In this document: positions 1 through 64,000 of the stretch, one piece after another | How the letters are laid out: each line of letters starts with the position of its first letter | Position numbering within the stretch: position 1 is the stretch's first letter | Source of the DNA: [Eubacterium] siraeum | GTDB taxonomy: Bacteria > Bacillota > Clostridia > Oscillospirales > Ruminococcaceae | Length of the DNA: 64,000 nucleotides | Reading direction: 5' to 3' | Assembly (NCBI GenBank): GCA_025150425.1 | Contig: CP102281.1 | Location: forward strand, 434,001 to 498,000 | Made by a program: the position numbers and the translations under genes | The notes under the pieces: model-generated | Database searches by the model: none | Told to the model about the DNA's origin: nothing | The model's input: the letters and a program-made list of their open reading frames with translations, nothing else

Positions 1-4
1 TCAT
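1..4 (-). CDS. First codon of a gene running off the left edge
   Basis: On the minus strand an ATG at 4-2 follows an AAAAGGAG Shine-Dalgarno sequence at 17-24, 27 bases after the MarR stop. Only the start codon is inside the window. Genes directly after a MarR regulator are often drug exporters or enzymes under its control, but nothing can be read here. Confidence 0.4.
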
Positions 5-30
5 TTTCCCTTTGTTCTCCTTTTGTATCT

Positions 31-471
31 TTATATTTTTGCCGTCTGATTTTTAAGAAGTACGCTGTACAGCTTCATAAGCGCAGTCATATTCTCGGTT
101 TCTTCATCTGTCATATTGCCGAGTGCGGCGCATTCCGCCTCTATCACCTTATCTACCGTCTGTTCGCACAGCTTTGTTCCGCTTTTTGTAAGGCTGATAT
201 TCTTTGTGTGCGCACCTGCCGGAGTAAGCATTATATAGCCCTCGCTTTCGAGCTTTTTCAGTGCGGAGTTTACCGTCTGCTTAGGCTGATACAGCACGGT
301 GCAGACATCGCTCTGCGTTATGTTGCCCGGCTCCATACGCAGTGTGTACAGCGTCCAGAAAGCCGCTTCCGAAAATCCGTAGCGCTTTGCTATATTCCTG
401 TAGCAATCATCTATTGATTTCAGTACATTGTTATATTCATACAGTTTTTTTCTGTTGTTTTTATTATCCAA
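31..471 (-). CDS. MarR-family transcriptional regulator
   Basis: This 146-residue winged-helix regulator has a helix-turn-helix around SDVCTVLYQPKQTVNSALKK followed by a wing (LTPAGAHTKNISLT) and a C-terminal dimerisation helix. These are MarR-family features. The open frame extends to 564, but I place the start at the TTG at 471. It has an AAGGAG site 7 bases upstream (479-484), and the longer frame would run through a near-perfect promoter and two operator-like palindromes. It is probably an autorepressor that also controls the gene starting at position 4. The ligand cannot be told from sequence. Confidence 0.88.
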   Translation of the reverse strand: MDNKNNRKKLYEYNNVLKSIDDCYRNIAKRYGFSEAAFWTLYTLRMEPGNITQSDVCTVLYQPKQTVNSALKKLESEGYIMLTPAGAHTKNISLTKSGTKLCEQTVDKVIEAECAALGNMTDEETENMTALMKLYSVLLKNQTAKI

Positions 472-501
472 GCTGATTCTCCTTGTCGGCAAATGTTTAA
501 G

Positions 502-551
502 TCCGAAATCGGACTGAGAGATATTATAATCCGATTTCGGACTATTGTCAA
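502..551 (-). promoter_or_regulatory. MarR promoter with twin palindromic operators
   Basis: On the minus strand TTGACA (546-551) and TATAAT (523-528) are separated by exactly 17 bases. One 12-bp palindrome-like site (TCCGATTTCGGA, 530-541) fills the spacer. Its inverted twin (TCCGAAATCGGA, 502-513) lies just past the -10 box, at the expected transcription start. Centre spacing is 28 bp. Binding of a MarR dimer at both sites would block polymerase, so autorepression is the simple reading. Confidence 0.85.
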
Positions 552-562
552 GAGCTTTTTGC

Positions 563-598
563 AAAAAATAAAAACTGTGCCTGAAACAGACACAGTTT
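563..598 (-). terminator. Terminator of the small membrane protein gene
   Basis: The stem AAACTGTG/CACAGTTT (572-579 with 591-598) is followed on the minus strand by a T-rich run. It lies just downstream of the stop at 622 and separates that gene from the MarR promoter. Confidence 0.75.
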
Positions 599-621
599 AG
601 CTGTCAAATTTTATTATCGCC

Positions 622-984
622 TTACACCTTTGTGAACAACCCGTAATAACCGTTTATACGGGATGCAAACTGAATTTTTTCACCGTTTTCGATAAAGCCG
701 ATTCTGCCGCCCATATCATTTTCAGGGTCACGCTCAATACCTTTACCTTTCAGATAATCTGCCAGCTTTTCAACAGAATCCGCAGGCGGACACATTATAA
801 TTTTTCCGCCGTCTATCTCTGTCGCATTCTCCGAGCCGCTTATAATTCCGAAAAATGCAGGGAACGAAGAAAAACAGTTGAAGGTGTTGAATTTTGCCGC
901 AGAAAAGACAGATGATAACAGCAAAACGGCTGATACTGCCACGGGTATTGCGATGATAATGATACGTTTTCCGATCTTGGTCAT
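622..984 (-). CDS. Small membrane-anchored or secreted protein, unknown function
   Basis: The product is about 120 residues: a short basic start (MTKIGKR), one hydrophobic segment at residues 8-30 that could be a signal anchor, then a soluble domain with no motif I recognise. The longer frame begins at 1029, but the ATG at 984 has GAAAGGAG at a good distance and is the likely start. It is monocistronic, with its own terminator. Function is unknown. Confidence 0.6.
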   Translation of the reverse strand: MTKIGKRIIIIAIPVAVSAVLLLSSVFSAAKFNTFNCFSSFPAFFGIISGSENATEIDGGKIIMCPPADSVEKLADYLKGKGIERDPENDMGGRIGFIENGEKIQFASRINGYYGLFTKV

Positions 985-1053
985 AAAGTGGACTCCTTTC
1001 AATTTGCAGGCATTGCTAAAGCATTGCATTTGCTATTACCTTTATAATAGCAT

Positions 1054-1227
1054 CAGACTGTCGAAAAACCTCTATCGTTGTTAAAAATGGGGTTGAGGGG
1101 CGTAGCCCCCAACAGGGACTAGGGGCGGTAGCCCCAGTAATATAGCCCCTTTCCGGGGGAAAGGGGTTTGGGGATAGGGATAATAAATCAGAAGTTTATT
1201 TCAAAAACAGACTTTTTCTACACGCTG
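1054..1227 (+). repeat. Palindrome-associated short element, copy 1
   Basis: This 174-bp element begins CAGACTGTCGAAAAA and ends with the reverse complement of CAGCGTGTAGAAAAA. Its G/C-rich core has three small hairpins. It is flanked by a 24-bp direct repeat (1030-1053 and 1228-1251, one mismatch), and each copy is itself a palindrome (TGCTATTA...TAATAGCA). The rest of the 522-bp divergent gap 985-1506 is AT-rich and holds no convincing gene. Other copies are at 8600, 19218, 29102, 33384, 49226 and 50661. Confidence 0.85.
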
Positions 1228-1506
1228 TTGCTATTATCTTTATAATAGCATATTATGTTTTTTTGTCAAGCCCATCTTGTATTATTTTACTGTATTGTGC
1301 TAAATTAGCTGTAAATTGTACTACATTCTTCGCTTTACCGGAAGCGATACAAAAATTATTCACAAAAGTTCATTTTTGTGTCGGTTTGATATTGACTTTA
1401 GGCTCGAATTGTGTCAAAATAATTATATTAATGTAAATTCGGCGTTTTTCTGCAAAGGAGCGGTAAAACGCCTTATTGTTGCAAAGCGGAAAGGCGAGAA
1501 AAGTAA

Positions 1507-2907
1507 TTGAAATACGATGTAGTAATTGTAGGAGCGGGACCTGCGGGCATCTTCACCGCAATTGAAATGGTCAGAAACGGCTCAGACAAAAAAATACTGA
1601 TAATCGAAAAGGGCGCTTCGGTAGAGAAAAGAAGCTGTCCTAAGGCAAAAACAAAGCACTGTATGAACTGTAAGCCCTACTGCCATATCACAACGGGCTT
1701 TTCGGGCGCAGGCGCATTCTCGGACGGCAAGCTGTCGCTGTCGTGCGAGGTCGGCGGAACGCTCCCCGAGCTTATCGGTGAGGAGCTTGCACAGGAAACC
1801 ATCGACTACACAGACAAGATATATCTTGAATTCGGTGCGGATAAGCACGTTGAGGGCGTAAGCGACCCCGACAAGATAAGAGATATAAGAAAGAAAGCCA
1901 TAAACGCAAACCTGAAGCTGGTTGACTGTCCTATCCGCCACTTAGGAACGGAAATGGCGCACGAACTTTATTTCAAGATAGAAAAATATCTTATCGAAAG
2001 CGGAGTTGAGGTGCTGTTCGGCAAGAACTGCGAGGATATTATAATAGAAGACGGCGTATGTAAGGGTGTTATCATTTCAAATGCCCGTGACGGCGGCGAA
2101 CAGGAAACCATATACGGCGACGAGATAGTAGTCGCAACAGGCCGTAAGGGTGCAGACTGGCTCGAAAAGACCTGCGAGGCGCATAATGTAGAGCACACAC
2201 CGGGTACTGTTGACATCGGCGTAAGAGTGGAAGTCAGAAACGAGGTAATGGAGGAGATAAACGCCGTCCTTTACGAGTCAAAGCTCATCGGCTATCCTCT
2301 GCCGTTTAAGAACAAGGTGCGTACATTCTGCCAGAACCCCGGCGGATTTGTGAGCCAGGAAAACTACGACAACGATTTAGCCGTTGTAAACGGTCACTCA
2401 TATAAAGAGCTTAAGAGCAACAACACAAACCTTGCTATACTTTGCTCGCACAATTTCAGCGTACCGTTCAACCAGCCTATCGAATATGCGAAGAAGGTCG
2501 GCGAGCTTACCAATATGCTCGGTAACGGTCACATTCTTGTACAGCGTTACGGCGATATTCTTGACGGAAAGCGTACATGGCCCAAGGAGCTTAATTTCTC
2601 CAACGTAAGACCTACCCTGCCCGATGCGGTTGCAGGCGACATCACGGCGGCTATGCCTTACCGTACAATGACTAACATTATCAATTTCATAAAGGCTGTG
2701 GATATGGTCGTTCCCGGTTTTGCAAGCCGTGAAACGCTTTTATATTCACCCGAACTTAAATTCTACAGCAACCGTATAAAGATGGACGAGCATTTCAACA
2801 CGAACGTAAAGGGACTGCATTGCTTAGGCGACTCAAGCGGCTGGACAAGAGGACTTATGATGGCGTCTGTAATGGGCGTGCTTATGGGACGTGAATTACT
2901 GAAATAA
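1507..2907 (+). CDS. FAD-dependent oxidoreductase, COG2509-like
   Basis: The 466-residue flavoprotein opens with a Rossmann dinucleotide-binding motif ([12 protein letters not shown], residues 5-16) and an acidic strand end (IIEKG). A cysteine cluster follows ([19 protein letters not shown], about residues 41-59), then [12 protein letters not shown]. The C-terminal [17 protein letters not shown] is the second FAD contact seen in this family of uncharacterised dehydrogenases. The start is TTG at 1507, with a purine-rich GGAAAGGCGAG upstream. It lies 16 bases before xpt and is probably co-transcribed with it. The substrate is unknown. Confidence 0.85.
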
Positions 2908-2923
2908 ACGGAGGAAATGTAAA

Positions 2924-3499
2924 ATGCAGTTACTGGAAGAACGCATAAACAAGGACGGTATAGTAAAAGAGGGAAACGTACTCAAGGTTGACAGCTTTCT
3001 CAATCATCAGATGGATATTGAGCTTTACAACGAGATCGGCAAGGAGTTCCGCAGACTGTTCCCCGACAAGAGCATAAACAAGATACTGACTATAGAAGCG
3101 TCGGGCATCGGCATTGCGTGCGTTACGGCGCAGTATTTCGGATGTCCTGTCGTGTTTGCGAAGAAGGCGCAGAGCGTAAACATAGACGGCGAGGTTTATT
3201 CGACCTCTATCGAGAGCTTTACGCACAAGCGTACATATAACGTAATAGTCAGCAAGAAGTTCCTGTCGCCCGATGACAACGTGCTTATAATCGACGACTT
3301 CCTTGCAAACGGCTGTGCTTTACTCGGCCTTATCGACATAGTAAAGGGCGCAGGCGCAAGTATAGCAGGCGCAGGTATCGTTATAGAAAAGGGCTTCCAG
3401 AAGGGCGGAGACCTTGTCCGCTCGAAAGGCATCAGAGTAGAATCGCTCGCAATAGTTGACTCGATGAGCGTTGACGGCGGCTGTATTTTCAGACACTGA
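2924..3499 (+). CDS. xpt: Xanthine phosphoribosyltransferase
   Basis: The 191-residue enzyme converts xanthine and PRPP to XMP in purine salvage. The PRPP-binding loop is visible as [17 protein letters not shown] (about residues 120-136), and the N-terminus ([20 protein letters not shown]) is characteristic of Xpt. It has a strong GGAGGAAATG ribosome binding site and follows the FAD protein closely. The next genes encode a nucleoside-type ABC importer, so the locus reads as purine uptake and salvage. I could not find a purine riboswitch upstream. Confidence 0.95.
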
Positions 3500-3508
3500 G
3501 CCTTTTAA

Positions 3509-3681
3509 GGCAACACCGCACAATTAACGGCTATCGCCTTTGCCGTACGCTAAGCTTGCATATTTTCCGCCATCTTGCACAAATTTCGCTTGACAGGCGC
3601 CAGCCTGCCTGCGTTCAATTTATACAATCTGACGAAAAATCTGACTAAGCAATCGCACGACAATAATTATGCGGTATTGAC
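3509..3681 (+). repeat. TTAA-flanked MITE-like element, copy A
   Basis: This 173-bp element has terminal inverted repeats of about 18 bp (GGCAACACCGCACAATTA at the left, its partner TAATTATGCGGTATTGAC at the right). TTAA precedes it. An inverted copy of identical length lies at 23449-23621 and is about 90% identical by eye. No coding potential is seen. It occupies most of the gap between xpt and the BMP lipoprotein gene. Confidence 0.85.
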
Positions 3682-3752
3682 TTGTAAATAATCGTATTTA
3701 GCGGCAAAATGCCGTTAATATATCTTTTACTGTTTTAATAGGGAGGAAAAAC

Positions 3753-4895
3753 ATGAAAAAGAAACTTATCGCCATTTTACTGGCGGCAACCTGCGCACTT
3801 ACAGCAGGACTCACAGGCTGCTCCGGCAATGCCGCAACAAGCGGTACGGATGAAAGCAAGACTTCCGACGCACAGAGCACAGGCGACAGCACAGCCAAGA
3901 GCAATGTTGTAGCAGGCTTTGTTTACATCGGCAAGATCAACGACGGCGGTTACACACAGGCTCACGATGCAGGCAGACTTGCAGTTGAGGCTATGGGCGT
4001 AAAGACCTTCTACGTTGAGGACGTACCCGAAACCGTTGCCGACACTAAGGAAGCTATCCAGACACTTATCGATGAAGGCTGCAACCTTATTTACACAAAC
4101 TCATTCGGCTTTATGGAAGGTACAGACCAGATGGCAAAGGAGCATCCCGATGTAAAGTTTGCTCACTGCTCAGGCTATATGAGAGAAGACAATATGTCAA
4201 CCTACTTCGGTAAGGTTTATCAGGCTCGTTACCTTGCAGGTATCGTTGCAGGTATGAAGACACAGAAGAACTACATCGGTTATGTTGCCGCTAAGGGTAT
4301 CCCCGAGGTTATCCGTGGTATCAACGCATTCACACTCGGTGTACAGTCTGTAAACCCCGACGCTAAGGTAGAAGTAGTATTCACAGATACATGGTATGAC
4401 CCCACTGTTGAAAAGCAGGCAGCACTTGAGCTTCTCAACAAGGGTGTTGACATAATAGCTCAGCACCAGGATACAACAGCTCCTCAGGTTGCCGCTGAAG
4501 AAAAGGGCGCATACTGCATCGGCTACAACTTCCCCACATCAGACGCTGCTCCCAAGGCTTACCTCACAGCCGCTTGCTTCGACTGGAAGACATTCTACAC
4601 AGACGATGTAAAGAAGGCTATGGACGGTACATGGACAAGCCGTGCATACTGGGAAGGTCTTTCTGCTAACATGACATACCTTGACAAGCTGACAGACCTC
4701 TGCGCAGAAGGCACACAGGAAAAGGTCGATGCAGCTAAGAAGGCTATCATTGACGGCACACTCGAACCCTTCACAGGTCCTCTCTACGACCAGGAAGGCA
4801 ACAAGAAGGTTGAAGACGGTGTTAAGATGACAGATGACGAGATCTGGAACATGAACTGGTTTGTAAAGGGCGTAACAGGTACTATCCCCGCATAA
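3753..4895 (+). CDS. BMP-family ABC transporter substrate-binding lipoprotein
   Basis: The 380-residue protein has a lipoprotein signal peptide with lipobox LTGC, a Ser/Thr-rich tether, then a BMP/PnrA periplasmic-type fold (VAGFVYIGKINDGGYTQAHDAGR; later GAYCIGYNFPTSDAAPKAYL). BMP proteins bind nucleosides, and the partner ATPase and two permeases follow. Codon use is strongly biased (GCT, AAG, TAC), unlike the downstream transporter genes, which suggests high expression. A stem-loop after the gene may help keep the binding protein in excess. Confidence 0.93.
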   Translation: MKKKLIAILLAATCALTAGLTGCSGNAATSGTDESKTSDAQSTGDSTAKSNVVAGFVYIGKINDGGYTQAHDAGRLAVEAMGVKTFYVEDVPETVADTKEAIQTLIDEGCNLIYTNSFGFMEGTDQMAKEHPDVKFAHCSGYMREDNMSTYFGKVYQARYLAGIVAGMKTQKNYIGYVAAKGIPEVIRGINAFTLGVQSVNPDAKVEVVFTDTWYDPTVEKQAALELLNKGVDIIAQHQDTTAPQVAAEEKGAYCIGYNFPTSDAAPKAYLTAACFDWKTFYTDDVKKAMDGTWTSRAYWEGLSANMTYLDKLTDLCAEGTQEKVDAAKKAIIDGTLEPFTGPLYDQEGNKKVEDGVKMTDDEIWNMNWFVKGVTGTIPA

Positions 4896-4956
4896 TCGAC
4901 AGGTCATAAAATCTTAAGACTATTAAAGACAATACGAGCAGTCCTCAGCGGCTGCC

Positions 4957-5011
4957 CGATTTGTCTTTTTAAAGCACCGGAATATCTGCGATGTTTTAAA
5001 AAGACAAATCG
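4957..5011 (+). promoter_or_regulatory. Intercistronic stem-loop between binding protein and ATPase genes
   Basis: A perfect 17-bp inverted repeat (4957-4973 with 4995-5011, arm CGATTTGTCTTTTTAAA) encloses a 21-base loop and ends 20 bases before the ATPase start. It is not a classical terminator. It could stabilise the upstream mRNA or attenuate read-through so that more binding protein than ATPase is made. Confidence 0.65.
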
Positions 5012-5030
5012 CTATTTTCAAGGAGGTTAT

Positions 5031-6563
5031 ATGGCAGACCCTTATATAAAACTTGAACACATAACCAAATCGTTTGACTCGGTATACGCAAACAAGGATA
5101 TTTCCGTTGACGTATACAAGGGTGAGATACTTGCCCTGCTCGGCGAAAACGGTTCGGGCAAGAGTACCCTTGTAAATATGCTCAGCGGCATATATACGCC
5201 CGACAGCGGTACTATCTCGATCGACGGCAAAAAGATGCACTTCGGTTCTCCCGGTGACGCTATAAAGGCAGGCATCGGTATGGTACACCAGCACTTCAAG
5301 CTGGTCGATGTAATGACAGCCGCAGAAAACGTAGTAATGGGTCACATAAAGCATTTTGTCACATCGAAAAAGCGTATGGCTCACCATGTGAACAAGCTGA
5401 ACGAGAAATACGGTCTTAACGTTACCCCCGACAAGAAGATATACAATATGTCTGTCAGCGAAAAACAGGCTGTAGAGATAATGAAGGCGTTCTACCAAGG
5501 CGCAAACGTTCTTATACTTGACGAGCCTACAGCGGTGCTTACCCCGCAGGAGATAACTGCACTGTTTGCTATTCTCAGAAAGATGAAGGCGCAGGGCTGT
5601 ACGATAATCATTATCACTCATAAGATGGCGGAGGTTATGGATATTTCCGACCGTGTTACCGTTTTGCGTAAGGGCGAATGTATCGGTACGGTAAAAACGA
5701 GCGAAACCACTCCCCAACAGCTTACCGAGATGATGGTCGGCAAGGCGGTAACTCTTGAGATCGAGCGTCCGCAGTGCTGTGACTATAACGCAAAGCCGAT
5801 GCTTTCCGTGAAAAATCTCACGAAGAAAAACACAGACGGCGTAAACGTGCTTGATAACGTGAACTTTGACGTATACGGCGGTGAGATACTCGGTGTTGCA
5901 GGCATAGCAGGAAGCGGTCAGAAGGAGCTTTGCGAGATAATCGCAGGTCTTGACAAAATGACTGACGGCGATATTGAGTTTGACGGCGACAGCATAAAGG
6001 GACTTGATCCCAGAGCGATAATCCGCAAGGGCATCAGTATGAGCTTTGTTCCCGAGGACAGACTCGGTATGGGTCTTGTAGCAGGAATGAGCATAACGAA
6101 CAACGTTATCTTAAAGTCCTATAACCATAATCCCGGTCCGTTCATAGACAGCAAGTTTGCAAAGAAGCTCGCAGAGCAGATAGTACACGATTTTGATATT
6201 TACACCCCATCTGTAAACTACACGGTAAAGAAGCTGTCCGGCGGTAATATACAGAAGGTGCTTCTCGGCAGAGAAATATGGCTCTCGCCCAAGGTGCTTA
6301 TAACCGCTTATCCCGTAAGAGGTCTTGATATAGGTGCGTCATACAATATATATCATATGCTGAACGAGCAGAAGAAAAAAGGCGTTGCCGTGCTGTTCAT
6401 AGGCGAGGATCTTGACGTACTGAAAAGCATTTCCGACAGACTTATGGTAATACACGACGGTGAGATAATCGACATAGTAGACCCCACGACCGTCACTAAG
6501 GAAGACATAGGTCTTATGATGGTGGGCGACCATATCAACAAGGGAGAGGAGAAGGCCGTATGA
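5031..6563 (+). CDS. Nucleoside-type ABC transporter ATPase, two fused domains
   Basis: The 510-residue protein has two nucleotide-binding domains, as in NupA/YufO and the sugar-importer class. Domain 1 has Walker A LGENGSGKST and Walker B VLILDEPTAVLTP, with an altered signature (MSVSEKQAVEIMKAF rather than LSVG-QQRVEI). Domain 2 has a degenerate Walker A (VAGIAGSGQKE), a canonical LSGGNIQK signature and a Walker B lacking the catalytic Glu (VLITAYPVRGLD), which is usual for this family. Start is ATG with a strong AAGGAGGT site. The gene overlaps the next permease by four bases. Confidence 0.95.
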   Translation: MADPYIKLEHITKSFDSVYANKDISVDVYKGEILALLGENGSGKSTLVNMLSGIYTPDSGTISIDGKKMHFGSPGDAIKAGIGMVHQHFKLVDVMTAAENVVMGHIKHFVTSKKRMAHHVNKLNEKYGLNVTPDKKIYNMSVSEKQAVEIMKAFYQGANVLILDEPTAVLTPQEITALFAILRKMKAQGCTIIIITHKMAEVMDISDRVTVLRKGECIGTVKTSETTPQQLTEMMVGKAVTLEIERPQCCDYNAKPMLSVKNLTKKNTDGVNVLDNVNFDVYGGEILGVAGIAGSGQKELCEIIAGLDKMTDGDIEFDGDSIKGLDPRAIIRKGISMSFVPEDRLGMGLVAGMSITNNVILKSYNHNPGPFIDSKFAKKLAEQIVHDFDIYTPSVNYTVKKLSGGNIQKVLLGREIWLSPKVLITAYPVRGLDIGASYNIYHMLNEQKKKGVAVLFIGEDLDVLKSISDRLMVIHDGEIIDIVDPTTVTKEDIGLMMVGDHINKGEEKAV

Positions 6564-7627
6564 GCATGATACAGATTTCAAAGCGGCAGAAAGGCACATC
6601 AAAGCTCGTTGACGTTCTTATAAGAATAGGCGCTATCGTGCTGTCGCTGATATTTATCGGCATTGTTCTTGCCATAATGGGTTATGATCCTTTCAAGGTT
6701 TTCGGCAAAATAATACAGACCCCGTTCAAGCGTTTCAAGGACGTTATGAACAAAACGATAATGCTTACCACTCTTTCGCTCGGTATAGCGATAGCGTTCA
6801 GAATGAAGTTCTGGAATATCGGCGCTGAGGGTCAGTTCTATATGGGCGCATTCGGTGCGGCATCAATGGCTTTTATGTGTCCCGATCTGCCGCCGATACT
6901 CCTTTTACCGCTTATGTGCGTTGCAGGCTTTATCTGCGGTGGCTTATGGGCGCTTATCCCTGCGGTCATCAAAGCAAGATTCGGTGCGAGCGAAACGCTT
7001 GTAACGCTGATGATGAACTATATAGCGATAGCCTTTATAAGCTACCTTCAATACGGTCCGTGGAAAGACCCCGCGGCACTCGGTGCGGCAAAGGTGCCTA
7101 ACTTCTCGGAAAATGCGGTACTGCCCGATGTATTCGGCATTCACGCAGGCTGGATAATTATGCTGATACTCGTAATTATTATGACGATATTGCTCCGCTA
7201 CACAAAGCTCGGCTATCAGATAGACGTTATCGGCGAAAGTGAAACCACCGCAAAATATGCCGGTATGAATACGGTTAAAATTCTGGTGATCGCAGTTCTT
7301 ATCTCCGGCGGTCTTTGCGGAATGGCAGGCTTTATGCAGTCGAGCGCCGTTGAGAAGTCGATAACCGATTCGATGTCGGCAGGTCTTGGCTTTACTGCGG
7401 TAATCACCGCCTGGCTTGCAAAGCTGAAGCCGCCCGTTATCGTGGTTGCGTCGTTTATGTTCTCGATACTTCTCCAGAGCGGAAGCTCGCTTCAGGTAAT
7501 GAAGATACCCTCGTCCATTACGGAAATAATGCAGGGTGTCATAATATTCTTCGTTCTTGCGTGTGAGTTCTTTATAAACTATAAAATATCGCTTCGCAAG
7601 CATACCGCAGTAAAGGAGGCTGAATAA
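6560..7627 (+). CDS. Nucleoside ABC transporter permease 1
   Basis: The 355-residue integral membrane protein has about 9-10 hydrophobic segments. It contains the BPD_transp_2 signatures FWNIGAEGQFYMGAFGA and GASETLVTLMMNYIA, typical of NupP/YufP-like permeases. Its ATG overlaps the ATPase stop (ATGA) and its own stop overlaps the next permease start, so translation is coupled. It should pair with the second permease to form the channel. Confidence 0.94.
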   Translation: MSMIQISKRQKGTSKLVDVLIRIGAIVLSLIFIGIVLAIMGYDPFKVFGKIIQTPFKRFKDVMNKTIMLTTLSLGIAIAFRMKFWNIGAEGQFYMGAFGAASMAFMCPDLPPILLLPLMCVAGFICGGLWALIPAVIKARFGASETLVTLMMNYIAIAFISYLQYGPWKDPAALGAAKVPNFSENAVLPDVFGIHAGWIIMLILVIIMTILLRYTKLGYQIDVIGESETTAKYAGMNTVKILVIAVLISGGLCGMAGFMQSSAVEKSITDSMSAGLGFTAVITAWLAKLKPPVIVVASFMFSILLQSGSSLQVMKIPSSITEIMQGVIIFFVLACEFFINYKISLRKHTAVKEAE

Positions 7628-8571
7628 TGGAGATTCTTCATCAGATAGGTCTGTTTTTACAGACCGCCATTCAGACAGGTACTCCGATACTGTTTGCCAT
7701 TGTCGGCGGTATACTTTGTGAAAAGGTAGGTCATATGAACCTCGGTGTCGAGGGTATGATGCTTATGGGTGCGTCGCTCGGCTTCGCAGTTGCGTGTGCT
7801 ACGGGAAATCCTCTGCTCGCTATGCTGGCGGCAGGTGCGGCAGGTGCGGCAGGTGCGCTTATATATGCCTTTATAACCGTCACGCTCAGAGGAAATCAGG
7901 TCGTTACCGGTCTTGTGCTGACTATATTCGGCACGGGCGTTTCCGGTCTTATAGGCGGCTGGGTATCAAGCGAACAGATACCCCAGTCGGTAAGCTCGGC
8001 ATTCCGCCCTGTAGAAATACCTGTTCTCAGCAATATCCCGATACTCGGCGAGGCTGTTTTCTCGCAGGATATATATGTATGGCTCGGACTTGTCATAGCC
8101 GTGCTTGCGTATTTCTACCTCAACAAGACAAAGCTCGGACTTTATGTAAGGGCGATCGGCGAAAATCCCGGTGCGGCTGACGCTTCGGGTATAAATGTTA
8201 CGCTCCATAAGTATATAAATATTCTGCTCGGAGGTTTCCTTTGCGGACTCGGCGGCGCTTATCTGTCAACCGCATTCCTGACAACCTGGCAGGATAACGT
8301 TACGGCAGGCGCAGGCTGGATAGCCGTTGCTCTCATCATATTCAGTACATGGAATCCCCTCAAGGCGATATTTGCCGCCTACCTTTTCGGTATGCTGAGA
8401 GGTTTAAACTACAAGATGCAGGGCTGGGAGATACAGATACCCTCGCAGTTTTTAACAATGCTCCCTTACATCGCCACCATTATAGTGCTGATTTTCATAG
8501 CAATGAGAAAGAAAAAAGAGAATCAGCCTCCTAAGGCGCTCGGTGAAGCGTACTTCAGAGAAGAAAGATGA
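7627..8571 (+). CDS. Nucleoside ABC transporter permease 2
   Basis: The 314-residue membrane protein of the BPD_transp_2 family has EKVGHMNLGVEGMMLMGA near the N-terminus and GENPGAADASGINV in the large cytoplasmic loop. It is the NupQ/YufQ-like partner of the preceding permease. Start overlaps the previous stop (TAATG). A rho-independent terminator follows immediately. Confidence 0.94.
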   Translation: MEILHQIGLFLQTAIQTGTPILFAIVGGILCEKVGHMNLGVEGMMLMGASLGFAVACATGNPLLAMLAAGAAGAAGALIYAFITVTLRGNQVVTGLVLTIFGTGVSGLIGGWVSSEQIPQSVSSAFRPVEIPVLSNIPILGEAVFSQDIYVWLGLVIAVLAYFYLNKTKLGLYVRAIGENPGAADASGINVTLHKYINILLGGFLCGLGGAYLSTAFLTTWQDNVTAGAGWIAVALIIFSTWNPLKAIFAAYLFGMLRGLNYKMQGWEIQIPSQFLTMLPYIATIIVLIFIAMRKKKENQPPKALGEAYFREER

Positions 8572-8574
8572 TAT

Positions 8575-8599
8575 AAAGGACGGGTTTTCCCCGTCCTTT
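8575..8599 (+). terminator. Terminator hairpin after the nucleoside transporter
   Basis: The stem AAAGGACGGG/CCCGTCCTTT lies right after the permease stop. Its T-run is replaced by the end of a mobile repeat starting at 8600. Almost the same hairpin, with its T-run, follows rplL at 13139. Confidence 0.75.
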
Positions 8600-8774
8600 C
8601 AGGCTGTCGATAAACCTCTTGATTATATAAAAATGGGGTCGCAGGGGCGTAGCCCCCGACAGGGACTAGGGGCGGTAGCCCCAGTAAAATCCCCCTTTCC
8701 CGGGGAAAGGGGGCAGGGGGATAGGGATAGTAAGTTAGAAGTTTGTTTCAAAAACAGATTTTTTCTACAAGCTG
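8600..8774 (+). repeat. Palindrome-associated short element, copy 2
   Basis: This 175-bp copy starts CAGGCTGTCGATAAA and ends with the complement of CAGCTTGTAGAAAAA, with the same G/C-rich hairpin core as copy 1. It sits exactly between two hairpins (8575-8599 and 8776-8796). Here they are not copies of each other, unlike most other sites. Confidence 0.85.
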
Positions 8775-8775
8775 T

Positions 8776-8803
8776 TGCGGTTGAACTTTCAACCGCATTT
8801 TTT
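8776..8803 (+). terminator. Hairpin with T-run right of element copy 2
   Basis: The stem TGCGGTTGAA/TTCAACCGCA (8776-8785, 8787-8796 region) is followed by seven T. It may be the working terminator for transcripts from the transporter operon. It also insulates the sigma factor gene downstream. Confidence 0.7.
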
Positions 8804-8876
8804 TATTCTCCGACAGACAAAACACATCTGTCAGTTGTATTACATTCAAAGAGAAAAAACTCAGGGGGAACGATTT

Positions 8877-9365
8877 ATGACGTCAGATTATTCTTCCGAG
8901 AGCATAAGAGAGCTTTATGAACGCAATTTTGACACTCTCTACAGGGTGTGCTATATGTATATGAAAAATATACAGGATACAGAAGACGCTGTACATAACG
9001 CTTTTCTGAAAGCAATCGAAACAAGAAAACAGTTTGAAAGCGAAAATCACGAAAAAGCATGGCTTATCCGTGTTGCTTCAAATATCTGTAAGAATATGCT
9101 CAAGGCGGCGTGCAGAAAAAACGAGCCGCTCAACGACAATATTCCCGACAGCAATATAAGCAATGAAGCAAAAGAGCTTCTCAGCGAGCTTTCAAAACTG
9201 CCCGACAAGCTGAAAATACCTGTGTATCTGTTCTATTATGACGGATACTCGAGCGAAGAAATAGGACAGATGCTGCATATAAGCTCTTCTGCGGTCCGCA
9301 CAAGATTGCAGAAAGCGAGGGAACAGCTGAGAAATGTCCTCGGTGACGAAAGGAGCGTTGAATAA
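8877..9365 (+). CDS. ECF-type RNA polymerase sigma factor
   Basis: The 162-residue protein has sigma region 2 (LYERNFDTLYRVCYMYMKNIQDTEDAVHNAFLKAI) and region 4 (LPDKLKIPVYLFYYDGYSSEEIGQMLHISSSAVRTRLQKAREQL, split here for description) without region 3, as in the ECF group. The longer frame begins at 8775, but the ATG at 8877 has AGGGGG upstream. The membrane protein gene begins 1 base after its stop and is the likely anti-sigma partner. Confidence 0.92.
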   Translation: MTSDYSSESIRELYERNFDTLYRVCYMYMKNIQDTEDAVHNAFLKAIETRKQFESENHEKAWLIRVASNICKNMLKAACRKNEPLNDNIPDSNISNEAKELLSELSKLPDKLKIPVYLFYYDGYSSEEIGQMLHISSSAVRTRLQKAREQLRNVLGDERSVE

Positions 9366-9366
9366 A

Positions 9367-11817
9367 ATGACAATTAAACAGGCATTCGATGAAGTAAACG
9401 CTACAGACGAGCAGAAGAAAAACGGCCTTGACAGGCTGTTGCAAAGCGACAAGAAACGCAGCTTCATACCGCAGATAAAACGCTATGTTGCGGCGGCCGC
9501 CGCAGTAGTAGTCGCAGCAGGCACGGCAGGTGTCGGAATACATTTTGCGGTAATAAATAATCAGGGCGGACCTATAAACGTATCAATAGGCGACAACAGT
9601 GCCGCCGACAGTGTTATTACACCCTCGGAAAACACAAAGGTACATTCCGAAAAGAGCGGAATGACTTTCGTTGATGATAAGGCATTCTGGGCACAGCTTG
9701 GCAGAATAACATATTTCCCAGTAGACATAACAACGGCTGTTAATACAGAAATCTATGCGGCAGATGATTTTGACAGCATTTTCTGCACGGATAAGCAGGT
9801 TCAGAGCGAAATACTTGATCTGTTCGATAATGCAATTGACATTACGAATAAATATATTATTTTTCCCAATATTAACGAGGCAGTCGGCATATCATCGGAT
9901 ATGAGTGCGCAGGAAATTGAAAAGTTCAAAAACAACAGTGCCAACTACTTTACAGGCAGAACTTCTTATAATGACGCGCGCTTTTATTATGCCGACAAAG
10001 CGTATTTCGGGTTTGACACCACAGAGGAATTTATCAACGCTGTATCACAGGTATACACAGGGGGTAACTCGGATGAATTTGAAAAATATTTTTTTGAGTA
10101 CTGTCCCGATTATATCCAGCCGGCGGATGAAAATAACACAAAATCAAAGTTCGGCATAAATATAGACAAAGAGTTTCCTATAACAGAAGCTTACTCGGCG
10201 CATACGCAGTATTGCACGGCATTTTATACCGATGAAAGTCATAATTCTCTGATCCTGTTATCGCTTACCGCAAAAGACGGCGCAGACAACAGCAAAACGT
10301 TTGAGCTTGAATATATATCCATGAAGTATGTTGACGGAAAACTTCGTATAGTCGTTTCGCCTTATGACTATATATTTTTGAATTATACTTACTACAATAA
10401 TTATATGTTCAATTTCGGAATTGAAAACAAAGCGGGAACAGACGCAAAAACCATTGATATAACCTCTGTGGCTGGTGACAGCGACAACTTATCTCAGCCC
10501 GAAGAAACCAAAGCAGGAACAACAGTTTCCGCAACTTCCACCGCACCTCAGACCACCGCAATCACAACAACTACTGCAACCACAACAACTACCGCAACCA
10601 CAACAACTACCGCAACCACGACAACCACCGCAGCATCAAAAGCACCGACAACATCGACCACTCCAAGGCCTGCCCCCGCACCGTCGAATACGGCAGAAAA
10701 TGTTACTCTCAGAATGAAAGGCAGTGCCGCCTATCTCGATAAGGGTATGCTGCTTTATTATAAGGTCGACAAGGCATTCCTTACAAACAACGAAGTTATA
10801 AAAATAGAACAACTCAAAATTTCGGAAGTGCCGTATATCAATACAAACGGCAGTGATTACACCTTCAAGAGCCTTGATTACGGCACATACGTTATAGGCG
10901 CTCCTATGATGAAGCCTACCGGCGACAACGGCTTTACGGTATTCACCGTAACCGAAAAGAGCAGTAACAGCGTTATAAATGTAGATCTGACTAACGGCAC
11001 ACTCCCTGCCGGAAAATTTGAGGTCGTAGGCGAAACAAACGATTTCACCCTGTCAGACCTTGCGGATATGTATTATGAAAGCATGGAAGTCAACGGTAAG
11101 AAATATGAGCTTTGCGACACAGATACCACGGACGGATGGTTTACGGGAGCTGTGATAGAGGACTACGGCAAGGGCGAGGACGGTTGTGTAAGAAAAATCT
11201 ATGCAAACGGAAGCGGCAACACCCTGCATTTCAGAATAAATAACAAGGACTATTACAACATATCCGATGTTGTTTACCGTGAAGTGTCGTTCAGCAATGG
11301 CGATAAAACCATAAAATGCACAAAACCGTATGTCGGCTACGATGAATTTAAAAAGGTGACCGGCGAATATGCCGAGGATTCCGTAATAACGGTCACTCAG
11401 CCTGTGACAAGGGATAATTACGACAAATTCGGTTATATTTCAATAGACCCGCATAAAGAAAGCTGCTTTATTACCGACAATAACAACAAACCGCTGAAAA
11501 ATAAGACCTTATCACTTACATATCTCGATGAGCTTGATATTGCCGATATAAAGAGCGGAAAGGCGGCATCAAAAACAAACAAATACGACAGAATGTTTGA
11601 TATTATCAGTATGACCGGAAACGGAGCGGTATATACGTCTATGATACAGAAGGAAACCGGCACGACAAATATATATTACGGTTATGTCGGAGCGTACGTC
11701 TGGAATGATGACACAGATGTAGATCCCAATGACGATAACAATACAATTCTGCTGTATCAAGTATCATCGGACGGCTTCAGGTATATCGGCACTTGCAAAT
11801 ATGGACTGATTAAATAA
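9367..11817 (+). CDS. Membrane-anchored putative anti-sigma factor with large exported domain
   Basis: The 816-residue product has a short cytoplasmic N-terminus (MTIKQAFDEVNATDEQKKNGLDRLL), one transmembrane segment at about residues 36-58 (Ala/Val-rich), and a long extracellular part. A Thr/Pro/Ala-rich linker (about residues 375-445) separates two exported domains that I do not recognise. The N-terminal helix plus single TM, coded directly after an ECF sigma gene, fits an anti-sigma sensor. I start at 9367 (AGGAG upstream), not at an ATG inside the sigma gene. The ligand is unknown. Confidence 0.72.
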   Translation: MTIKQAFDEVNATDEQKKNGLDRLLQSDKKRSFIPQIKRYVAAAAAVVVAAGTAGVGIHFAVINNQGGPINVSIGDNSAADSVITPSENTKVHSEKSGMTFVDDKAFWAQLGRITYFPVDITTAVNTEIYAADDFDSIFCTDKQVQSEILDLFDNAIDITNKYIIFPNINEAVGISSDMSAQEIEKFKNNSANYFTGRTSYNDARFYYADKAYFGFDTTEEFINAVSQVYTGGNSDEFEKYFFEYCPDYIQPADENNTKSKFGINIDKEFPITEAYSAHTQYCTAFYTDESHNSLILLSLTAKDGADNSKTFELEYISMKYVDGKLRIVVSPYDYIFLNYTYYNNYMFNFGIENKAGTDAKTIDITSVAGDSDNLSQPEETKAGTTVSATSTAPQTTAITTTTATTTTTATTTTTATTTTTAASKAPTTSTTPRPAPAPSNTAENVTLRMKGSAAYLDKGMLLYYKVDKAFLTNNEVIKIEQLKISEVPYINTNGSDYTFKSLDYGTYVIGAPMMKPTGDNGFTVFTVTEKSSNSVINVDLTNGTLPAGKFEVVGETNDFTLSDLADMYYESMEVNGKKYELCDTDTTDGWFTGAVIEDYGKGEDGCVRKIYANGSGNTLHFRINNKDYYNISDVVYREVSFSNGDKTIKCTKPYVGYDEFKKVTGEYAEDSVITVTQPVTRDNYDKFGYISIDPHKESCFITDNNNKPLKNKTLSLTYLDELDIADIKSGKAASKTNKYDRMFDIISMTGNGAVYTSMIQKETGTTNIYYGYVGAYVWNDDTDVDPNDDNNTILLYQVSSDGFRYIGTCKYGLIK
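10564..10635 (+). repeat. 18-bp tandem repeat coding the Thr-rich linker
   Basis: Four consecutive 18-bp units (ACAACAACTACCGCAACC with small changes) encode TTTTAT-type repeats. Copy number could vary by slippage, which would change linker length without breaking the frame. Confidence 0.9.
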
Positions 11818-11948
11818 GATTACTCCTATAATCGTTTTCTTAAGATTCCGGTATTTCTTCGGTGTGCGGTCAATCGGCGTTCTGACAGCCGTAACCCCTC
11901 CCGCTGTGTTTTTCGCATCTCGGCAAATAAAAAATTACGTCAAACTAC

Positions 11949-11977
11949 TTGACAACCGCATTTTAATATGATATAAT
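11949..11977 (+). promoter_or_regulatory. rplJL promoter
   Basis: TTGACA (11949-11954) and TATAAT (11972-11977) are separated by 17 bases: a consensus sigma-A promoter for the ribosomal stalk operon. The 130 bases upstream, after the putative anti-sigma stop, show no gene. Confidence 0.92.
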
Positions 11978-11983
11978 AATCAC

Positions 11984-12099
11984 GCTGTTCTAAAGACAGC
12001 AGGTCGGTTTACCGCTAACGAGCATATGCTCACCTGCCGAGGAATGGGAAGAATACTGAATTTTCTGCCCTTTTCTGTCTTACAGAGGAGGGCATTTTT
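11984..12099 (+). ncRNA. L10 leader (ribosomal protein autoregulatory RNA)
   Basis: The 5' untranslated region of rplJ has the L10-leader architecture: stem GCAGGT/ACCTGC (11999-12004 with 12032-12037), an inner palindrome GAGCATATGCTC, then CCGAGGAATGGGAAG. A hairpin-plus-T-run terminator follows (12066-12094, then five T). In Firmicutes the L10-L12 complex binds such a leader and promotes termination when ribosomal protein is in excess. Confidence 0.85.
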
Positions 12100-12151
12100 A
12101 TTAAATGTTTTTCCTTTTTACGAACAGTAAATCACGAAAGGAGAAAACAAT

Positions 12152-12661
12152 ATGCCTAGTGAGAAAGTTTTACAGGTAAAGCAGAATTACGTTGCTGAAC
12201 TCGCTGAAAAGCTCAAGAAGTCCGCTTGCGGTGTGCTCGTTGATTACAGCGGTATCACAGTTGCCGATGACACAGTTCTGAGAAAGGAACTTCGTGAGGC
12301 AGGTATCGACTACTTCGTAGTTAAGAACACTCTTTTAAAGCGTGCAGCTGAGATGGCAGGCGTTGAGGGTATTGAGGATGTTCTCGAAGGAACAACAGCT
12401 CTCGCACTCGCAGAGGAAGACATCGTAACTGCTCCTAAGATCCTGTACAAGCAGGAAGAAGCAAGCAACGGATCATTCTCAATCAAGAAGGGATTCGTTG
12501 ACGGTAAGGGCATCAGCAAGGACGAAGTTGTTGCATACGCAAAGCTTCCTACAAAGGAAACACTGCTTGCACAGCTGGTATTTATGCTTCAGTCCCCTAT
12601 CCAGAAGCTCGCTATCGCAGTAAGCGAAATCGAGAAGAAGCAGTCCGAATCAGCAGAATAA
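12152..12661 (+). CDS. rplJ: Large-subunit ribosomal protein L10 (uL10)
   Basis: The 169-residue stalk base protein starts MPSEKVLQVKQNYVAELAEKL and contains DYSGITVADDTVLRKELREAG and FVVKNTLLKRAAE, diagnostic of L10. It anchors L7/L12 dimers on 23S rRNA. It has a strong GAAAGGAG site and optimised codons. It is controlled by the leader just upstream. Confidence 0.97.
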   Translation: MPSEKVLQVKQNYVAELAEKLKKSACGVLVDYSGITVADDTVLRKELREAGIDYFVVKNTLLKRAAEMAGVEGIEDVLEGTTALALAEEDIVTAPKILYKQEEASNGSFSIKKGFVDGKGISKDEVVAYAKLPTKETLLAQLVFMLQSPIQKLAIAVSEIEKKQSESAE

Positions 12662-12739
12662 TTTCTGTACGGACAAAATCGGCGGCATAAACCTGCCGTG
12701 ACACAAACAATGAAAACATATTAACGGAGGATAATTAAA

Positions 12740-13114
12740 ATGGCTTCAGAGAAAATTTTAGCTATGATTGAAGAAGTAAAGGGCTTATCAGTATTAGAGC
12801 TCAACGAGCTCGTTAAGGCTCTCGAAGAAGAATTCGGTGTATCTGCAGCAGCAGTTTCAGTAGCAGGCCCCGCAGCAGGCGGCGCAGCAGCAGCTGAAGA
12901 AAAGACAGAATTTGACGTAGTTCTCGCATCATTCGGTGATGCTAAGATGGCTGTTATCAAGGCAGTTAAGGACGTTTGCGGTCTTGGTCTTAAGGAAGCT
13001 AAGGAGCTCGTTGAAGCTGCTCCTAAGGCTATCAAGGAAGGCGCTTCTAAGGCTGAAGCTGAGGAAATCAAGGCTAAGCTCGAAGAAGCTGGCGCTAAGA
13101 TCGAACTCAAGTAA
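12740..13114 (+). CDS. rplL: Large-subunit ribosomal protein L7/L12 (bL12)
   Basis: The 124-residue protein has the N-terminal dimerisation helix, an Ala/Gly-rich hinge ([20 protein letters not shown]) and the globular domain ([36 protein letters not shown]). It recruits translation factors. The operon ends here with a terminator. rpoB and rpoC, which often follow in Firmicutes, are not adjacent. Confidence 0.98.
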
Positions 13115-13138
13115 GTTCTGCGCTGAATACGCTTTTTC

Positions 13139-13168
13139 AAAGGACGGGTTTTTACCCGTCCTTTTCTA
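13139..13168 (+). terminator. rplJL terminator
   Basis: The stem AAAGGACGGG/CCCGTCCTTT (13139-13148 with 13155-13164) with a short T-run is a strong rho-independent terminator. Confidence 0.9.
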
Positions 13169-13185
13169 TATGCAAAAATATAAAA

Positions 13186-13227
13186 AAATACCCTTGCAAA
13201 CTCTAAAACGTTTCGCAAGGGTATTTT
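13186..13227 (-). terminator. Terminator of the NAD operon
   Basis: The stem AAAATACCCTTGC/GCAAGGGTATTTT, followed on the minus strand by a T-rich stretch, lies just after the stop of the leftward operon. The two facing operons thus have separate terminators. Confidence 0.88.
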
Positions 13228-13239
13228 ACAGATATATAA

Positions 13240-14016
13240 TTAATTCTGCTTTGAATTGAGATATTCCTCGCAGGCTTTTAAAATCGCCTTGTCCTGCTCC
13301 CAGTTCAGCTTGTTCATAGCCTCCCCGTAGCTTAACAGCCAGTCGCCTATTACCTCTTCCTGCTGAATCTTCACGGCGGCATCCCTGTCAAACCTTCCTG
13401 CAAAGAATACGCTTGTCTTTTCAGTATTGTCAAGCGTATGGAATGTGTACTCCGCACGGAAATCTTCATCTAATTCCGCTTCAAGTCCGCACTCCTCGAA
13501 AACCTCACGCAGAGCGGTCTCACGCTCATTTTCGCCGTACTCGATATGACCCTTCGGAAAGCCGATATGACCGCTGTTGTTCTTGATAAGAAAATATCTG
13601 CGGTCATCGCCGCTTCCTGTGTACATTACCGCACCGCAGGTCTTTTCATATAAGGCGAATATCTCAGAGGTGTGGAACTGCTCCTGAAAATGAACGGCAT
13701 TTACTATATTGCACTCACAGCAAAGCTCCGTGCCGACAAGCTCAGACGGTACTCCTACCCACTTGTCCTCGTTATCGTCTGTACGCATAACAGTTGCGAT
13801 GATAACGCACTCTGCCTTGTCAACCGGTTTATCAACACCGAGAATATATACGTCCTGTTCCTCACCGTCACCGCCGAGAAGCCCTTCGACATAGCCGTAG
13901 TTTATCGGATATACTATCTCCCTGTGCTTTGGGTGATGCGTGCCTATCGGTCGGTCAACCGTCACAGTGACAGTCTTTCCGATATATGATTTGTCACCTC
14001 TCGGTATCTTTGTCAT
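13240..14016 (-). CDS. Fused inorganic-pyrophosphatase-like and Nudix hydrolase protein
   Basis: The 258-residue protein joins two domains. Residues 1-120 resemble family I inorganic pyrophosphatase: VTVTVDRPIGT, YPINYGYVEG and GDGEEQDVYILGV match the YPxNYG and DGDPxDV metal-binding motifs. Residues 125-250 are a Nudix domain with box GHIEYGENERETALREVFEE (GX5EX7REUXEEXGU). A Nudix enzyme cleaves NDP-X compounds, and an attached pyrophosphatase would remove released PPi. It is last in a leftward operon with nadB, nadC and a small Cys protein, so a role near NAD or nucleotide clean-up is possible but inferred. Confidence 0.85.
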   Translation of the reverse strand: MTKIPRGDKSYIGKTVTVTVDRPIGTHHPKHREIVYPINYGYVEGLLGGDGEEQDVYILGVDKPVDKAECVIIATVMRTDDNEDKWVGVPSELVGTELCCECNIVNAVHFQEQFHTSEIFALYEKTCGAVMYTGSGDDRRYFLIKNNSGHIGFPKGHIEYGENERETALREVFEECGLEAELDEDFRAEYTFHTLDNTEKTSVFFAGRFDRDAAVKIQQEEVIGDWLLSYGEAMNKLNWEQDKAILKACEEYLNSKQN

Positions 14017-14033
14017 AGCTTTTCCTTTCAGCG

Positions 14034-14204
14034 TTATTGCTTTCTTGCAAGCTCGTATTCATCATCGTTTCTGAAATACGGGCAGTTGTAGTTGTCGCCC
14101 GTTATAAAACGGCGCATTTCGTCCTCGTCAAGATTTACAAGGCAGGTGTAGCAGTCGTACTCATCATCATAAACATAGTTTACGCAGCAATCACAGTTGG
14201 TCAT
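14034..14204 (-). CDS. Small cysteine-rich protein, DUF6472-like
   Basis: The 56-residue protein carries CDCC, CYTC and a later Cys (NYNCPYFR) among many Asp/Glu/Tyr. It resembles small clostridial proteins of the DUF6472 type. The ATG at 14204 overlaps the nadC stop as ATGA and is preferred to the in-frame ATG at 14219 inside nadC. The Cys pattern suggests metal binding. Function is unknown. Confidence 0.75.
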   Translation of the reverse strand: MTNCDCCVNYVYDDEYDCYTCLVNLDEDEMRRFITGDNYNCPYFRNDDEYELARKQ

Positions 14205-15046
14205 GCTTTCTTCTTCCACTTCATCGAAATATCAAAAGCTGTCACGCTGTGAGTAAGCGCACCGAGGCTGATTATATCAACACCTGTCAGCGCAACGTCA
14301 CGGATATTGTCGAGCGTTACGTTTCCGCTGGCTTCCAGCTTTGCTCTGCCTGCGGTTATCTCTACCGCTTTCTTCATATCCTCACAGCTCATATTATCAA
14401 GCATAATAACGTCTGCCTTTACCGCAAGCGCCTCATTCAGTTCGTCAAAGTTACGCACCTCGACCTCAATCTGAAGCATATGTCCCGCTTTTTTACGCAG
14501 AGCGGTAACAGCCTGTGTTATACCGCCGTATGCGTCAATGTGATTGTCCTTGAGCATTGCCGCATCGGTAAGATTGTAGCGGTGGTTTCTTCCGCCGCCT
14601 GCCACTACGGAGTATTTCTGTAAAGGACGTAAGCCGGGGAGCGTTTTTCTCGTATCTGCGATAGAAGCGTCAGTACCCTCGACTGCCTTTACGCACTTGT
14701 TTGTATAGCTTGCAATACCGCTCATATGCTGTAAAAGATTGAGCGCTGTACGCTCCGCCTTCAGCATAGCGCAGGTGTGACCCTTGAACTCGGCGATAAC
14801 ATCGCCCTTCTTTATAGCGTCACCGTCCTTGAAATGAATATTCATCTCGATAGTGTCGTCAAGTAATGTGAACACACGCATCGCAACATCAATTCCCGCA
14901 AGAACGCCGTCAGCCTTTGATACAAAATATGCCTCCGAAATATCGTCCTCGTCAATAAGCAGGTCGGTGGTGCTGTCTATGTAGTTTATATCCTCTGTTA
15001 TCGCTCTTTTTATCAGATCGTCAACGTAAAACTGTAATAATTTCAT
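14201..15046 (-). CDS. nadC: Nicotinate-nucleotide pyrophosphorylase (quinolinate phosphoribosyltransferase)
   Basis: The 281-residue enzyme converts quinolinate and PRPP to nicotinate mononucleotide in de novo NAD synthesis. Diagnostic stretches are AERTALNLLQHMSGIAS, DTRKTLPGLRPLQKYSV, GGGRNHRYNL and LDNMSCEDMKKAVE, plus EASGNVTLDNI. It follows nadB with a one-base overlap. Confidence 0.97.
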   Translation of the reverse strand: MKLLQFYVDDLIKRAITEDINYIDSTTDLLIDEDDISEAYFVSKADGVLAGIDVAMRVFTLLDDTIEMNIHFKDGDAIKKGDVIAEFKGHTCAMLKAERTALNLLQHMSGIASYTNKCVKAVEGTDASIADTRKTLPGLRPLQKYSVVAGGGRNHRYNLTDAAMLKDNHIDAYGGITQAVTALRKKAGHMLQIEVEVRNFDELNEALAVKADVIMLDNMSCEDMKKAVEITAGRAKLEASGNVTLDNIRDVALTGVDIISLGALTHSVTAFDISMKWKKKA

Positions 15047-16527
15047 TATATAATGCCCTTTTCCTTTCCCTCTGCAACTACTTCGCTGAGGATTATGTAA
15101 GCAACTGTCGTCAGTGATTTTGCTTCGATATAGTCGGGAGTTACCTCAAAACCGCCGTTATCGAGCAGATTCTTCAGTTCCGTTACACGCTTTATATCCT
15201 TTGCCGCCTCAACATAGTCGGGTACAACGAAATAAGAACGTTGCATTATGTGTCTTATCTCGGTGCGTATTCCCTTAGGGAGCGGCTTGCCGTCGGGCGA
15301 GGGATAATCAGCCTCGAGCGTTCCAAGCTCTCTGTGGGTATTGTTCTTGTTTATGTCCTCTGCGATAAGACGGCTGAATACCAGCGCTTCAAGCAGAGAA
15401 TTGCTTGCAAGGCGGTTGATGCCGTGGACGCCGGTATGCGCACATTCTCCTGCGGCATATAAACCCTTTACATTCGTAGCGCCGTGTCCGTTTACGCCGA
15501 TACCGCCCATAAGATAGTGCTGGCAGGGGTATATCGGGATAGGCTCTTTGGTCATATCGTAGCCCTTTTCAAGAACCTTGTTATATATCATAGGGAAGCG
15601 GTTTTTGATAAATTCGGGATCCTTGTACGAAATATCAAGATAGAATTTGTCACTGCCCGTTTCCTTCTGCTCTTTCATCATATCCTTTGAAACTACGTCA
15701 CGGGGAGCAAGCTCCTTACGTTCAGGCTCATACTTGTGCATAAAACGTTCCTTGTTGCAGTTGAGCAGATATGCGCCCTCGCCTCGTACCGCCTCGGATA
15801 CAAGGAAGCACTCACGGTTTTCGTGGTCGGCAAAGGCTGTGGGGTGGAACTGCACATAGCTTAAATGCTGAATATCAGCCCCCATATTATAAGCAAACTG
15901 TATGCCGTCGCCCGTTGCTATCGCAGAGTTTGTTGTATAATCGTAAACTCTGCCTATACCGCCTGTTGCAAGTATGGTGTTCTTTGTGGTATAATAACTG
16001 TGCTTTCCTTCGTGAAGCACATCAAACAGGAAATCGTCGCCTCGCTTGGTAAGACCGAGCAGGTGAGTGTTTTCAAGAATCGTGACATTGGACAGCTTCT
16101 TTACACCCTCGATAAGCGAAGTAACTATCTCAAAGCCGGTGCTGTCCTTGTGGTGAGCGATTCTGTGACGGCAGTGACCGCCCTCAAGGGTAAGGTCGAT
16201 AGAGCCGTCCTGCTTTCTGTCAAAGTCAACTCCGTAATTGAGCAGATTCTTAACGTCCTTCGGACCCTGCTCGACAAGTATGCGTACATTGTCGATATTG
16301 TTCTTGTAGCCGCCGGCTATAAGAGTATCCTTGATGTGCAGTTCGTAGTTGTCGTTTGACGTGTCCATTACAGCGGCGACACCGCCCTGTGCGAGAGCCG
16401 AGTTGCACAGCGTCAGCTCACGCTTTGAGAGCATAAGTATCTGCATACTGCTGTCAAGGTTGAGTGCGGCATAAAGACCTGAAACGCCTGTGCCGACAAT
16501 TATTACGTCGTATTCTTTGAACTTCAT
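15046..16527 (-). CDS. nadB: L-aspartate oxidase
   Basis: The roughly 493-residue flavoenzyme oxidises L-aspartate to iminoaspartate, the first step of bacterial NAD synthesis. The FAD motif (DVIIVGTGVSGLYAALNL), ALAQGGVAA, and GGHCRHRIAHHKDSTG / GEGAYLLN / GVHGINRLASNSLLEALVF mark the fumarate-reductase-like fold. I start at the ATG at 16527, preceded by AAGGTGGT, not the GTG 12 bases earlier. nadA (quinolinate synthase), usually in the same operon, is not in the window. The 76-base gap to hflX must hold two divergent promoters. Confidence 0.96.
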   Translation of the reverse strand: MKFKEYDVIIVGTGVSGLYAALNLDSSMQILMLSKRELTLCNSALAQGGVAAVMDTSNDNYELHIKDTLIAGGYKNNIDNVRILVEQGPKDVKNLLNYGVDFDRKQDGSIDLTLEGGHCRHRIAHHKDSTGFEIVTSLIEGVKKLSNVTILENTHLLGLTKRGDDFLFDVLHEGKHSYYTTKNTILATGGIGRVYDYTTNSAIATGDGIQFAYNMGADIQHLSYVQFHPTAFADHENRECFLVSEAVRGEGAYLLNCNKERFMHKYEPERKELAPRDVVSKDMMKEQKETGSDKFYLDISYKDPEFIKNRFPMIYNKVLEKGYDMTKEPIPIYPCQHYLMGGIGVNGHGATNVKGLYAAGECAHTGVHGINRLASNSLLEALVFSRLIAEDINKNNTHRELGTLEADYPSPDGKPLPKGIRTEIRHIMQRSYFVVPDYVEAAKDIKRVTELKNLLDNGGFEVTPDYIEAKSLTTVAYIILSEVVAEGKEKGII

Positions 16528-16603
16528 AAAGATTACCACCTTTTGCGGATTACCGCATAAATTTACTTTATTATTGATTATTTATAAACCGGAAAGGAAC
16601 ATT

Positions 16604-17863
16604 ATGAACGAATCAACCGTAAACAATCCGATCTTAAAGGAAAACGAATTAACCCGTGCCATACTCGCAGGAGTAGATACCGGCGAATATGATGCGGAAA
16701 TATCTATGGACGAGCTTGAAGAACTGGCTGAAACCGCAGGTGCGGTGACAGTATGCCGTATTATTCAGAAACGTCCTGCTATCGAAAGTGCGACAATTCT
16801 GGGCGAGGGCAAGATCGAAGAACTCAGTGCCGCCGCAAAGGATCTTGACGCACAGCTTATTATATTTGATATGGAGCTAAGCTCAAGCCAGATACGCAAT
16901 ATCGAGGATATAACCTCGGTGCGTGTTATCGACCGCACAATGCTTATCCTTGACATATTCGCCGGCAGAGCAGTGACAAACGAGGGAAAGCTTCAGGTTG
17001 AACTGGCTCAGCTTAAATACCGTCTGCCGCGTCTTATGGGAATAGGTACGTCATTGTCACGTCTTGGCGGCGGTATAGGAACGAGAGGACCGGGTGAAAC
17101 CCAGCTTGAAACCGATCGCCGTCACATAAGACGCAGAATAGATAAACTCAGCGATGAACTTAAAGAGCTTGAAAAACGCCGTGATCTGTCACGCCGCCGC
17201 CGTAAGAAAGACAGCGTATGCGTCGGTGCTATCGTAGGATATACGAATGCCGGAAAATCGACCCTGCTCAACGCACTTACAGGCGCAGGTGTTCTTGCGG
17301 AGGACAAGCTGTTCGCAACGCTGGATCTTACATCAAGGGCAATAGAACTGCCCGACGGAAGAAGTCTTACGCTTGTAGATACCGTAGGGCTTATAAGACG
17401 GCTTCCTCACCACCTTGTAGAAGCGTTCAAGTCAACGCTTGAAGAAGCGGCAAGTGCGGATATTATCCTGCACGTCTGCGATGCGTCCGATCCTGAGGCA
17501 AGAGAAAAAGCACAAACAACGCTTTCTCTGCTGTCGGAGCTTGGATGCGGCGAAATACCGGTAATAACCGTTCTCAATAAATGCGACAAGCTCGATTATG
17601 AACTGCCGCCCGCAGAAAATACCGTAATGATTTCCGCAAAGAACGGCACGGGATTTGACGAACTGCTGAAAGCCATATCGGATAATCTTACCGACAAGGT
17701 AAGCCGTATGGAAATGCTGATACCGTATGACAAGTCGGGACTTGCGGCGGCTCTCCACTCACACGGAAAGGTACTGAGCGAGGAATACCTCGAAAACGGC
17801 ATCGCCGTAACCGCCCTTGTGGACAAGCTGCATAAGTATGAGTATGAGGAGTTTGTCATCTGA
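16604..17863 (+). CDS. hflX: Ribosome-associated GTPase HflX
   Basis: The 419-residue protein has the HflX N-terminal domain, the Gly-rich linker GIGTRGPGETQLETDRR, G1 VGYTNAGKSTLLNAL, G3 DTVGLI, G4 NKCD and G5 SAKNG. HflX splits stalled ribosomes under stress. The start at 16604 has GGAAAGGA upstream. A terminator hairpin follows. Confidence 0.96.
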   Translation: MNESTVNNPILKENELTRAILAGVDTGEYDAEISMDELEELAETAGAVTVCRIIQKRPAIESATILGEGKIEELSAAAKDLDAQLIIFDMELSSSQIRNIEDITSVRVIDRTMLILDIFAGRAVTNEGKLQVELAQLKYRLPRLMGIGTSLSRLGGGIGTRGPGETQLETDRRHIRRRIDKLSDELKELEKRRDLSRRRRKKDSVCVGAIVGYTNAGKSTLLNALTGAGVLAEDKLFATLDLTSRAIELPDGRSLTLVDTVGLIRRLPHHLVEAFKSTLEEAASADIILHVCDASDPEAREKAQTTLSLLSELGCGEIPVITVLNKCDKLDYELPPAENTVMISAKNGTGFDELLKAISDNLTDKVSRMEMLIPYDKSGLAAALHSHGKVLSEEYLENGIAVTALVDKLHKYEYEEFVI

Positions 17864-17874
17864 CGATATACATT

Positions 17875-17898
17875 ACAGCCCGAAAGGGCTGTTTTGTT
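17875..17898 (+). terminator. hflX terminator
   Basis: The stem ACAGCCC/GGGCTGT with a GAAA loop is followed by TTTGTTTT, just after hflX and facing galK. Confidence 0.88.
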
Positions 17899-17911
17899 TT
17901 ACCCGCCACAA

Positions 17912-19162
17912 TCAGAGCTGTACCTCAGTACCTCCGACGGGACGAATAGAAAGAACGTGACAGCTTCCTGCACCGAATACCTTTTCTATATCAACTATAA
18001 AGCTCTTTAAAATATCCTGCGGAACGAATGCCTGAATAGTACCGGCAAAGCCTCCGCCGTGAACTCTGCACGCACCCTTTCTTGTAAGAGCGTGTTCCGC
18101 AACGTTCAGTGCTATGCCTACCGCCTGATGCGTATAGTCCGAAACGGCAAAAATATTCTGTAAGTACTTGTAGCTTGAGTTTCCGCTTTCGTTTATCGAG
18201 CTTAGGAAATCATCGAAATGCTGATGCTTAAGCGAATGTACCAGCTTGTCCACACGCTCGTTTTCCTCGAAGAAATGGAGCGCACGCAAAACGGCACGGT
18301 CGCCGTACTTCTGCCTTAAGATACCCATATTGAGTATTACATCCGCACGGGAGATCTCACGCAGACATTCTGCGGAGAAGTAGCCTGCTATAGCTTTCAT
18401 CTCACGGGGGATAGCGGCATATTCGTCTGTAAGGTCGGCGTGGTCTGCCTTTGTATCGATTATGCACAGTGCGTGTCCGTATGACGAGAAATCAACGGGG
18501 ATATTCTCGATAATAGGCGCCTGTGTGTTCTTGAAGTCGATAGCAACGAAACCGCCTACCGAGCTTGCCATCTGATCCATAAGTCCGCTGGGCTTGCCGA
18601 AATATTCGTTCTCGGCGTACTGTGCGATCTGAGCGATCTTCACCGCACTGATACCGCCTGCGTTATATATGCCCGAGAGGATATTTCCGATAAGCACCTC
18701 AAAAGCCGCAGAGCTTGAAAGACCGGAGCCTTTCATAACGTTTGATGTTGTGTAAGCTCTGAAACCGCCTATGTTCAGACCGTTGTTCTTAAAACCGGCG
18801 GCGACGCCTCTTATAAGAGCGGCAGATGAATTTTTTTCATTCTCGTGAACAGAAAGGTCAGATATGTCAACCGAATCTTCGGGGAAGCCCTCGCTCTTTA
18901 TCGTGATGTTGTTGTCGTCTGTCGGTTCTACAACGGCGATAACGTCAAGGTTTACACTTGCCGCAAGCACCTTGCCGTGATTGTGGTCGGTGTGGTTGCC
19001 TCCGACTTCTGTACGGCCGGGTGCGGAAAAATAACGAAGCTGTTCGCTGTCGCCGAAGATGCTCCTGAATTCCTCCGCAGATTTTTCATATCTTTCTCTC
19101 TGCGCCGCTACAGCACTTTCCGGATAAATCTCCTCAAGGGTGTGAATTGTCTTTTTTGCCAT
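17912..19162 (-). CDS. galK: Galactokinase-family GHMP kinase
   Basis: The 416-residue kinase shows GRTEVGGNHTDHNHGKVL (galactokinase signature), MKGSGLSSSAAFEVLIGNIL (GHMP ATP-binding loop) and ACRVHGGGFAGTIQAFV. The first step of the Leloir pathway is the likely role. It is somewhat diverged from classical GalK (GGNHTDHNHG, not GEHTDYNxG), so a related sugar cannot be excluded. It is apparently monocistronic. No other gal genes are near. Confidence 0.88.
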   Translation of the reverse strand: MAKKTIHTLEEIYPESAVAAQRERYEKSAEEFRSIFGDSEQLRYFSAPGRTEVGGNHTDHNHGKVLAASVNLDVIAVVEPTDDNNITIKSEGFPEDSVDISDLSVHENEKNSSAALIRGVAAGFKNNGLNIGGFRAYTTSNVMKGSGLSSSAAFEVLIGNILSGIYNAGGISAVKIAQIAQYAENEYFGKPSGLMDQMASSVGGFVAIDFKNTQAPIIENIPVDFSSYGHALCIIDTKADHADLTDEYAAIPREMKAIAGYFSAECLREISRADVILNMGILRQKYGDRAVLRALHFFEENERVDKLVHSLKHQHFDDFLSSINESGNSSYKYLQNIFAVSDYTHQAVGIALNVAEHALTRKGACRVHGGGFAGTIQAFVPQDILKSFIVDIEKVFGAGSCHVLSIRPVGGTEVQL

Positions 19163-19217
19163 GATCGTTTCCTTTCATTTTTGCTTTATCTGATTTATTT
19201 TTTCTCCCGTAGGGAGT

Positions 19218-19393
19218 CAGCTTTTAGAAAAAGTCTGTTTTTTATAAAATAGAGCAAATTCTCCATCCCTAACCCCAAACCCCTTCCCCTCGGGAAGGGG
19301 CTATATTACTGGGGCTACCGCCCCTAGACCCTGTTGGGGGCTACGCCCCTCAACCCCATTTTTTGATAATAATAGAGGCTTTTCGATAGTCTG
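19218..19393 (-). repeat. Palindrome-associated short element, copy 3
   Basis: This 176-bp copy in minus orientation lies between rodA and galK. Its ends are CAGCTTTTAGAAAAA at 19218 and the complement of CAGACTATCGAAAAG at 19393. It is flanked by a 12-14 bp direct repeat (19204-19217 and 19394-19407, core CCCGTAGGGAGT) that forms a small palindrome CTCCC-GTA-GGGAG. Confidence 0.85.
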
Positions 19394-19407
19394 TCCCCGT
19401 AGGGAGT

Positions 19408-20562
19408 TTAATCCTTTTCCGTATAGAACATTCTGTACTTGGTCGAATTATGATAGCTTACGCTCAGCACAAGCCCTATCGCCGCAAACAGACACATTCC
19501 CGATGTACCGCCTGCACTGAAAAACGGGAGCGGTATGCCGATAACAGGAGCGATGCCGAGTACCATTCCGATATTTACTGTTGTGTGGAATACTATAAGA
19601 GCAAATACGCCTATGCAGATAAGTCTGCCGAGAGTGTCCTTTGCGCCGCTTGCGTTTGACAGGATCTTAAGCGACAGAGTCGCTATAAGCACTACTACCA
19701 GAAGACAGCCGAGCAGTCCCATAGTCATTCCGATATACGAAAAAATGAAGTCATTGTGAATCTCGGGAACATAGGTATAATCTCCTCCCGAAAGCCCAAG
19801 CCCTGTAAGTCCGCCCGAGCCTAAGGCTATTTTTCCCACACGCTGCTGCATATATATCCCCAGTGCCTCGTCCTCCTGCATCTGTGCGTCCCACAGTACC
19901 TGAAAACGCTTCTGCTGGTGCGGCTGCATGAGGTAATTCCATAAAACGTAGACAGCCGGAGGAATAGCCACCGCTATCATTACGAGATATTTCCACGAAA
20001 GCCCTGCCGCAAACATCATGCATATGAAGATGAAAAGGAATACCAAAGCCGAGCCGTCGTCGCCCGTCTGCCTTATAAGCAGTGTGGGTATCGCTCCGTG
20101 AATGCACAGCAGGATAAAGTGTATCGGCTCGTTCATTCTGTCCTCGACCTTTGACAGATGAAAGGCAAGCGAGAGTATAAAAGCGAGTTTTAGTATCTCA
20201 GACGGCTGTATCGTCATTATACCGAGATCGAGCCAGCCTATATCATCTGCGCCTTCACGCTTTATTCCGAGAGGGGTGAACAGCAGTAATGTCAGCCCCA
20301 TTGCCAGCGGAACGTATATAAACCAGAGTTTCGCCAGATATTTATAGTTGATTGCCGCCAGTGCCATCGCTATTACAATTCCTGCGATAAAGGCTATAAT
20401 CTGCGTCTTATACTGGCTTGCGGTAACTGCCGAGCTTATATCGTTTTCATAAAGGGTATACTGGATAAATACGGCAAAGAAAGCAATGCCCATACACATG
20501 AACAGCAGCAGCTTATCAAGTTTTCCGAAATAGGTCTTAATTTTGCTTAGAATAAGTTTCAT
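19408..20562 (-). CDS. rodA: SEDS-family peptidoglycan glycosyltransferase RodA/FtsW
   Basis: The 384-residue membrane protein has about ten transmembrane segments, an LKLAFILSLAFHLSKVE stretch and the C-terminal signature GIPLPFFSAGGTSGMCLFAA. RodA polymerises glycan strands during cell elongation. The IGWLDLGIMTIQPSEILKLAF and GGLTGLGLSGGDYTYVPE loops are typical. RodA is preferred over FtsW because of length and the GDYTYVPE region, but no mre genes are adjacent to confirm. Confidence 0.9.
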   Translation of the reverse strand: MKLILSKIKTYFGKLDKLLLFMCMGIAFFAVFIQYTLYENDISSAVTASQYKTQIIAFIAGIVIAMALAAINYKYLAKLWFIYVPLAMGLTLLLFTPLGIKREGADDIGWLDLGIMTIQPSEILKLAFILSLAFHLSKVEDRMNEPIHFILLCIHGAIPTLLIRQTGDDGSALVFLFIFICMMFAAGLSWKYLVMIAVAIPPAVYVLWNYLMQPHQQKRFQVLWDAQMQEDEALGIYMQQRVGKIALGSGGLTGLGLSGGDYTYVPEIHNDFIFSYIGMTMGLLGCLLVVVLIATLSLKILSNASGAKDTLGRLICIGVFALIVFHTTVNIGMVLGIAPVIGIPLPFFSAGGTSGMCLFAAIGLVLSVSYHNSTKYRMFYTEKD

Positions 20563-20710
20563 AAAGCTGTGTTCCTTTTAATATAAATGCGGTTTCAACC
20601 GCAGTCGATTTTACAATTACAGATAAGTATATTATACTCGAAAAATGCGCTCTTTTCAAGCGAATTGCAAATAAAAGCGTTCTTTACATCAATTTTGCAA
20701 ATTAAATACA

Positions 20711-20746
20711 AAAAGCCGAAGAATTATCAACAATTCTTCGACTTTT
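20711..20746 (-). terminator. Terminator of the GGDEF-EAL gene
   Basis: The stem AAAAGCCGAAGAATT/AATTCTTCGACTTTT (one mismatch) has T-runs on both strands, so it may work bidirectionally. The surrounding gap 20563-20806 shows nothing else. Confidence 0.82.
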
Positions 20747-20806
20747 TCAACAAGTGACATTAAAATATATTCTGCGGCATTACGGCAAGCAACAGGCAGG
20801 ATACGC

Positions 20807-23362
20807 TCAGTATCCCTTTATTCTTATACTTTCGGTAAATACTGTCTTTGCTTCCGACAGCGACAGCGGACGTGAACAGTAGTAGCCCTGTATCCTGTCA
20901 ATATCGAACTTCTGCACGGTATCAAGCTGTTCCTTGTCCTCAATGCCCTTTACACATACGGTAAGCTTACGGCATTTTGCCAGATGGATGACAGAGCTTA
21001 CAAGCTCAGTGTCAAATTCGTCCTCGTGATTCATAAACAGCTTTGCCGGAAGATTCACAAGGTTGACGTATGAGTTTTTGAGGACCTTTAACGAAATATT
21101 CCCCGTGCCGTATTTATCTATGGCAATATTTACACCGAGAGTACGCAGATCGTGCAGGATATGGGTGCTGTCGCTGTAGAAAATGTTGGCCTTTACAGGA
21201 ATTTCGAGTATCAGCGAGGACGGAGGGAGTGCGCTTTCTTCAAGAGCGTGACGTACCTGAGTTACGATTTCGGCAGATTGCGGTTCGCCTGCGGTAAGAT
21301 TTACGCTGACGGTAAAATTCTCAAAGCCTGCGTCCTGTATCTCCTTGCAGAATTCGCACGAACGTTCCATTACCCAGCCGTCTATGACGTGGGATAAGCC
21401 GAGATTTTCAGCCATAGGGAACAAAGTTGAGTTAGGAATATTGCCGTACTGCTCGTCGTGCCAGCGTACAAAGCTTTCACAGCCGATTATACTGCCGTCG
21501 ACCGCACTGAATGACGGCTGAAAACGCAGTGAAAAGCCCCTCATACCGTCGTTTATACATTCTCTTATATGCTGTTCAAGGCTTGCCGCAAACATTCTTG
21601 TACGCTCAAGCGAGCCTGAATAGAAAGCATAACTGTTCTGTTTGAATTCTCTTGCACGGTACATTGCCGTGCTTGCCGCCTTGCAAAGCTCCTCTGCATC
21701 CTCGCCGTTTTCGGGATAGAACGCTATGCCGAGACTGCAATGGATTGAATGCTCATCCTCACCGAATTTCCACGGCTTTGAAAAACGGTGTATCAGCATT
21801 TCGACAAGATTTTTAGCTTCATTGTCGGTACAATCCGGTAGATTAAGCATAAAAATCGCATTTGTGAAATAATATACACCAATATCCTTTACGGGCAGGT
21901 CCTTAAGATACTGAGCGATACTGCGCAGCAGCATATCCGAATAGGTGTGACCGTAAACTGCGGACAGAGTGCGTGTGTTGGTGACTTTGAAAGCGATAAG
22001 CGAGCCTTTTGTATTACGCTTCATTATCTTGTCAAGATCCTTGTTCAGCCTTGCACGGTTCGGAATATTGTAGATAGCGTCATAAAAGGCAAGCTGACGC
22101 ATACGCTTCTGCGACTGCTCCAGCTTATCCTGCGTTTCCTTACGCATCATAAGCGAGGAGATTATCTGTGAAATGTTGCGGAGCTGTTTACGCTCACGCT
22201 GTGTCCAGTTATGTTCCTTTTCAATCGTCTGGAACATTATAAGGCTGTCAAAAGTGCCAGAATTTATCAGCTTGAAGATAGCATACGACTTGATACCGAA
22301 CTTTGCAAGGTCGTTGGTATCCGTATCCGAAAAAGCCGATGACGTAAGGCTCAGATCCTCACGTATCGAGGCGCAGTCAAGTGCGGTATCGCCGTCTATT
22401 TCAAGAGGGAGGTGGCGGTACTTGTAATCCTTGCACCAGCACAGCTCCTGAGTAAAATCATCACGGTCGATTATGGTTATCCTGTCAAGGTGAAAATAAT
22501 CGCCTATAAGCTCTGTAACGGAGTTTAACGCAATATCTGCGCTTTTGCTCTGCATTATGATAGCGTAGATATTATTCAGCAGTATCTGCTCCTCGACATT
22601 CTGACCGAGCAGTTTGTTTGCATTCTGCGAATTGTCCATCTCCGAAAGAACTACAACAAATGCGTTTGCCATACGGGAAACTGTCTGTACAAGCGTTTCC
22701 CACAGCTGAATGTTGTCATCGAGCAATTCCTGCGTTTTCGCTCCCAGTATCCACGTTCCGCTGACAAGGTGATTTATGCGGATATTCTTTTTCTTCTGAT
22801 ATGCAAAATCATCGGGAGAAAGAGATTTATGCTGTGTTTTCGGCGCACATATCAGCTTTCCTTTTTCGTCAAATATGGCGGAATAAAGCTGTGGCACGGC
22901 AAAAGGACGCTGTATGCTTGTGAGGTAGTCGACATCAAGCACATCGGCAAGACCCGGTGCGCCTTTTTTAAGTTCGGACAGCTTTATATTGTGCTTTTTG
23001 CGGAATTCGTTATATACAAGGTCGTCACCCGCTGTTTCAAGGTAGGTCGATACATCGCACATCGTTCCCTCAAAACGCACAGGCCTGCCGTACTCTGCAT
23101 ATACCGCCTTGCACGAAAGGAAAAACCAGTGATATTCATCGTTCACCATAAAACGACAATGCGCCTCAAAACGCTTTTCCTCGTCCTGTGATACATCGGT
23201 GAACATTTCGGTTATCGGAGGAATATCATCGGGATTTATCAGCTCTAAAAGAGAAGGGTAGGTTTTCTCGGAATGTTCGCCCGGATTTACGGTAAAGGGA
23301 AAATCCCGTGAAAAGCCGATTATTATATTTATAAACTTCTGACCGTTGGTGTTTAACTGCAC
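20807..23362 (-). CDS. Multidomain PAS/GAF-GGDEF-EAL protein with degenerate catalytic motifs
   Basis: This 851-residue cytosolic protein has a PAS-like N-terminus (EYHWFFLSCKAVYAEYGRPVRFEGT), a central GAF-like region (about residues 255-400), a GGDEF domain (about 430-590) and an EAL domain (about 605-845). The GGDEF motif is replaced by YFTNAIF. In the EAL domain the EAL Glu is kept (CESFVRW, E629), as are SVNLT and GYYCSRP. The DDFGTG loop is DKYGTG (second Asp to Lys, K750), and the KxD motif is absent (VNLPAKLF). Both enzymes look inactive, so it probably senses or binds c-di-GMP or a partner. Confidence 0.85.
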   Translation of the reverse strand: MQLNTNGQKFINIIIGFSRDFPFTVNPGEHSEKTYPSLLELINPDDIPPITEMFTDVSQDEEKRFEAHCRFMVNDEYHWFFLSCKAVYAEYGRPVRFEGTMCDVSTYLETAGDDLVYNEFRKKHNIKLSELKKGAPGLADVLDVDYLTSIQRPFAVPQLYSAIFDEKGKLICAPKTQHKSLSPDDFAYQKKKNIRINHLVSGTWILGAKTQELLDDNIQLWETLVQTVSRMANAFVVVLSEMDNSQNANKLLGQNVEEQILLNNIYAIIMQSKSADIALNSVTELIGDYFHLDRITIIDRDDFTQELCWCKDYKYRHLPLEIDGDTALDCASIREDLSLTSSAFSDTDTNDLAKFGIKSYAIFKLINSGTFDSLIMFQTIEKEHNWTQRERKQLRNISQIISSLMMRKETQDKLEQSQKRMRQLAFYDAIYNIPNRARLNKDLDKIMKRNTKGSLIAFKVTNTRTLSAVYGHTYSDMLLRSIAQYLKDLPVKDIGVYYFTNAIFMLNLPDCTDNEAKNLVEMLIHRFSKPWKFGEDEHSIHCSLGIAFYPENGEDAEELCKAASTAMYRAREFKQNSYAFYSGSLERTRMFAASLEQHIRECINDGMRGFSLRFQPSFSAVDGSIIGCESFVRWHDEQYGNIPNSTLFPMAENLGLSHVIDGWVMERSCEFCKEIQDAGFENFTVSVNLTAGEPQSAEIVTQVRHALEESALPPSSLILEIPVKANIFYSDSTHILHDLRTLGVNIAIDKYGTGNISLKVLKNSYVNLVNLPAKLFMNHEDEFDTELVSSVIHLAKCRKLTVCVKGIEDKEQLDTVQKFDIDRIQGYYCSRPLSLSEAKTVFTESIRIKGY

Positions 23363-23448
23363 CTTATTCGCCTCCTTGGGCTAATATGTATGTAATAGTT
23401 CAACATAGTAAACTGTTAAAGTGGGGCAACGCAATTAAAATAACTTAA

Positions 23449-23621
23449 GGCTATACCGCATAATTATTGTCGTACGATTGCGCAGTCAGATTTTTCGTCA
23501 GGTTGTATAAATTGAGTGTGGGCAGGCTGGCGCCTGTCAAGCGAAATTTGTGCAAGATGGCGGAAAATATGCAAGCTGAGCGTGCAACAAAGGCGATAGC
23601 CGTTAATTATGCGGTATTGCC
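23449..23621 (-). repeat. TTAA-flanked MITE-like element, copy B
   Basis: This 173-bp element is the inverted partner of copy A at 3509. The ends GGCTATACCGCATAATTA / TAATTATGCGGTATTGCC are flanked on both sides by TTAA (23445-23448 and 23622-23625), either a target duplication or the outermost repeat bases. Its interior is conserved with copy A. The rest of the 462-bp gap 23363-23824 is AT-rich and shows no gene. Confidence 0.87.
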
Positions 23622-23783
23622 TTAAATCAAAGGCAGTGAAATATGATTGCTTTACAGATATACACAGTACCGCCATTATGATTTTATTTAATTTTACCAT
23701 AAAAAAGAACGCAAATCAAGCTATTTTGTAAATTTTCACAACATTTTCGTTTTATTTTTTGATTATATTCGGGAAAAAGCGTC

Positions 23784-23812
23784 AAAAAAGCCCGTAGCCT
23801 TATCCTACGGGC
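23784..23812 (-). terminator. Terminator of the lipoprotein gene
   Basis: The stem GCCCGTAG/CTACGGGC (23790-23797 with 23805-23812) has a six-T run on the minus strand, just downstream of the stop at 23825. Confidence 0.9.
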
Positions 23813-23824
23813 GATTCTTATAAT

Positions 23825-24547
23825 TTACTCTGCGTCTGACTTATCCGCACTTTCCTGTACCTGCGGCTTACTTACCGAGGCAATATCATTCATATGGCTG
23901 ACGGTCATAAGATAATCCACCTTACTTTGTACGCCATCCTTTGTGGCTGTACCGGTCTGTTCCATTGAGGTACAGTATCCGTCTTTATCAATTGTATACA
24001 CAACGCTGAAGCTGTCAAGGTCGCCGACAAGACCGAGTTGAGAAGCCATTGAGCTGTTGAGCTTTGAAACATCGTACTGCATAGTGATTACTTTTGCGTC
24101 TGCCGTATTCTTTACTTCCGAGCCTGTCACGCTTTCGGGCTTTATGAATATCATGCCCTCTGCTGTCATAGACATCTTGTTTGTGCGTGTGTAGCATACA
24201 TAATCCTTGTCGCCGCTCACAAGAGTATGCCATTCGCCGTCGGAATAATAGTTGTACTCCGAGCCGTTGTGATATTCATAATATTTTGTCTTGCCGTCTG
24301 TGCCGAAATAGCTGTACGATAGGGTATCGCTCTTATCGTAGCAGAATGTCAGCTCCTGCGTAACCGTACCGGTTTGCTTATCCGTAACCGTGATTTCGGC
24401 TGAATACAGCGAGGAATACAGCTTTCGTGCGTTTTCTATGTCGCTGTAGCCGTCAATATGCGAATAGTCGGCACTGCACGCCGTTATTGACGCTACAGCC
24501 GTTAAAGCCGTGATAAATGCGGCTGTGATTTTTCCTGTTCTTTTCAA
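23825..24547 (-). CDS. Predicted lipoprotein, unknown function
   Basis: The 240-residue product has a signal peptide ending in lipobox SITAC, so it should be lipid-anchored outside the membrane. The mature part has alternating beta-type strands (ITVTDKQTGTVTQELTFCYDKS; YYEYHNGSEYNYYSDGEWHTL), like LolA/LppX-type carrier lipoproteins, but I see no diagnostic motif. It has its own terminator. Confidence 0.72.
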   Translation of the reverse strand: MKRTGKITAAFITALTAVASITACSADYSHIDGYSDIENARKLYSSLYSAEITVTDKQTGTVTQELTFCYDKSDTLSYSYFGTDGKTKYYEYHNGSEYNYYSDGEWHTLVSGDKDYVCYTRTNKMSMTAEGMIFIKPESVTGSEVKNTADAKVITMQYDVSKLNSSMASQLGLVGDLDSFSVVYTIDKDGYCTSMEQTGTATKDGVQSKVDYLMTVSHMNDIASVSKPQVQESADKSDAE

Positions 24548-24589
24548 TATAATGCTCCTTTGAAATCTAAACAGTAAAGACTGTTAAAT

Positions 24590-24632
24590 AAAAATACAGC
24601 GGGTGACCTGCTTTACGCAAAATCCCCGCTGT
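24590..24632 (-). terminator. ptsH terminator
   Basis: The stem ACAGCGGG/CCCGCTGT with a 20-base loop region is followed on the minus strand by ATTTTTATTT. It lies about 95 bases after the HPr stop. Confidence 0.75.
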
Positions 24633-24726
24633 TTCTTTATAAATGTAATTCTGTCCGTCTACACTTTTCTACACGTCTACACATCGGGTCGTTGCCCGAT
24701 ATACACTACTTGGTCGGGAGTGTGAA

Positions 24727-24990
24727 TTATTCTGCAAAACCGCTTTCAACGAGCTTTACAAGGCCGTCAACAGCAAGCTGCTCATCAGAGCCGTCAGCAA
24801 TGATTCTGATTGTTGTACCGCCTACAATGCCGAGTGAAAGGATACCGAGAAGGCTCTTTGCGTTTACTCTTCTTTCTTCCTTTTCAACCCAGATCGATGA
24901 CTTGTACTCGTTAGCCTTCTGGATGAAGAATGTTGCGGGTCTTGCGTGTAAACCTACCTGATTCTTAACGCTTACTTCTTTAACAAACAT
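24727..24990 (-). CDS. ptsH: HPr-family phosphocarrier protein
   Basis: The 87-residue protein has the phosphoacceptor His motif GLHARPATFF (His15) and the regulatory serine region NAKSLLGILSLG (Ser46), so both the PEP-dependent phosphotransfer and HPr-kinase sites are present. It relays phosphate in sugar PTS uptake and, as P-Ser-HPr, acts in catabolite repression. ptsI is not adjacent. Confidence 0.95.
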   Translation of the reverse strand: MFVKEVSVKNQVGLHARPATFFIQKANEYKSSIWVEKEERRVNAKSLLGILSLGIVGGTTIRIIADGSDEQLAVDGLVKLVESGFAE

Positions 24991-25076
24991 GATTGGTTAC
25001 CTCCGTAAAATCGTATTATCTTTCCGTCGAGCTGTCCGCATTGAGATGTTATGCGGTATCTCTGCTCTGTACCTAT

Positions 25077-25105
25077 AGTATATCCAAATGTTCTTTGTTC
25101 GTCAA
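25077..25105 (-). promoter_or_regulatory. ptsH promoter
   Basis: On the minus strand TTGACG (25100-25105) and TATACT (25077-25082) are 17 bases apart, about 87 bases before the HPr start. The rest of the 358-bp gap 24991-25348 is AT-rich and I see no further feature. Confidence 0.75.
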
Positions 25106-25348
25106 CAAAGATTTTTCAATTTGTCAATTTTTCTGCGATTATTTTTCACTTTTGTTCAATAGTCCTTAAACATTTCACGATAGTTTGTGTGATATGCACA
25201 AAAAACTTTCAACAAAGTATTCAACATACACATTAGTTTTCAACCGTTTTGCTTATTTTGGTTGTTTTACCATTTGAAATGCTTTGCCTTTATGGAAATG
25301 ACTGTCGCTGAAAACAAGGCATCTCCGATAGTTTGCTTTAAGCCGAAA

Positions 25349-26527
25349 TCACAGCCTGCACCTGAAATCCTCATAGGAGAACTCTCTTATTTCCCGCATA
25401 CCGAGCGAGGTATTATAATATATTGACGGCAGAGCCATACCGTTGAACGTATTGTTCTTTACCATTGAGTATATCGACATATCACACAGCACAAGTCGGT
25501 CGCCCGGTTTAAGCGGCTCGTCAAAAGAATAATCTCCTATCACATCGCCTGCAAGGCAGGTGTTACCGCCAAGCCGCACAGTGACAGCCCTTTCACCCTT
25601 TTCTCCTGCAATGTTGCCGTTTGGCTGAATGATAACTGGACGGTACGGCATTTCAAGCACATCGGGCATATGGCAGGCGGCTGAAGCGTCAAGTATCGCT
25701 ATATCGTCCTCGCCGTTTACTTTTCCGTCTATCACGTCAAGTACCGTTGTCACAAGAAATCCTGCGTTCAGAGCGACAGCCTCGCCCGGCTCAAGATACA
25801 CCTCAAGCCCGTATTCATTCTTGAAATGGTTTATCACCTCAACAAGCGTGTCAATATCGTAGTCATCCCTTGTTATATGGTGTCCTCCGCCGAAATTTAT
25901 TACGCTCATCTTATCAAGATATTTGCCGAACTGCACCTCGACCTCCTTTGCGGTACGCTTTAAGTCGTCGCTGTTCTGCTCGCAGAGGGTGTGAAAATGA
26001 AGTCCGTCTATTTCGTCAAGGATTTCCTTGCCGTAACGCTTTATGTCCTCTTCAAACGAAGCAAGCGTCTGTCCGAGCCTTGAGCCGGGGGCGCACGGGT
26101 CGTATATCTCGTGTCCCTCCTGCGTGGAAAATCTCGGATTCACACGGATAAGGCAGTGCTTGTCCTTTACTGCGTCACGGTGCAGGGCAAACTGCCTTAT
26201 TGAATTGAACACAAAATGTCCTGCGTACTTTACAAGCTCGTTTATTTCCTTATCTGTATAGGCAGGAGAAAAAACGTGCGTTTCATTGCCGAAATATTCA
26301 TATCCGAGCCGAGCCTCGTAAAGTCCGCTTGCGGTAGTGCCGCTGAGATAGCCGCTTATCAGAGGGTAGGTGCTGTACATCGAAAACGCTTTCTGCGCCA
26401 GAAGTATCTTACAGCCCGTCATATCCTGTACGCTTTTCAGTATCTCACAGTTGCGTTTAAGATAGCATTCTTCCGTAACGTAGCAAGGCGTATCTGTCTT
26501 ATTTATATCAAAAGTGGGTGTGTTCAT
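25349..26527 (-). CDS. nspC: Carboxynorspermidine decarboxylase
   Basis: The 392-residue PLP-dependent enzyme of the alanine-racemase-fold decarboxylases has the PLP lysine in ILLAQKAFSMY, HFHTLCEQNSDDL, and the C-terminal GGNTCLAGDVIGDYSF containing the second-subunit Cys. It makes spermidine or norspermidine from the carboxy precursor. The usual partner, carboxyspermidine dehydrogenase, is not in the window. The gene overlaps the upstream acetyltransferase by four bases. Confidence 0.93.
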   Translation of the reverse strand: MNTPTFDINKTDTPCYVTEECYLKRNCEILKSVQDMTGCKILLAQKAFSMYSTYPLISGYLSGTTASGLYEARLGYEYFGNETHVFSPAYTDKEINELVKYAGHFVFNSIRQFALHRDAVKDKHCLIRVNPRFSTQEGHEIYDPCAPGSRLGQTLASFEEDIKRYGKEILDEIDGLHFHTLCEQNSDDLKRTAKEVEVQFGKYLDKMSVINFGGGHHITRDDYDIDTLVEVINHFKNEYGLEVYLEPGEAVALNAGFLVTTVLDVIDGKVNGEDDIAILDASAACHMPDVLEMPYRPVIIQPNGNIAGEKGERAVTVRLGGNTCLAGDVIGDYSFDEPLKPGDRLVLCDMSIYSMVKNNTFNGMALPSIYYNTSLGMREIREFSYEDFRCRL

Positions 26528-27165
26528 ATTTTGCTCCAGTCTATTTCGTCATCGGCGAGATAATCATCAACGTCAAAGCGGCGTTTTTTGAAGTAGTAAT
26601 GCTTGTCCTCGTCCGTTATTTCACGGATAACCCTTGCAGGATTTCCAGCGGCTATGCAGTTGTCGGGAATATCCTTTGTCACAACGCTCCCGGCACCGAT
26701 AACAACGCCGTTTCCGACCTTTACTCCCGGTGTGATTACAACGTTTCCGCCTATCCATACGTTATCGCCTATCGTTATATCTATGCCGTATTCATAGCCT
26801 GTGTTACGGGGAATATAATGTATGGGATGACCTGCTGTGTAGATGGCTACATTTGGAGCAAGCATAACATTATTGCCGATTTTAACCTTACCGACATCAA
26901 GTATTACCAGATTATAGTTTGCATAGAAGTTATCGCCGACCTCGATATTACTGCCGTAATCGCAGTGGAACGGCTGTTCTATATGAATAGTGTCACCCGT
27001 CTTACCGAGAAGCGAGCGGAGGATTTTGTCCATTTTTCCTCGGTCATCGGGGTGGCAGTTGTTGAATTCGTATATTTTACGCTTGCATTCCGCACGCTCT
27101 TCGCTCAGCCCGTCAAGCCAGGCCTTATAGGGAAGATTTGCGTGCATACGCTGTTTCATATCCAT
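26524..27165 (-). CDS. Maltose/galactoside O-acetyltransferase-like hexapeptide protein
   Basis: The 213-residue left-handed beta-helix protein has the N-terminal Mac domain (MDMKQRMHANLPYKAWLDGL), many hexapeptide repeats (IEVGDN, VKIGNN, ITIGDN, VVIGAGSVV) and AGHPIHYIPRN with the catalytic His. It transfers acetyl from acetyl-CoA to a sugar hydroxyl. It has a strong AAAGGAG site and is translationally coupled to nspC. The pairing with a polyamine gene is curious, but no shared role is evident. Confidence 0.92.
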   Translation of the reverse strand: MDMKQRMHANLPYKAWLDGLSEERAECKRKIYEFNNCHPDDRGKMDKILRSLLGKTGDTIHIEQPFHCDYGSNIEVGDNFYANYNLVILDVGKVKIGNNVMLAPNVAIYTAGHPIHYIPRNTGYEYGIDITIGDNVWIGGNVVITPGVKVGNGVVIGAGSVVTKDIPDNCIAAGNPARVIREITDEDKHYYFKKRRFDVDDYLADDEIDWSKI

Positions 27166-27256
27166 ATTGTTTCTCCTTTATGATAAGCCAGATTTAAATT
27201 CTACAAGCGTATTTTAGCACAATGCAAAGGAAAATGCAATATAAAGCCGTAACGAA

Positions 27257-28219
27257 TCAAGGCTGTTCGCTGTCGCACTTTATCCCCTGATAAGTATCCC
27301 TCAGCTTCATTTGACGGTCTATGCCGCCCAGTACCGCTATCTTATCTGCACTCCACATCGGCGCAACAAGATATTTTTTATCCGCATCGCCTGTAATGCG
27401 CTCTATGATTATATCTGCTGGGAGATATTCAAGCTGTGAGATTACTGTATCTATGTACTCGTCACGGGTGAGCGGAACGTAACCGCCCGACAGGAAGAGC
27501 CGTTCAAGAGCGGTGCCGTGATTTATATGAAGAAGGTGTATCTTCACGGCGGCAGGGTGCAGACGGGCGACCTCCTTTGCGGTTTCGAGCATATCGGCTT
27601 TTGTTTCGCCCGGTAATCCGTCAATCAGGTGCAGACAGGTGCGTATGCCGGATTCTTGCAGTTTACGGTAGCCCTCCAGAAACTCGTCATAGCTGTAGCA
27701 TCTGTTGATGATTTGTGCCGTTTTATCGTGGACGGTCTGCAAGCCAAGCTCCACAGTGAGATGGGTCTTGCTGTTTATGTCGCAGAGCAGGGCAATAACA
27801 TCATCGGGAAGGCAGTCGGCCCTTGTGCCGATTGAAATTCCGTGTACTCCGGAATCAAGCGCCGCCGTGTATGCCTCTTTAAGCGTTGCGACAGGTGCGT
27901 ATGTGTTGGTGTTTGTCTGAAAGTAGGCTGTAATGAGGCTGTTCGGGTGTTTCTTGTATATACGTTCCTTTTCTGCGGCAAGCTGACGCTTTACGCTGTC
28001 GTAGATTTCACCGTCCGATTTTTCGGTGAAGTAGCCGCTTCCGCCCATACAGTAGATGCATCCGCCCGTGCCTTTTGTGCCGTCTTTATTCGGACAGGTA
28101 AAGCCAGCGTCAATGACCGCCTTGAATACCTTGCTGTTGAACGATGATTTATTATAGTAATTCAACGTGTGATAACGCTTGTTGTCATCGGAATATATAA
28201 AAGGGTTTGTACTGTTCAT
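27257..28219 (-). CDS. TIGR01212-type radical SAM protein (YhcC-like)
   Basis: The 320-residue protein carries the iron-sulfur motif within CPNKDGTKGTGGCIYC, a spaced Cys triad typical of this group rather than CxxxCxxC. ELGLQTVHDKTAQIINR and HLIDGLPGETKADML match the Elp3-like radical SAM core. I start at 28219 (AAGGAG seven bases upstream), not the longer frame. The substrate is unknown. Confidence 0.9.
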   Translation of the reverse strand: MNSTNPFIYSDDNKRYHTLNYYNKSSFNSKVFKAVIDAGFTCPNKDGTKGTGGCIYCMGGSGYFTEKSDGEIYDSVKRQLAAEKERIYKKHPNSLITAYFQTNTNTYAPVATLKEAYTAALDSGVHGISIGTRADCLPDDVIALLCDINSKTHLTVELGLQTVHDKTAQIINRCYSYDEFLEGYRKLQESGIRTCLHLIDGLPGETKADMLETAKEVARLHPAAVKIHLLHINHGTALERLFLSGGYVPLTRDEYIDTVISQLEYLPADIIIERITGDADKKYLVAPMWSADKIAVLGGIDRQMKLRDTYQGIKCDSEQP

Positions 28220-28341
28220 AGTTCTCCTTAATTTGATTGAAAATTCAATGATACACGGCAAAACAAATATACCCGTGTAAATGTAATAGCGAAATTAATC
28301 AATGCTTTCATATTTCTTAATCGGACTTTACACTTGCAGTC

Positions 28342-28370
28342 TTGACTTTGATGCCTTAGGGGTGTATAAT
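28342..28370 (+). promoter_or_regulatory. Promoter of the zinc-ribbon membrane protein
   Basis: TTGACT (28342-28347) and TATAAT (28365-28370) have a 17-base spacer. The start codon is at 28434, after an AGGAGG site. Confidence 0.85.
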
Positions 28371-28433
28371 AAATAAGTATCTGCATACAGCGGATATAAT
28401 ACAGAGGTATAGACATAACAGGAGGAAATAATT

Positions 28434-29063
28434 ATGCCATTTTGTCCTAAATGCGGAACAGAGTATCAGGACGGCTCAAAGTTCTGTGCAAAATGCGGTG
28501 CAAACCTTGACGGTTCAGTTGCACCTGTTCCGATAAATCAAAAACCGGGCTTCTTTCAGGAAATACTTGATACCAGGGACGTAACATCAACAATGGACGC
28601 CAACGATATAAATGCAGGTAAAGCAATGACGATACTCGCATACTGTGCGGTACTGGCTTATATACTTGTAACGTGGCTGTTAGGCGATTTTTTTGCTGTG
28701 ATCGTGCTCGCAGGCTTACTCGTAGCTCCCTGTATCGCCGCAAAGAAGTCGGGCTTTGTAAAGTATCACCTTTCGATGATATTCCCGGCAATACTTGCCG
28801 TAATGGTAGTCCGTGCTGTAGAAGGCTCGATTGCCGCTTTCTTCTATAATCTTATATCCAATCCCGTATATGATTATATAAGCAACTATGTCGGTATGGT
28901 GAGAACAGAAACGGTAATCGGCACGATCGTTGCGTGGGTAATACATATTATATTCATGGCAATACCGGTTCTTGTACTTGTCGCAGGACTTATAAACTCT
29001 GCCAACGGTAAAGCTAAGGAGCTCCCGCTTATCGGCAGATTCAAGATGATATTTGAAAAGTAA
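28434..29063 (+). CDS. Zinc-ribbon membrane protein, unknown function
   Basis: The 209-residue protein starts with a four-cysteine zinc ribbon (CPKCGTEYQDGSKFCAKCG, residues 4-22), then a linker and three to four hydrophobic segments at about residues 60-100, 108-145 and 162-190. The pattern matches the broad zinc-ribbon plus DUF4870-like membrane proteins of clostridia. Function is unknown. It is monocistronic, ended by a hairpin cluster. Confidence 0.8.
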   Translation: MPFCPKCGTEYQDGSKFCAKCGANLDGSVAPVPINQKPGFFQEILDTRDVTSTMDANDINAGKAMTILAYCAVLAYILVTWLLGDFFAVIVLAGLLVAPCIAAKKSGFVKYHLSMIFPAILAVMVVRAVEGSIAAFFYNLISNPVYDYISNYVGMVRTETVIGTIVAWVIHIIFMAIPVLVLVAGLINSANGKAKELPLIGRFKMIFEK

Positions 29064-29077
29064 GCACATACTTAAAC

Positions 29078-29183
29078 AGCCTTCGCTTTTTGCGGAGGCT
29101 GCAGCTTGTAGAAAAGCCCCGATTCGTTTGCGAATCGGGGTTTTTCTACAGTCTGAGCGTAAATCCGTGTCCGGATTTACGCT
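29078..29183 (+). repeat. Mini copy of the palindrome-associated element between two hairpins
   Basis: A 54-bp element (29102-29155) has only the two family ends (CAGCTTGTAGAAAA and the complement of CAGACTGTAGAAAAA) around one hairpin (CCCCGATTCG/CGAATCGGGG). A terminator-like hairpin lies directly left (29078-29100, AGCCT...AGGCT) and a perfect 12-bp stem directly right (AGCGTAAATCCG/CGGATTTACGCT, 29156-29167 with 29172-29183). The rest of the gap 29184-29347 shows no gene. Confidence 0.78.
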
Positions 29184-29347
29184 TTCGCTACTCGACTGTA
29201 TTTATTTTAGCATTTTGATTTCGTATTTGTCAAGCCGACAGAAAAATTTCGGCGTTTTTATAACTCTGCGGCGGTAAAAGCAAGGTCGATTTGTCAGATA
29301 TTTTACCGCACTATAAATAATAAATATGATAAGCGGCAAAATGACGG

Positions 29348-30877
29348 TTATTTTCCTGCGCCCCAGTATTTTCTGTCAAGACTTCTGAAATTTACCGCCG
29401 AGGATATATCCTGCCGCCTTATTATCTCGCTTCCTGCAAGGTCGGCACAGGTGCGTGCGACTTTAAGTATTCTGTCGTATGCCCTTGCCGACAGCCCCAT
29501 TTTATCAAAGCAGTCGGAGAGCATCTTCTTTGCGTTTTCGTCCATAGGACACATTTCGTGAAGATATGAGGGCGGAATTTTGGAGTTCGAGCGTATTTCC
29601 GTACCCGCAAAACGCTTTTGCTGTATTTCTCTTGCTTTCATTATACGTTCAAGTACGGCGCTGCTCGGTTCGCCCTTTTTCGCACTGCTTATTTCCTCGT
29701 AAGATAACTGCGGCATTTCCACCTGTATATCTATCCTGTCAAGAACAGGGCGGCTTATCTTGCCGAGATAATTCTGTATCATATTCTGAGAGCAGGTGCA
29801 TTTTCCTTTCGGGTTGCCGAAGTTTCCGCAAGGGCAGGGGTTCATCGCGGCAACAAGCATAATATCGCACGGGTATGACACCGACCCTTGCGCTCTTGAT
29901 ATGGTTATAATTCCGTCCTCAAGCGGTTGTCTGAGCGTTTCAAGCGTCCTGCGGTCAAACTCCGGCAGCTCGTCAAGAAATAATACTCCGTTATGTGCGA
30001 GGGATATTTCACCCGGTCGTGGGATACTTCCGCCGCCGATAAGACCTACTGCCGAGGCTGTATGTGATACGCTTCTGAACGGACGTACCGTGACTATCGG
30101 CTTTTCACGGTCAAGCATACCTGCTATTGAATGTATTCCTGTTGTTTCAATGCTTTCGTCAAAGGTCATCGGAGGAAGAATAGACGGTATACGCTTTGCT
30201 ATCATGCTTTTTCCCGTACCGGGAGGGCCGATAAGCAATACATTATGGAAGCCTGCGGCGGCTACCTCCAGAGCGTGACGGGCGAGTGCCTGACCCTTTA
30301 CATCGGATAAGTCCTCCGTTTCAAACATCTCTGCGGACGGAACGTAGGGAGGTTCGGGCGATATACGCTTCTTTCCTGTGAAATGGTTTATTAGGTCGGA
30401 AATGTGGCTTATGCCGTATACGGACAGACCCTCGACAACGGACGCTTCCTTAGCGTTTTCGGCAGGGAGAAACAGCCGTTTTATACCGCATTTCTTGGCT
30501 TCTATTGCCATGCTGATAATTCCGCCCGTGAAAACAAGCGAGCCTCCGAGCGAAACCTCTCCGATAAAGGCGCAGTCCGATAAATCGTCGGTTATTATAT
30601 TGTTTACCGCAAGAATGGCGGCGATTATCGTAAAATCGTACAGCGAGCCGCATTTGCGTACATCCGCCGGAGCTAAGTTGACCGTCAGTTTCTGACCGCT
30701 TATCGCTATGCCGATACCTGAAAGAGCGCCTTTTATACGCATTTTGCTTTCCTGCACGGCAAGGTCGCCCAGACCTACTATATCGAAGGACGGCTGACCT
30801 CTTGAGGATATTATTTCTGCGGTGACTTTAAAGGCGTTCATACCGAAAAGCCCCATACCGTTTACCTGAGAATACAT
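29348..30877 (-). CDS. comM: YifB/ComM-family Mg-chelatase-like AAA+ ATPase
   Basis: The 509-residue protein has an N-terminal Lon-S16-like domain (residues 1-170), an AAA+ core with Walker A LLIGPPGTGKSMIAKR and Walker B GVLFLDELPEF, and the C-terminal Mg_chelatase_C region (LSARAYDRILKVARTCADL). A four-Cys insert (CPCGNFGNPKGKCTC) is typical. ComM-type helicases promote branch migration of integrated DNA in natural transformation. Start context is weak (ACGGGTG). Confidence 0.93.
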   Translation of the reverse strand: MYSQVNGMGLFGMNAFKVTAEIISSRGQPSFDIVGLGDLAVQESKMRIKGALSGIGIAISGQKLTVNLAPADVRKCGSLYDFTIIAAILAVNNIITDDLSDCAFIGEVSLGGSLVFTGGIISMAIEAKKCGIKRLFLPAENAKEASVVEGLSVYGISHISDLINHFTGKKRISPEPPYVPSAEMFETEDLSDVKGQALARHALEVAAAGFHNVLLIGPPGTGKSMIAKRIPSILPPMTFDESIETTGIHSIAGMLDREKPIVTVRPFRSVSHTASAVGLIGGGSIPRPGEISLAHNGVLFLDELPEFDRRTLETLRQPLEDGIITISRAQGSVSYPCDIMLVAAMNPCPCGNFGNPKGKCTCSQNMIQNYLGKISRPVLDRIDIQVEMPQLSYEEISSAKKGEPSSAVLERIMKAREIQQKRFAGTEIRSNSKIPPSYLHEMCPMDENAKKMLSDCFDKMGLSARAYDRILKVARTCADLAGSEIIRRQDISSAVNFRSLDRKYWGAGK

Positions 30878-31004
30878 ATTTACACCCGTTTCATATCATT
30901 TTAAGTGATTGCTATGTAATAATTATACAACGTTTTAGGTATATTTTCAACAAAAACGGGAATTTTTGATTTCAAAAAATTTAATAATATTTTTACGATT
31001 TTAT

Positions 31005-31033
31005 TTGCATTTACGGCGGAAAAATGTTATACT
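31005..31033 (+). promoter_or_regulatory. Phosphoglucomutase gene promoter
   Basis: TTGCAT (31005-31010) and TATACT (31028-31033) with a 17-base spacer, 100 bases upstream of the start codon. Confidence 0.7.
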
Positions 31034-31132
31034 GTTTGGTGAATGGAATTTTAGGTTAGCCACAGCTATATTTACCTAATTTTTAAATACAGCAAACTGT
31101 GCTACCGTTTTATACAGAAAGGACAGATTATT

Positions 31133-32851
31133 ATGGCAAACACTACAGAGCTTTATAACGAATGGCTTGAAAAAGCGGTCAAGGATCCCGATTTAAAGAC
31201 AGAGCTTGAGAGCGTAAAGGGCAAGGACGAAGAAATAAACGACCGTTTCTACCGTGATCTTGAATTCGGCACGGGCGGTCTGAGAGGCGTTATCGGCGCA
31301 GGTACAAACAGAATGAACGTTTATACCGTAGGTAAGGCTACTCAGGGTCTTGCAAACTACCTCAAGAACACAGGCAAGAGCGATCTTAAGGTTGCTGTTG
31401 CATACGACAGCAGAATAAAGTCTGACGTATTCGCAAAGCACGCCGCTTCTATCTTTGCCGCAAACGGCATTACAGCAAACATCTACACAGAGCTTATGCC
31501 CACACCTATGCTTTCTTGGGCTGTAAGAGCGCTCGGCTGTGACGCAGGTATCATTGTTACCGCAAGCCACAACCCTGCAAAGTACAACGGCTATAAGGTT
31601 TACGGAAGCGACGGCTGTCAGGTTACTCTTGAAGCCGCTGAAAAGATTCTCGGCGAGATTGAGAAGCTCAATATCTTTGCAGACGTAAAGAGCGGCGACT
31701 TTGAGCAGTTCGTAAACGAAGGAAAAATCAAGTACATCGGTCAGGATGTTATTGATGAATATATCGCAAACGTTAAAAAGCAGTCCATTCACCCCGAGCT
31801 TTGCGCAAAGAGCGGACTTAAGGTCGTTTATACTCCTCTTAACGGTGCAGGCAACAAGCCCGTTCGCCGTATCTTAAAGGAAATCGGCATAAACAACGTT
31901 GTAGTTGTTAAGGAACAGGAAATGCCCGACGGCAACTTCACTACCTGCCCCTATCCCAACCCCGAGATAAAGGAAGCTCTGCACTTAGGCCTTGAGCTTT
32001 GCAAGACAGAAAAGCCCGACTTACTGCTTGCTACCGACCCCGACAGCGACCGTGTAGGTATCGCAGTTCCCGACGGCGACAAGTATGTTCTGTTCACAGG
32101 TAACGAGGTAGGCGCAATGCTGCTCGAATATATCTGCAAGGAGCGTACAGCCGCAGGCACAATGCCCGCAAACCCCGTTGCAGTAAAGACAATAGTTACG
32201 ACCGATCTTGTAAAGGCTATCGCCGCTAAGTACGGCGTAGAGCTGAGAGAAGTTCTCACAGGCTTCAAGTTCATCGGTGAGCAGATAGGCTTCTTAGAGG
32301 CAAAGGGCGAGGAAAACAGATATATCTTCGGCTTCGAAGAGAGCTACGGCTACCTTGCAGGCTCTTATGTAAGAGATAAGGACGCTGTTGTAGCATCTAT
32401 GCTTATCTGCGAGATGGCGGCATTCTATCGTTCACAGGGTATTTCTCTTGTACAGGCAAGAGCAAAGATGTACAGCGATTACGGCTTCTACTGCAACAAG
32501 CTTGATACGTTCACTTTCGAGGGCGAAACAGGTATGAAGAAGATGAACGCTATCATGGATACTCTCAGAAACGAAAAGCTTGACTCTGTTGCAGGTCTTA
32601 AGGTTATCGGCAAGGCTGACTACAAGCTCAGCGTAAAGACAGATTACGAAAGCGGCAAGACAGAAGAACTCACACTTCCTAAGTCAAACGTTATCACATT
32701 CTACCTTGAGGATAACGCAAGCGTAGTAATAAGACCCTCCGGTACTGAGCCTAAAATCAAGCTCTACTACACAACAGTAGGCACAAGCGTTGAAGATGCG
32801 GCTGAAAAGCAGGTTAAGCTCTCGGCAGATTTCACAAAGATAGTAGGCTGA
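31133..32851 (+). CDS. Phosphoglucomutase/phosphomannomutase
   Basis: The 572-residue enzyme has the phosphoserine loop TASHNPAKYNGYKVYG, the metal-binding loop ATDPDSDRVG, the sugar-binding loop GFEESYGYL and the phosphate-binding RPSGTEPKIKLYY. Length fits the PgcA-like class of Gram-positive bacteria. It interconverts glucose-1-P and glucose-6-P for glycogen and cell wall sugar pathways. It has a strong GAAAGGA site and optimised codons. Confidence 0.95.
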   Translation: MANTTELYNEWLEKAVKDPDLKTELESVKGKDEEINDRFYRDLEFGTGGLRGVIGAGTNRMNVYTVGKATQGLANYLKNTGKSDLKVAVAYDSRIKSDVFAKHAASIFAANGITANIYTELMPTPMLSWAVRALGCDAGIIVTASHNPAKYNGYKVYGSDGCQVTLEAAEKILGEIEKLNIFADVKSGDFEQFVNEGKIKYIGQDVIDEYIANVKKQSIHPELCAKSGLKVVYTPLNGAGNKPVRRILKEIGINNVVVVKEQEMPDGNFTTCPYPNPEIKEALHLGLELCKTEKPDLLLATDPDSDRVGIAVPDGDKYVLFTGNEVGAMLLEYICKERTAAGTMPANPVAVKTIVTTDLVKAIAAKYGVELREVLTGFKFIGEQIGFLEAKGEENRYIFGFEESYGYLAGSYVRDKDAVVASMLICEMAAFYRSQGISLVQARAKMYSDYGFYCNKLDTFTFEGETGMKKMNAIMDTLRNEKLDSVAGLKVIGKADYKLSVKTDYESGKTEELTLPKSNVITFYLEDNASVVIRPSGTEPKIKLYYTTVGTSVEDAAEKQVKLSADFTKIVG

Positions 32852-32895
32852 ACAAGCTGTTAATACACAAGTTTCAGAAAATTTTGAAAAAACTA

Positions 32896-32924
32896 TTGCA
32901 AAACAGTTTTGTATATGCTATAAT
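32896..32924 (+). promoter_or_regulatory. rpmE promoter
   Basis: TTGCAA (32896-32901) and TATAAT (32919-32924) with a 17-base spacer, 86 bases before the rpmE start. Confidence 0.85.
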
Positions 32925-33010
32925 AGTAACCTAAGCGTGAAAGCGCAGTATTCTGAAATCATAGCGAAAGCTGTAATTTAGATTAATTCTAAAGGTCAGG
33001 AGGTGACAGC

Positions 33011-33214
33011 ATGAAAGAAGGTATCCACCCTAACTACCAGCCCACCACTATCAAGTGTGCTTGCGGCGAGGTTATCGAAACAAGATCAACCAAGCAGGAT
33101 ATAAAGGTTGAAATCTGCTCGAAGTGCCACCCTTTCTTTACAGGAAAGCAGAAGTTGGTTGACACAGGCGGACGTGTTGACAAGTTCAAGAAGAAGTACA
33201 ATCTTGACAAGTAA
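33011..33214 (+). CDS. rpmE: Large-subunit ribosomal protein L31 (bL31), zinc-binding form
   Basis: The 67-residue protein starts [19 protein letters not shown] and has [24 protein letters not shown], the L31 signature. Cys in CACG and CSKC show the C+ zinc-binding type, as opposed to the zinc-independent paralogue. It has a good AGGAGG site. Two terminators follow. Confidence 0.97.
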
Positions 33215-33224
33215 TGAAAAAAGA

Positions 33225-33283
33225 GGATCGTGGTTTTCACGGTCCTTTTTGTTTTAAGCACGGTGTACTGCCGTGCTTTTTTT
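33225..33283 (+). terminator. Tandem terminators after rpmE
   Basis: The first stem is GGATCGTG/CACGGTCC (33225-33245) with five T. The second is AGCACGG/CCGTGCT (33257-33277) with six T. A third hairpin (33357-33383) is part of the direct repeat around the next mobile element. Confidence 0.88.
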
Positions 33284-33383
33284 GCTATGCCTGCATTTGA
33301 TTTTTTCAAAGGCGAAGGGAGTATTTAGCAAGGCTGTTGCAAAAAAGTAAAAAATCAGCCGTGCATCGCCTTGATGCACGGCT

Positions 33384-33768
33384 CGGACTGTCGATAAAAC
33401 TATATAATTTTTGAAAATGGGGTGTCGAGTGTTGCTTGCTCTGCTGGTTTTGCATCGTGCAAAACTTTTGGCAAGCAACCAAAGCATCCTTGCTTTGGGG
33501 CTACCGCCCCCGTACAGGTCGTCAGCCATTTGTGCCACTGCATCTGTGCATTGACAGCCTTTTGTGCCGTTGCATCGTGCAACGGCTTTGTGTGGCTGTC
33601 ATTATGCGTCCTTGCATAGTGGCCTTGTGTGGCTGACTGCAAGCATCCTTGCTTGGTCTAGGGGCGGTAGCCCCAGTAAAATCCCCCTTTCACCGAGGGA
33701 AAGGGGGCAGGGGGATAGGGGTAGTGAGTTAGAAGTTTGTTTCAAAAACATACTTTTTCTACAAACTG
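33384..33768 (+). repeat. Palindrome-associated short element, copy 4, with nested-hairpin insert
   Basis: This 385-bp element starts CGGACTGTCGATAAA and ends TTTTTCTACAAACTG. Its right half matches copies 1-3; its left half is replaced by about 230 bp of nested hairpins (33431-33655). It is flanked by identical 27-bp hairpins (33357-33383 and 33769-33795; stem AGCCGTGCATC/GATGCACGGCT), the right one followed by T. No credible gene lies in the 587-bp gap 33215-33801. Confidence 0.87.
33431..33655 (+). repeat. Nested-hairpin modules N1 and N2
   Basis: N1: outer stem GTTGCTTGC/GCAAGCAAC (33431-33439, 33471-33479) encloses GTTTTGC/GCAAAAC (33447-33453, 33459-33465), then a side hairpin CAAAGC/GCTTTG. 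N2 is four levels deep: GTCAGCCA/TGGCTGAC (33521, 33630), GCCACT/AGTGGC (33534, 33618), TGACAGCC/GGCTGTCA (33552, 33594), GCCGTTGC/GCAACGGC (33566, 33579). Terminal loops keep the core GC-RTCS-T-GC, and the connectors are mostly TTTGTG-like. Confidence 0.85.
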
Positions 33769-33801
33769 AGCCGTGCATCGCCTTGATGCACGGCTTTTAT
33801 G

Positions 33802-36201
33802 TTATTGGCTGTTCTTTTCAAAGGTCGGCGTACCCTTTGCGTAGCTTCCGTCACGCTGTCTTACAAGCGATTCATTCTTACTGCAGTCGATTATTGCGAC
33901 CTTGCCGAGAATTTCTCCGCTTTCGTTGCTGAGTATCAGCGTTTCGCCGGTTTTAAGGCTGAAATTCGTCTGCATTTTCATCAGCGTATTTTCAGACTTG
34001 TTGTTCTTGCACACTATCGTAAGCGTTGAATGAGGCTTTACGTTGACAGTGGGTATCTTGTAGCGGTTAAGCATATCGTCCTTATCCGTAAGATAAAGAC
34101 CTTTTGTTGATACGTCGTTGTCATTGGGGTTGTAAAGCTCTATCCAGTCTTCATCGCCGCCCGTGTACACTTCGCTTATATACAGCAGTTCGCCTGTGGA
34201 CGATGTTTTTTCACTGCGTGCGTTTATTGTTATCTTGCCCTTTTTAGCCATTGAGCTGTCTATCGTTATCTCACGGTCGGTATAGGTCTTGCCGTTTATT
34301 TCCCAGCTTGTGAAGGTGTAGCCCGACATATCCTCGGCTGTCAGCTTTACCTTGTAGGGCGTGAAATATTCGGCTGTTACCGTATTTGAGTCCTTGACGG
34401 TCTGAATGTTCATAGTGAGCTTAAGACCCTTTGCACCGTTCAGCTTTACCTTGTATGTATCGTCTTTGTCTATTTCGAAATTACGGCATATATCGCCGAG
34501 AATGATATTTGCACGCTTGTCGGCGAACTCTCTTATTTCGTTTCTGCTGTTTTCAAACGTACCCTCGTTTGCCCACGTTGACGTGATGCCCTTGTTCAGA
34601 GCATAAAGCTGTTCCTTATCGCTGTCTGCGAGCTTCTGCTCAAGCGTTGCCAGAATATTTTCAGAGCTGAATGCGCCGCCTATAAGGTCGCAGAGGTTGT
34701 TCGCCAGCTTTTCACGCATATCCGCACGTTCCATAAGTGCCGATATAAGCACTGAGCCGCCTGCGGGGTGTGTGCCGTTTAAAATCTTGGTCAACGTCTT
34801 GTTTGCGTATCCGTCCGAATAAAGTCCCCAGGCAAATTCTGCGTCGTAGAAGAAATATCTCCACTTGCCGTCCTGATACTTGCTTGTGACCTCTTCGCCG
34901 TCTGACGCAACATACCGCCACACTTTATAGTTGTTTCCGGGCCAGTCACGGTTGTCGATAAATAACTGCATTGCGAGGTAGTGCATATAGTTGTCTATGT
35001 CCACCATAGAGCAGAACTGCTCGAATTTCTTGTCGTCGGTAAGTCCGCTCTTTGCAAGCTCAAGGACCTTGTTATAATCGTCTGCCGCACCTTCTGCGTT
35101 TTCATCGACTATCTCGCCCTCGGCTTTTCCGACCACCTGATAGTTGTCCTTCGTACCGCCGTAGCGTTCTTCGAGATATGCACGGCTGAAATTCTGATGG
35201 AGCCACGCAAAGCCGTAATACTTTCCGTTAAGGAATACTGCCGCAGGGGCGGTCGACTGCGCATCAAGGTAGCCCGACTGCTTCGCAAGCGACATTGAAA
35301 GCTCGTCACGCACACCTGCGAATTCTCGGTCGTTTGCACCGTTACGCAAAACTATGCGGTCAATCTTTGTGAGAATCGCACCGCTTTCATCTGTAGCATC
35401 ACTGAAGAACGGGTAGCCGAATTTACCCTTGTCCGGGGTATACATAGTTCTTGCTATAAGCTTCCACGATTTCTGGTCAACTGCGGCAGAATATGCGCCT
35501 GCGACTCTTGCGCCTGCCTGCTGTGAAACAAGAAGCTCTCCGCTGCTTGAAAAAGCCTCAACATACATGGGTCTTTCGCCTGCCATACCTTCCTGATTCC
35601 AGTTTGCAGGGTCGTTTGGCGTGATTTCGCTTTTTCCGTCATACTCGTTTGCCATCCAGTCGTCACGGATTTTTCCTGCTACGGCGATGCCTTTTTCATA
35701 ATCGTAAAGGTTTTCACTGTCGGTCGAAAGCACGAATACATAAGTGCCTTTTTCGAAACGATCCGACACACCCTTGCCTGTGACATAGCTTTTTGTGAAT
35801 ACTTCGGAAGTGCCGTTCTCGCTTACAGCAATGGCTTTAATCGTCTTTGCGGCGACTTCTCCTGAGCTGTGTACCGTTATGGGATTTGTATATCTGTTTG
35901 ATTTTTCCGTGGGGGTCTCGCCGTTTGTGGTATAGTAGATCGTTGCCGTTTTATCCTTTGCTTTAAGCTCAACCGATATATCTTCATCGAAAAAGCTGCC
36001 GTCAGGAGAGAAGGCAATATCTGTTTTCTGCTTCACCCCGCCGTCCTCGTCCTTTATTATCGGCTGAAGCGGGCTTAACACTTCGGGAAGTCCGCCCTCC
36101 GACGATAAAAAAGCGTTATAGGTTATTGCGGCGGCTGTACCTACAGCAACCACTGCGGCAAGAATGCCTGCACGTTTTATTGTTCCGCTGTGAATAAACA
36201 T
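33802..36201 (-). CDS. Exported CotH-family protein with chitobiase-like and lamin-tail domains
   Basis: The 799-residue protein has an N-terminal membrane anchor or signal (residues 8-30), a chitobiase/hexosaminidase C-terminal-like beta domain (about 60-110, ATIYYTTNGETPT), a CotH kinase-like domain (about 150-570; RVAGAYSAAVDQKSWKL, DRIVLRNGANDREF, KWRYFFYDAEFAWGLY) and a C-terminal lamin-tail domain (about 680-795, LLYISEVYTGGDEDWIELYN). CotH proteins are surface or spore-coat protein kinases, and in gut clostridia many are exported. Start ATG has GGAGGAAT. It is monocistronic. Confidence 0.88.
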   Translation of the reverse strand: MFIHSGTIKRAGILAAVVAVGTAAAITYNAFLSSEGGLPEVLSPLQPIIKDEDGGVKQKTDIAFSPDGSFFDEDISVELKAKDKTATIYYTTNGETPTEKSNRYTNPITVHSSGEVAAKTIKAIAVSENGTSEVFTKSYVTGKGVSDRFEKGTYVFVLSTDSENLYDYEKGIAVAGKIRDDWMANEYDGKSEITPNDPANWNQEGMAGERPMYVEAFSSSGELLVSQQAGARVAGAYSAAVDQKSWKLIARTMYTPDKGKFGYPFFSDATDESGAILTKIDRIVLRNGANDREFAGVRDELSMSLAKQSGYLDAQSTAPAAVFLNGKYYGFAWLHQNFSRAYLEERYGGTKDNYQVVGKAEGEIVDENAEGAADDYNKVLELAKSGLTDDKKFEQFCSMVDIDNYMHYLAMQLFIDNRDWPGNNYKVWRYVASDGEEVTSKYQDGKWRYFFYDAEFAWGLYSDGYANKTLTKILNGTHPAGGSVLISALMERADMREKLANNLCDLIGGAFSSENILATLEQKLADSDKEQLYALNKGITSTWANEGTFENSRNEIREFADKRANIILGDICRNFEIDKDDTYKVKLNGAKGLKLTMNIQTVKDSNTVTAEYFTPYKVKLTAEDMSGYTFTSWEINGKTYTDREITIDSSMAKKGKITINARSEKTSSTGELLYISEVYTGGDEDWIELYNPNDNDVSTKGLYLTDKDDMLNRYKIPTVNVKPHSTLTIVCKNNKSENTLMKMQTNFSLKTGETLILSNESGEILGKVAIIDCSKNESLVRQRDGSYAKGTPTFEKNSQ

Positions 36202-36412
36202 GATTCCTCCGTTTAGAATCCAAGGGTTAATGGCACTAAGCCTGTATAGATTCTATTGTAACAGAAAACGTTGTCAAAATCAACGATAATTACAAGAATT
36301 CCGCCAAATATTCCGCAAAAAATCAAATGTAAAGATATGGTAACATATTTAAGGAAAATCTGACATACACTTGTAAAAAAGAAAACACAACGAGGAAGGA
36401 ACGGTATTTCAA

Positions 36413-37336
36413 ATGACGGAATTTTTACCGGAGGGAAGAAGACTTGCATACAAAGAGAACACGGCGGCATTGCAATCAGCCAGAACGCTTATGCAGGCGG
36501 CGGTGTCGGGGGCAATACTTGAGGCTTCGTGTACGGTGTGCGATGCGGAGCATAATATGCACGTCGATCTTGGCTGTATGAAGGGGATAATACCTCGCAG
36601 TGAGGGCGCAATAGGCATAGAAAGCGGTGCGACACGGGATATAGCGCTTATATCAAGAGTGGGAAAGCCTGTCTGCTTCAGGATAACGAAGATAGACGAA
36701 ACCGGAAGCGAGCCGTTGGCGATCCTGTCAAGGAAGGCGGCGCAGGAGGAGGCGGACAGGGAATATGTATCAAAGCTGACTCCCGGTGATATTATAGGAG
36801 CGAGGGTAACGCATCTTGAACAGTTCGGCTGTTTTGTGGACATAGGCTGCGGCATTGCGTCAATGATACCGATTGATGCTATCTCGGTATCAAGAATAGT
36901 TCATCCTGCAAACAGATTTTCGGTAGGCGATGATATTTTTGCGGTGGTGAAAGGTCGGGATCAGGGACATATCTGTCTTACGCACAAGGAACTGCTCGGA
37001 ACGTGGCAACAGAACGCAGAACGTTTTGCGGTAGGTGAAACCGTTCCCGGCATTGTAAGGTCGATAGAGGACTACGGGATTTTCATCGAGCTTGCACCGA
37101 ATCTCGCAGGGCTGGCGGAGCTTAAAAGCGGAATAAAGGTAGGAGATTGCGCCTGCGTGTATATCAAGGCGATTATACCCGAAAAGATGAAAATCAAACT
37201 GATAATTGTAAACTGCTGTGATGACGGCTGTGTCCCGCTTGAAGCGCCGTATTTCATTACGGAGGGGCATATTGACAGGTGGGTGTATTCCACTCCCGAT
37301 GCACCGAAGTACATAGTTACGGATTTCAGCGAATAG
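36413..37336 (+). CDS. S1 RNA-binding domain protein (ribosomal protein S1-like)
   Basis: The 307-residue protein has three OB-type S1 repeats: about residues 28-105 (diverged), 120-195 (GDIIGARVTHLEQFGCFVDI) and 205-275 (GETVPGIVRSIEDYGIFIEL). Low-GC Firmicutes S1-like proteins have three or four such repeats and bind mRNA. The acidic N-terminal arm has no known motif. It has an AGGAAGGA site and a hairpin terminator 130 bases downstream. Confidence 0.85.
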   Translation: MTEFLPEGRRLAYKENTAALQSARTLMQAAVSGAILEASCTVCDAEHNMHVDLGCMKGIIPRSEGAIGIESGATRDIALISRVGKPVCFRITKIDETGSEPLAILSRKAAQEEADREYVSKLTPGDIIGARVTHLEQFGCFVDIGCGIASMIPIDAISVSRIVHPANRFSVGDDIFAVVKGRDQGHICLTHKELLGTWQQNAERFAVGETVPGIVRSIEDYGIFIELAPNLAGLAELKSGIKVGDCACVYIKAIIPEKMKIKLIIVNCCDDGCVPLEAPYFITEGHIDRWVYSTPDAPKYIVTDFSE

Positions 37337-37345
37337 CGGTGCGGC

Positions 37346-37404
37346 TGTGAGCCGCTTCAAGTTCCGCCTGCGGCAATGTGCCGCACCAAGTTCCGCCTTT
37401 GGAA
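37346..37404 (+). repeat. Left inverted boundary repeat with hairpin-and-9-mer array
   Basis: Directly after the S1 gene, AGTTCCGCC (37360-37368) recurs at 37389-37397, 29 bases apart. The 20-base spacer between them and the segment before the first copy are each small hairpins. Positions 37362-37404 match 39868-39910 in inverted orientation with one mismatch over 43 bases. Confidence 0.85.
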
Positions 37405-37466
37405 TTGTCCGAGCTATCCGCAGGATAGCAAAACGGCGGAGTTACACAAAGCAATAATTAATGAAT

Positions 37467-37502
37467 AAAGCGGTTACAGTGCTACACTGTGACCGCTTTT
37501 GT
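37467..37502 (+). terminator. S1 gene terminator hairpin
   Basis: The stem AAAGCGGTTACAGTG/CACTGTGACCGCTTT (one mismatch) is followed by T. Related AGCGGTCAC hairpins recur near 39775 and 39967. Confidence 0.8.
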
Positions 37503-37629
37503 ATTATTATCGCTAACTGCCCCTCGCCCCACACAACCCATTTCAAAATCCGCACTATCCCAATCACTTTTCGTACTGCAATCGTCTGTGTGTTTGTACG
37601 GTTTCGCATTTGCTCTATCACCCTCCACT

Positions 37630-37769
37630 ACAAAATTTTCCAACACAAAAATCCGCCATTTGAGTAAACAGCGGATTCTTTATATTCAATTCTCAGCACT
37701 CGTCAAAATGGTGTCCGGCAGTAAAGCAATGATGCTTCAACAGCGCCCACATCACCCCACCGCAACCGC
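37630..37769 (+). repeat. Repeat R1, copy 1
   Basis: About 140 bp starting ACAAAATTTTCCAACAC, with a terminator-like stem AATCCGC/GCGGATT. Copies at 38221, 38952 and 39348 are nearly identical. No coding capacity is credible. Confidence 0.85.
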
Positions 37770-37811
37770 CTTTCCGCACTATCCCTTGCTATGCACTATA
37801 TTCTTGCCATA

Positions 37812-37878
37812 TGAACGCTCTGTTGGCTTTGCGTCCGTGCAAAGCCTTTGGGCGTTCAACTTCGGGCATCCATGCCCG
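37812..37878 (+). repeat. Nested-hairpin module N5
   Basis: The outer stem TGAACGC/GCGTTCA (37812-37818, 37852-37858) encloses GGCTTTGC/GCAAAGCC (37825-37832, 37839-37846) with a GTCC-type loop. The side hairpin is CGGGC/GCCCG (37863-37867, 37874-37878). It is duplicated at 39528-39594. Confidence 0.85.
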
Positions 37879-37879
37879 T

Positions 37880-38050
37880 CCCTTGTCAAAGGGAGCTGGA
37901 TTGACGGCAATGCACAAACTGTTGCTTTGTTGCTTTCTGCTTGCGATATGCCCACCCTTTTTATATTGCAAACTTTTCTGCTGTCAAGACGGAGGGATTG
38001 CTCTCCATCCGCACCATCAATTAGATTTTCCGCACTATCACCCTCGCTTT
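37880..38050 (+). repeat. Repeat D, copy 1
   Basis: A module running from CCCTTGTCAAAGGGA through a GTTGCTTTGTTGCTTTC stretch to CCGTC-like GTCAAGACGGAGGGATTG. Copies lie at about 38395-38530 and 39596-39725, with reversed copies at about 49390-49530, 56168-56290 and 56405-56525. Confidence 0.75.
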
Positions 38051-38052
38051 TC

Positions 38053-38222
38053 GTAGGGGAGCGGGCTTGCCCCTCCCGTTGAATCAAAGTTATTGATTTT
38101 CTCGGCGTTTTTAATCTGTTAAGTATCAAGGGTAAAACGCAATTCCTTTTTACATTATAACTCTATTAACTTGTTTTTGATAATTGCAGTGATGTTTCGG
38201 GAGGGGCAAGCCCCTCCCCTAC
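38053..38222 (+). repeat. Repeat R2 (inverted-repeat element), copy A
   Basis: A 170-bp element with about 25-bp terminal inverted repeats, GTAGGGGAGCGGGCTTGCCC at the left and its complement ending CCCCTCCCCTAC at the right. It abuts R1 on its right, as do copies B and C. Non-coding. Confidence 0.85.
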
Positions 38223-38361
38223 AAAATTTTCAACACAAAAATCCGCCATTTGCAATAAACAGCGGATTCTTTATATTCAATTCTCAGCACTCGTCAAAAT
38301 GGTGTCCGGCAGTAAAGCAATAATGTTTTAACAGCGCCCACGTCACCCCACCGTGACCGCC
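38221..38361 (+). repeat. Repeat R1, copy 2
   Basis: Second copy of the roughly 140-bp R1 unit, starting directly at the right end of R2 copy A. Confidence 0.85.
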
Positions 38362-38573
38362 GCTCCGTACTATCCCTCGAAAAACACTATCACACTTGCC
38401 TCCCTTGTCAAAGGGAGGTGGATTGACGGCAATGCACAAACTGTTGCTTTGTTGCTTTCTGCTTGCGATATGCCCACCCTTTTTATATTGCAAGCTTTTC
38501 TGCCGTCAAGACGGAGGGATTGTACTCCATCCGCACCATCAATTAGATTTTCCGCACTATCACCCTCGCTTTT

Positions 38574-38953
38574 CGTAGGGGAGCGTCTGTGTGTGCTTAG
38601 TTGGCTTTGCGTCCATTGCAATCGTGGTCGTTTGCGGTCGGTGCGTCCTGCACCGACTTTTTGCGACCACTTGTAAGCATCCGTGCTTAAAGCCCTTGGG
38701 CACACACGCTAAGGCATCCGTGCCTCCTTATGAACGCTCTGTTGGCTTTGCGTCCTGCAAAGCCTTTGGGCGTTCATTTCAGGCATCCTTGCCTTGCTTG
38801 CCCCTCCTGTTAAATCGAAGTTATTGATTTTCTCAACATTTTTAATCTGTTAAGTATCGAGGATTAATTGCGATTACGTTTTACATTATAATTCTATTAA
38901 CTTGTTTTTGATAATTGCAGTGATGTTTCGGGAGGGGCAAGCCCCTCCCCTAC
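38574..38953 (+). repeat. Repeat R2, copy B, split by nested hairpins
   Basis: The left end GTAGGGGAGCG at 38574 breaks off inside the terminal palindrome. About 210 bp of nested hairpins follow, and the element resumes at about 38794 (CTTGCCCCTCCTG) and runs to 38953. The insertion point is the loop side of the R2 terminal palindrome. Confidence 0.82.
38589..38794 (+). repeat. Nested-hairpin modules N3 and N4
   Basis: N3 is four levels deep: GTGTGTGC/GCACACAC (38589, 38700), GGCTTT/AAAGCC (38603, 38689), GTGGTCG/CGACCAC (38624, 38664), GTCGGTGC/GCACCGAC (38637, 38650), with side hairpins TAAGC-atccgt-GCTTA and AAGGC-atccgt-GCCT. N4: TGAACGC/GCGTTCA (38731, 38770) around GGCTTTGC/GCAAAGCC (38744, 38757), then AGGC-atcctt-GCCT. 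Confidence 0.85.
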
Positions 38954-39091
38954 AAAATTTTCCAACACAAAAATCCGCCATTAGAGTAAACAGCGGATTC
39001 TTTATATTCAATTCTCAGCGCTCGTCAAAATGGTGTCCGGCAGTAAAGCAATAATGCTTTAACAGCGCCACAGCACCCCACCGTGACAGCC
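38952..39091 (+). repeat. Repeat R1, copy 3
   Basis: Third copy of R1. It is followed by an unassigned 88-bp stretch (39092-39179) and then R2 copy C. Confidence 0.85.
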
Positions 39092-39179
39092 ATTTCCGCA
39101 TTATCACCATAGCTTTTTGTAAGGGAACTTCTGTATGCTTGATATGTATTTATATTAGCATTATCATATTAAACTTTTC

Positions 39180-39349
39180 GTAGGGGAGCGGGCTTGCCCC
39201 TCCCGTTGAATCAAAGTTATTGATTTTCTCGGCGTTTTTAATCTGTTAAGTATCAAGGGTAAAACGCAATTCCTTTTTACATTATAACTCTATTAACTTG
39301 TTTTTGATAATTGCAATGATGTTTCGGGAGGGGCAAGCCCCTCCCCTAC
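39180..39349 (+). repeat. Repeat R2, copy C
   Basis: An intact 170-bp copy, almost identical to copy A, again joined to R1 on its right. Confidence 0.85.
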
Positions 39350-39486
39350 AAAATTTTCCAACACAAAATCCGCCATTTGTAATAAACGCGGATTCTTTAT
39401 ATTCAATTCTCAGCGCTTGTTAAAATGGTGTCCGCAGTAAAGCAATAATGCTTCAACAGCGCCCACAGCACCCCACCGCAACCGCA
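39348..39486 (+). repeat. Repeat R1, copy 4
   Basis: Fourth copy of R1, with small deletions in the A-run and the AGCGGATT arm. Confidence 0.83.
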
Positions 39487-39527
39487 TTTCCGCACTATCC
39501 CTTGCTATGCACTATATTCTTGCCATA

Positions 39528-39594
39528 TGAACGCTCTGTTGGCTTTGCGTCCGTGCAAAGCCTTTGGGCGTTCAACTTCGGGCATCCATGCCCG
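39528..39594 (+). repeat. Nested-hairpin module N6
   Basis: Same sequence and structure as N5 (37812). R1, N and D here form a second copy of the 37630-38000 block, which indicates tandem duplication. Confidence 0.85.
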
Positions 39595-39867
39595 TCCCTT
39601 GTCAAAGGGAGCTGGATTGACGGCAAGGCACAAACTGTTGCTTTGTTGCTTTCTGCTTGCGATACGCCCACCCTTTTTATATTGCAAGCTTTTCTGCCGT
39701 CAAGACGGAGGGATTGTACTCCGTCAGCACAATTATTTAAATAGGCATAACTTAATCGACACTTCGGCGCAAAAAAGCGGTCACAGCACCCCGCCGTGAC
39801 CGCCACATATTAACTTATCACTCTCTATAACCCCGCCGTTCCACCATCTTCAGCAAATTGTCATCAT

Positions 39868-40078
39868 TTCCAAAGGCGGAATTTGGTGCGGCACATTGCC
39901 GCAGGCGGAATTTACAGTGGCTTTCAGCCACAGGCGGAATTGTCAGCGGCGACCCGCCGCAAAAAAAGCGGTCACAGCAACCACCATGACCGTCCATATT
40001 TAATTTATTACTCTGTGTAACCCCGCCGTTCCACCACGTTCAGCCAACCCCAGACCTTTCCAAAGGCGGAATTTACAG
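39868..40078 (-). repeat. Right inverted boundary repeat and 29-bp periodic hairpin array
   Basis: GGCGGAATT occurs at 39875, 39904 and 39933, exactly 29 bases apart, and again at 40065. The 20-base spacers are hairpins (GTGCGGC-acatt-GCCGCA; GTGGCT-ttc-AGCCAC), and GCGGC-gaccc-GCCGC follows the third unit. Positions 39868-39910 are the inverted match of 37362-37404. The region ends 15 bases before the ricT stop. The whole stretch 37337-40093 holds no gene I can support. Confidence 0.85.
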
Positions 40079-40093
40079 TGGCTTTCAGCCACC

Positions 40094-40960
40094 TTAGTCC
40101 TCAAGCCCCTTGAGCGCCTGGAATTCTTCCTTCTTGATTCTTATTTTGCCGTCCTTGAGAAGCTTTACATCCTCCCTCTTGAATGCCGTAGCGGCGGCAT
40201 CGGGATTCTTGTCGAGCTTTACCTTGAGTACGCCTGTCAGCAGGTTTGCATCCTCAACGATACCTCTGCCCTCGGCTGTTTCCACAAGAGCGCCGACCTT
40301 AGGAGTTATCGCAAGAAGCTCCTCATAGCAGTTCTGCTCATATTTAAGACAGCACATAAGTCGTCCGCAGGTGCCTGAAATCTTTGTGGGATTCAGCGAC
40401 AGCGATTGCTCCTTAGCCATCTTTATTGACACCGGCTGGAATTCTCCGAGGAAGGTCTTACAGCAGAACGGCCTGCCGCAGATTCCAAGTCCGCCGAGCA
40501 TCTTCGCCTCGTCACGCACGCCGATCTGACGAAGCTCTATTCTTGTACGGTAAACCGATGCAAGATCCTTTACAAGCTCTCTGAAATCCACTCTGCTTTC
40601 AGCCGTGAAATAAAATAATATCTTGCTTCCGTCAAAGGTGCAGTCAATATCAATAGGCTTCATTTCCAGCTTGTGATCGGCTATCTTCTGAGCGAAGACC
40701 TTCATTATCTCCTGCTCTTTTTCACGGTTCTTCTTCTGCGTTTCAAGATCCTTGTCGGTAGCTATGCGGATTATGCTCTTGAGCGGCTGTACCACCTTGT
40801 CGTCCTCAATCTCACGGTTCGCTATAACGACCTCGCCGCACTCAACGCCTCTTGCGGTTTCCACTATAACGTGATTTCCGCACTTGACTGTATTTTTATT
40901 CGGGGAAAAGTAGTATATCTTCCCGACATCCTTGAATCTGACTCCTATAATTTCAGTCAT
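40094..40960 (-). CDS. ricT: RicT/YaaT, PSP1-domain protein
   Basis: The 288-residue PSP1-family protein has the conserved Cys set LGGLGICGRPFCCKTFLGEF and TCGRLMCCLKYEQNCYEE, which in Bacillus helps bind iron-sulfur clusters of the RicA-RicF-RicT complex. That complex assists RNase Y maturation of mRNAs and supports sporulation and competence. It is last in the darA-holB-ricT set, matching Bacillus yaaQ-holB-yaaT. Confidence 0.94.
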   Translation of the reverse strand: MTEIIGVRFKDVGKIYYFSPNKNTVKCGNHVIVETARGVECGEVVIANREIEDDKVVQPLKSIIRIATDKDLETQKKNREKEQEIMKVFAQKIADHKLEMKPIDIDCTFDGSKILFYFTAESRVDFRELVKDLASVYRTRIELRQIGVRDEAKMLGGLGICGRPFCCKTFLGEFQPVSIKMAKEQSLSLNPTKISGTCGRLMCCLKYEQNCYEELLAITPKVGALVETAEGRGIVEDANLLTGVLKVKLDKNPDAAATAFKREDVKLLKDGKIRIKKEEFQALKGLED

Positions 40961-40980
40961 TTTTACCCTTTCTTATTTGC

Positions 40981-41937
40981 CTATTGTAAAACGGCAAACA
41001 GCTTTGCAGGTATATATGCCTGCATCAGCTTTACATTTATATTAGTTCCGTCCATAAGCGCAAAACCGCTCAGCACCTCGTACAAGGCATACAGCCTTGC
41101 CTTAGTTAGACATAGCAAAGGCTCGCCGCCTGTTTCAAGCACTCTCAGCGACTCGGTCACATTCTCGTACAGTATCGTTATTACTCCGTACAGATCCTCC
41201 CTTGTCGTGCAGGCGGTCATTGCAACTGCGGCCGAATATTCGTCTTTCTTCGATAATGCCTCTGTCACCTTTTTGGCTGTATCATACAGCTTTATGCGCT
41301 TTTCGTCAGAGAGTATATCCCGTATTCTGCCCGGATTTGTCCCGTACAGCTCTACCGCCCGTTTCGCCGTGTCACTGTCATAACCGTTGTATTCAAGACA
41401 GGAAACGCATTCTTCCGCAGTCATGTCCGATATCGGTATGCACACGAGCCTCGACTTTATCGTTTCAAGTATCTGCGAGGTATTTGAGCAGGTGAAAATG
41501 TAACGGTTATATTTTGACGGCTCTTCTATCGCTTTGAGCAGAACATTCTGCTGCTCCTCCGTCATTTCCTCGCAGTCCTCATAGATGAAAACACGGGTGT
41601 CGCTGTCATTGGGGAGCGTTGAAGCAAAGCATACATTATCACGCACGCTTTCCTTGCTGTACTTTTCGCCCTTGGCATAGATAACATCTGCGTGTTCGCC
41701 CGATATGATATTCCGACAGCTCCTGCATCTGCCGCACGGCATATTGTTTTCGGGTTCACGGCACAGATACAGCATAGCGCACCACTTTGCAAAGGTGCGC
41801 TTGCCTATGCCTTTTTCACCCGTCAGCATTATTCCGTGGGGAAGCCTGTCGCTTTCGGCTGTTTCCGCCAGCAGAGCGGTCTCACGCTGTTTGCCGAATA
41901 GCTTTATGCTGTCACAGCTTGCATTGCTTGCAGACAT
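40981..41937 (-). CDS. holB: DNA polymerase III delta-prime subunit
   Basis: The 318-residue clamp-loader AAA+ protein has MLTGEKGIGKRTFAKW (Walker A), a zinc module (CGRCRSCRNI), a Walker-B-like VFIYEDCEEMTEEQQNVLLKAIEEP and sensor 1 RYIFTCSNTS. It loads the sliding clamp with delta and tau. It overlaps darA by one base. Confidence 0.94.
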   Translation of the reverse strand: MSASNASCDSIKLFGKQRETALLAETAESDRLPHGIMLTGEKGIGKRTFAKWCAMLYLCREPENNMPCGRCRSCRNIISGEHADVIYAKGEKYSKESVRDNVCFASTLPNDSDTRVFIYEDCEEMTEEQQNVLLKAIEEPSKYNRYIFTCSNTSQILETIKSRLVCIPISDMTAEECVSCLEYNGYDSDTAKRAVELYGTNPGRIRDILSDEKRIKLYDTAKKVTEALSKKDEYSAAVAMTACTTREDLYGVITILYENVTESLRVLETGGEPLLCLTKARLYALYEVLSGFALMDGTNINVKLMQAYIPAKLFAVLQ

Positions 41938-42260
41938 CAGACTTTCTCAAATCTCTCTATGTTCGTCACAAAGATAGTCGCACCGCCGACAAATACCTCG
42001 ACAGGAAAGCTGGTGTAGCTTCCTACGCCGTATGATGCGGCAGAAGGAACAAACTGCTTTCTCTTGTGCGAATGGTCCTTGATAATCTCGATTATCTCGT
42101 CTATCTTGTCGTCCTCAGAGCAGATAAGAAATGTCGTGTTACCTGACATTAAAAATCCTCCGGTCGAGGCAAGCTTGGTGGCCTGAAAGCCAGATTTTGT
42201 AAGTGATGACGAAACTGAATGAGCGTCATCGTTATTTACGATTGCATATATTAATTTCAT
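41937..42260 (-). CDS. darA: Cyclic-di-AMP receptor DarA/PstA (PII-like)
   Basis: The 107-residue protein has the PII-like ferredoxin fold of the DUF970 family: MKLIYAIVNNDDAHSVSSSL, TKLASTGGFLMSGNTTFLIC and VEVFVGGATIFVTNIERFEKV. Family members bind c-di-AMP at trimer interfaces. It is first in the darA-holB-ricT operon with its own promoter. Confidence 0.94.
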   Translation of the reverse strand: MKLIYAIVNNDDAHSVSSSLTKSGFQATKLASTGGFLMSGNTTFLICSEDDKIDEIIEIIKDHSHKRKQFVPSAASYGVGSYTSFPVEVFVGGATIFVTNIERFEKV

Positions 42261-42316
42261 AAAGATTACCGTCCTTTCTGTATCGGGCTATCCTTGTGAG
42301 TTTGAATTTCGAAATA

Positions 42317-42345
42317 ATTATAACACATTTTCTGTATAAAGTAAA
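42317..42345 (-). promoter_or_regulatory. darA operon promoter
   Basis: On the minus strand TTTACT (42340-42345) and TATAAT (42317-42322) have a 17-base spacer. The remaining part of the 306-bp gap 42261-42566 holds three copies of CCTGTTTTTTT (near 42386, 42504 and 42554), whose role is unclear, and no gene. Confidence 0.75.
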
Positions 42346-42566
42346 GGCAAAACGCATAAACTTCACCGCAAACTTTTGATACGGACCTGTTTTTTTGCCG
42401 CAGAAATATCCGTTTTTGCGAAAAGCTCACCTACAGCATAAATCATCAGCGTGACGGTTTTCTGCATATTGTCCGTAAATGTACACTGCAAGCGGTTTTG
42501 CGGCCTGTTTTTTTCAAAACTCATTCATCGTTTTTCATCACCTGTGATTTATGCCTGTTTTTTTCA

Positions 42567-43907
42567 TCAGACAACTATCGGAATATCTGCTATTCCCTTG
42601 TCACGAAGTGCCCTTGCAGCGTCTATCGTGACCACCTCGCCCGGCATTATAAGCGGGATTCCCGGCGGACACGGCGCAACCGCACCTGCGCACACCTTGC
42701 CGACCGTCATCATCACAGGCAGTCTCACCTTTCCCGAGAAGTACGCCTTCGCCGGCGAGCAGGCGGTCTGCGTCCTGATATGGACAGGCGGCGAGGGCAG
42801 GTCCCTTACGAAAACCGACCTAGGCGTATTCGCCCTCAGCACCGTCTTTATCGTCTCAAAATCGACATCCGTCGAGCCGCTTCCGAACAGCAGTACACAG
42901 CGGTATTCGTCCGCATATTCGCACTCTATGCCGAATTCCTTCAGCATCTCAGCCATAGCAAAGCCGGTCGAATGCACCGCCGCACAATCGAATGTTACCT
43001 TCATATAATCGCTCTGGCTCAGCACATATCCCATATCGGCGCAGTGCCGCTTCAGCGCCGTTACCTTGTTGCATATTTCCGCTATATGAAAGGGTTTCTC
43101 GGCTATTGTACGGTTGCATCTGTCAAGGCTGTCGAGGATAAGATAGCTCGGGCTTGAGGTCGCCGTGAGAGCCATCGCCTCCTTTGCCATAGCGCAGTAT
43201 TTCTCGTTTGCTATATGCAGATACGCTCCGCCCGTAAGCACGGGGAGCGTCTTGTGGGCGCTGTCCGCGCACATATCCGCACCGAGCGTCATCGGGTGCA
43301 GATCGACAGGAGCAAATTTCAGATATGCGCCGTGTGCGTTGTCAACCAGTAAAGGTATACCGTGCGAATGGCACACCTCCGCTATAGCGGAAATATTGCT
43401 CATACCGCCGTAATAATCAATTGAATTTATAAATACCGCAAGCGTTCTTGAATTGATTTTTGCCTCTATGCTTTCGGGAGTAACGGCGGCGCAGAGGTAT
43501 TCTTCGGGATATACCCAGGACGGAATAAGCCCCAGCAGGACGCAGGAATTTATAAAGCTGCGGTGCGAATATCTGCCGGCGATAACGTGATCCTTGCCGT
43601 TGCCCCTTAGCTTTGCAAGGGTGAGCATTGTCTGTATCGCAAGCGTACTTCCCGAGCAGGAGTACAGCGTTCTCTTACTGCCGAACAGCTTTGATGCGTT
43701 TTTCTCGCTTTGTGCTATTATGCCCTTTCCGCCGTTTGTATCGGTGTCATAAAGGCTGTCCGCTCCGTCAATTTCGGTAATGTCAAGCGGATCCTCCGTT
43801 CCCTTATGCCCCGGCATATAACAGCGTATCGTATGACTTTCACTGTTCTTTACAAGAAAATCGTGTATCGGCGTTGTCATTTCTTCAATTAAATTTGAAA
43901 TATCCAT
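42567..43907 (-). CDS. PLP-dependent Orn/Lys/Arg decarboxylase-family protein
   Basis: The 446-residue fold-type I enzyme has CYMPGHKGTEDP, SGSTLAIQTMLTLAK, VDNAHGAYLKF and the Schiff-base lysine in ADSAHKTLPVLTGGAYLH. The C-terminal domain PCPPGIPLIMPGEVV is conserved. It matches the YaaO/SpeA-like short class, which sits upstream of tmk-yaaQ-holB in Bacillus; here tmk is missing. Arginine or lysine decarboxylation feeding polyamines is likely, and agrees with nspC elsewhere in the window. Confidence 0.92.
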   Translation of the reverse strand: MDISNLIEEMTTPIHDFLVKNSESHTIRCYMPGHKGTEDPLDITEIDGADSLYDTDTNGGKGIIAQSEKNASKLFGSKRTLYSCSGSTLAIQTMLTLAKLRGNGKDHVIAGRYSHRSFINSCVLLGLIPSWVYPEEYLCAAVTPESIEAKINSRTLAVFINSIDYYGGMSNISAIAEVCHSHGIPLLVDNAHGAYLKFAPVDLHPMTLGADMCADSAHKTLPVLTGGAYLHIANEKYCAMAKEAMALTATSSPSYLILDSLDRCNRTIAEKPFHIAEICNKVTALKRHCADMGYVLSQSDYMKVTFDCAAVHSTGFAMAEMLKEFGIECEYADEYRCVLLFGSGSTDVDFETIKTVLRANTPRSVFVRDLPSPPVHIRTQTACSPAKAYFSGKVRLPVMMTVGKVCAGAVAPCPPGIPLIMPGEVVTIDAARALRDKGIADIPIVV

Positions 43908-44347
43908 CAGGTATCATTCCTTATCATTTCGTTTATCGCTTTATTCCTGTAAACAAGATCGTGCCTTTCGGTAAAGCCGAGCTTTTCCCAAAATTCGTTA
44001 CCGCTCTCGTTGTGCCTGAAAACCACGAGTGCAACCTTATTTATCCCGATATTTTTCATAGCGTCCATAGCCGCATCGACAAGGGCGGTCGCTATCCCTC
44101 TTTTGCGGTACTGCGGATTTACCGCAGTGTGATAAATATAGCCTCTGCGCCCGTCCGAGCCTGCCATGATCACTCCTACAACCTTGTTGTCCTCAAATGC
44201 CGCAAAGCAGGTATCGGGATTTCTCTCAAGAAATCGGTTTATACCCTGTTCGCTGTCGTCAAGATTATTGAGTCCCATTCCCTTGCATGACAGCCACAGT
44301 TCATAGACATCGGAATAATGTTCTTTTGTCATTTTTATAATTTCCAT
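43907..44347 (-). CDS. GNAT-family N-acetyltransferase
   Basis: The 146-residue acetyltransferase has the acetyl-CoA loop QYRKRGIATALVDAAM (motif A, R/QxxGxG/A) and a beta strand VVGVIMAGSDGRRGYIYHTAVN. It resembles the RimI/YpeA type. The target is unknown. It overlaps the decarboxylase start by one base and has AAAGGGGG at its own start. Confidence 0.88.
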   Translation of the reverse strand: MEIIKMTKEHYSDVYELWLSCKGMGLNNLDDSEQGINRFLERNPDTCFAAFEDNKVVGVIMAGSDGRRGYIYHTAVNPQYRKRGIATALVDAAMDAMKNIGINKVALVVFRHNESGNEFWEKLGFTERHDLVYRNKAINEMIRNDT

Positions 44348-44428
44348 ATTTCATTCCCCCTTTGATTTTTATTGTATCATAAATAACGTTGATTTTCAAT
44401 TTTTTTGTAATAAAAAAAACAAAAAAGG

Positions 44429-44457
44429 TTGAATTATTCTCCGCTTTTCATTATAAT
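44429..44457 (+). promoter_or_regulatory. Promoter of the FtsA-like gene
   Basis: TTGAAT (44429-44434) and TATAAT (44452-44457) with a 17-base spacer, about 98 bases before the start codon. Confidence 0.8.
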
Positions 44458-44554
44458 TATAATCAGCAGTAGTACGAAATACGAAAAATAAAATCAAAGA
44501 ATACTCTGTAAGCCTTTACGGGTTTACGGAATTTCAAGAAAGGGAGTAAATAAA

Positions 44555-46741
44555 ATGCCGGCACCTAAAAGAAGAGGCAGACCGAGAAAAGAAGAATCTG
44601 CCGTAAAAAATACAAGCGAAAATAAAAAGACCACAGCTAAATCAGCCACAGCAAAGAAAACTACGGCAAAGAAGCCGTCAGCATCTGCTAAAAAGACGCT
44701 GAAACCGCAGGGAGATACGGTTTTTGCACTTGATATAGGCACAAGGACGGTCGTAGGCGTACTGGGCTATATGGACGGCGAAACCTTCCGTGTGACCGAT
44801 ACCGAGAGCGTTCCGCATCTGAAGCGTGCAATGATAGACGGACAGGTAGAGGATATTGAGCAGGTAGCAAAGGTAGCACGCACCGTAAAGGAAACGCTCG
44901 AGCAGAGAAACTCCATCAGGTTGACAGAGGTTTCTGTAGCCGCCGCAGGCCGTGCGCTCAAGACCTACCGTGTGTCGATGGATTTTGACGTTTCAGACAA
45001 GAACACTATCACAGCGGATATGATACGCACGATGGAGTGCGAAACAATACAGAAGGCGCAGAAAGGGATAGACGAGAAGTACAGCAACGAGGACGCTGTA
45101 TTCTACTGCGTAGGTCACTCGGTAGTGCATTATTACCTTGACGATTACGCAATGGTAAACCTTGAGGGGCATAAGGGCGACAAGGTCACTATAGAGCTTA
45201 TCGGTGCATTTCTGCCCGAGGTCGTAGTAGAGGGTCTGTATGCCGCTACAGATAAGACGGGGCTTAAGGTAAAGAGTATGACGCTCGAGCCTATCGCCGC
45301 AATGAACGTGATAATTCCGCCGGAGATACGGCTTATCAATATTGCTCTCGTGGATATAGGCGCAGGTACGTCTGATATTGCGATAGCCCGTGACGGCGCT
45401 ATAGTAGCCTATGCGATGGCAACTGTCGCAGGTGATGAGATAAGCGAGGATATTGTAAGGAAATTCTTCGTTGATTTCAATATGGCGGAGAGCATGAAAA
45501 TACAGGCGAGCGGCGACACGGACAGCATTACATACCGTGACATTTTCGGCAGGGAGCGGACAATATCTAAGGATGATTTCTTCGAGAAATGCAGTCCGTC
45601 CGTTGACAGCCTTGCGGATGTGATAAGCCAGACGGTATGTGACGCAAACGGGCAGAGCCCTGCCGCAATGTTCCTTATAGGCGGCGGAAGTATGGCTAAC
45701 GGCCTTGCGGACGCACTTGCGGACAAGCTCGGAATAGATCACGGAAGGGTCGCTGTAGGCGGTCAGGAATTTATGAAAAACGTTGATGTGGGCGACAGAA
45801 AGCTGGGTCCTGAGTATGTAACTCCTGTCGGCATTGCGGTCACAGCCTGCACCAATATGGCATATGATTTCTCGACCGTGACGCTAAACGGCGAGCAGGT
45901 AAGGGTGTTCAATACAAAGTCGCTCAGCGTATTTGAGCTTCTCGGCTCGGCAGGCTTCAAAACCTCTCAGATAATGGGTCACAGCGGCGCAGGACTTAAG
46001 TTCACTCTTAACGGCGAAACGAAGATGCTCAAAGGCACTGCGTTTATTCCTGCGGTAATCACTGTAAACGACAAGCCTGCCGCACTTACAACAAAGATAA
46101 AGCAGGGCGACAGCATAACGCTTACGCCTGCGGTGAACGGCGAAAACGCACACGCATTTATCCGTGATTATGCAGACAATATTTCAAGGGTAAGCGTCAT
46201 ATTCTGCGGTGAAAATGCGGTAGCCGGAAAACGTGCCTACGCAAACGGAAAAGAAGTCGGCAAGGACTATGAGATACAGCCGCTTGACAATATAGAGATA
46301 CACGACGCAAGAACGCTCGGAGCGTTCCTTATGCAGTACGGCGGAGATACGCAGACCGCAACCGTATATGTAAACGGCGAGGAAAAGCCCGAAAGCTATG
46401 TTCTTTGTGACGGGGATATACTGGGCTTTGATAAAGGCTCGTCTTCTGAAGCGGTACAAGCCGCCGCTGCCGCTGAGAGCGCATCGGGAGTGCAAACGGC
46501 TGAGGATATACAGACAGCGGAGCAGGGGAATTTTGTATCCGTAATCTTCAACGGTGTTCCGACCGATCTTCCCGAAAAGGAGAGCAAAACTCCGTATATG
46601 CTTATAGACCTGTTTGAAAGAGCGAATATTGACATTGAAAATCCCACACGCAGACTTGTGCTTACGGTAAACGGGAAAAGTGCGAAGTTCACCGACAAGA
46701 TACAGTCGGGCGACATTGTGGTAATAAAGCAGGAGGACTGA
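44555..46741 (+). CDS. FtsA/PilM-like actin-fold ATPase with AT-hook-like N-terminus
   Basis: The 728-residue protein begins with KRRGRPRKEE (residues 5-14), an AT-hook-like motif, then a Lys/Ala/Thr-rich linker to about residue 50. Residues 55-460 form an FtsA-type actin ATPase: phosphate-1 VFALDIGTRTVVGV, phosphate-2 IALVDIGAGTSDIAI and adenosine motif FLIGGGSMANGLADAL. The remaining 270 residues hold repeated beta-grasp-like segments (TVNDKPAALTTKIKQGDSIT; LTVNGKSAKFTDKIQSGDIV), unlike classical FtsA. A role in division or DNA/membrane organisation is inferred. The GH26-like gene follows after one base. Confidence 0.85.
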   Translation: MPAPKRRGRPRKEESAVKNTSENKKTTAKSATAKKTTAKKPSASAKKTLKPQGDTVFALDIGTRTVVGVLGYMDGETFRVTDTESVPHLKRAMIDGQVEDIEQVAKVARTVKETLEQRNSIRLTEVSVAAAGRALKTYRVSMDFDVSDKNTITADMIRTMECETIQKAQKGIDEKYSNEDAVFYCVGHSVVHYYLDDYAMVNLEGHKGDKVTIELIGAFLPEVVVEGLYAATDKTGLKVKSMTLEPIAAMNVIIPPEIRLINIALVDIGAGTSDIAIARDGAIVAYAMATVAGDEISEDIVRKFFVDFNMAESMKIQASGDTDSITYRDIFGRERTISKDDFFEKCSPSVDSLADVISQTVCDANGQSPAAMFLIGGGSMANGLADALADKLGIDHGRVAVGGQEFMKNVDVGDRKLGPEYVTPVGIAVTACTNMAYDFSTVTLNGEQVRVFNTKSLSVFELLGSAGFKTSQIMGHSGAGLKFTLNGETKMLKGTAFIPAVITVNDKPAALTTKIKQGDSITLTPAVNGENAHAFIRDYADNISRVSVIFCGENAVAGKRAYANGKEVGKDYEIQPLDNIEIHDARTLGAFLMQYGGDTQTATVYVNGEEKPESYVLCDGDILGFDKGSSSEAVQAAAAAESASGVQTAEDIQTAEQGNFVSVIFNGVPTDLPEKESKTPYMLIDLFERANIDIENPTRRLVLTVNGKSAKFTDKIQSGDIVVIKQED

Positions 46742-46742
46742 C

Positions 46743-48362
46743 TTGCATATCAGGAAACTAACGGCACTCACGCTTGCCGTCATAATGCTTGCCGGCTGTT
46801 CGGAAATCGACTATTCCTCAGTGACTTCCGATAACAGTGCGGATACCTCGTCAAACGGGGAAACATCTGTACCGCAGGCGAGTATTGTGACCGAAAATAA
46901 AACCAAAGAATACAAAATCAACAAATCAAATTTCAGCTATGTTCTTGAAGCGGAAAAGACGGAAGGAACAAAGCTGATCTCGGATGACAGAAAGTACAGC
47001 GGCGAGGGATATATCACAGTGGGCGCTTACAAATCGGTATCGTTTGATATGGAAGTGCCTTCGACACAGTTTTACGATATTGCGATAACCGCACTGTCCG
47101 ATGACGGCGGAAGTATCACTCTTATTGTTGACGGCGACAAGCAGATAAACAGCGAAAACGGCAGCTATAAGCGTATGAACGGCGAACTGTACGGAGCGTA
47201 TAACATAGTACAGAGCGATACGTTCGAGAGCCATTCGTTATGTCCTGTATATCTTACGCAGGGAACGCACAGGATAACACTCCAGACGGTAAAAAACAGC
47301 GTTTCTTTAGACAAGATAACTGTAAAGAACACAGAAAAAGCGGCCGATAAGCGTTACTCCCAGGCAGGAACGTGGATCTCGGGCAAGGATGTAAATACCG
47401 ACCGTATTGAACTTATGGATTATCTCAAAAGCATTTACGGCAGGAAAACGCTTACGGCGCAGGCCGTAACGCCTAACACGAATACCGAAATTGACGCAAT
47501 CGTAAAGAACACTGGACGGTTTCCTGCGATAAGAGCGAGTGATTTAAGATACTATACGGCAAGCGGTGCTAAGCTTGTGAAAAACAACACGGATATTCAG
47601 CTTTCACAGGAATGGGCTAAAAACGGCGGTATAGTGTCATACGCATGGTACTGGTATACGCCTATAGGAAAGACTACCTTCTACCGTGAAGAAAGCACAT
47701 TTGACATCGGTGCGGCTGTAAGCGACTATGAGGATCTGGCGGTAATGAATGAGGAATCGCTGGCACAGCTTCTTGAGGACGAAACAATATCGGAGGAATG
47801 CTATGCTGTGCTGTCGGATATGGACGCAATAGCAAAACAGCTATCCGTTCTCAAGGACAGTGGTGTTACGGTGCTTTTCCGACCGCTGCCTGCAAGCAGT
47901 GCGGGGCTGTACTGGTGGGAAAAGAACAGCAAGACTTATAAATGGCTGTGGCAGACTATGCACAGGAGATTTGACGAACTGTACGGGCTGTCAAACCTGC
48001 TGTGGATATACACGGCGGATATTGACCCTCAGATGTTCCCCGGTGACGATTATGTCGATATAGTCGGCTGTGACGTATATGACAATACCGATACCGCTCA
48101 TCTTGCGGCGATGTATGCAACGGATTCATTATCGCTGAACAAGCGTATGCTGGCACTCACGGAGTGTGCCGTATATCCGGACCCTGACATAATGGCAAGG
48201 GATAATGCAATGTGGCTGTGGACGGCTATGTGGAACGGTAAATATCTTATCAACGAAAGCGGAGAGCTGACGGGTGACTATATATCGGTAGAACAGCTGA
48301 AGAAATTCTACAATCACGAGGCTACTGTCACAAGGGACGAAATAGGAAAACAGAAAGAATAA
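46743..48362 (+). CDS. GH26-like lipoprotein with N-terminal carbohydrate-binding module, acid Glu missing
   Basis: The 539-residue protein starts at TTG 46743 after AGGAGG and has a lipoprotein signal (lipobox LAGC). Residues 50-200 look like a CBM35/CBM6 beta-sandwich (FSYVLEAEKTEGTKL ... HRITLQTVKN). Residues 215-520 match the GH26 mannanase barrel (GGIVSYAWYWYTPIG, VLFRPLPASSAGLYWWE, LLWIYTADID, ALTECAVYP). In active GH26 the acid/base lies in RPLHE; here it is RPLPA (Ala384). The nucleophile position is Glu474. It may bind glycan without cutting. Confidence 0.83.
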   Translation: MHIRKLTALTLAVIMLAGCSEIDYSSVTSDNSADTSSNGETSVPQASIVTENKTKEYKINKSNFSYVLEAEKTEGTKLISDDRKYSGEGYITVGAYKSVSFDMEVPSTQFYDIAITALSDDGGSITLIVDGDKQINSENGSYKRMNGELYGAYNIVQSDTFESHSLCPVYLTQGTHRITLQTVKNSVSLDKITVKNTEKAADKRYSQAGTWISGKDVNTDRIELMDYLKSIYGRKTLTAQAVTPNTNTEIDAIVKNTGRFPAIRASDLRYYTASGAKLVKNNTDIQLSQEWAKNGGIVSYAWYWYTPIGKTTFYREESTFDIGAAVSDYEDLAVMNEESLAQLLEDETISEECYAVLSDMDAIAKQLSVLKDSGVTVLFRPLPASSAGLYWWEKNSKTYKWLWQTMHRRFDELYGLSNLLWIYTADIDPQMFPGDDYVDIVGCDVYDNTDTAHLAAMYATDSLSLNKRMLALTECAVYPDPDIMARDNAMWLWTAMWNGKYLINESGELTGDYISVEQLKKFYNHEATVTRDEIGKQKE

Positions 48363-48378
48363 CAGGCGGTGAAACAAG

Positions 48379-49188
48379 GTGAGCGGAAAACAGAAGATAT
48401 ACGATAAGCTGATAAGCGGCAACGCTTCCGTGCAGAACCGTTATTTTTCCTTCGTTTCATCTCACGGCAGGCTTCACGGGATAATGCCCGCAGCGGCGTG
48501 GGGGTACGCATTGCTGTTATATCTTAAGTACAGCGTGTTTCATTTTTCCGACAGGAAATTCGGAGAATACTCGCTGTCGGCTGAGGAAACAGCGGAGCTT
48601 TTGTGTAAAGCAGATGTAGTATCGTTTGATATTTTCGATACGCTGATTTTCCGCAGTGTTTCACGAAAAGAGGTTTTCGACAATACGGGCAGAACGCTTG
48701 GCATAGAGAATTTCGGAAAAATCAGGGCTGACAGTGAAAATGAAGCAAGAAAAGAAAAGAAAGAGCCGTGCATAAATGATATTTATCGTATTATAGCCGT
48801 GAAAGCAGGGCTTACGGACAAAGCCGCCGAAGAAGCCGTGAAAGCCGAATGCAATGAGGAATTTTCGGTTTGCCGTGCCGACCCGTTCATGCTTGATGTG
48901 TACGGCAGGGTAATCTCCTGCGGAAAAACGGTTATTATCACGACCGATATGTATCTTACCGAAAGCGTTATCTCAAAGCTGCTTTGCGACAACGGGTTCA
49001 GCGGTTATGAAAAGCTGTTCGTTTCGTGCGAATACGGGTGCGGAAAAGCGGACGGAGGGCTGTATCGGATAATTAAAAACGAGTACGGCGGCAAGAGGAT
49101 CGTTCATATGGGGGATAATTATATGAGCGATGTTCTGACGGCAGGAAAAGCCGGGCTTGAAGCGGTGTATTATCGCAGAAAAGCATAA
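48379..49188 (+). CDS. HAD-superfamily hydrolase-like protein
   Basis: The 269-residue protein has HAD motif I SFDIFDTLIFR, motif II IITTDMYL, a motif III Lys in CGKADGGLY and motif IV HMGDNYMSDV, so the catalytic set appears complete. HAD proteins of this type occur in cell-surface polysaccharide clusters. Start is GTG with AGGCGGTG upstream. It lies in the same transcript as the GH26-like gene. The substrate is unknown. Confidence 0.85.
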   Translation: MSGKQKIYDKLISGNASVQNRYFSFVSSHGRLHGIMPAAAWGYALLLYLKYSVFHFSDRKFGEYSLSAEETAELLCKADVVSFDIFDTLIFRSVSRKEVFDNTGRTLGIENFGKIRADSENEARKEKKEPCINDIYRIIAVKAGLTDKAAEEAVKAECNEEFSVCRADPFMLDVYGRVISCGKTVIITTDMYLTESVISKLLCDNGFSGYEKLFVSCEYGCGKADGGLYRIIKNEYGGKRIVHMGDNYMSDVLTAGKAGLEAVYYRRKA

Positions 49189-49192
49189 ATAA

Positions 49193-49731
49193 AGTGAAAT
49201 CCGACAGGGTGTTCCTGTCGGATTTCGGTTTGTAGAAAAGTATGTTTTTTCAAAAAAGTGCTTGTCCTTAATCCCTATAAGAACGCTTAGTGGGCTTTGC
49301 AAGGATGCAGAGCCCACTAAGCATACACAGACGCTCGCCTTACGAAAATCGAGAGTGATAGTGCGGTTTTGGAAGGGTTGATATGGGCGAGGGTTGGTGT
49401 GACAATCCCTCCGTCTTGACGGCAGAAAAGTTTGGTGAATAAAAAAAGACGGACATATCGCAAGTAAAACGCAACAAGGCAACAATTTGTGCCTTGTCGT
49501 CAAGCCACCTCCCTTTGACAAGGGAGGCAAGTTTAGTGCGGGGCAAGGGATAGTGCGTTTTTTTGAAAGGTTATTGTCGGGCAGTTGTAATGATGTACTC
49601 ACGAAATTATTAATACTTTGTCGGTACGGAAAGTGTTTTAGGCGGTGTTGGTGATATGTTTAACAGTGCGGATTTAATAATAATCGGCTTTTCGACAGAG
49701 TGAAATCCGACAGGGTGTTCCTGTCGGATTT
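49193..49731 (+). repeat. Long palindrome-associated element, copy 5, with duplicated terminator
   Basis: A 473-bp element (49226-49698, minus orientation) is flanked by identical 33-bp sequences (49193-49225 and 49699-49731). Each contains the terminator stem AAATCCGACAGG/CCTGTCGGATTT; the right copy keeps a T-run. Ends are CGGTTTGTAGAAAAG and CTTTTCGACAG. Inside are a hairpin GCTTAGTGGGCT/AGCCCACTAAGC (49285, 49311) and a D-type repeat (49390-49530). No gene lies in the 547-bp gap. Confidence 0.85.
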
Positions 49732-49735
49732 GTTT

Positions 49736-50620
49736 TTATATGCCTTCAAAATCCCATTCGGGAGTATACTCGAAGGTAGCGCTTTCTTTATCCTGCGTGT
49801 AGCCGTCAAAGCCAAGCTGAGCGGCGTAATCGGTAACCGAGTTATATTCAAAAGTGGTAAGTCTTCTTGAAAGATTCTTTATTTCAAGGGCTTTTCCGCA
49901 AGGTGTGTACTGGCGCATAAGGCTTATCCTTATATTGCTTACAGGAACGGTGGCTTTAAGTATATCAAGCACCTTCATACTGTCGTGACGGCAACCGGGA
50001 AGTACGAGGTGGCGGACAAGAACGCCCTTTTTCATCATACCGTTTTCATCAAACTGCACTTTTCCTGTCTGCCTGTACATTTCCGCAATCGCCTTTACCG
50101 CAACGGAAGGGTAGTCGGGTGCGGAGGAATATTCACGGGCAAGGTCGGGCGAGGCATACTTGAAATCGGGCAGGTAAATGTCAATCAGCCCGTCAAGCAT
50201 TTTCAGCGTTTCTACCTTTTCGTATCCGCCGCAGTTATAAACTACCGGTATATGAAGCCGTGGCTTTATGCTTGTCAGCACTCCGGCTATAATATCGGCA
50301 TAATGAGTGGGTGTTACAAGGTCGATGTTATGCGCACCTTTTTCCTGAAGCTCAAGCATTATTTCTCCGAGCCTTTCCGGTGTTATTTCCTTGCCGAAGC
50401 CGTCACGGCTTATGGGCATATTCTGGCAGAATATACATTTCAGCGAACAGCCGGAAAAGAATATCGTTCCTGCGCCTCTGCCGTCCGTTCCGGAAATGCA
50501 CGGCTCTTCGCCGAAGTGGAGTGACGCTTTGGCTGTTTTAAGTCCTTTTACGGAGCAGGCACCTGTTGTTTTACTGCGGTCTATACGGCAGTTGCGTGGG
50601 CAAAGTGTACATAGTGGCAT
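49736..50620 (-). CDS. Radical SAM protein, PflA-like (COG1313)
   Basis: The 294-residue protein has an N-terminal Cys motif (CTLCPRNCRIDR), the radical SAM cluster GCSLKCIFCQN (CxxxCxxC type) and PDFKYASPDLAREYS. It resembles the anaerobic activase-like family without a known substrate. No glycyl radical enzyme gene is adjacent, so its target cannot be assigned. RBS is AAAGGAG. Confidence 0.9.
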   Translation of the reverse strand: MPLCTLCPRNCRIDRSKTTGACSVKGLKTAKASLHFGEEPCISGTDGRGAGTIFFSGCSLKCIFCQNMPISRDGFGKEITPERLGEIMLELQEKGAHNIDLVTPTHYADIIAGVLTSIKPRLHIPVVYNCGGYEKVETLKMLDGLIDIYLPDFKYASPDLAREYSSAPDYPSVAVKAIAEMYRQTGKVQFDENGMMKKGVLVRHLVLPGCRHDSMKVLDILKATVPVSNIRISLMRQYTPCGKALEIKNLSRRLTTFEYNSVTDYAAQLGFDGYTQDKESATFEYTPEWDFEGI

Positions 50621-50638
50621 ATTGTTCTCCTTTAAAAA

Positions 50639-51194
50639 ACCGCTCCTGTTACGGAGCGGTCAGGTCTGTAGAAATAGTGTTTTGCTTGAAGTGGTTCTGT
50701 TATATCATTCAGCTTAGACCACGATAGCAAGCTACCGATAGTTCTTTTTGTCGGACAGCACTTCTCGGGTTCGCTATTCCAATCAATGCACCTGTCAATA
50801 TGAAAGAGGGAGACAACCAAAGGGATCAGGACAAGGGACTTGACAGCCCCTCTCCCTGTCCCTTAGGTTTTCTCCCTCTTGCTCCCTCTTTCCTTACCCA
50901 TACCCACACCCCGTCGGGGTGTTAGTGAAGCTCGAATAACCACCTGAACATTGTACATCCTGTCAATTCAGGGACGCTTAACGCTACACGTCCGCATATT
51001 AGTACATATATCGCAGGTTAGTGGCGTTTTTTTTGAAAGGTCAATGTTAGAGCAGTTGCATTGATAAGGTCACGAAATTATTAACGCCTTGTCGGTACGG
51101 AAAGTGTTTCTGGCGGTGTCGGCGGTATATTATACGTTGCGATTTAATGATAAATCGGATTTTGACAAGCTGACCGCTCCTGTTACGGAGCGGT
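50639..51194 (-). repeat. Long palindrome-associated element, copy 6, with duplicated terminator
   Basis: A 512-bp element (50661-51172, minus orientation) has ends CAGGTCTGTAGAAA and the complement of CAGCTTGTCAAAA. It is flanked by identical 22-bp hairpins (50639-50660 and 51173-51194, stem ACCGCTCC/GGAGCGGT). The left copy keeps the T-run of the PpiC gene terminator (minus strand). About 120 bp at its right end match copy 5; its middle is unrelated. No gene is seen in 50621-51208. Confidence 0.85.
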
Positions 51195-51208
51195 CAATTA
51201 TCTGCATA

Positions 51209-52627
51209 TTATTCCGATGTTGCGGTACCGGAGGATGCTGCGGAGGAGGTTTCATTTTCGGCTTTACTGTCAGCCGAAGAACCGGAAGCATCGGACGATG
51301 TTTCTTCTTCCTTGGTGATGTTCAGCTTTTCGTAGTCATATTCGTAATTTACTGCACTGCGCCATTCCTCAAGTATAGCGTTGGTCTTTTCGCTCTGACG
51401 TGAGGTCAAAAGCTCTTGCCTTACGGTCTTCCTGTAATCGCTTAAGTCGCTGTCGGTAACCTTTGCATCGCTTACATACTTTACGATATAATATCCGCTG
51501 TCGGTGGGGATAAGTCCGCTTATATCGCCCGGCTTTTCAAGGGCGAAAACTGCATCGTAAAGCGCATCGGAAATAAGTCCCTTTGAGTTCAGTACGAGTA
51601 TCTGTTCGCCTGCGGTAGATTCGGAATATGCACTGCTGTATTCCTTTACCACTGCGTCAAAGTCTGCGCCATCTGCGGTAGCCTTTTTAAGTGCGGCATC
51701 AGCCTTTTCCTTTATCTCAGCTAACTTTTCGTCACGCTTCTTGTCGATCTCTGCGTCATCTGCGCCGCTCTCGTTTCTTGCGGCATTTATCTCGGCATAA
51801 TCCGAAGATGCAATGCCTACGGCTATATATTTGATATAACGTGCGTCTTCGGGTATCCATACCTTTTTGTACTCGGAGTCTGTGGCATAGCTTGAAGCAC
51901 TCTTTTCGTATGCCTGCTTAGCCTCTGCTTTGAGCTTTGTGATATAATCATCGACCTCAGAGTCGGATACGGTAATATCTTTAAGAAGGTAGTCGTTGAC
52001 TTTTTTCTGTATTGCCGTGTTGGTCTGCCACATCAGAAATGTATCCTCGGTAAGACCGAAGCCTGCAATATATTCATTGAAAAGCTCTTTTTCCTTTTCA
52101 AGAATCTTTTCGTCGTTGGCACTGTCCTCTGTGCCGGAGGTATCATCGGTGCTTATGCCGAGTGCGGTCTTCGCCTTTTTCTCGAATGAGGCGTACCAGT
52201 CGCTGAGATTCTTTGTATAGGCCTTTTCGACCTCAGCCATTTCTTCTTCGGTAAGCTGATCAAGTCCCAGCTCCTTGGCTTTTCTGAGTATCAGCTTTTC
52301 GTTGGTCAGCATATCTATTATATTCTTTCTGTACGACTGAGCGTAGGAGGCATAAGCGGAATTTGTTTCGTCAAGGCCGTAATTTGCTATGGTGAAGGAA
52401 TATTCGGGATAGAAATCCTTGAATTTGACCTGATAATATTCCTTTTCTTCATCCGAAAGCGAGTCTGAGGTGGCCCATGCCACGATGTCGTCGTCTTTTG
52501 CCGTCCAGATATTTTCCACACTTGTTGTGCCGCTGTCAGTACCTGATGTAAGAATGCTGTCGCTGCAGCCGGAGAACATCATTGTACAGGCGAGTATTGC
52601 GGCTGTCGCCGCTGTTCTTTTCTTCAT
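51209..52627 (-). CDS. PpiC-type peptidyl-prolyl isomerase lipoprotein (PrsA-like)
   Basis: The 472-residue protein has a lipoprotein signal (lipobox FSGC), a SurA-N-like helical region (residues 60-240) with Lys/Glu-rich helices, and a parvulin-like domain (about 265-410; ARYIKYIAVGI, DAVFALEKPGDISGLIPTDSGYYIVKYVS). The C-terminal tail is Ser/Glu-rich. It is likely an extracytoplasmic foldase. It has an AAGGAAGGAT site before the ATG. Confidence 0.88.
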   Translation of the reverse strand: MKKRTAATAAILACTMMFSGCSDSILTSGTDSGTTSVENIWTAKDDDIVAWATSDSLSDEEKEYYQVKFKDFYPEYSFTIANYGLDETNSAYASYAQSYRKNIIDMLTNEKLILRKAKELGLDQLTEEEMAEVEKAYTKNLSDWYASFEKKAKTALGISTDDTSGTEDSANDEKILEKEKELFNEYIAGFGLTEDTFLMWQTNTAIQKKVNDYLLKDITVSDSEVDDYITKLKAEAKQAYEKSASSYATDSEYKKVWIPEDARYIKYIAVGIASSDYAEINAARNESGADDAEIDKKRDEKLAEIKEKADAALKKATADGADFDAVVKEYSSAYSESTAGEQILVLNSKGLISDALYDAVFALEKPGDISGLIPTDSGYYIVKYVSDAKVTDSDLSDYRKTVRQELLTSRQSEKTNAILEEWRSAVNYEYDYEKLNITKEEETSSDASGSSADSKAENETSSAASSGTATSE

Positions 52628-52858
52628 TTTTATTAGATCCTTCCTTAAAATGTGCAGTAGGATATTTGTGTAAATTGCATAACGTACTGCTGTGACTATA
52701 TAAGTATATCACAAATTTTCAAAAAATCAAAACAAATTTTCGAAAAAGAGGGTGAATTTTTTGTGAAAATGTGTTATAATTATATCCGTTATAATGAGAT
52801 AGCTGTAAAATCGTATTTTATTGCTGTCTTTTCTGATTTTTCCGGAGGTAGATTTAAG

Positions 52859-54037
52859 TTGAAAAAGCTATCAAGATATATAAAAATACTGGCGCTTGCC
52901 TTGTCGGCGGTACTGACACTCTGCGCCTGCTCGGGCGACGGTGCAAGCTCGGGTGAAAGCTCATCGGCACCTGACTATTCGCTTGATACATCCGCCAAGG
53001 TCGGATATGTATACAATGAAGAAATATCAAGGGACAACATGACATATATGTTTGAGAAAAGCCGTAAAGATATTGAAACGGCGCTCGGCCTTGAAACCTG
53101 TTATGTGGACGGCGTTGCGGTGTCGCAGTTTGAAAATGCCGTAAAAGCGCTCAAAAACGAGGGTTGCAGTATCATAGTATCGGCATCGCACGTTTTTGCA
53201 AACTCGGCGCTCAGCTATGCGAAAAAGGATAAGGACGTGTATATACTGAGCTACGGCGGCACGGCATCGCTCACGAACCTTACAACGTTCCGGCCGAAGC
53301 TGTATCAGCCTGCGTTCGTCTGCGGAACGGTAGCGGCTTGGAATTCTTCATCGCACAAGATAGGAATAGTCGCAGACGATCTTATGTACTGCTCAAACGG
53401 TGTTATAAACGCATTTATCCTCGGAATACAGCAGATATACAAGGAACGTGAAACGGATGTCGAAATAATCTATGCGGAAACCAAAGCACAGACGGAAACT
53501 GCGGTAAATACGCTTGAGGGCAAGGGCTGTGATGTAATATTCTCGTATCAGTCGGATGATTACTGTATGTACTACTGCGATTCAATCGGAATGAGGTCGA
53601 TAGGCTTTACAAACGATATGGCTTATTCGGCTCCGAAATACGGGCTTGTAGGGTATTATCTCAACTGGGCTACGTTTATCACGGACACGGTGAGAACCTG
53701 CATAAACGATAACTTTATGGCGGAGGTTTATGTCGGAGGCTTCAGTGAAGCGTTTGTGAAGCTGACACCTTATTCTGCCGCCTGCAAGAAGGAAACGCTC
53801 ACCATAGCGGATACTCTTTATGACTATGTAAAGAAAGGCAAGGCGAAGATATTCGAGGGCGAAATCCGTGACAAGGACGGCCTTGCAAGAGTGGGTACGG
53901 GAGCAACGCTTGACGATATGAAGGTGCTGGCGATGGATTATCTTGTTTACGGAGTAACGTATATAGATAATATTATCGACCCTGTGCCGAATCCCACAAC
54001 ATCAGACCTTATAGTGAAGAAGGAGTATGTTTCGTGA
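52859..54037 (+). CDS. Second BMP-family lipoprotein (PnrA-like)
   Basis: The 392-residue protein has a lipoprotein signal (lipobox CACS), then the BMP fold (AKVGYVYNEEISRDNMTYM, GCSIIVSASHVFANSALSY, YGLVGYYLNWATFITDTVRT). I start at TTG 52859 with CCGGAGGT upstream, not the longer frame at 52763. No transporter genes are adjacent, so it may share the ABC system at 5031-8571 or act as a sensor. A TATAAT at 52775-52780 may be its -10 box. Confidence 0.88.
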   Translation: MKKLSRYIKILALALSAVLTLCACSGDGASSGESSSAPDYSLDTSAKVGYVYNEEISRDNMTYMFEKSRKDIETALGLETCYVDGVAVSQFENAVKALKNEGCSIIVSASHVFANSALSYAKKDKDVYILSYGGTASLTNLTTFRPKLYQPAFVCGTVAAWNSSSHKIGIVADDLMYCSNGVINAFILGIQQIYKERETDVEIIYAETKAQTETAVNTLEGKGCDVIFSYQSDDYCMYYCDSIGMRSIGFTNDMAYSAPKYGLVGYYLNWATFITDTVRTCINDNFMAEVYVGGFSEAFVKLTPYSAACKKETLTIADTLYDYVKKGKAKIFEGEIRDKDGLARVGTGATLDDMKVLAMDYLVYGVTYIDNIIDPVPNPTTSDLIVKKEYVS

Positions 54038-54109
54038 GGCGGAAGGTGCTGTGACAGAAAGCCGATAAGGGCTGAGGCGGTGTGGATGCCGGGAGATTCT
54101 GATAAATTA

Positions 54110-54228
54110 CGCCGATGAGAAAATCATCGGCGTTTTTGTTTGTGGGGGATTAGGCTTAATAGGACGGCAAACATATTTTTAGGAGCGAAAGCTCCCTTAT
54201 GCGAAAAAACGCATAAGGGAGCTTTTTT
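54110..54228 (+). terminator. Two terminators between the BMP gene and the prophage
   Basis: The stem CGCCGATGA/TCATCGGCG (54110-54118, 54124-54132) is followed by five T. A second stem GCTCCCTTATGCG/CGCATAAGGGAGC (54191-54203, 54210-54222) is followed by six T. They mark the border between chromosomal genes and phage-like genes. Confidence 0.88.
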
Positions 54229-54235
54229 GTTATGC

Positions 54236-54643
54236 TTATTCGCCGTTGTAAAGCTCGTAGTAGGTCAGGGCATCTTTCATAAAATGCTCGGTCACGTTGA
54301 AGTAATCTGCTAATTGCCAAAGCTCTGTAAGGCCGCTTCTAATAGCTTTTATAAGCGTTCTTCTGGTGAACGTGTGGGTCACAGCCCACGCTGTAGCACG
54401 GCGTTCGCATCTGCCGCGGGGGATGACGGGGCAGGTTGCGTCATAGAAGGCGCCGGTCATGCAGTGTCCGAGCTCGTGAACGGTTTTTTCTTTTCGGTCG
54501 GCTATACTTTTCACTTTATGAGGGTCTATGGCGATAATGCACATACCGTCGGTGCATTGGCTCATAGCGCCCTGCTTGCCCTTCATACGCATATCTACAA
54601 TAAGTATATCGTTATCCTGTGCGGTTTTTATAAGCTGTTCCAA
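54236..54643 (-). CDS. ImmA/IrrE-family metallopeptidase
   Basis: The 135-residue protein has the zinc protease motif HELGH (in EKTVHELGHCMTG). In ICEBs1-like elements ImmA cleaves the adjacent repressor to release excision genes. The neighbouring XRE repressor is the expected target. Start is TTG at 54643 after GGGAGGG. The two form a leftward immunity operon. Confidence 0.92.
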   Translation of the reverse strand: MEQLIKTAQDNDILIVDMRMKGKQGAMSQCTDGMCIIAIDPHKVKSIADRKEKTVHELGHCMTGAFYDATCPVIPRGRCERRATAWAVTHTFTRRTLIKAIRSGLTELWQLADYFNVTEHFMKDALTYYELYNGE

Positions 54644-54678
54644 TTATCATTGCCCTCCCTTCAGAGCATTGCATCGGT

Positions 54679-55047
54679 TTACTTCTTTCCGTCCTTTTCT
54701 TTGCTGCGGCGAAGCTCAAGCTGGAGCATAGCAAGACGTTTTACATCGTCGAGTACATCGTCGTCTATTTCGGTTTCACCGAAAAGTGCGAATTTAAGGC
54801 GGGGGTCGGATACCCTTGCGGTATCGCCGCTCATAAGAAGTGTGTCTGTGTCTGTGCCGAAATATTCGGCTATTTTCAATAACGTGGCGAACGGCGGCTC
54901 ACGCTTTCCTGTTTCGTAAAGGCTGTACGCCTGCTTGGTTACGCCGAGATATTCGGCTACCTGCGCCTGCGACGCACCTTTTGCTTTACGAAGCTGTTTT
55001 ATCCTCTCGGAAAATGCGCCTGAAACTGTGCCGGAGTTTTTGCTCAT
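54679..55047 (-). CDS. XRE-family phage repressor
   Basis: The 122-residue protein has an N-terminal helix-turn-helix (IKQLRKAKGASQAQVAEYLG, VTKQAYSLYETGKREPPF) and a short acidic C-terminus without an autocleavage domain, matching repressors paired with ImmA. It probably binds the CAACATTGTGTTG palindrome upstream. Confidence 0.92.
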   Translation of the reverse strand: MSKNSGTVSGAFSERIKQLRKAKGASQAQVAEYLGVTKQAYSLYETGKREPPFATLLKIAEYFGTDTDTLLMSGDTARVSDPRLKFALFGETEIDDDVLDDVKRLAMLQLELRRSKEKDGKK

Positions 55048-55090
55048 TTAAGGTTCATCCTTTCATATTGACGTTCTGTTGTCTGAAATA

Positions 55091-55217
55091 ATTATAACAA
55101 CATTGTGTTGAATTGTCAATAAAAGAAACAAAGTGTTGTCAAAGATTGTTGCAGTTTAACGAAAATGATGAATTTGTGCTACAAACAGTTGACAAATAGT
55201 CCTGCGTGTGCTATCAT
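55091..55217. promoter_or_regulatory. Prophage switch region: divergent promoters and operator
   Basis: Leftward: TTGACA (55114-55119, minus) and TATAAT (55091-55096) with a 17-base spacer; the palindrome CAACA-TTG-TGTTG (55098-55110) lies in this spacer. Rightward: TTGACA (55189-55194) and TATCAT (55212-55217), also 17 bases apart. TGTTG half sites recur at 55134-55138 and nearby. It is a typical lysogeny control region in the 320-bp gap 55048-55367. Confidence 0.85.
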
Positions 55218-55367
55218 TATGACAACGGAAAGTTGCAACGGCTTTCACGGCTATCATTTTTGAAACGCTTGATAATTCCTTTAAAGGCTATTATAGCGTA
55301 TTTTGTGTACTAAAAAACGTACACGATTCTGAAAATGAAGAAAAAATCAGAAAAACGGAGGGGATAT

Positions 55368-55556
55368 ATGTACAGATGCTTAAGATGCGGAGGAACGTAT
55401 GACAGCAATGAGTTGACACGGACGCTTCAGTACCGTGGAGAATATCAGGGAACGGCTGCATATGAAACCGAGCGGAGCTGTCCTGCCTGCGGGTACGATG
55501 TGGAGTATTGCGGAGAGTGGAGCGACGACGGGTACGATTATGACGAACTGTTATAA
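55368..55556 (+). CDS. Small zinc-ribbon protein of the prophage
   Basis: The 62-residue protein has CLRCGGTYDSNE and later CPACGYDVEYCGEW, two CxxC pairs for one zinc ribbon, and an acidic tail. The start at 55368 has GGAGGGG upstream. It is first in the rightward transcript. It may be a transcription regulator of the late genes, but this is only positional inference. Confidence 0.7.
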   Translation: MYRCLRCGGTYDSNELTRTLQYRGEYQGTAAYETERSCPACGYDVEYCGEWSDDGYDYDELL

Positions 55557-55586
55557 TCAAGGCGAAAACGGTCAGGAAGGGGGTGA

Positions 55587-56054
55587 ATATACACGGAAAG
55601 AAGAAGGGGCATAGAAATCACGCAGGAAATTCTTGATAAAATCAGCCACTGTATCGAGCTTGGGTACAGCGATGTGCAGACGGCGGAATTGCTCGGCATA
55701 CATCGCACAACGCTCAGGAACTGGAAGCTGACGCACGATGAAATAAGGAGACTATATCAAAGTGACGGACAAGACGGTGACGAGGAGAGAAAAAAGCAGG
55801 TCGAGGAGGCATTGCTGAAGCGTGCGATAGGATACACGCAGACGGAAATCACAAGGCAGGTCGGAAAGGACGGGAAGCTGGGTGTTGTCAAAACGGTTGA
55901 AAAGCAGGTGATGCCAAGCACAACGGCGCAGATCTTCTGGCTGAAGAACAGATGCGGTTACGAGTGGGACGGCGGCGTGGTTGACGATGAGGAAAACGAA
56001 GGAGGAGTTGTGGTGATACCCGAGGCGAGAACGGAGAATGAGGGTGAGTTCTGA
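55587..56054 (+). CDS. Terminase small subunit-like protein, start uncertain or frameshifted
   Basis: The frame encodes a DNA-binding helix-turn-helix (ELGYSDVQTAELLGIHRTTL) and AQIFWLKNRCGYEW, typical of small terminases placed before the large subunit. The first in-frame GTG is at 55674 and would cut off part of the HTH and has no ribosome site. A GTG at 55583 with AGGAAGGGG lies one frame off; a one-base shift near the G-run at 55604-55609 would join it to the open frame. So a frameshift or a rare ATA start is likely. Confidence 0.68.
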   Translation: MYTERRRGIEITQEILDKISHCIELGYSDVQTAELLGIHRTTLRNWKLTHDEIRRLYQSDGQDGDEERKKQVEEALLKRAIGYTQTEITRQVGKDGKLGVVKTVEKQVMPSTTAQIFWLKNRCGYEWDGGVVDDEENEGGVVVIPEARTENEGEF

Positions 56055-56907
56055 TGAGGGAGGATGGGGAACGGGAGAGCGGTTATATGGCAAGGGTGGT
56101 GAGGGGAGAGTTGTGGCAGGGATTGTGATTGCTTAGAAGTTTTGAAGATAGTACTCCTATTAATTTCAATCCCCACCGTCTTGACGGCAGAGCGACTTAG
56201 TAATTATAAAAGTCGGATATATCACATAAAAACGCTGTAATATTTAGGCTTGTGGCTTGCCGTCAAGCCACCTCCCCTTTTTCGAGGGCGGGCATGGATG
56301 CCCGAAGTTGAACGCCCAAAGGCTTTGCAAGGATGCAAAGCCAACAAAGCGTTCATTTAAAGGCAAGGGTGTTGGTGCGGGGCAAGGCTGTGGTGTTGCA
56401 ATCCCTCCGTCTTGACGGCAGAAAAGTTTGATAAATAAAAAAAGGTGGGCGTGTCACAAACAGAAAGCAACAATATCAAGGCTTGTGCCTTGCCGTCAAT
56501 CCACCTCCCTTTGACAAGGGAGGCGAGGACATGGTGCGGCAATCCCTCCGGTAGTCGCCCGAATTTTTTCGGGCGACAGCACCTCACCTTTGACAAGGGA
56601 GGCAAGTTTAGTGCGGGGCAAGGGATGGCGCGGATGCAAAACCATACAAGCACACACAAACATTCGCCCTACTAAAAGTGGGTGTGATAGTGCGAAAGCG
56701 AAACAGGCAGAGCGTTCATTAAAAGGCAAGGGTGGTGGCGAGGGGCGAAGGATAGTGCGGTTTTGGAAGGGTGGTGTGAGGCAAGGTGGTGGATGTGGTT
56801 TTGAGAGGGTTGTGGGGATGGCAGATGTGTGTAAATGGTGGGCAGGTGGGATGGTGGGTAGGTGGGGATGGCGATAGATTTACAGAAAAACGGGAGGTGT
56901 TGCTGAG
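56055..56907 (-). repeat. Non-coding repeat cluster between terminase genes
   Basis: The 850-bp gap holds two D repeats (about 56168-56290 and 56405-56525; CCGTC-tt-GACGG, then a CCTCCCTTTGACAAGGGAGG stem), a reversed nested-hairpin module (about 56288-56357: GGGCatggatGCCC, GAACGC/GCGTTC-type arms around GGCTTTGCaaggatGCAAAGCC), a CGCCCGAA/TTCGGGCG hairpin (56555-56573) and partial repeats to about 56760. Beyond it is G-rich, low-complexity DNA to 56880. No gene is credible here. Confidence 0.78.
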
Positions 56908-58371
56908 ATGAAAGATAACGATGTAAAAGGCGGAAGGAGGGTGGTATGGTCGCCGCAGGAAAGGCAGGCGGAGTTTATGCAAAGGGGAGAGTATGAGGCT
57001 TTGTACGGGGGTGCCGCCGGCGGAGGTAAGTCTGACGCACTTCTGGCGGAGGCGCTCAGGCAGGCGGATAAGGCTTGCTACAGGGGGATAATTTTCAGGA
57101 AAACGTATCCGCAACTGACGGAGCTTGAGGACAGGTCGCAGACGCTTTATAAAGGTGCATATCCTGCGGCGAGATACAACAAGACCAAGCACTGCTGGAG
57201 CTTTCCGTCCGGGGCTAAAATCTATTTCGGGGCGATGCAACATAAGAAAGACAGGCTTAACTATCAGGGCAAGCATTATGACTTTGTGGGGTTCGATGAA
57301 CTGACGCAGTTTTCCTTTGACGAATACAGTTATATGTTTTCGAGAAACAGGCCGGGCGGAAAAGGCACGAGGGTGTACATCAGAGCCACGGCGAATCCGG
57401 GCGGACCGGGTCATTCGTGGGTAAAGCAAAGGTTTATAACGGCAGGCGAGCCGATGAAACCGATAATAGAAGAACATAAGGTGAAAAAGCCCGACGGGGC
57501 GGAGATAATCATTAGAAAATCGAGAGTGTTCATCCCGGCAAGCGTATTTGACAATAAGGAGCTGTTGCGAAACGACCCTGAATATCTTGCGAGCCTGTCT
57601 ATGCTTCCGACCGCCGAGAGAAAGGCGCTTCTGTACGGGGATTGGAACAGTTTTACGGGGCAGGTTTTCACCGAATGGAGAGATGACCCGGAGCATTATT
57701 GCGACAGAAGATGGACGCACGTCATAGCGCCGTTTGAGATACCTCGCCACTGGGAGATAGTGAGGGGATTTGATTTCGGGTATACAAGGCCGTTTTCGGT
57801 AGGGTGGTATGCGGTGGATACTAAAGGGTGCATCTACAGGATAAGGGAATACTACGGCTGTACGGATAAGGCGAATGAGGGCATAAGGCTTGAGCCGTCG
57901 GTAATTGCCGAGAATATCAGAAAAATAGAGCGTGACGATCCGAATATAAGAGGGAGAAATGTGTACGGGGTCGCAGACCCTTCAATATTCGATAAAAGCC
58001 GTGGGGAAAGCGTCGCAGACCTTATGGCACGGTCGCCTAACTTTATAATCTGGTCGCCGGGGGATAACGCAAGAATATCGGGTAAGATGCAGTACCATAA
58101 CAGGCTGGCGTTCAACAGTGACGGGGAGGCGATGTTCTATTGCTTCAACACCTGCAGAGAGTTTATCAGGACTATTCCTGCGCTTATGTATGACGAAAAG
58201 AACGTGGAGGATATTGACACAACGATGGAGGATCACATATATGACGAATGCAGGTATGTCCTTATGGAGCATCCTATTGCCGCACCGGTAAAGCGTGGTG
58301 AGGTTCCTGCAGGTGACGATCCTCTCGAACAGAGAAAGCCCGAAAGGGCGGAATCGTTCTATATGATGTGA
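56908..58371 (+). CDS. Phage terminase large subunit
   Basis: The 487-residue packaging motor has an ATPase domain with Walker A ALYGGAAGGGKSDALL and Walker B DFVGFDELTQFS, and a C-terminal nuclease with GFDFGYTRPFSVGWY and GVADPSIFD. It translocates DNA into the procapsid and cuts it. Start ATG has GGGAGGT. It is separated from the small subunit by the repeat cluster. Confidence 0.96.
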   Translation: MKDNDVKGGRRVVWSPQERQAEFMQRGEYEALYGGAAGGGKSDALLAEALRQADKACYRGIIFRKTYPQLTELEDRSQTLYKGAYPAARYNKTKHCWSFPSGAKIYFGAMQHKKDRLNYQGKHYDFVGFDELTQFSFDEYSYMFSRNRPGGKGTRVYIRATANPGGPGHSWVKQRFITAGEPMKPIIEEHKVKKPDGAEIIIRKSRVFIPASVFDNKELLRNDPEYLASLSMLPTAERKALLYGDWNSFTGQVFTEWRDDPEHYCDRRWTHVIAPFEIPRHWEIVRGFDFGYTRPFSVGWYAVDTKGCIYRIREYYGCTDKANEGIRLEPSVIAENIRKIERDDPNIRGRNVYGVADPSIFDKSRGESVADLMARSPNFIIWSPGDNARISGKMQYHNRLAFNSDGEAMFYCFNTCREFIRTIPALMYDEKNVEDIDTTMEDHIYDECRYVLMEHPIAAPVKRGEVPAGDDPLEQRKPERAESFYMM

Positions 58372-58387
58372 TTATGAAAGGAGAAAT

Positions 58388-59992
58388 ATGAAGAAAATCG
58401 GTAAGGAGCAGGTGCGTAAGGCAAGGCAGACGCTTGCAAAGTATAAGGAGGGGAAGGCGGTACTCGACAAGAGAATCGTGTCAAACGAGCAGTGGTGGAA
58501 ATTAAGGCACTGGGGCGAAATAGGCTATGACAAGGACGATACAAGGCCTATGCCGGCATCGGCGTGGCTGTTCAACTCGTTGGCAAATAAGCACGCTGAC
58601 GCTATGGACAATATACCTGAGCCTGCGGTGCTTCCGAGAGAAAAAAGCGACGAGGAGGTCGCAAAGCAGTTATCGCTGATACTTCCTGCGATACTTGAAC
58701 GCTGTGGTTACGAAAAGCTGTACAGCGACGGCTGGTGGTACAAGCTCAAGAACGGCAGTATGTGTACGGCTGTTGTATGGGACCCTGACGCTGACGGCGG
58801 TATGGGGGATATAGCGATAAGAAACGCAGATATTCTGAATCTGTTCTGGGAGCCGGGCATAAAGGATATTGAGGAGAGTGCAAACCTTTTCTATGTGACG
58901 CTTGTTGACCGTGAGCGGCTGAATCTGATGTACCCTGAGCTTTGCGGGGAAGAGCCCGAAAGCGTTGCGGGCGGTACCGGAAACGTGGAAAAGTACAAAA
59001 CGGAGGATAAGACGGACGACAGTGCGAAGGTCGAAGTCGTTGACTGGTACTACAAGAAAACGATAAACGGCAGAAAACAACTCTGCTACTGTAAATTCTG
59101 CGGCGACAGGGTGATATATTCGAGTGAGGACGATGAAAGCTGTGCCGACGGATTCTATAAACACAGCCGTTATCCCTTTGTTATGGATACGCTGTTTGTG
59201 CAGGAGGGAACTCCGTGCGGATTCGGCTACATAGATGTTATGCGTGACGCACAGATGTATATAGATAAGCTGTCGCAGGTCGTTCTTGAGCATACGGTGA
59301 TGATGAGCAGAAAAAGATATTTTATCCGACAGAACAGTGCGGTGAACGAAGCCGAATTTGCCGACTTAAAAAACAGATTCGTTCACGTTGCGGGAAATCT
59401 CGGTGAAGAGGATATAAGGGAAATTAAGGCGGAGCCGCTGGACAGCTCGGTGATGAATGCGCTGAGTTTTAAAATAGATGAACTGAAGGAGACGAGTGGA
59501 AACAGGGATTTTTCTCAGGGGTCGGTTTCAAACGGCGTTACGGCGGCAAGCGCCATTGCGGCTTTACAGGAGGCAGGAAGCAAGCTGTCGAGGGATATGA
59601 TAAAGGGAACGTATTTTGCGTTCCAGCAGGTGTGCTATCTGATAATAGAGTTGATAAGACAGTTCTATGATACGCCGAGAAGCTTCAGGATAACCGGGGG
59701 ATATGACGCTTTTGACAACTCTGCCATAAAAGAGCAGAACAGAGAACTTTTCGGGGTACAGCTTGGGACGAAGAAGCCTGTCTTTGATATAGTATGTACG
59801 GCGTCGAAGAAATCGCCGTTTTCCAAAGCATCGCAGAATGAGCTTGCAAAGCAGCTTTTTCAGCTTGGATTTTTCAATCCGGAAACGGCGGTGCAGGCAC
59901 TGGGCTGTCTTGCAATGATGGACTTTGAGGGAAAAGAAGAAATTGAGCGTGTGATAAGGGATAACGCAGGAATGAACGAGGTGAAGATATGA
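58388..59992 (+). CDS. Phage portal protein
   Basis: The 534-residue protein follows the terminase by 16 bases. QWWKLRHWGEIGYD near the N-terminus, SLANKHADAMDNIPEP and IRNADILNLFWEPGIKDIEE match portal proteins of the P22-like/podovirus class that form the dodecameric DNA gate. Its stop overlaps the next start (ATGACA) by four bases. Confidence 0.88.
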   Translation: MKKIGKEQVRKARQTLAKYKEGKAVLDKRIVSNEQWWKLRHWGEIGYDKDDTRPMPASAWLFNSLANKHADAMDNIPEPAVLPREKSDEEVAKQLSLILPAILERCGYEKLYSDGWWYKLKNGSMCTAVVWDPDADGGMGDIAIRNADILNLFWEPGIKDIEESANLFYVTLVDRERLNLMYPELCGEEPESVAGGTGNVEKYKTEDKTDDSAKVEVVDWYYKKTINGRKQLCYCKFCGDRVIYSSEDDESCADGFYKHSRYPFVMDTLFVQEGTPCGFGYIDVMRDAQMYIDKLSQVVLEHTVMMSRKRYFIRQNSAVNEAEFADLKNRFVHVAGNLGEEDIREIKAEPLDSSVMNALSFKIDELKETSGNRDFSQGSVSNGVTAASAIAALQEAGSKLSRDMIKGTYFAFQQVCYLIIELIRQFYDTPRSFRITGGYDAFDNSAIKEQNRELFGVQLGTKKPVFDIVCTASKKSPFSKASQNELAKQLFQLGFFNPETAVQALGCLAMMDFEGKEEIERVIRDNAGMNEVKI

Positions 59993-60321
59993 CAAGAGTA
60001 AGAATAGACAAGTCGGGTCTTGGCAGGGATATTTATATCACAGGACACTGTGCGAACGAAAACAGCGGGTCGGCAGAGGCTACGCTTGTATGTGCGGCAA
60101 TGACAACGCTTGCGCAGACGATAGCGCAGAATGTTTTTGACAGTGAGGACACGGGGGATACCGATATTATTGACGTTACGCTGAGAAGCGGTCAGGCGGT
60201 CATAAGCTATGTGACGGACGATGACGGGCTGAACACGGCGGTTGACGGGATATGCAAGGGGTTTGATATGCTGGAGGAAAACTATCCGGAATATGTATCC
60301 TGCTACAGAAGTGAGAGGTAA
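59989..60321 (+). CDS. Prp-like cysteine protease of the prophage
   Basis: The 110-residue protein resembles the ribosomal-processing cysteine protease Prp: ITGHCANENSGS with candidate His20, LVCAAMTTLAQTIAQNV with candidate Cys35, and a C-terminal helix KGFDMLEENYPEY. Prp removes the N-terminal extension of ribosomal protein L27 and, in staphylococcal phage 80alpha, processes capsid and scaffold proteins. Its place between portal and scaffold is where head maturation proteases sit. Confidence 0.78.
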   Translation: MTRVRIDKSGLGRDIYITGHCANENSGSAEATLVCAAMTTLAQTIAQNVFDSEDTGDTDIIDVTLRSGQAVISYVTDDDGLNTAVDGICKGFDMLEENYPEYVSCYRSER

Positions 60322-60323
60322 AT

Positions 60324-60992
60324 ATGGAAGCGACAGAGAATGTGCAGGCGACAGATAACGGTATAGAAAACGCTGAAACAAGCGAAGAAGTAAAGGTACA
60401 AAAGAGTGAAGAAAGCCTGAGCGAAAACAATAAACCTGATGATGCCGAAAAAGAACAAAACGAGGATAAGGCGGAGCTTTTCAGGCAGGCGGTGCTTAAG
60501 TCAAAGCGTGAGAGGGCGGCAAGGGCAGAACGGATATTGGGCCTTGTGGCACAGTTTTGCGGAGCGGATAAATGCGACTATGACGGAATAGAAAATGCGG
60601 TATCCGAGAGGAACTTCGAGCGGTGCAGAAGAAACGATATGGAGTACAGGCTGGAGCGGTGGCAAAAGGAATGCGAGGAGGTAAAGCAGATGTATCCTCA
60701 GTTTGACCTTGCGAAAGAAATGAGTGACAGAAGATTCTTTTCGCTGTGCTATAAGGGCGTGGGGCTTGAGGAGGCTTATCTTATCGTGCATAAGGACGAA
60801 CTTTTTACCGCCGCAATGGAATATGCGGCATCTGAACTTATGAGAAGCGGTGCGTTCTGTAAAAGCGGCAGAATGAAGGAGGGTGCGCTGTCACCTGCGG
60901 GAGAGGTTACGAAAAGCGAGAAAAGCCTGTCTAAAAATGAGCGGAAGGAGCTTATCAGACGGACGGAGAGAGGGGAAAGAGTGGTGCTTTGA
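60324..60992 (+). CDS. Probable phage scaffold protein
   Basis: The 222-residue protein is highly charged, with an acidic, disordered N-terminus (residues 1-55), Arg/Glu-rich helices in the middle and a basic C-terminus (SLSKNERKELIRRTERGERV). Size, charge pattern and position between portal/protease and major capsid match scaffolds. There is no N-terminal KLNL-type cleavage motif. Confidence 0.72.
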   Translation: MEATENVQATDNGIENAETSEEVKVQKSEESLSENNKPDDAEKEQNEDKAELFRQAVLKSKRERAARAERILGLVAQFCGADKCDYDGIENAVSERNFERCRRNDMEYRLERWQKECEEVKQMYPQFDLAKEMSDRRFFSLCYKGVGLEEAYLIVHKDELFTAAMEYAASELMRSGAFCKSGRMKEGALSPAGEVTKSEKSLSKNERKELIRRTERGERVVL

Positions 60993-61025
60993 CAGTTTAT
61001 GAATGAGAAGGAAGGGGGTGAGATA

Positions 61026-61061
61026 TGAATATTGCAACGGGAGGGCAGGCGGGAAATTAAA
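61026..61061 (+). other. Very short ORF with strong ribosome site before the capsid gene
   Basis: ATG at 61026 follows AAGGAAGGGGGTGAG and reads MNIATGGQAGN then stop. A hairpin (GCCGCA...TGCGGC, about 61063-61097) follows. It could be a leader peptide or only a decayed gene start. The gap 60993-61169 holds nothing else. Confidence 0.3.
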
Positions 61062-61169
61062 AAAGCCGCAGCCGCATGGGGAAAAGTTTTGCGGCAGGAA
61101 TAAACGATAAGAAAAAACGATAAGAAAATTGAAAGATGACGGTATCAGCCGTCGGGAAAGGAAATCTAT

Positions 61170-62297
61170 ATGAAGAAAAGAGAAGTTAAATTAAATCTGT
61201 TCGATGTACAGACAACAGGACAGGCAAGTCTGTCCGCCGAGATGAAAACGTTCTATGAGAACACGCTGATAGATATGGCGGAGCCTAAGCTGGTGCATGA
61301 CCGCTTTGCAGACAAATATCCGATACCCAAGAATAACGGCAAGACGATAGAACTGAGAAAGTACAGCTCGCTTGCAAAGGCGACAACACCGCTTGTCGAG
61401 GGCGTTACACCTGCGGGAAATATGCTGTCGGTAACAGCTAAGACGGCAACGGTGAATCAGTACGGCGACTATATCAAGCTGTCGGATATGCTGGAACTTA
61501 CCGCAATAGACAACAATGTAGTGCAGTCAACAAAGCTGCTCGGCAGTCAGTCGGGAAGAACGCTTGATACGATAACAAGAGAGATAGTTAACGCAGGAAC
61601 GAATGTTATATATGCCTGCGGTAAGGACGGGGGCGAGGTGCTGTCAAGAGATGAACTCGGCAAGGACTGCGTTTTATCGGTGGATACGGTATTCCGTGCC
61701 GCCGCACAGCTTGAGAGCATGAATGCAGACGGAATAGACGGGGAGAGCTATGTTGCGATAATACACCCTTATGCCGCATATGACCTTATGAGAAGTGCAG
61801 AGTGGGTCGATGTGCATAAGTATGCCGACCCTGAAAGCATATTCAAGGGGGAGATAGGCTCGCTCGGCAATGTGAGATTTGTAAAAAGCACGGAGGCAAA
61901 GATATTTGCCGATGAAAGCTGTCCGCAGTTCTATCAGCTGACCTCCGACGCAAATTTCCTTGAGGGAAAGGACTATTATACGAAGTCGGGCGACAGCTAT
62001 CAGAAGGCAAGCGTTTCGGCAGGCGGTCAGGTCACAGCCTCAACGTATTATGAGAAGAAGGCGCTTGCGGTGTTCTCTACTCTGGTTATAGGAGCGCACG
62101 CTTATGCGGTGACGGACGTTGCCGGCGGCGGTCTTCAGCACATAGTAAAGCAGCTCGGCTACGGCGACGATCCTCTGAACCAGAGAGCAAGCGTGGGCTG
62201 GAAGGCGGTACGCACAGCCGAGATACTTACGGACGAGTATATGGTGAGAATAGAAAGCTGTTCTCCTGTTTATTCGGAAAAGACGAGCGCAAATTAA
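61170..62297 (+). CDS. N4-gp56 family major capsid protein
   Basis: The 375-residue protein has the family core: SLSAEMKTFYENTLIDMAEP, RFADKYPIPKNNGKTIELRK, GDYIKLSDMLELTAIDNNV, YVAIIHPYAAYDL. It builds the icosahedral shell. The N-terminus MKKREVKLNLFDVQTTGQ contains a KLNLF motif that resembles the Prp cleavage signal. A 40-residue surface insert around residues 255-295 (DYYTKSGDSYQKAS...ASTYYEK) is repeat-like and probably exposed. Confidence 0.93.
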   Translation: MKKREVKLNLFDVQTTGQASLSAEMKTFYENTLIDMAEPKLVHDRFADKYPIPKNNGKTIELRKYSSLAKATTPLVEGVTPAGNMLSVTAKTATVNQYGDYIKLSDMLELTAIDNNVVQSTKLLGSQSGRTLDTITREIVNAGTNVIYACGKDGGEVLSRDELGKDCVLSVDTVFRAAAQLESMNADGIDGESYVAIIHPYAAYDLMRSAEWVDVHKYADPESIFKGEIGSLGNVRFVKSTEAKIFADESCPQFYQLTSDANFLEGKDYYTKSGDSYQKASVSAGGQVTASTYYEKKALAVFSTLVIGAHAYAVTDVAGGGLQHIVKQLGYGDDPLNQRASVGWKAVRTAEILTDEYMVRIESCSPVYSEKTSAN

Positions 62298-62405
62298 AGC
62301 CGGTAAAGGAAAACCGGAATAAGCGGCACAGGGTCACTGCAGGGTATGGTGACAGCAACGGCAGTGCGGGAGGGTAAGGGGAATAATATTGTAAAGGAGA
62401 AATAT

Positions 62406-62645
62406 ATGAAAGAAAATTTAACTGAACTTGTGGCGGTAAGGCTGTTCAAGGATAACGACAAGTACAACTCGGATGTGTTTGTATCGGTGAACTGCAACAA
62501 TTATCTTATACGCAGAGGTGAAACGGTGATGGTGCCGTTGTTCATAAAAAAGGAACTGGACAGAGCAGAGCTTCAGAGAAAGAGAGCGGAATACTACCGT
62601 GATGAAGGCTGGAAGCAGTCGCTGATAGTGCAGGAGGGCAAGTGA
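62406..62645 (+). CDS. Phage protein, unknown function (head region)
   Basis: The 79-residue protein (MKENLTELVAVRLFKDNDKY...) follows the capsid gene. A start at 62406 with AAAGGAG is preferred to the longer frame at 62346. NYLIRRGETVMVPLFIKKEL suggests a small beta-type structural protein. Such genes often lie after N4-gp56 capsids. No specific function can be given. Confidence 0.75.
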   Translation: MKENLTELVAVRLFKDNDKYNSDVFVSVNCNNYLIRRGETVMVPLFIKKELDRAELQRKRAEYYRDEGWKQSLIVQEGK

Positions 62646-63016
62646 TGACGGTAAAGGAAGTCATTGAAACGGTTGACGCACTGCGACCGAACGAGATTGC
62701 CGCAGAGGACAAGAGAAAGTGGCTTTATGAGCTTGAAAGCAGGATATATGAGGATCTGTATGTTACGCACGAGCATGAGGGAATCGGGTTTACCGATACG
62801 GAAAAGATACTGAGCGACGATACAACGGAGCTTTTCATAAAGGCACCGCACGATGAGATATACATTCTTTATCTTTGCTCGCTTATAGATTTTTACCATG
62901 CGGAGTATGAGAGATATGCCAATGACAATGCTCTGTTTGACGCTTTGTATGAAAGCTGTTGCCGTTTCTGGAACAGCAGGCATATTTCGTGCGTGAGAAC
63001 CGAGATCACGGGATAG
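62645..63016 (+). CDS. Phage head-tail connector-like protein
   Basis: The roughly 123-residue helical protein (VKEVIETVDALRPNEIAAEDKRKWL) has several Tyr/Glu-rich helices. Position after the capsid and size suggest a head-tail adaptor. The ATG at 62645 overlaps the previous stop by one base and has GGAGGG; a GTG one codon earlier is possible. Confidence 0.7.
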   Translation: MTVKEVIETVDALRPNEIAAEDKRKWLYELESRIYEDLYVTHEHEGIGFTDTEKILSDDTTELFIKAPHDEIYILYLCSLIDFYHAEYERYANDNALFDALYESCCRFWNSRHISCVRTEITG

Positions 63017-63026
63017 GAGGAAGAAC

Positions 63027-64000
63027 TTGGCGGTAAGAGAAATAACGGGTGGTACGGAAAGTGCCGTAAAGTTCGGCGGTATCGATCGCTCGAACGGTAC
63101 GCCGCTTGGATGCTGGCAGGAGCTGTACGGTATGGATTTTACCGCTTTTCCTGCGCTTAAAACGGTAAAGCCGTTTTCGTACAAGGCATTGGCTGACGGT
63201 ATAACGGGGTATACCGTAAAAAACGGAGAGATAGTATACACAAAGGCGGACGGTATATATATTTCGGGAGTGAAAACGGCGGTAAATCTCAGTGCAGGGG
63301 AAAAACAGCTTGTGTCACTTGGAGCATACATACTGATAATGCCGGACGAGGTGCTTGTAAATACCGCTGATACGCCTGTAAGCGTGCGGTATACGGCGAA
63401 GCCGGCGCTTTCAGGCACACTGTTCGAATATAACCAGAATCAGACACGGCCTACGGTTTCTATATACAAGCTGTTGTATCTTGATGTGCCTGAGAAAAGC
63501 GTAGCGCTGTCAAGCTACAGCGTTGGCGATATGGTCAGGATAGATTATGAATACGGCGGAAAGAAACAGTATCTGTCTGCATTGATAAGCTCGGTGGGAA
63601 AGGAAAGATACAGCATGAGCGGGTGCGTGTCGATCAACTTCGACACGAGTGCGTACAGCGATACCTATTATTTTTATACGGAAAAGCGGAAGATGGACAG
63701 ATTCAGGGTGTCTAATATAAAGAATGCGGTCATAAGCTGTCCGATACCGAAGATGGATTTTATAACAGAGCATAACAACAGGCTGTGGGGGTGTTCGTCG
63801 GCAAATCGTGAAATATACTGCTCAAAGCTCGGAAGTGCTACTGAGTGGGGAAGCTATGACGGCATCTCAACTGACGCATGGGCGGCAACGGTAGGGTCTG
63901 ACGGGGATTTCACCGGAGTATGCGTGTACGGGGGTAGTGTACTGTTCTTTAAGGAAAATGTCGTCCATATTGTCTACGGCACAAGAGCGTCAAACTTCAC
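63027..64000 (+). CDS. Phage tail or head-stabilisation protein, 5' part
   Basis: An open frame starts at TTG 63027 (LAVREITGG...) after GGATAGGAGG and stays open to the window end for 324 codons. Blade-like segments such as EHNNRLWGCSSANREIYCSK, GSATEWGSYDGISTDAW and SDGDFTGVCVYGGSVLFF suggest a beta-propeller, as in tail stabilisation proteins of podovirus-like phages. It is cut at the right edge. Confidence 0.8.
   Translation, partial: MAVREITGGTESAVKFGGIDRSNGTPLGCWQELYGMDFTAFPALKTVKPFSYKALADGITGYTVKNGEIVYTKADGIYISGVKTAVNLSAGEKQLVSLGAYILIMPDEVLVNTADTPVSVRYTAKPALSGTLFEYNQNQTRPTVSIYKLLYLDVPEKSVALSSYSVGDMVRIDYEYGGKKQYLSALISSVGKERYSMSGCVSINFDTSAYSDTYYFYTEKRKMDRFRVSNIKNAVISCPIPKMDFITEHNNRLWGCSSANREIYCSKLGSATEWGSYDGISTDAWAATVGSDGDFTGVCVYGGSVLFFKENVVHIVYGTRASNF

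What the first reader, a model, noticed from the sequence alone, without database searches (positions are those of the whole stretch)
1030..51196. Short element family whose insertion sites carry whole duplicated hairpins
Seven elements (1054, 8600, 19218, 29102, 33384, 49226, 50661) share ends near CAGACTGTCGAAAAA and CAGCTTGTAGAAAAA. In five of them the element lies exactly between two copies of one palindrome: 24 bp (one mismatch), 12-14 bp, 27 bp, 33 bp and 22 bp, the last three identical. At 49193, 50639 and 33769 the palindrome is a recognisable terminator. Ordinary transposases give duplications of fixed length; here length follows the hairpin. That suggests recognition and copying of a folded palindrome. 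No transposase lies inside, so they would be moved in trans.
Basis: partly seen in the sequence, partly recalled or inferred. Interest (0 to 1): 0.82.

Follow-up and report, generated by a model that had tools for sequence, protein, structure and literature searches.

The report
Mobile elements that duplicate whole hairpins
The window holds short, transposase-free mobile elements of the IS1182 family that insert into DNA hairpins, mostly transcription terminators, and leave a copy of the hairpin on each side, so the duplicated stretch varies with the hairpin instead of having the fixed length usual for transposons.

Summary
All seven elements exist; five lie between two copies of one palindrome. 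They belong to a family with 78 exact ends in this 2.69 Mb genome (0 in the reversed-pattern control). Thirty-seven own elements have a direct repeat of 9-32 bp; over 67 elements (37 own, 21 of a relative, 9 full-length IS) the repeat is centred exactly on a palindrome in 46. Three sites compared with a relative carry one hairpin without the element and two with it; a fourth was uninformative.

The mobilising enzyme is identified by inference. Full-length IS1182-family insertion sequences with the same ends make the same duplications: 40 of 62 scorable named copies, 20-39 bp. The window genome has no cognate transposase; 16 of 71 genomes of the genus have a match, mostly fragments.

IS1182 targeting of palindromes is known: IS1272 replaces stem-loops, and whole-stem-loop duplication was drawn as a hypothetical pathway in 2017. 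I found no paper documenting it, but the main IS reviews and ISfinder were not available. A sister subgroup appears to duplicate only the loop (4 of 7 copies). Cruciform recognition is the best-fitting mechanism, not shown.

The parts
1030..1053 (.). left copy of 24-bp palindrome
   Evidence: direct repeat with 1228-1251, 1 mismatch
1054..1227 (.). MITE, 174 bp
   Evidence: inverted ends CAGACTGTCGAAAAA / CAGCGTGTAGAAAAA
1228..1251 (.). right copy of 24-bp palindrome
8575..8599 (.). hairpin abutting the left end, different from the right one
   Evidence: read from sequence
8600..8774 (.). MITE, 175 bp, different hairpin at each end, at a synteny break with G384
8776..8797 (.). hairpin abutting the right end
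   Evidence: read from sequence
19206..19217 (.). left copy of 12-bp palindromic repeat
   Evidence: one hairpin in G384
19218..19393 (.). MITE, 176 bp, reverse orientation
19396..19407 (.). right copy of 12-bp repeat, two bases from the element end
29077..29101 (.). hairpin abutting the left end
   Evidence: read from sequence; G384 left flank has one hairpin next to the aligned part
29102..29155 (.). 54-bp minimal palindromic element, different hairpin at each end, at a synteny break
29156..29183 (.). hairpin abutting the right end
   Evidence: read from sequence; single hairpin in the G384 right flank
33357..33383 (.). left copy of 27-bp terminator-like palindrome
   Evidence: identical to 33769-33795
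33384..33768 (.). MITE, 385 bp
33769..33795 (.). right copy, followed by T's
   Evidence: G384 right flank has one hairpin
49197..49225 (.). left copy of 29-bp terminator-like palindrome
49226..49702 (.). MITE, 477 bp
49703..49731 (.). right copy of 29-bp palindrome
50639..50661 (.). left copy of 23-bp terminator-like palindrome
   Evidence: one hairpin in G384
50662..51172 (.). MITE, 511 bp, diverged ends (2 and 3 mismatches)
51173..51195 (.). right copy of 23-bp palindrome

Best explanation
The elements are MITEs (transposase-free derivatives) of one subgroup of the IS1182 family of DDE-transposase insertion sequences. SHOWN: the MITEs share terminal inverted repeats CAGNNTGTMGAAAAA with full-length IS1182 elements; both MITEs and full-length IS are mostly flanked by direct copies of a palindrome, about 15-39 bp by site in the clear cases, centred on its dyad, with edges near the stem base; three relative sites without the element have one copy. 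INFERRED: an IS1182 transposase, now not found in this genome, moved the MITEs in trans. It recognises the target by structure, most likely the four-way junction at the foot of an extruded cruciform, and joins the element's 3' ends to the 5' foot of the hairpin on each strand. The gap to be repaired is then the whole hairpin, so it appears on both sides. Junction geometry does not depend on arm length, which would explain the variable duplication. Because the left copy keeps its A-tract and the right copy its T-tract, a two-way terminator should still work in both directions, making the insertion nearly harmless.
For: 78 exact ends, 0 in the control. 37 elements with repeats in own sequence and 21 in G384; pairing 0.70 against 0.25 shifted; centre offset 0 in 46 of 67. 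Ends abut hairpins: 57 of 78 against 177 of 6000 random. Full-length IS1182 copies with a whole-hairpin repeat: 9 of 13 loci of the order with both ends (out of 29 loci); 40 of 62 scorable named loci (80 loci kept of 548 found); six of the 13 are the same sites as loci of the 62. Also 7 of 10 hand-picked plasmid loci and 6 of 11 viral-contig loci. In 39 of the 40 the symmetry centre equals the repeat centre; repeat and palindrome lengths correlate, r = 0.59. One complete genome, C. piscis BP5G, eight copies: repeats of 20, 22, 22, 23, 25 and 31 bp without mismatch, 35 bp with two mismatches, and one copy (L183) with the same hairpin and a one-base indel by eye, which the script filed under different hairpins. 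Empty sites: window 50662 and 19218 against G384, and G384 L258 against own L004. IS1182 profile above its cut-off, DDE domains. IS1182 gene fragments beside such ends in the same genus (L085, with both ends; L086, L096, L099, one end each) and in G028 of another family (L091). The outermost repeat base is A in 0.81 of IS edges and the GC-rich stem begins two to three bases inside.
Against: 17 of 62 named IS copies (16 without L183), 4 of 13, 3 of 11 viral loci, 1 of 10 plasmid loci and two of the seven window elements have a different hairpin at each end; recombination between copies or mis-assembly is assumed, not shown. One copy (L198) has an 8-bp repeat and no hairpin, and 4 of 62 have a hairpin at one end only. 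Of 20 further IS1182 stretches scanned, one (L291) is whole-hairpin, eight gave no pair of ends, and the rest have other ends or no clear repeat. Only 23 of 37 own repeats pair at 0.7 or more in exact register; some are weak or short (L007 9 bp, L001 10 bp). The palindrome often runs on into the A/T tract beyond the repeat, so length agreement is imperfect (difference -20 to +9). The fourth two-flank comparison (1054) is uninformative. No transposition was observed; cruciform extrusion is untested; no cognate transposase was found in the window genome.
Confidence: 0.88

Rival explanations
1. The transposase reads terminator sequence (A-tract, GC stem, T-tract) as ordinary double-stranded DNA, as an inverted repeat with flexible spacing; no folding is involved.
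For: Most targets look like intrinsic terminators; the cut edge is A-rich (A 0.81 at position 0 of IS copies); 33 of 40 IS sites have 5 or more T (3' side) or A (5' side) in 8 nt.
Against: AT-rich palindromes that do not look like terminators are also used (window 1054; L002; L036; L262); the two cuts are symmetric about the dyad while the spacing runs from about 15 to 39 bp, which a fixed dimer on straight DNA would hardly span.
Confidence: 0.25
2. The hairpins belong to the element (it carries its own terminator at each end).
For: They abut the ends exactly.
Against: Hairpin sequence differs from site to site while the ends are conserved; three sites without the element carry one hairpin of the local type.
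Confidence: 0.02
3. Both hairpins existed first (tandem terminators) and the element inserted between them.
For: Tandem terminators occur (recalled); some elements have two different hairpins.
Against: The copies are direct repeats including the loop in 40 of 62 IS loci; three empty sites have one hairpin.
Confidence: 0.03
4. Copies with different hairpins arise when the two ends join two different hairpins, giving deletions or inversions directly, rather than by later recombination between copies.
For: Window 8600 and 29102 sit at synteny breaks with G384; 17 of 62 named copies are filed as this type.
Against: Recombination between repeated copies or short-read mis-assembly gives the same picture; all 8 copies in the complete C. 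piscis genome have the same hairpin at both ends, L183 by eye.
Confidence: 0.2

Closest known systems
IS1182 family: IS1272 / TnSha1 (Wan 2017 PMC5678879: abstract, sections 22 and 24, part 1 of section 29 read; Furi 2016 PMC4923244: passages read)
   Same: Same transposase family by the papers' assignment; targets are hairpins, often terminators, of unrelated sequence.
   Different: IS1272 and TnSha1 remove or replace the stem-loop, wholly or in part, and make no duplication; here the stem-loop is duplicated. Wan's Fig 13 pathway b (attack at the 5' feet, whole stem-loop duplicated) was only hypothetical there.
Other IS1182 members with short duplications (ISPse1, 4 bp, PMC3281130; ISCaa15, 4 bp, PMC3196728; passages read)
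   Same: Same family by the papers' assignment.
   Different: Short duplication. A sister subgroup found here (ends GGAGCTGTTGACAAA and similar) duplicates 5-7 bp that form the loop of a hairpin in 4 of 7 copies.
IS1634 / IS1549 (PMC2266710, passages read)
   Same: Long duplications of variable length (8-514 bp); that paper says no mechanistic model had been proposed.
   Different: Different family; the passages read do not link the length to a palindrome.
Group IIC introns (recalled; search listing only)
   Same: Insert next to terminator hairpins (recalled).
   Different: Retroelements without terminal inverted repeats or target duplication (recalled).
Bacterial MITEs in general (review PMC10969869, passages read)
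   Same: Short, no gene, terminal inverted repeats, direct repeats, derived from a parent IS.
   Different: IS1182 does not occur in that review's text; direct repeats here vary with a hairpin.

Membership tests
IS1182 family (mobilising IS) | transposase matches the curated IS1182 profile above its cut-off | tested here: met
   403.5, 386.1 and 380.7 bits against 270 for L105, L114, L116; NCBI names most of the plasmid relatives IS1182
IS1182 family (mobilising IS) | DDE catalytic domain | tested here: met
   PF13751 and PF01609 above cut-off in all three; catalytic residues not checked one by one
IS1182 family (window elements) | same terminal inverted repeats as cognate full-length IS | tested here: met
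   CAGNNTGTMGAAAAA-type ends, few mismatches, in 13 of L101-L129 and in 67 of L130-L209
IS1182 family (window elements) | mobilised in trans by that transposase | not testable with these tools
   no cognate match in the window genome; same ends and same target mode only
MITE | short, multi-copy, inverted ends, no transposase, direct repeats | tested here: met
   37 own elements of 166-601 bp with direct repeats, too short for a 1.4-kb transposase gene
IS1272-type stem-loop replacement | target hairpin lost, no duplication | tested here: not met
   two hairpins at filled and one at empty sites, three sites
REP/BIME or IS200/IS605-type elements | no terminal inverted repeats and no target duplication (recalled definition) | tested here: not met
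   conserved inverted ends and 9-32 bp direct repeats
Casposon / CRISPR spacer integration | Cas1 integrase | tested here: inconclusive
   the partner enzyme found is an IS1182 DDE transposase; no Cas1 search was run
known Rfam RNA family | match above gathering score over the elements | tested here: not met
   only an L10 leader at 11972-12107 in the window

The most novel reading that the evidence does not exclude
A broad branch of IS1182 transposases (found here in Clostridia, Bacilli, rhizobia and one Chloroflexota MAG whose copy is nearly identical to a Peptococcaceae one) selects targets by DNA shape: it cuts both 5' feet of an extruded hairpin, so that target duplication length is set by arm length, while a sister branch cuts at the loop and duplicates only the loop. 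The family would then carry three target modes on one fold (replace, duplicate the stem-loop, duplicate the loop), and insertion at terminators would keep termination intact on both strands.
Probability: 0.5. Interest if true: 0.78.

Novelty: new variant of a known kind. Interest (0 to 1): 0.62.

Why it matters
Target duplication length is normally a fixed property of a transposase. Here it appears to be set by the target's structure, which makes DNA-structure recognition by a DDE enzyme directly testable with plasmids carrying hairpins of different lengths. It could also explain how dozens of copies can sit in a small genome with little harm: inserting at a terminator and duplicating it should leave termination intact in both directions. 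It gives a natural example of a pathway that was only drawn as a possibility for IS1272, and it warns that MITE and IS annotators that expect short fixed duplications may miss such elements.

Tried and rejected
Own-genome helper: NF033551 finds only a broken gene near 243 kb, without these ends (up to 2 mismatches) in the two fetched loci; the cognate alignment A1 gives no match in G000. Full-length IS1182 copies L083 and L084 have other ends. Hairpins as part of the element, and two pre-existing hairpins: rejected on the empty sites. CRISPR/casposon-like integration: considered because repeats are duplicated; set aside because the partner found is a DDE transposase (no Cas1 search run). Rfam gave nothing at the elements. 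Orthologous site of 1054 in G384: a larger segment differs, uninformative. Loop mode: more copies sought in viral contigs (one locus, L333, at the centre of a palindrome), in phages (hits not fetched) and in plasmids (of which six were fetched and proved to be of the whole-hairpin type). It rests on 4 of 7 copies: L112, L116, L117 and, less perfectly, L295; not L120 and L292 (both of one genome); L297 unclear. ISSep1 (L318) and the plasmid copy L310: no ends found. Tree: the whole-hairpin rows lie on one side of a branch (94/93), but the 33 rows were chosen for that trait, one (L193) gave no hit and was dropped, L318, L124 and L122 are long branches, and the loop copies fall in two lineages (3 changes). 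Not in print: search listings 17, 19, 20, 36-38, 45, 89, 90 showed no paper describing whole-hairpin duplication, and among the papers opened only Wan's hypothetical pathway does; most listed papers were not opened. Siguier 2014 and 2015 are not held, and ISfinder/TnPedia were not available. From recall only: the ISfinder summary gives IS1182 variable direct repeats up to about 60 bp, so curators may already know of it.
Full report
Observation. The window is positions 434001-498000 of an unnamed 2,694,742-base genome. The exact end CAGNNTGTNGAAAAA occurs 78 times in it and 0 times when the pattern is read backwards. I fetched about 1.5 kb around every hit outside the window. Pairing inverted ends and asking for a direct repeat at the outer edges gave 38 rows, a few overlapping; after removal of overlaps, with a looser threshold, 37 elements in own sequence and 21 in fetched stretches of the close relative G384. 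All seven elements of the finding are there; five have the same palindrome on both sides, with corrected lengths of 24, 12, 27, 29 and 23 bp. 8600 and 29102 have a different hairpin at each end.

The repeat is the hairpin. Over 67 elements (37 own, 21 G384, 9 full-length IS) the repeat pairs with itself at 0.70 when read from its own two edges; windows shifted by 8-30 nt give 0.25. Pairing of 0.7 or more: 23 of 37 own, 14 of 21 G384, 8 of 9 IS, against 15 of 3082 shifted windows. The best symmetry centre is the repeat centre in 46 of 67; many of the others are off by half a base or one base. Pairing drops at the repeat edge: about 0.75 just inside, 0.48 at the outermost position, 0.36 just outside. 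The outermost repeat bases are A-rich and the GC-rich stem begins two to three bases inside; there is little other sequence preference. Ends abut a hairpin in 57 of 78 cases against 177 of 6000 random positions.

Empty sites. In G384 the site of window 50662-51172 has one hairpin, with both flanks aligned (81 and 77% identity); so has the site of 19218-19393 (85 and 85%). Conversely a G384 element (L258) is absent from the window genome at L004, where one hairpin stands (93 and 81%). A fourth comparison with both flanks aligned, 1054, differs over a larger segment and says nothing. One-sided evidence: the right flank of 33384 and each side of 29102 have single hairpins next to the aligned part in G384, but synteny breaks there, as it does at 8600. 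Three elements are shared at the same site in both genomes (L012/L288, L036/L260, L007/L287).

The mobilising enzyme. The IS1182 profile finds only a broken gene in the window genome, without these ends. In relatives, IS1182 gene fragments lie beside ends of this type (L085 between two ends; L086, L091, L096, L099 next to one), and intact IS1182 elements of 1.5-1.6 kb in the same order carry them. Of 29 loci in that set (L101-L129), 13 were paired; 9 of the 13 are flanked by an identical or near-identical whole hairpin of 27-39 bp, 4 by two different hairpins. A scan of named genomes found 548 relatives and kept the best 80: 62 scorable, of which 40 have a whole-hairpin repeat, 17 two different hairpins, 4 one hairpin, 1 none; 13 had an end not found and 5 a cut flank. 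The two sets overlap: six of the 13 are the same sites as loci of the 62, and L191 and L192 show the same 34-nt flanks. In Chakrabartyella piscis BP5G, a complete genome, eight copies of one IS show the mode: six repeats without mismatch of 20 to 31 bp, one of 35 bp with two mismatches, and one copy (L183), filed by the script under different hairpins, with the same hairpin and a one-base indel. For the 40, the symmetry centre equals the repeat centre in 39, and repeat and palindrome lengths correlate (r = 0.59), with the palindrome often running a few bases further into the A/T tract. Of ten plasmid loci that I picked from the hit lists, seven do the same (two Bacillus, Alkalihalophilus ISBspe1, Sutcliffiella, three Rhizobium), one has two different hairpins and two gave no ends. 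Of 11 viral-contig loci scanned, six do the same, three have two different hairpins, two are unresolved. Twenty further stretches gave one whole-hairpin copy (L291), eight without a pair of ends, and others with different ends or no clear repeat. The proteins score 381-403 bits on the IS1182 profile, cut-off 270, and carry DDE domains. The cognate alignment finds nothing in the window genome but has matches, mostly fragments, in 16 of 71 genomes of its genus.

Mechanism. A DDE transposase joins two 3' ends to the two target strands; the distance between the joints becomes the duplication. Here that distance is the hairpin, 15-39 bp in the clear cases, symmetric about the dyad. On straight DNA a fixed dimer would hardly span such a range. 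If the palindrome is extruded, the two 5' feet lie on a four-way junction of constant geometry whatever the arm length. This is Wan's pathway b (PMC5678879, section 29, part 1), offered there as a hypothetical alternative to stem-loop replacement by IS1272. Extrusion and trans-mobilisation are inferred. The left copy keeps the A-tract and the right copy the T-tract, so a two-way terminator should still work on both strands; this is read from the sequence, not measured.

A second mode. Relatives in a sister branch (ends GGAGCTGTTGACAAA and similar) have 5-7 bp duplications that are the loop of a hairpin whose stem flanks the insertion: L112, L116, L117 and, less perfectly, L295, of seven copies examined. 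L116 and L117 encode nearly identical transposases at different sites. This is Wan's pathway c. It is a lead, not a result.

What is known. IS1272 and TnSha1 insert into hairpins and delete them, wholly or in part, without duplication, and Furi 2016 cites Siguier 2015 that some IS1182 members target palindromes. Two other IS1182 members are listed with 4-bp duplications. I found no paper that documents whole-hairpin duplication, but most listed papers were not opened and the standard IS reviews and database were out of reach. I therefore rate this a new variant of a known kind.

Noticed in passing
L112, L116, L117, L295 (IS1182 loci of other genera): A sister IS1182 subgroup whose 5-7 bp target duplication is the loop of a hairpin; L333 and L302 sit at the centre of a palindrome.
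   Followed up: partly
window 8600-8774, 29102-29155, 33384-33768: Synteny with the close relative G384 breaks at these elements, suggesting that the MITEs mediate rearrangements.
   Followed up: partly
window 29102-29155; L051 4001-4045; L052 3960-4015: Minimal elements of about 45-56 bp consisting of little more than two ends that pair into one hairpin.
   Followed up: no
L023 1340-2104 (genome 1336733-1337497): Two elements of different length in series share hairpins: three copies of one palindrome around two elements.
   Followed up: no
L012 1813-2122 and L288 1448-1622: Same site and same hairpin in two related genomes, but the element is 310 bp in one and 175 bp in the other.
   Followed up: no
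window 11972-12107: Ribosomal protein L10 leader (Rfam RF00557), an ordinary cis-regulatory RNA.
   Followed up: no
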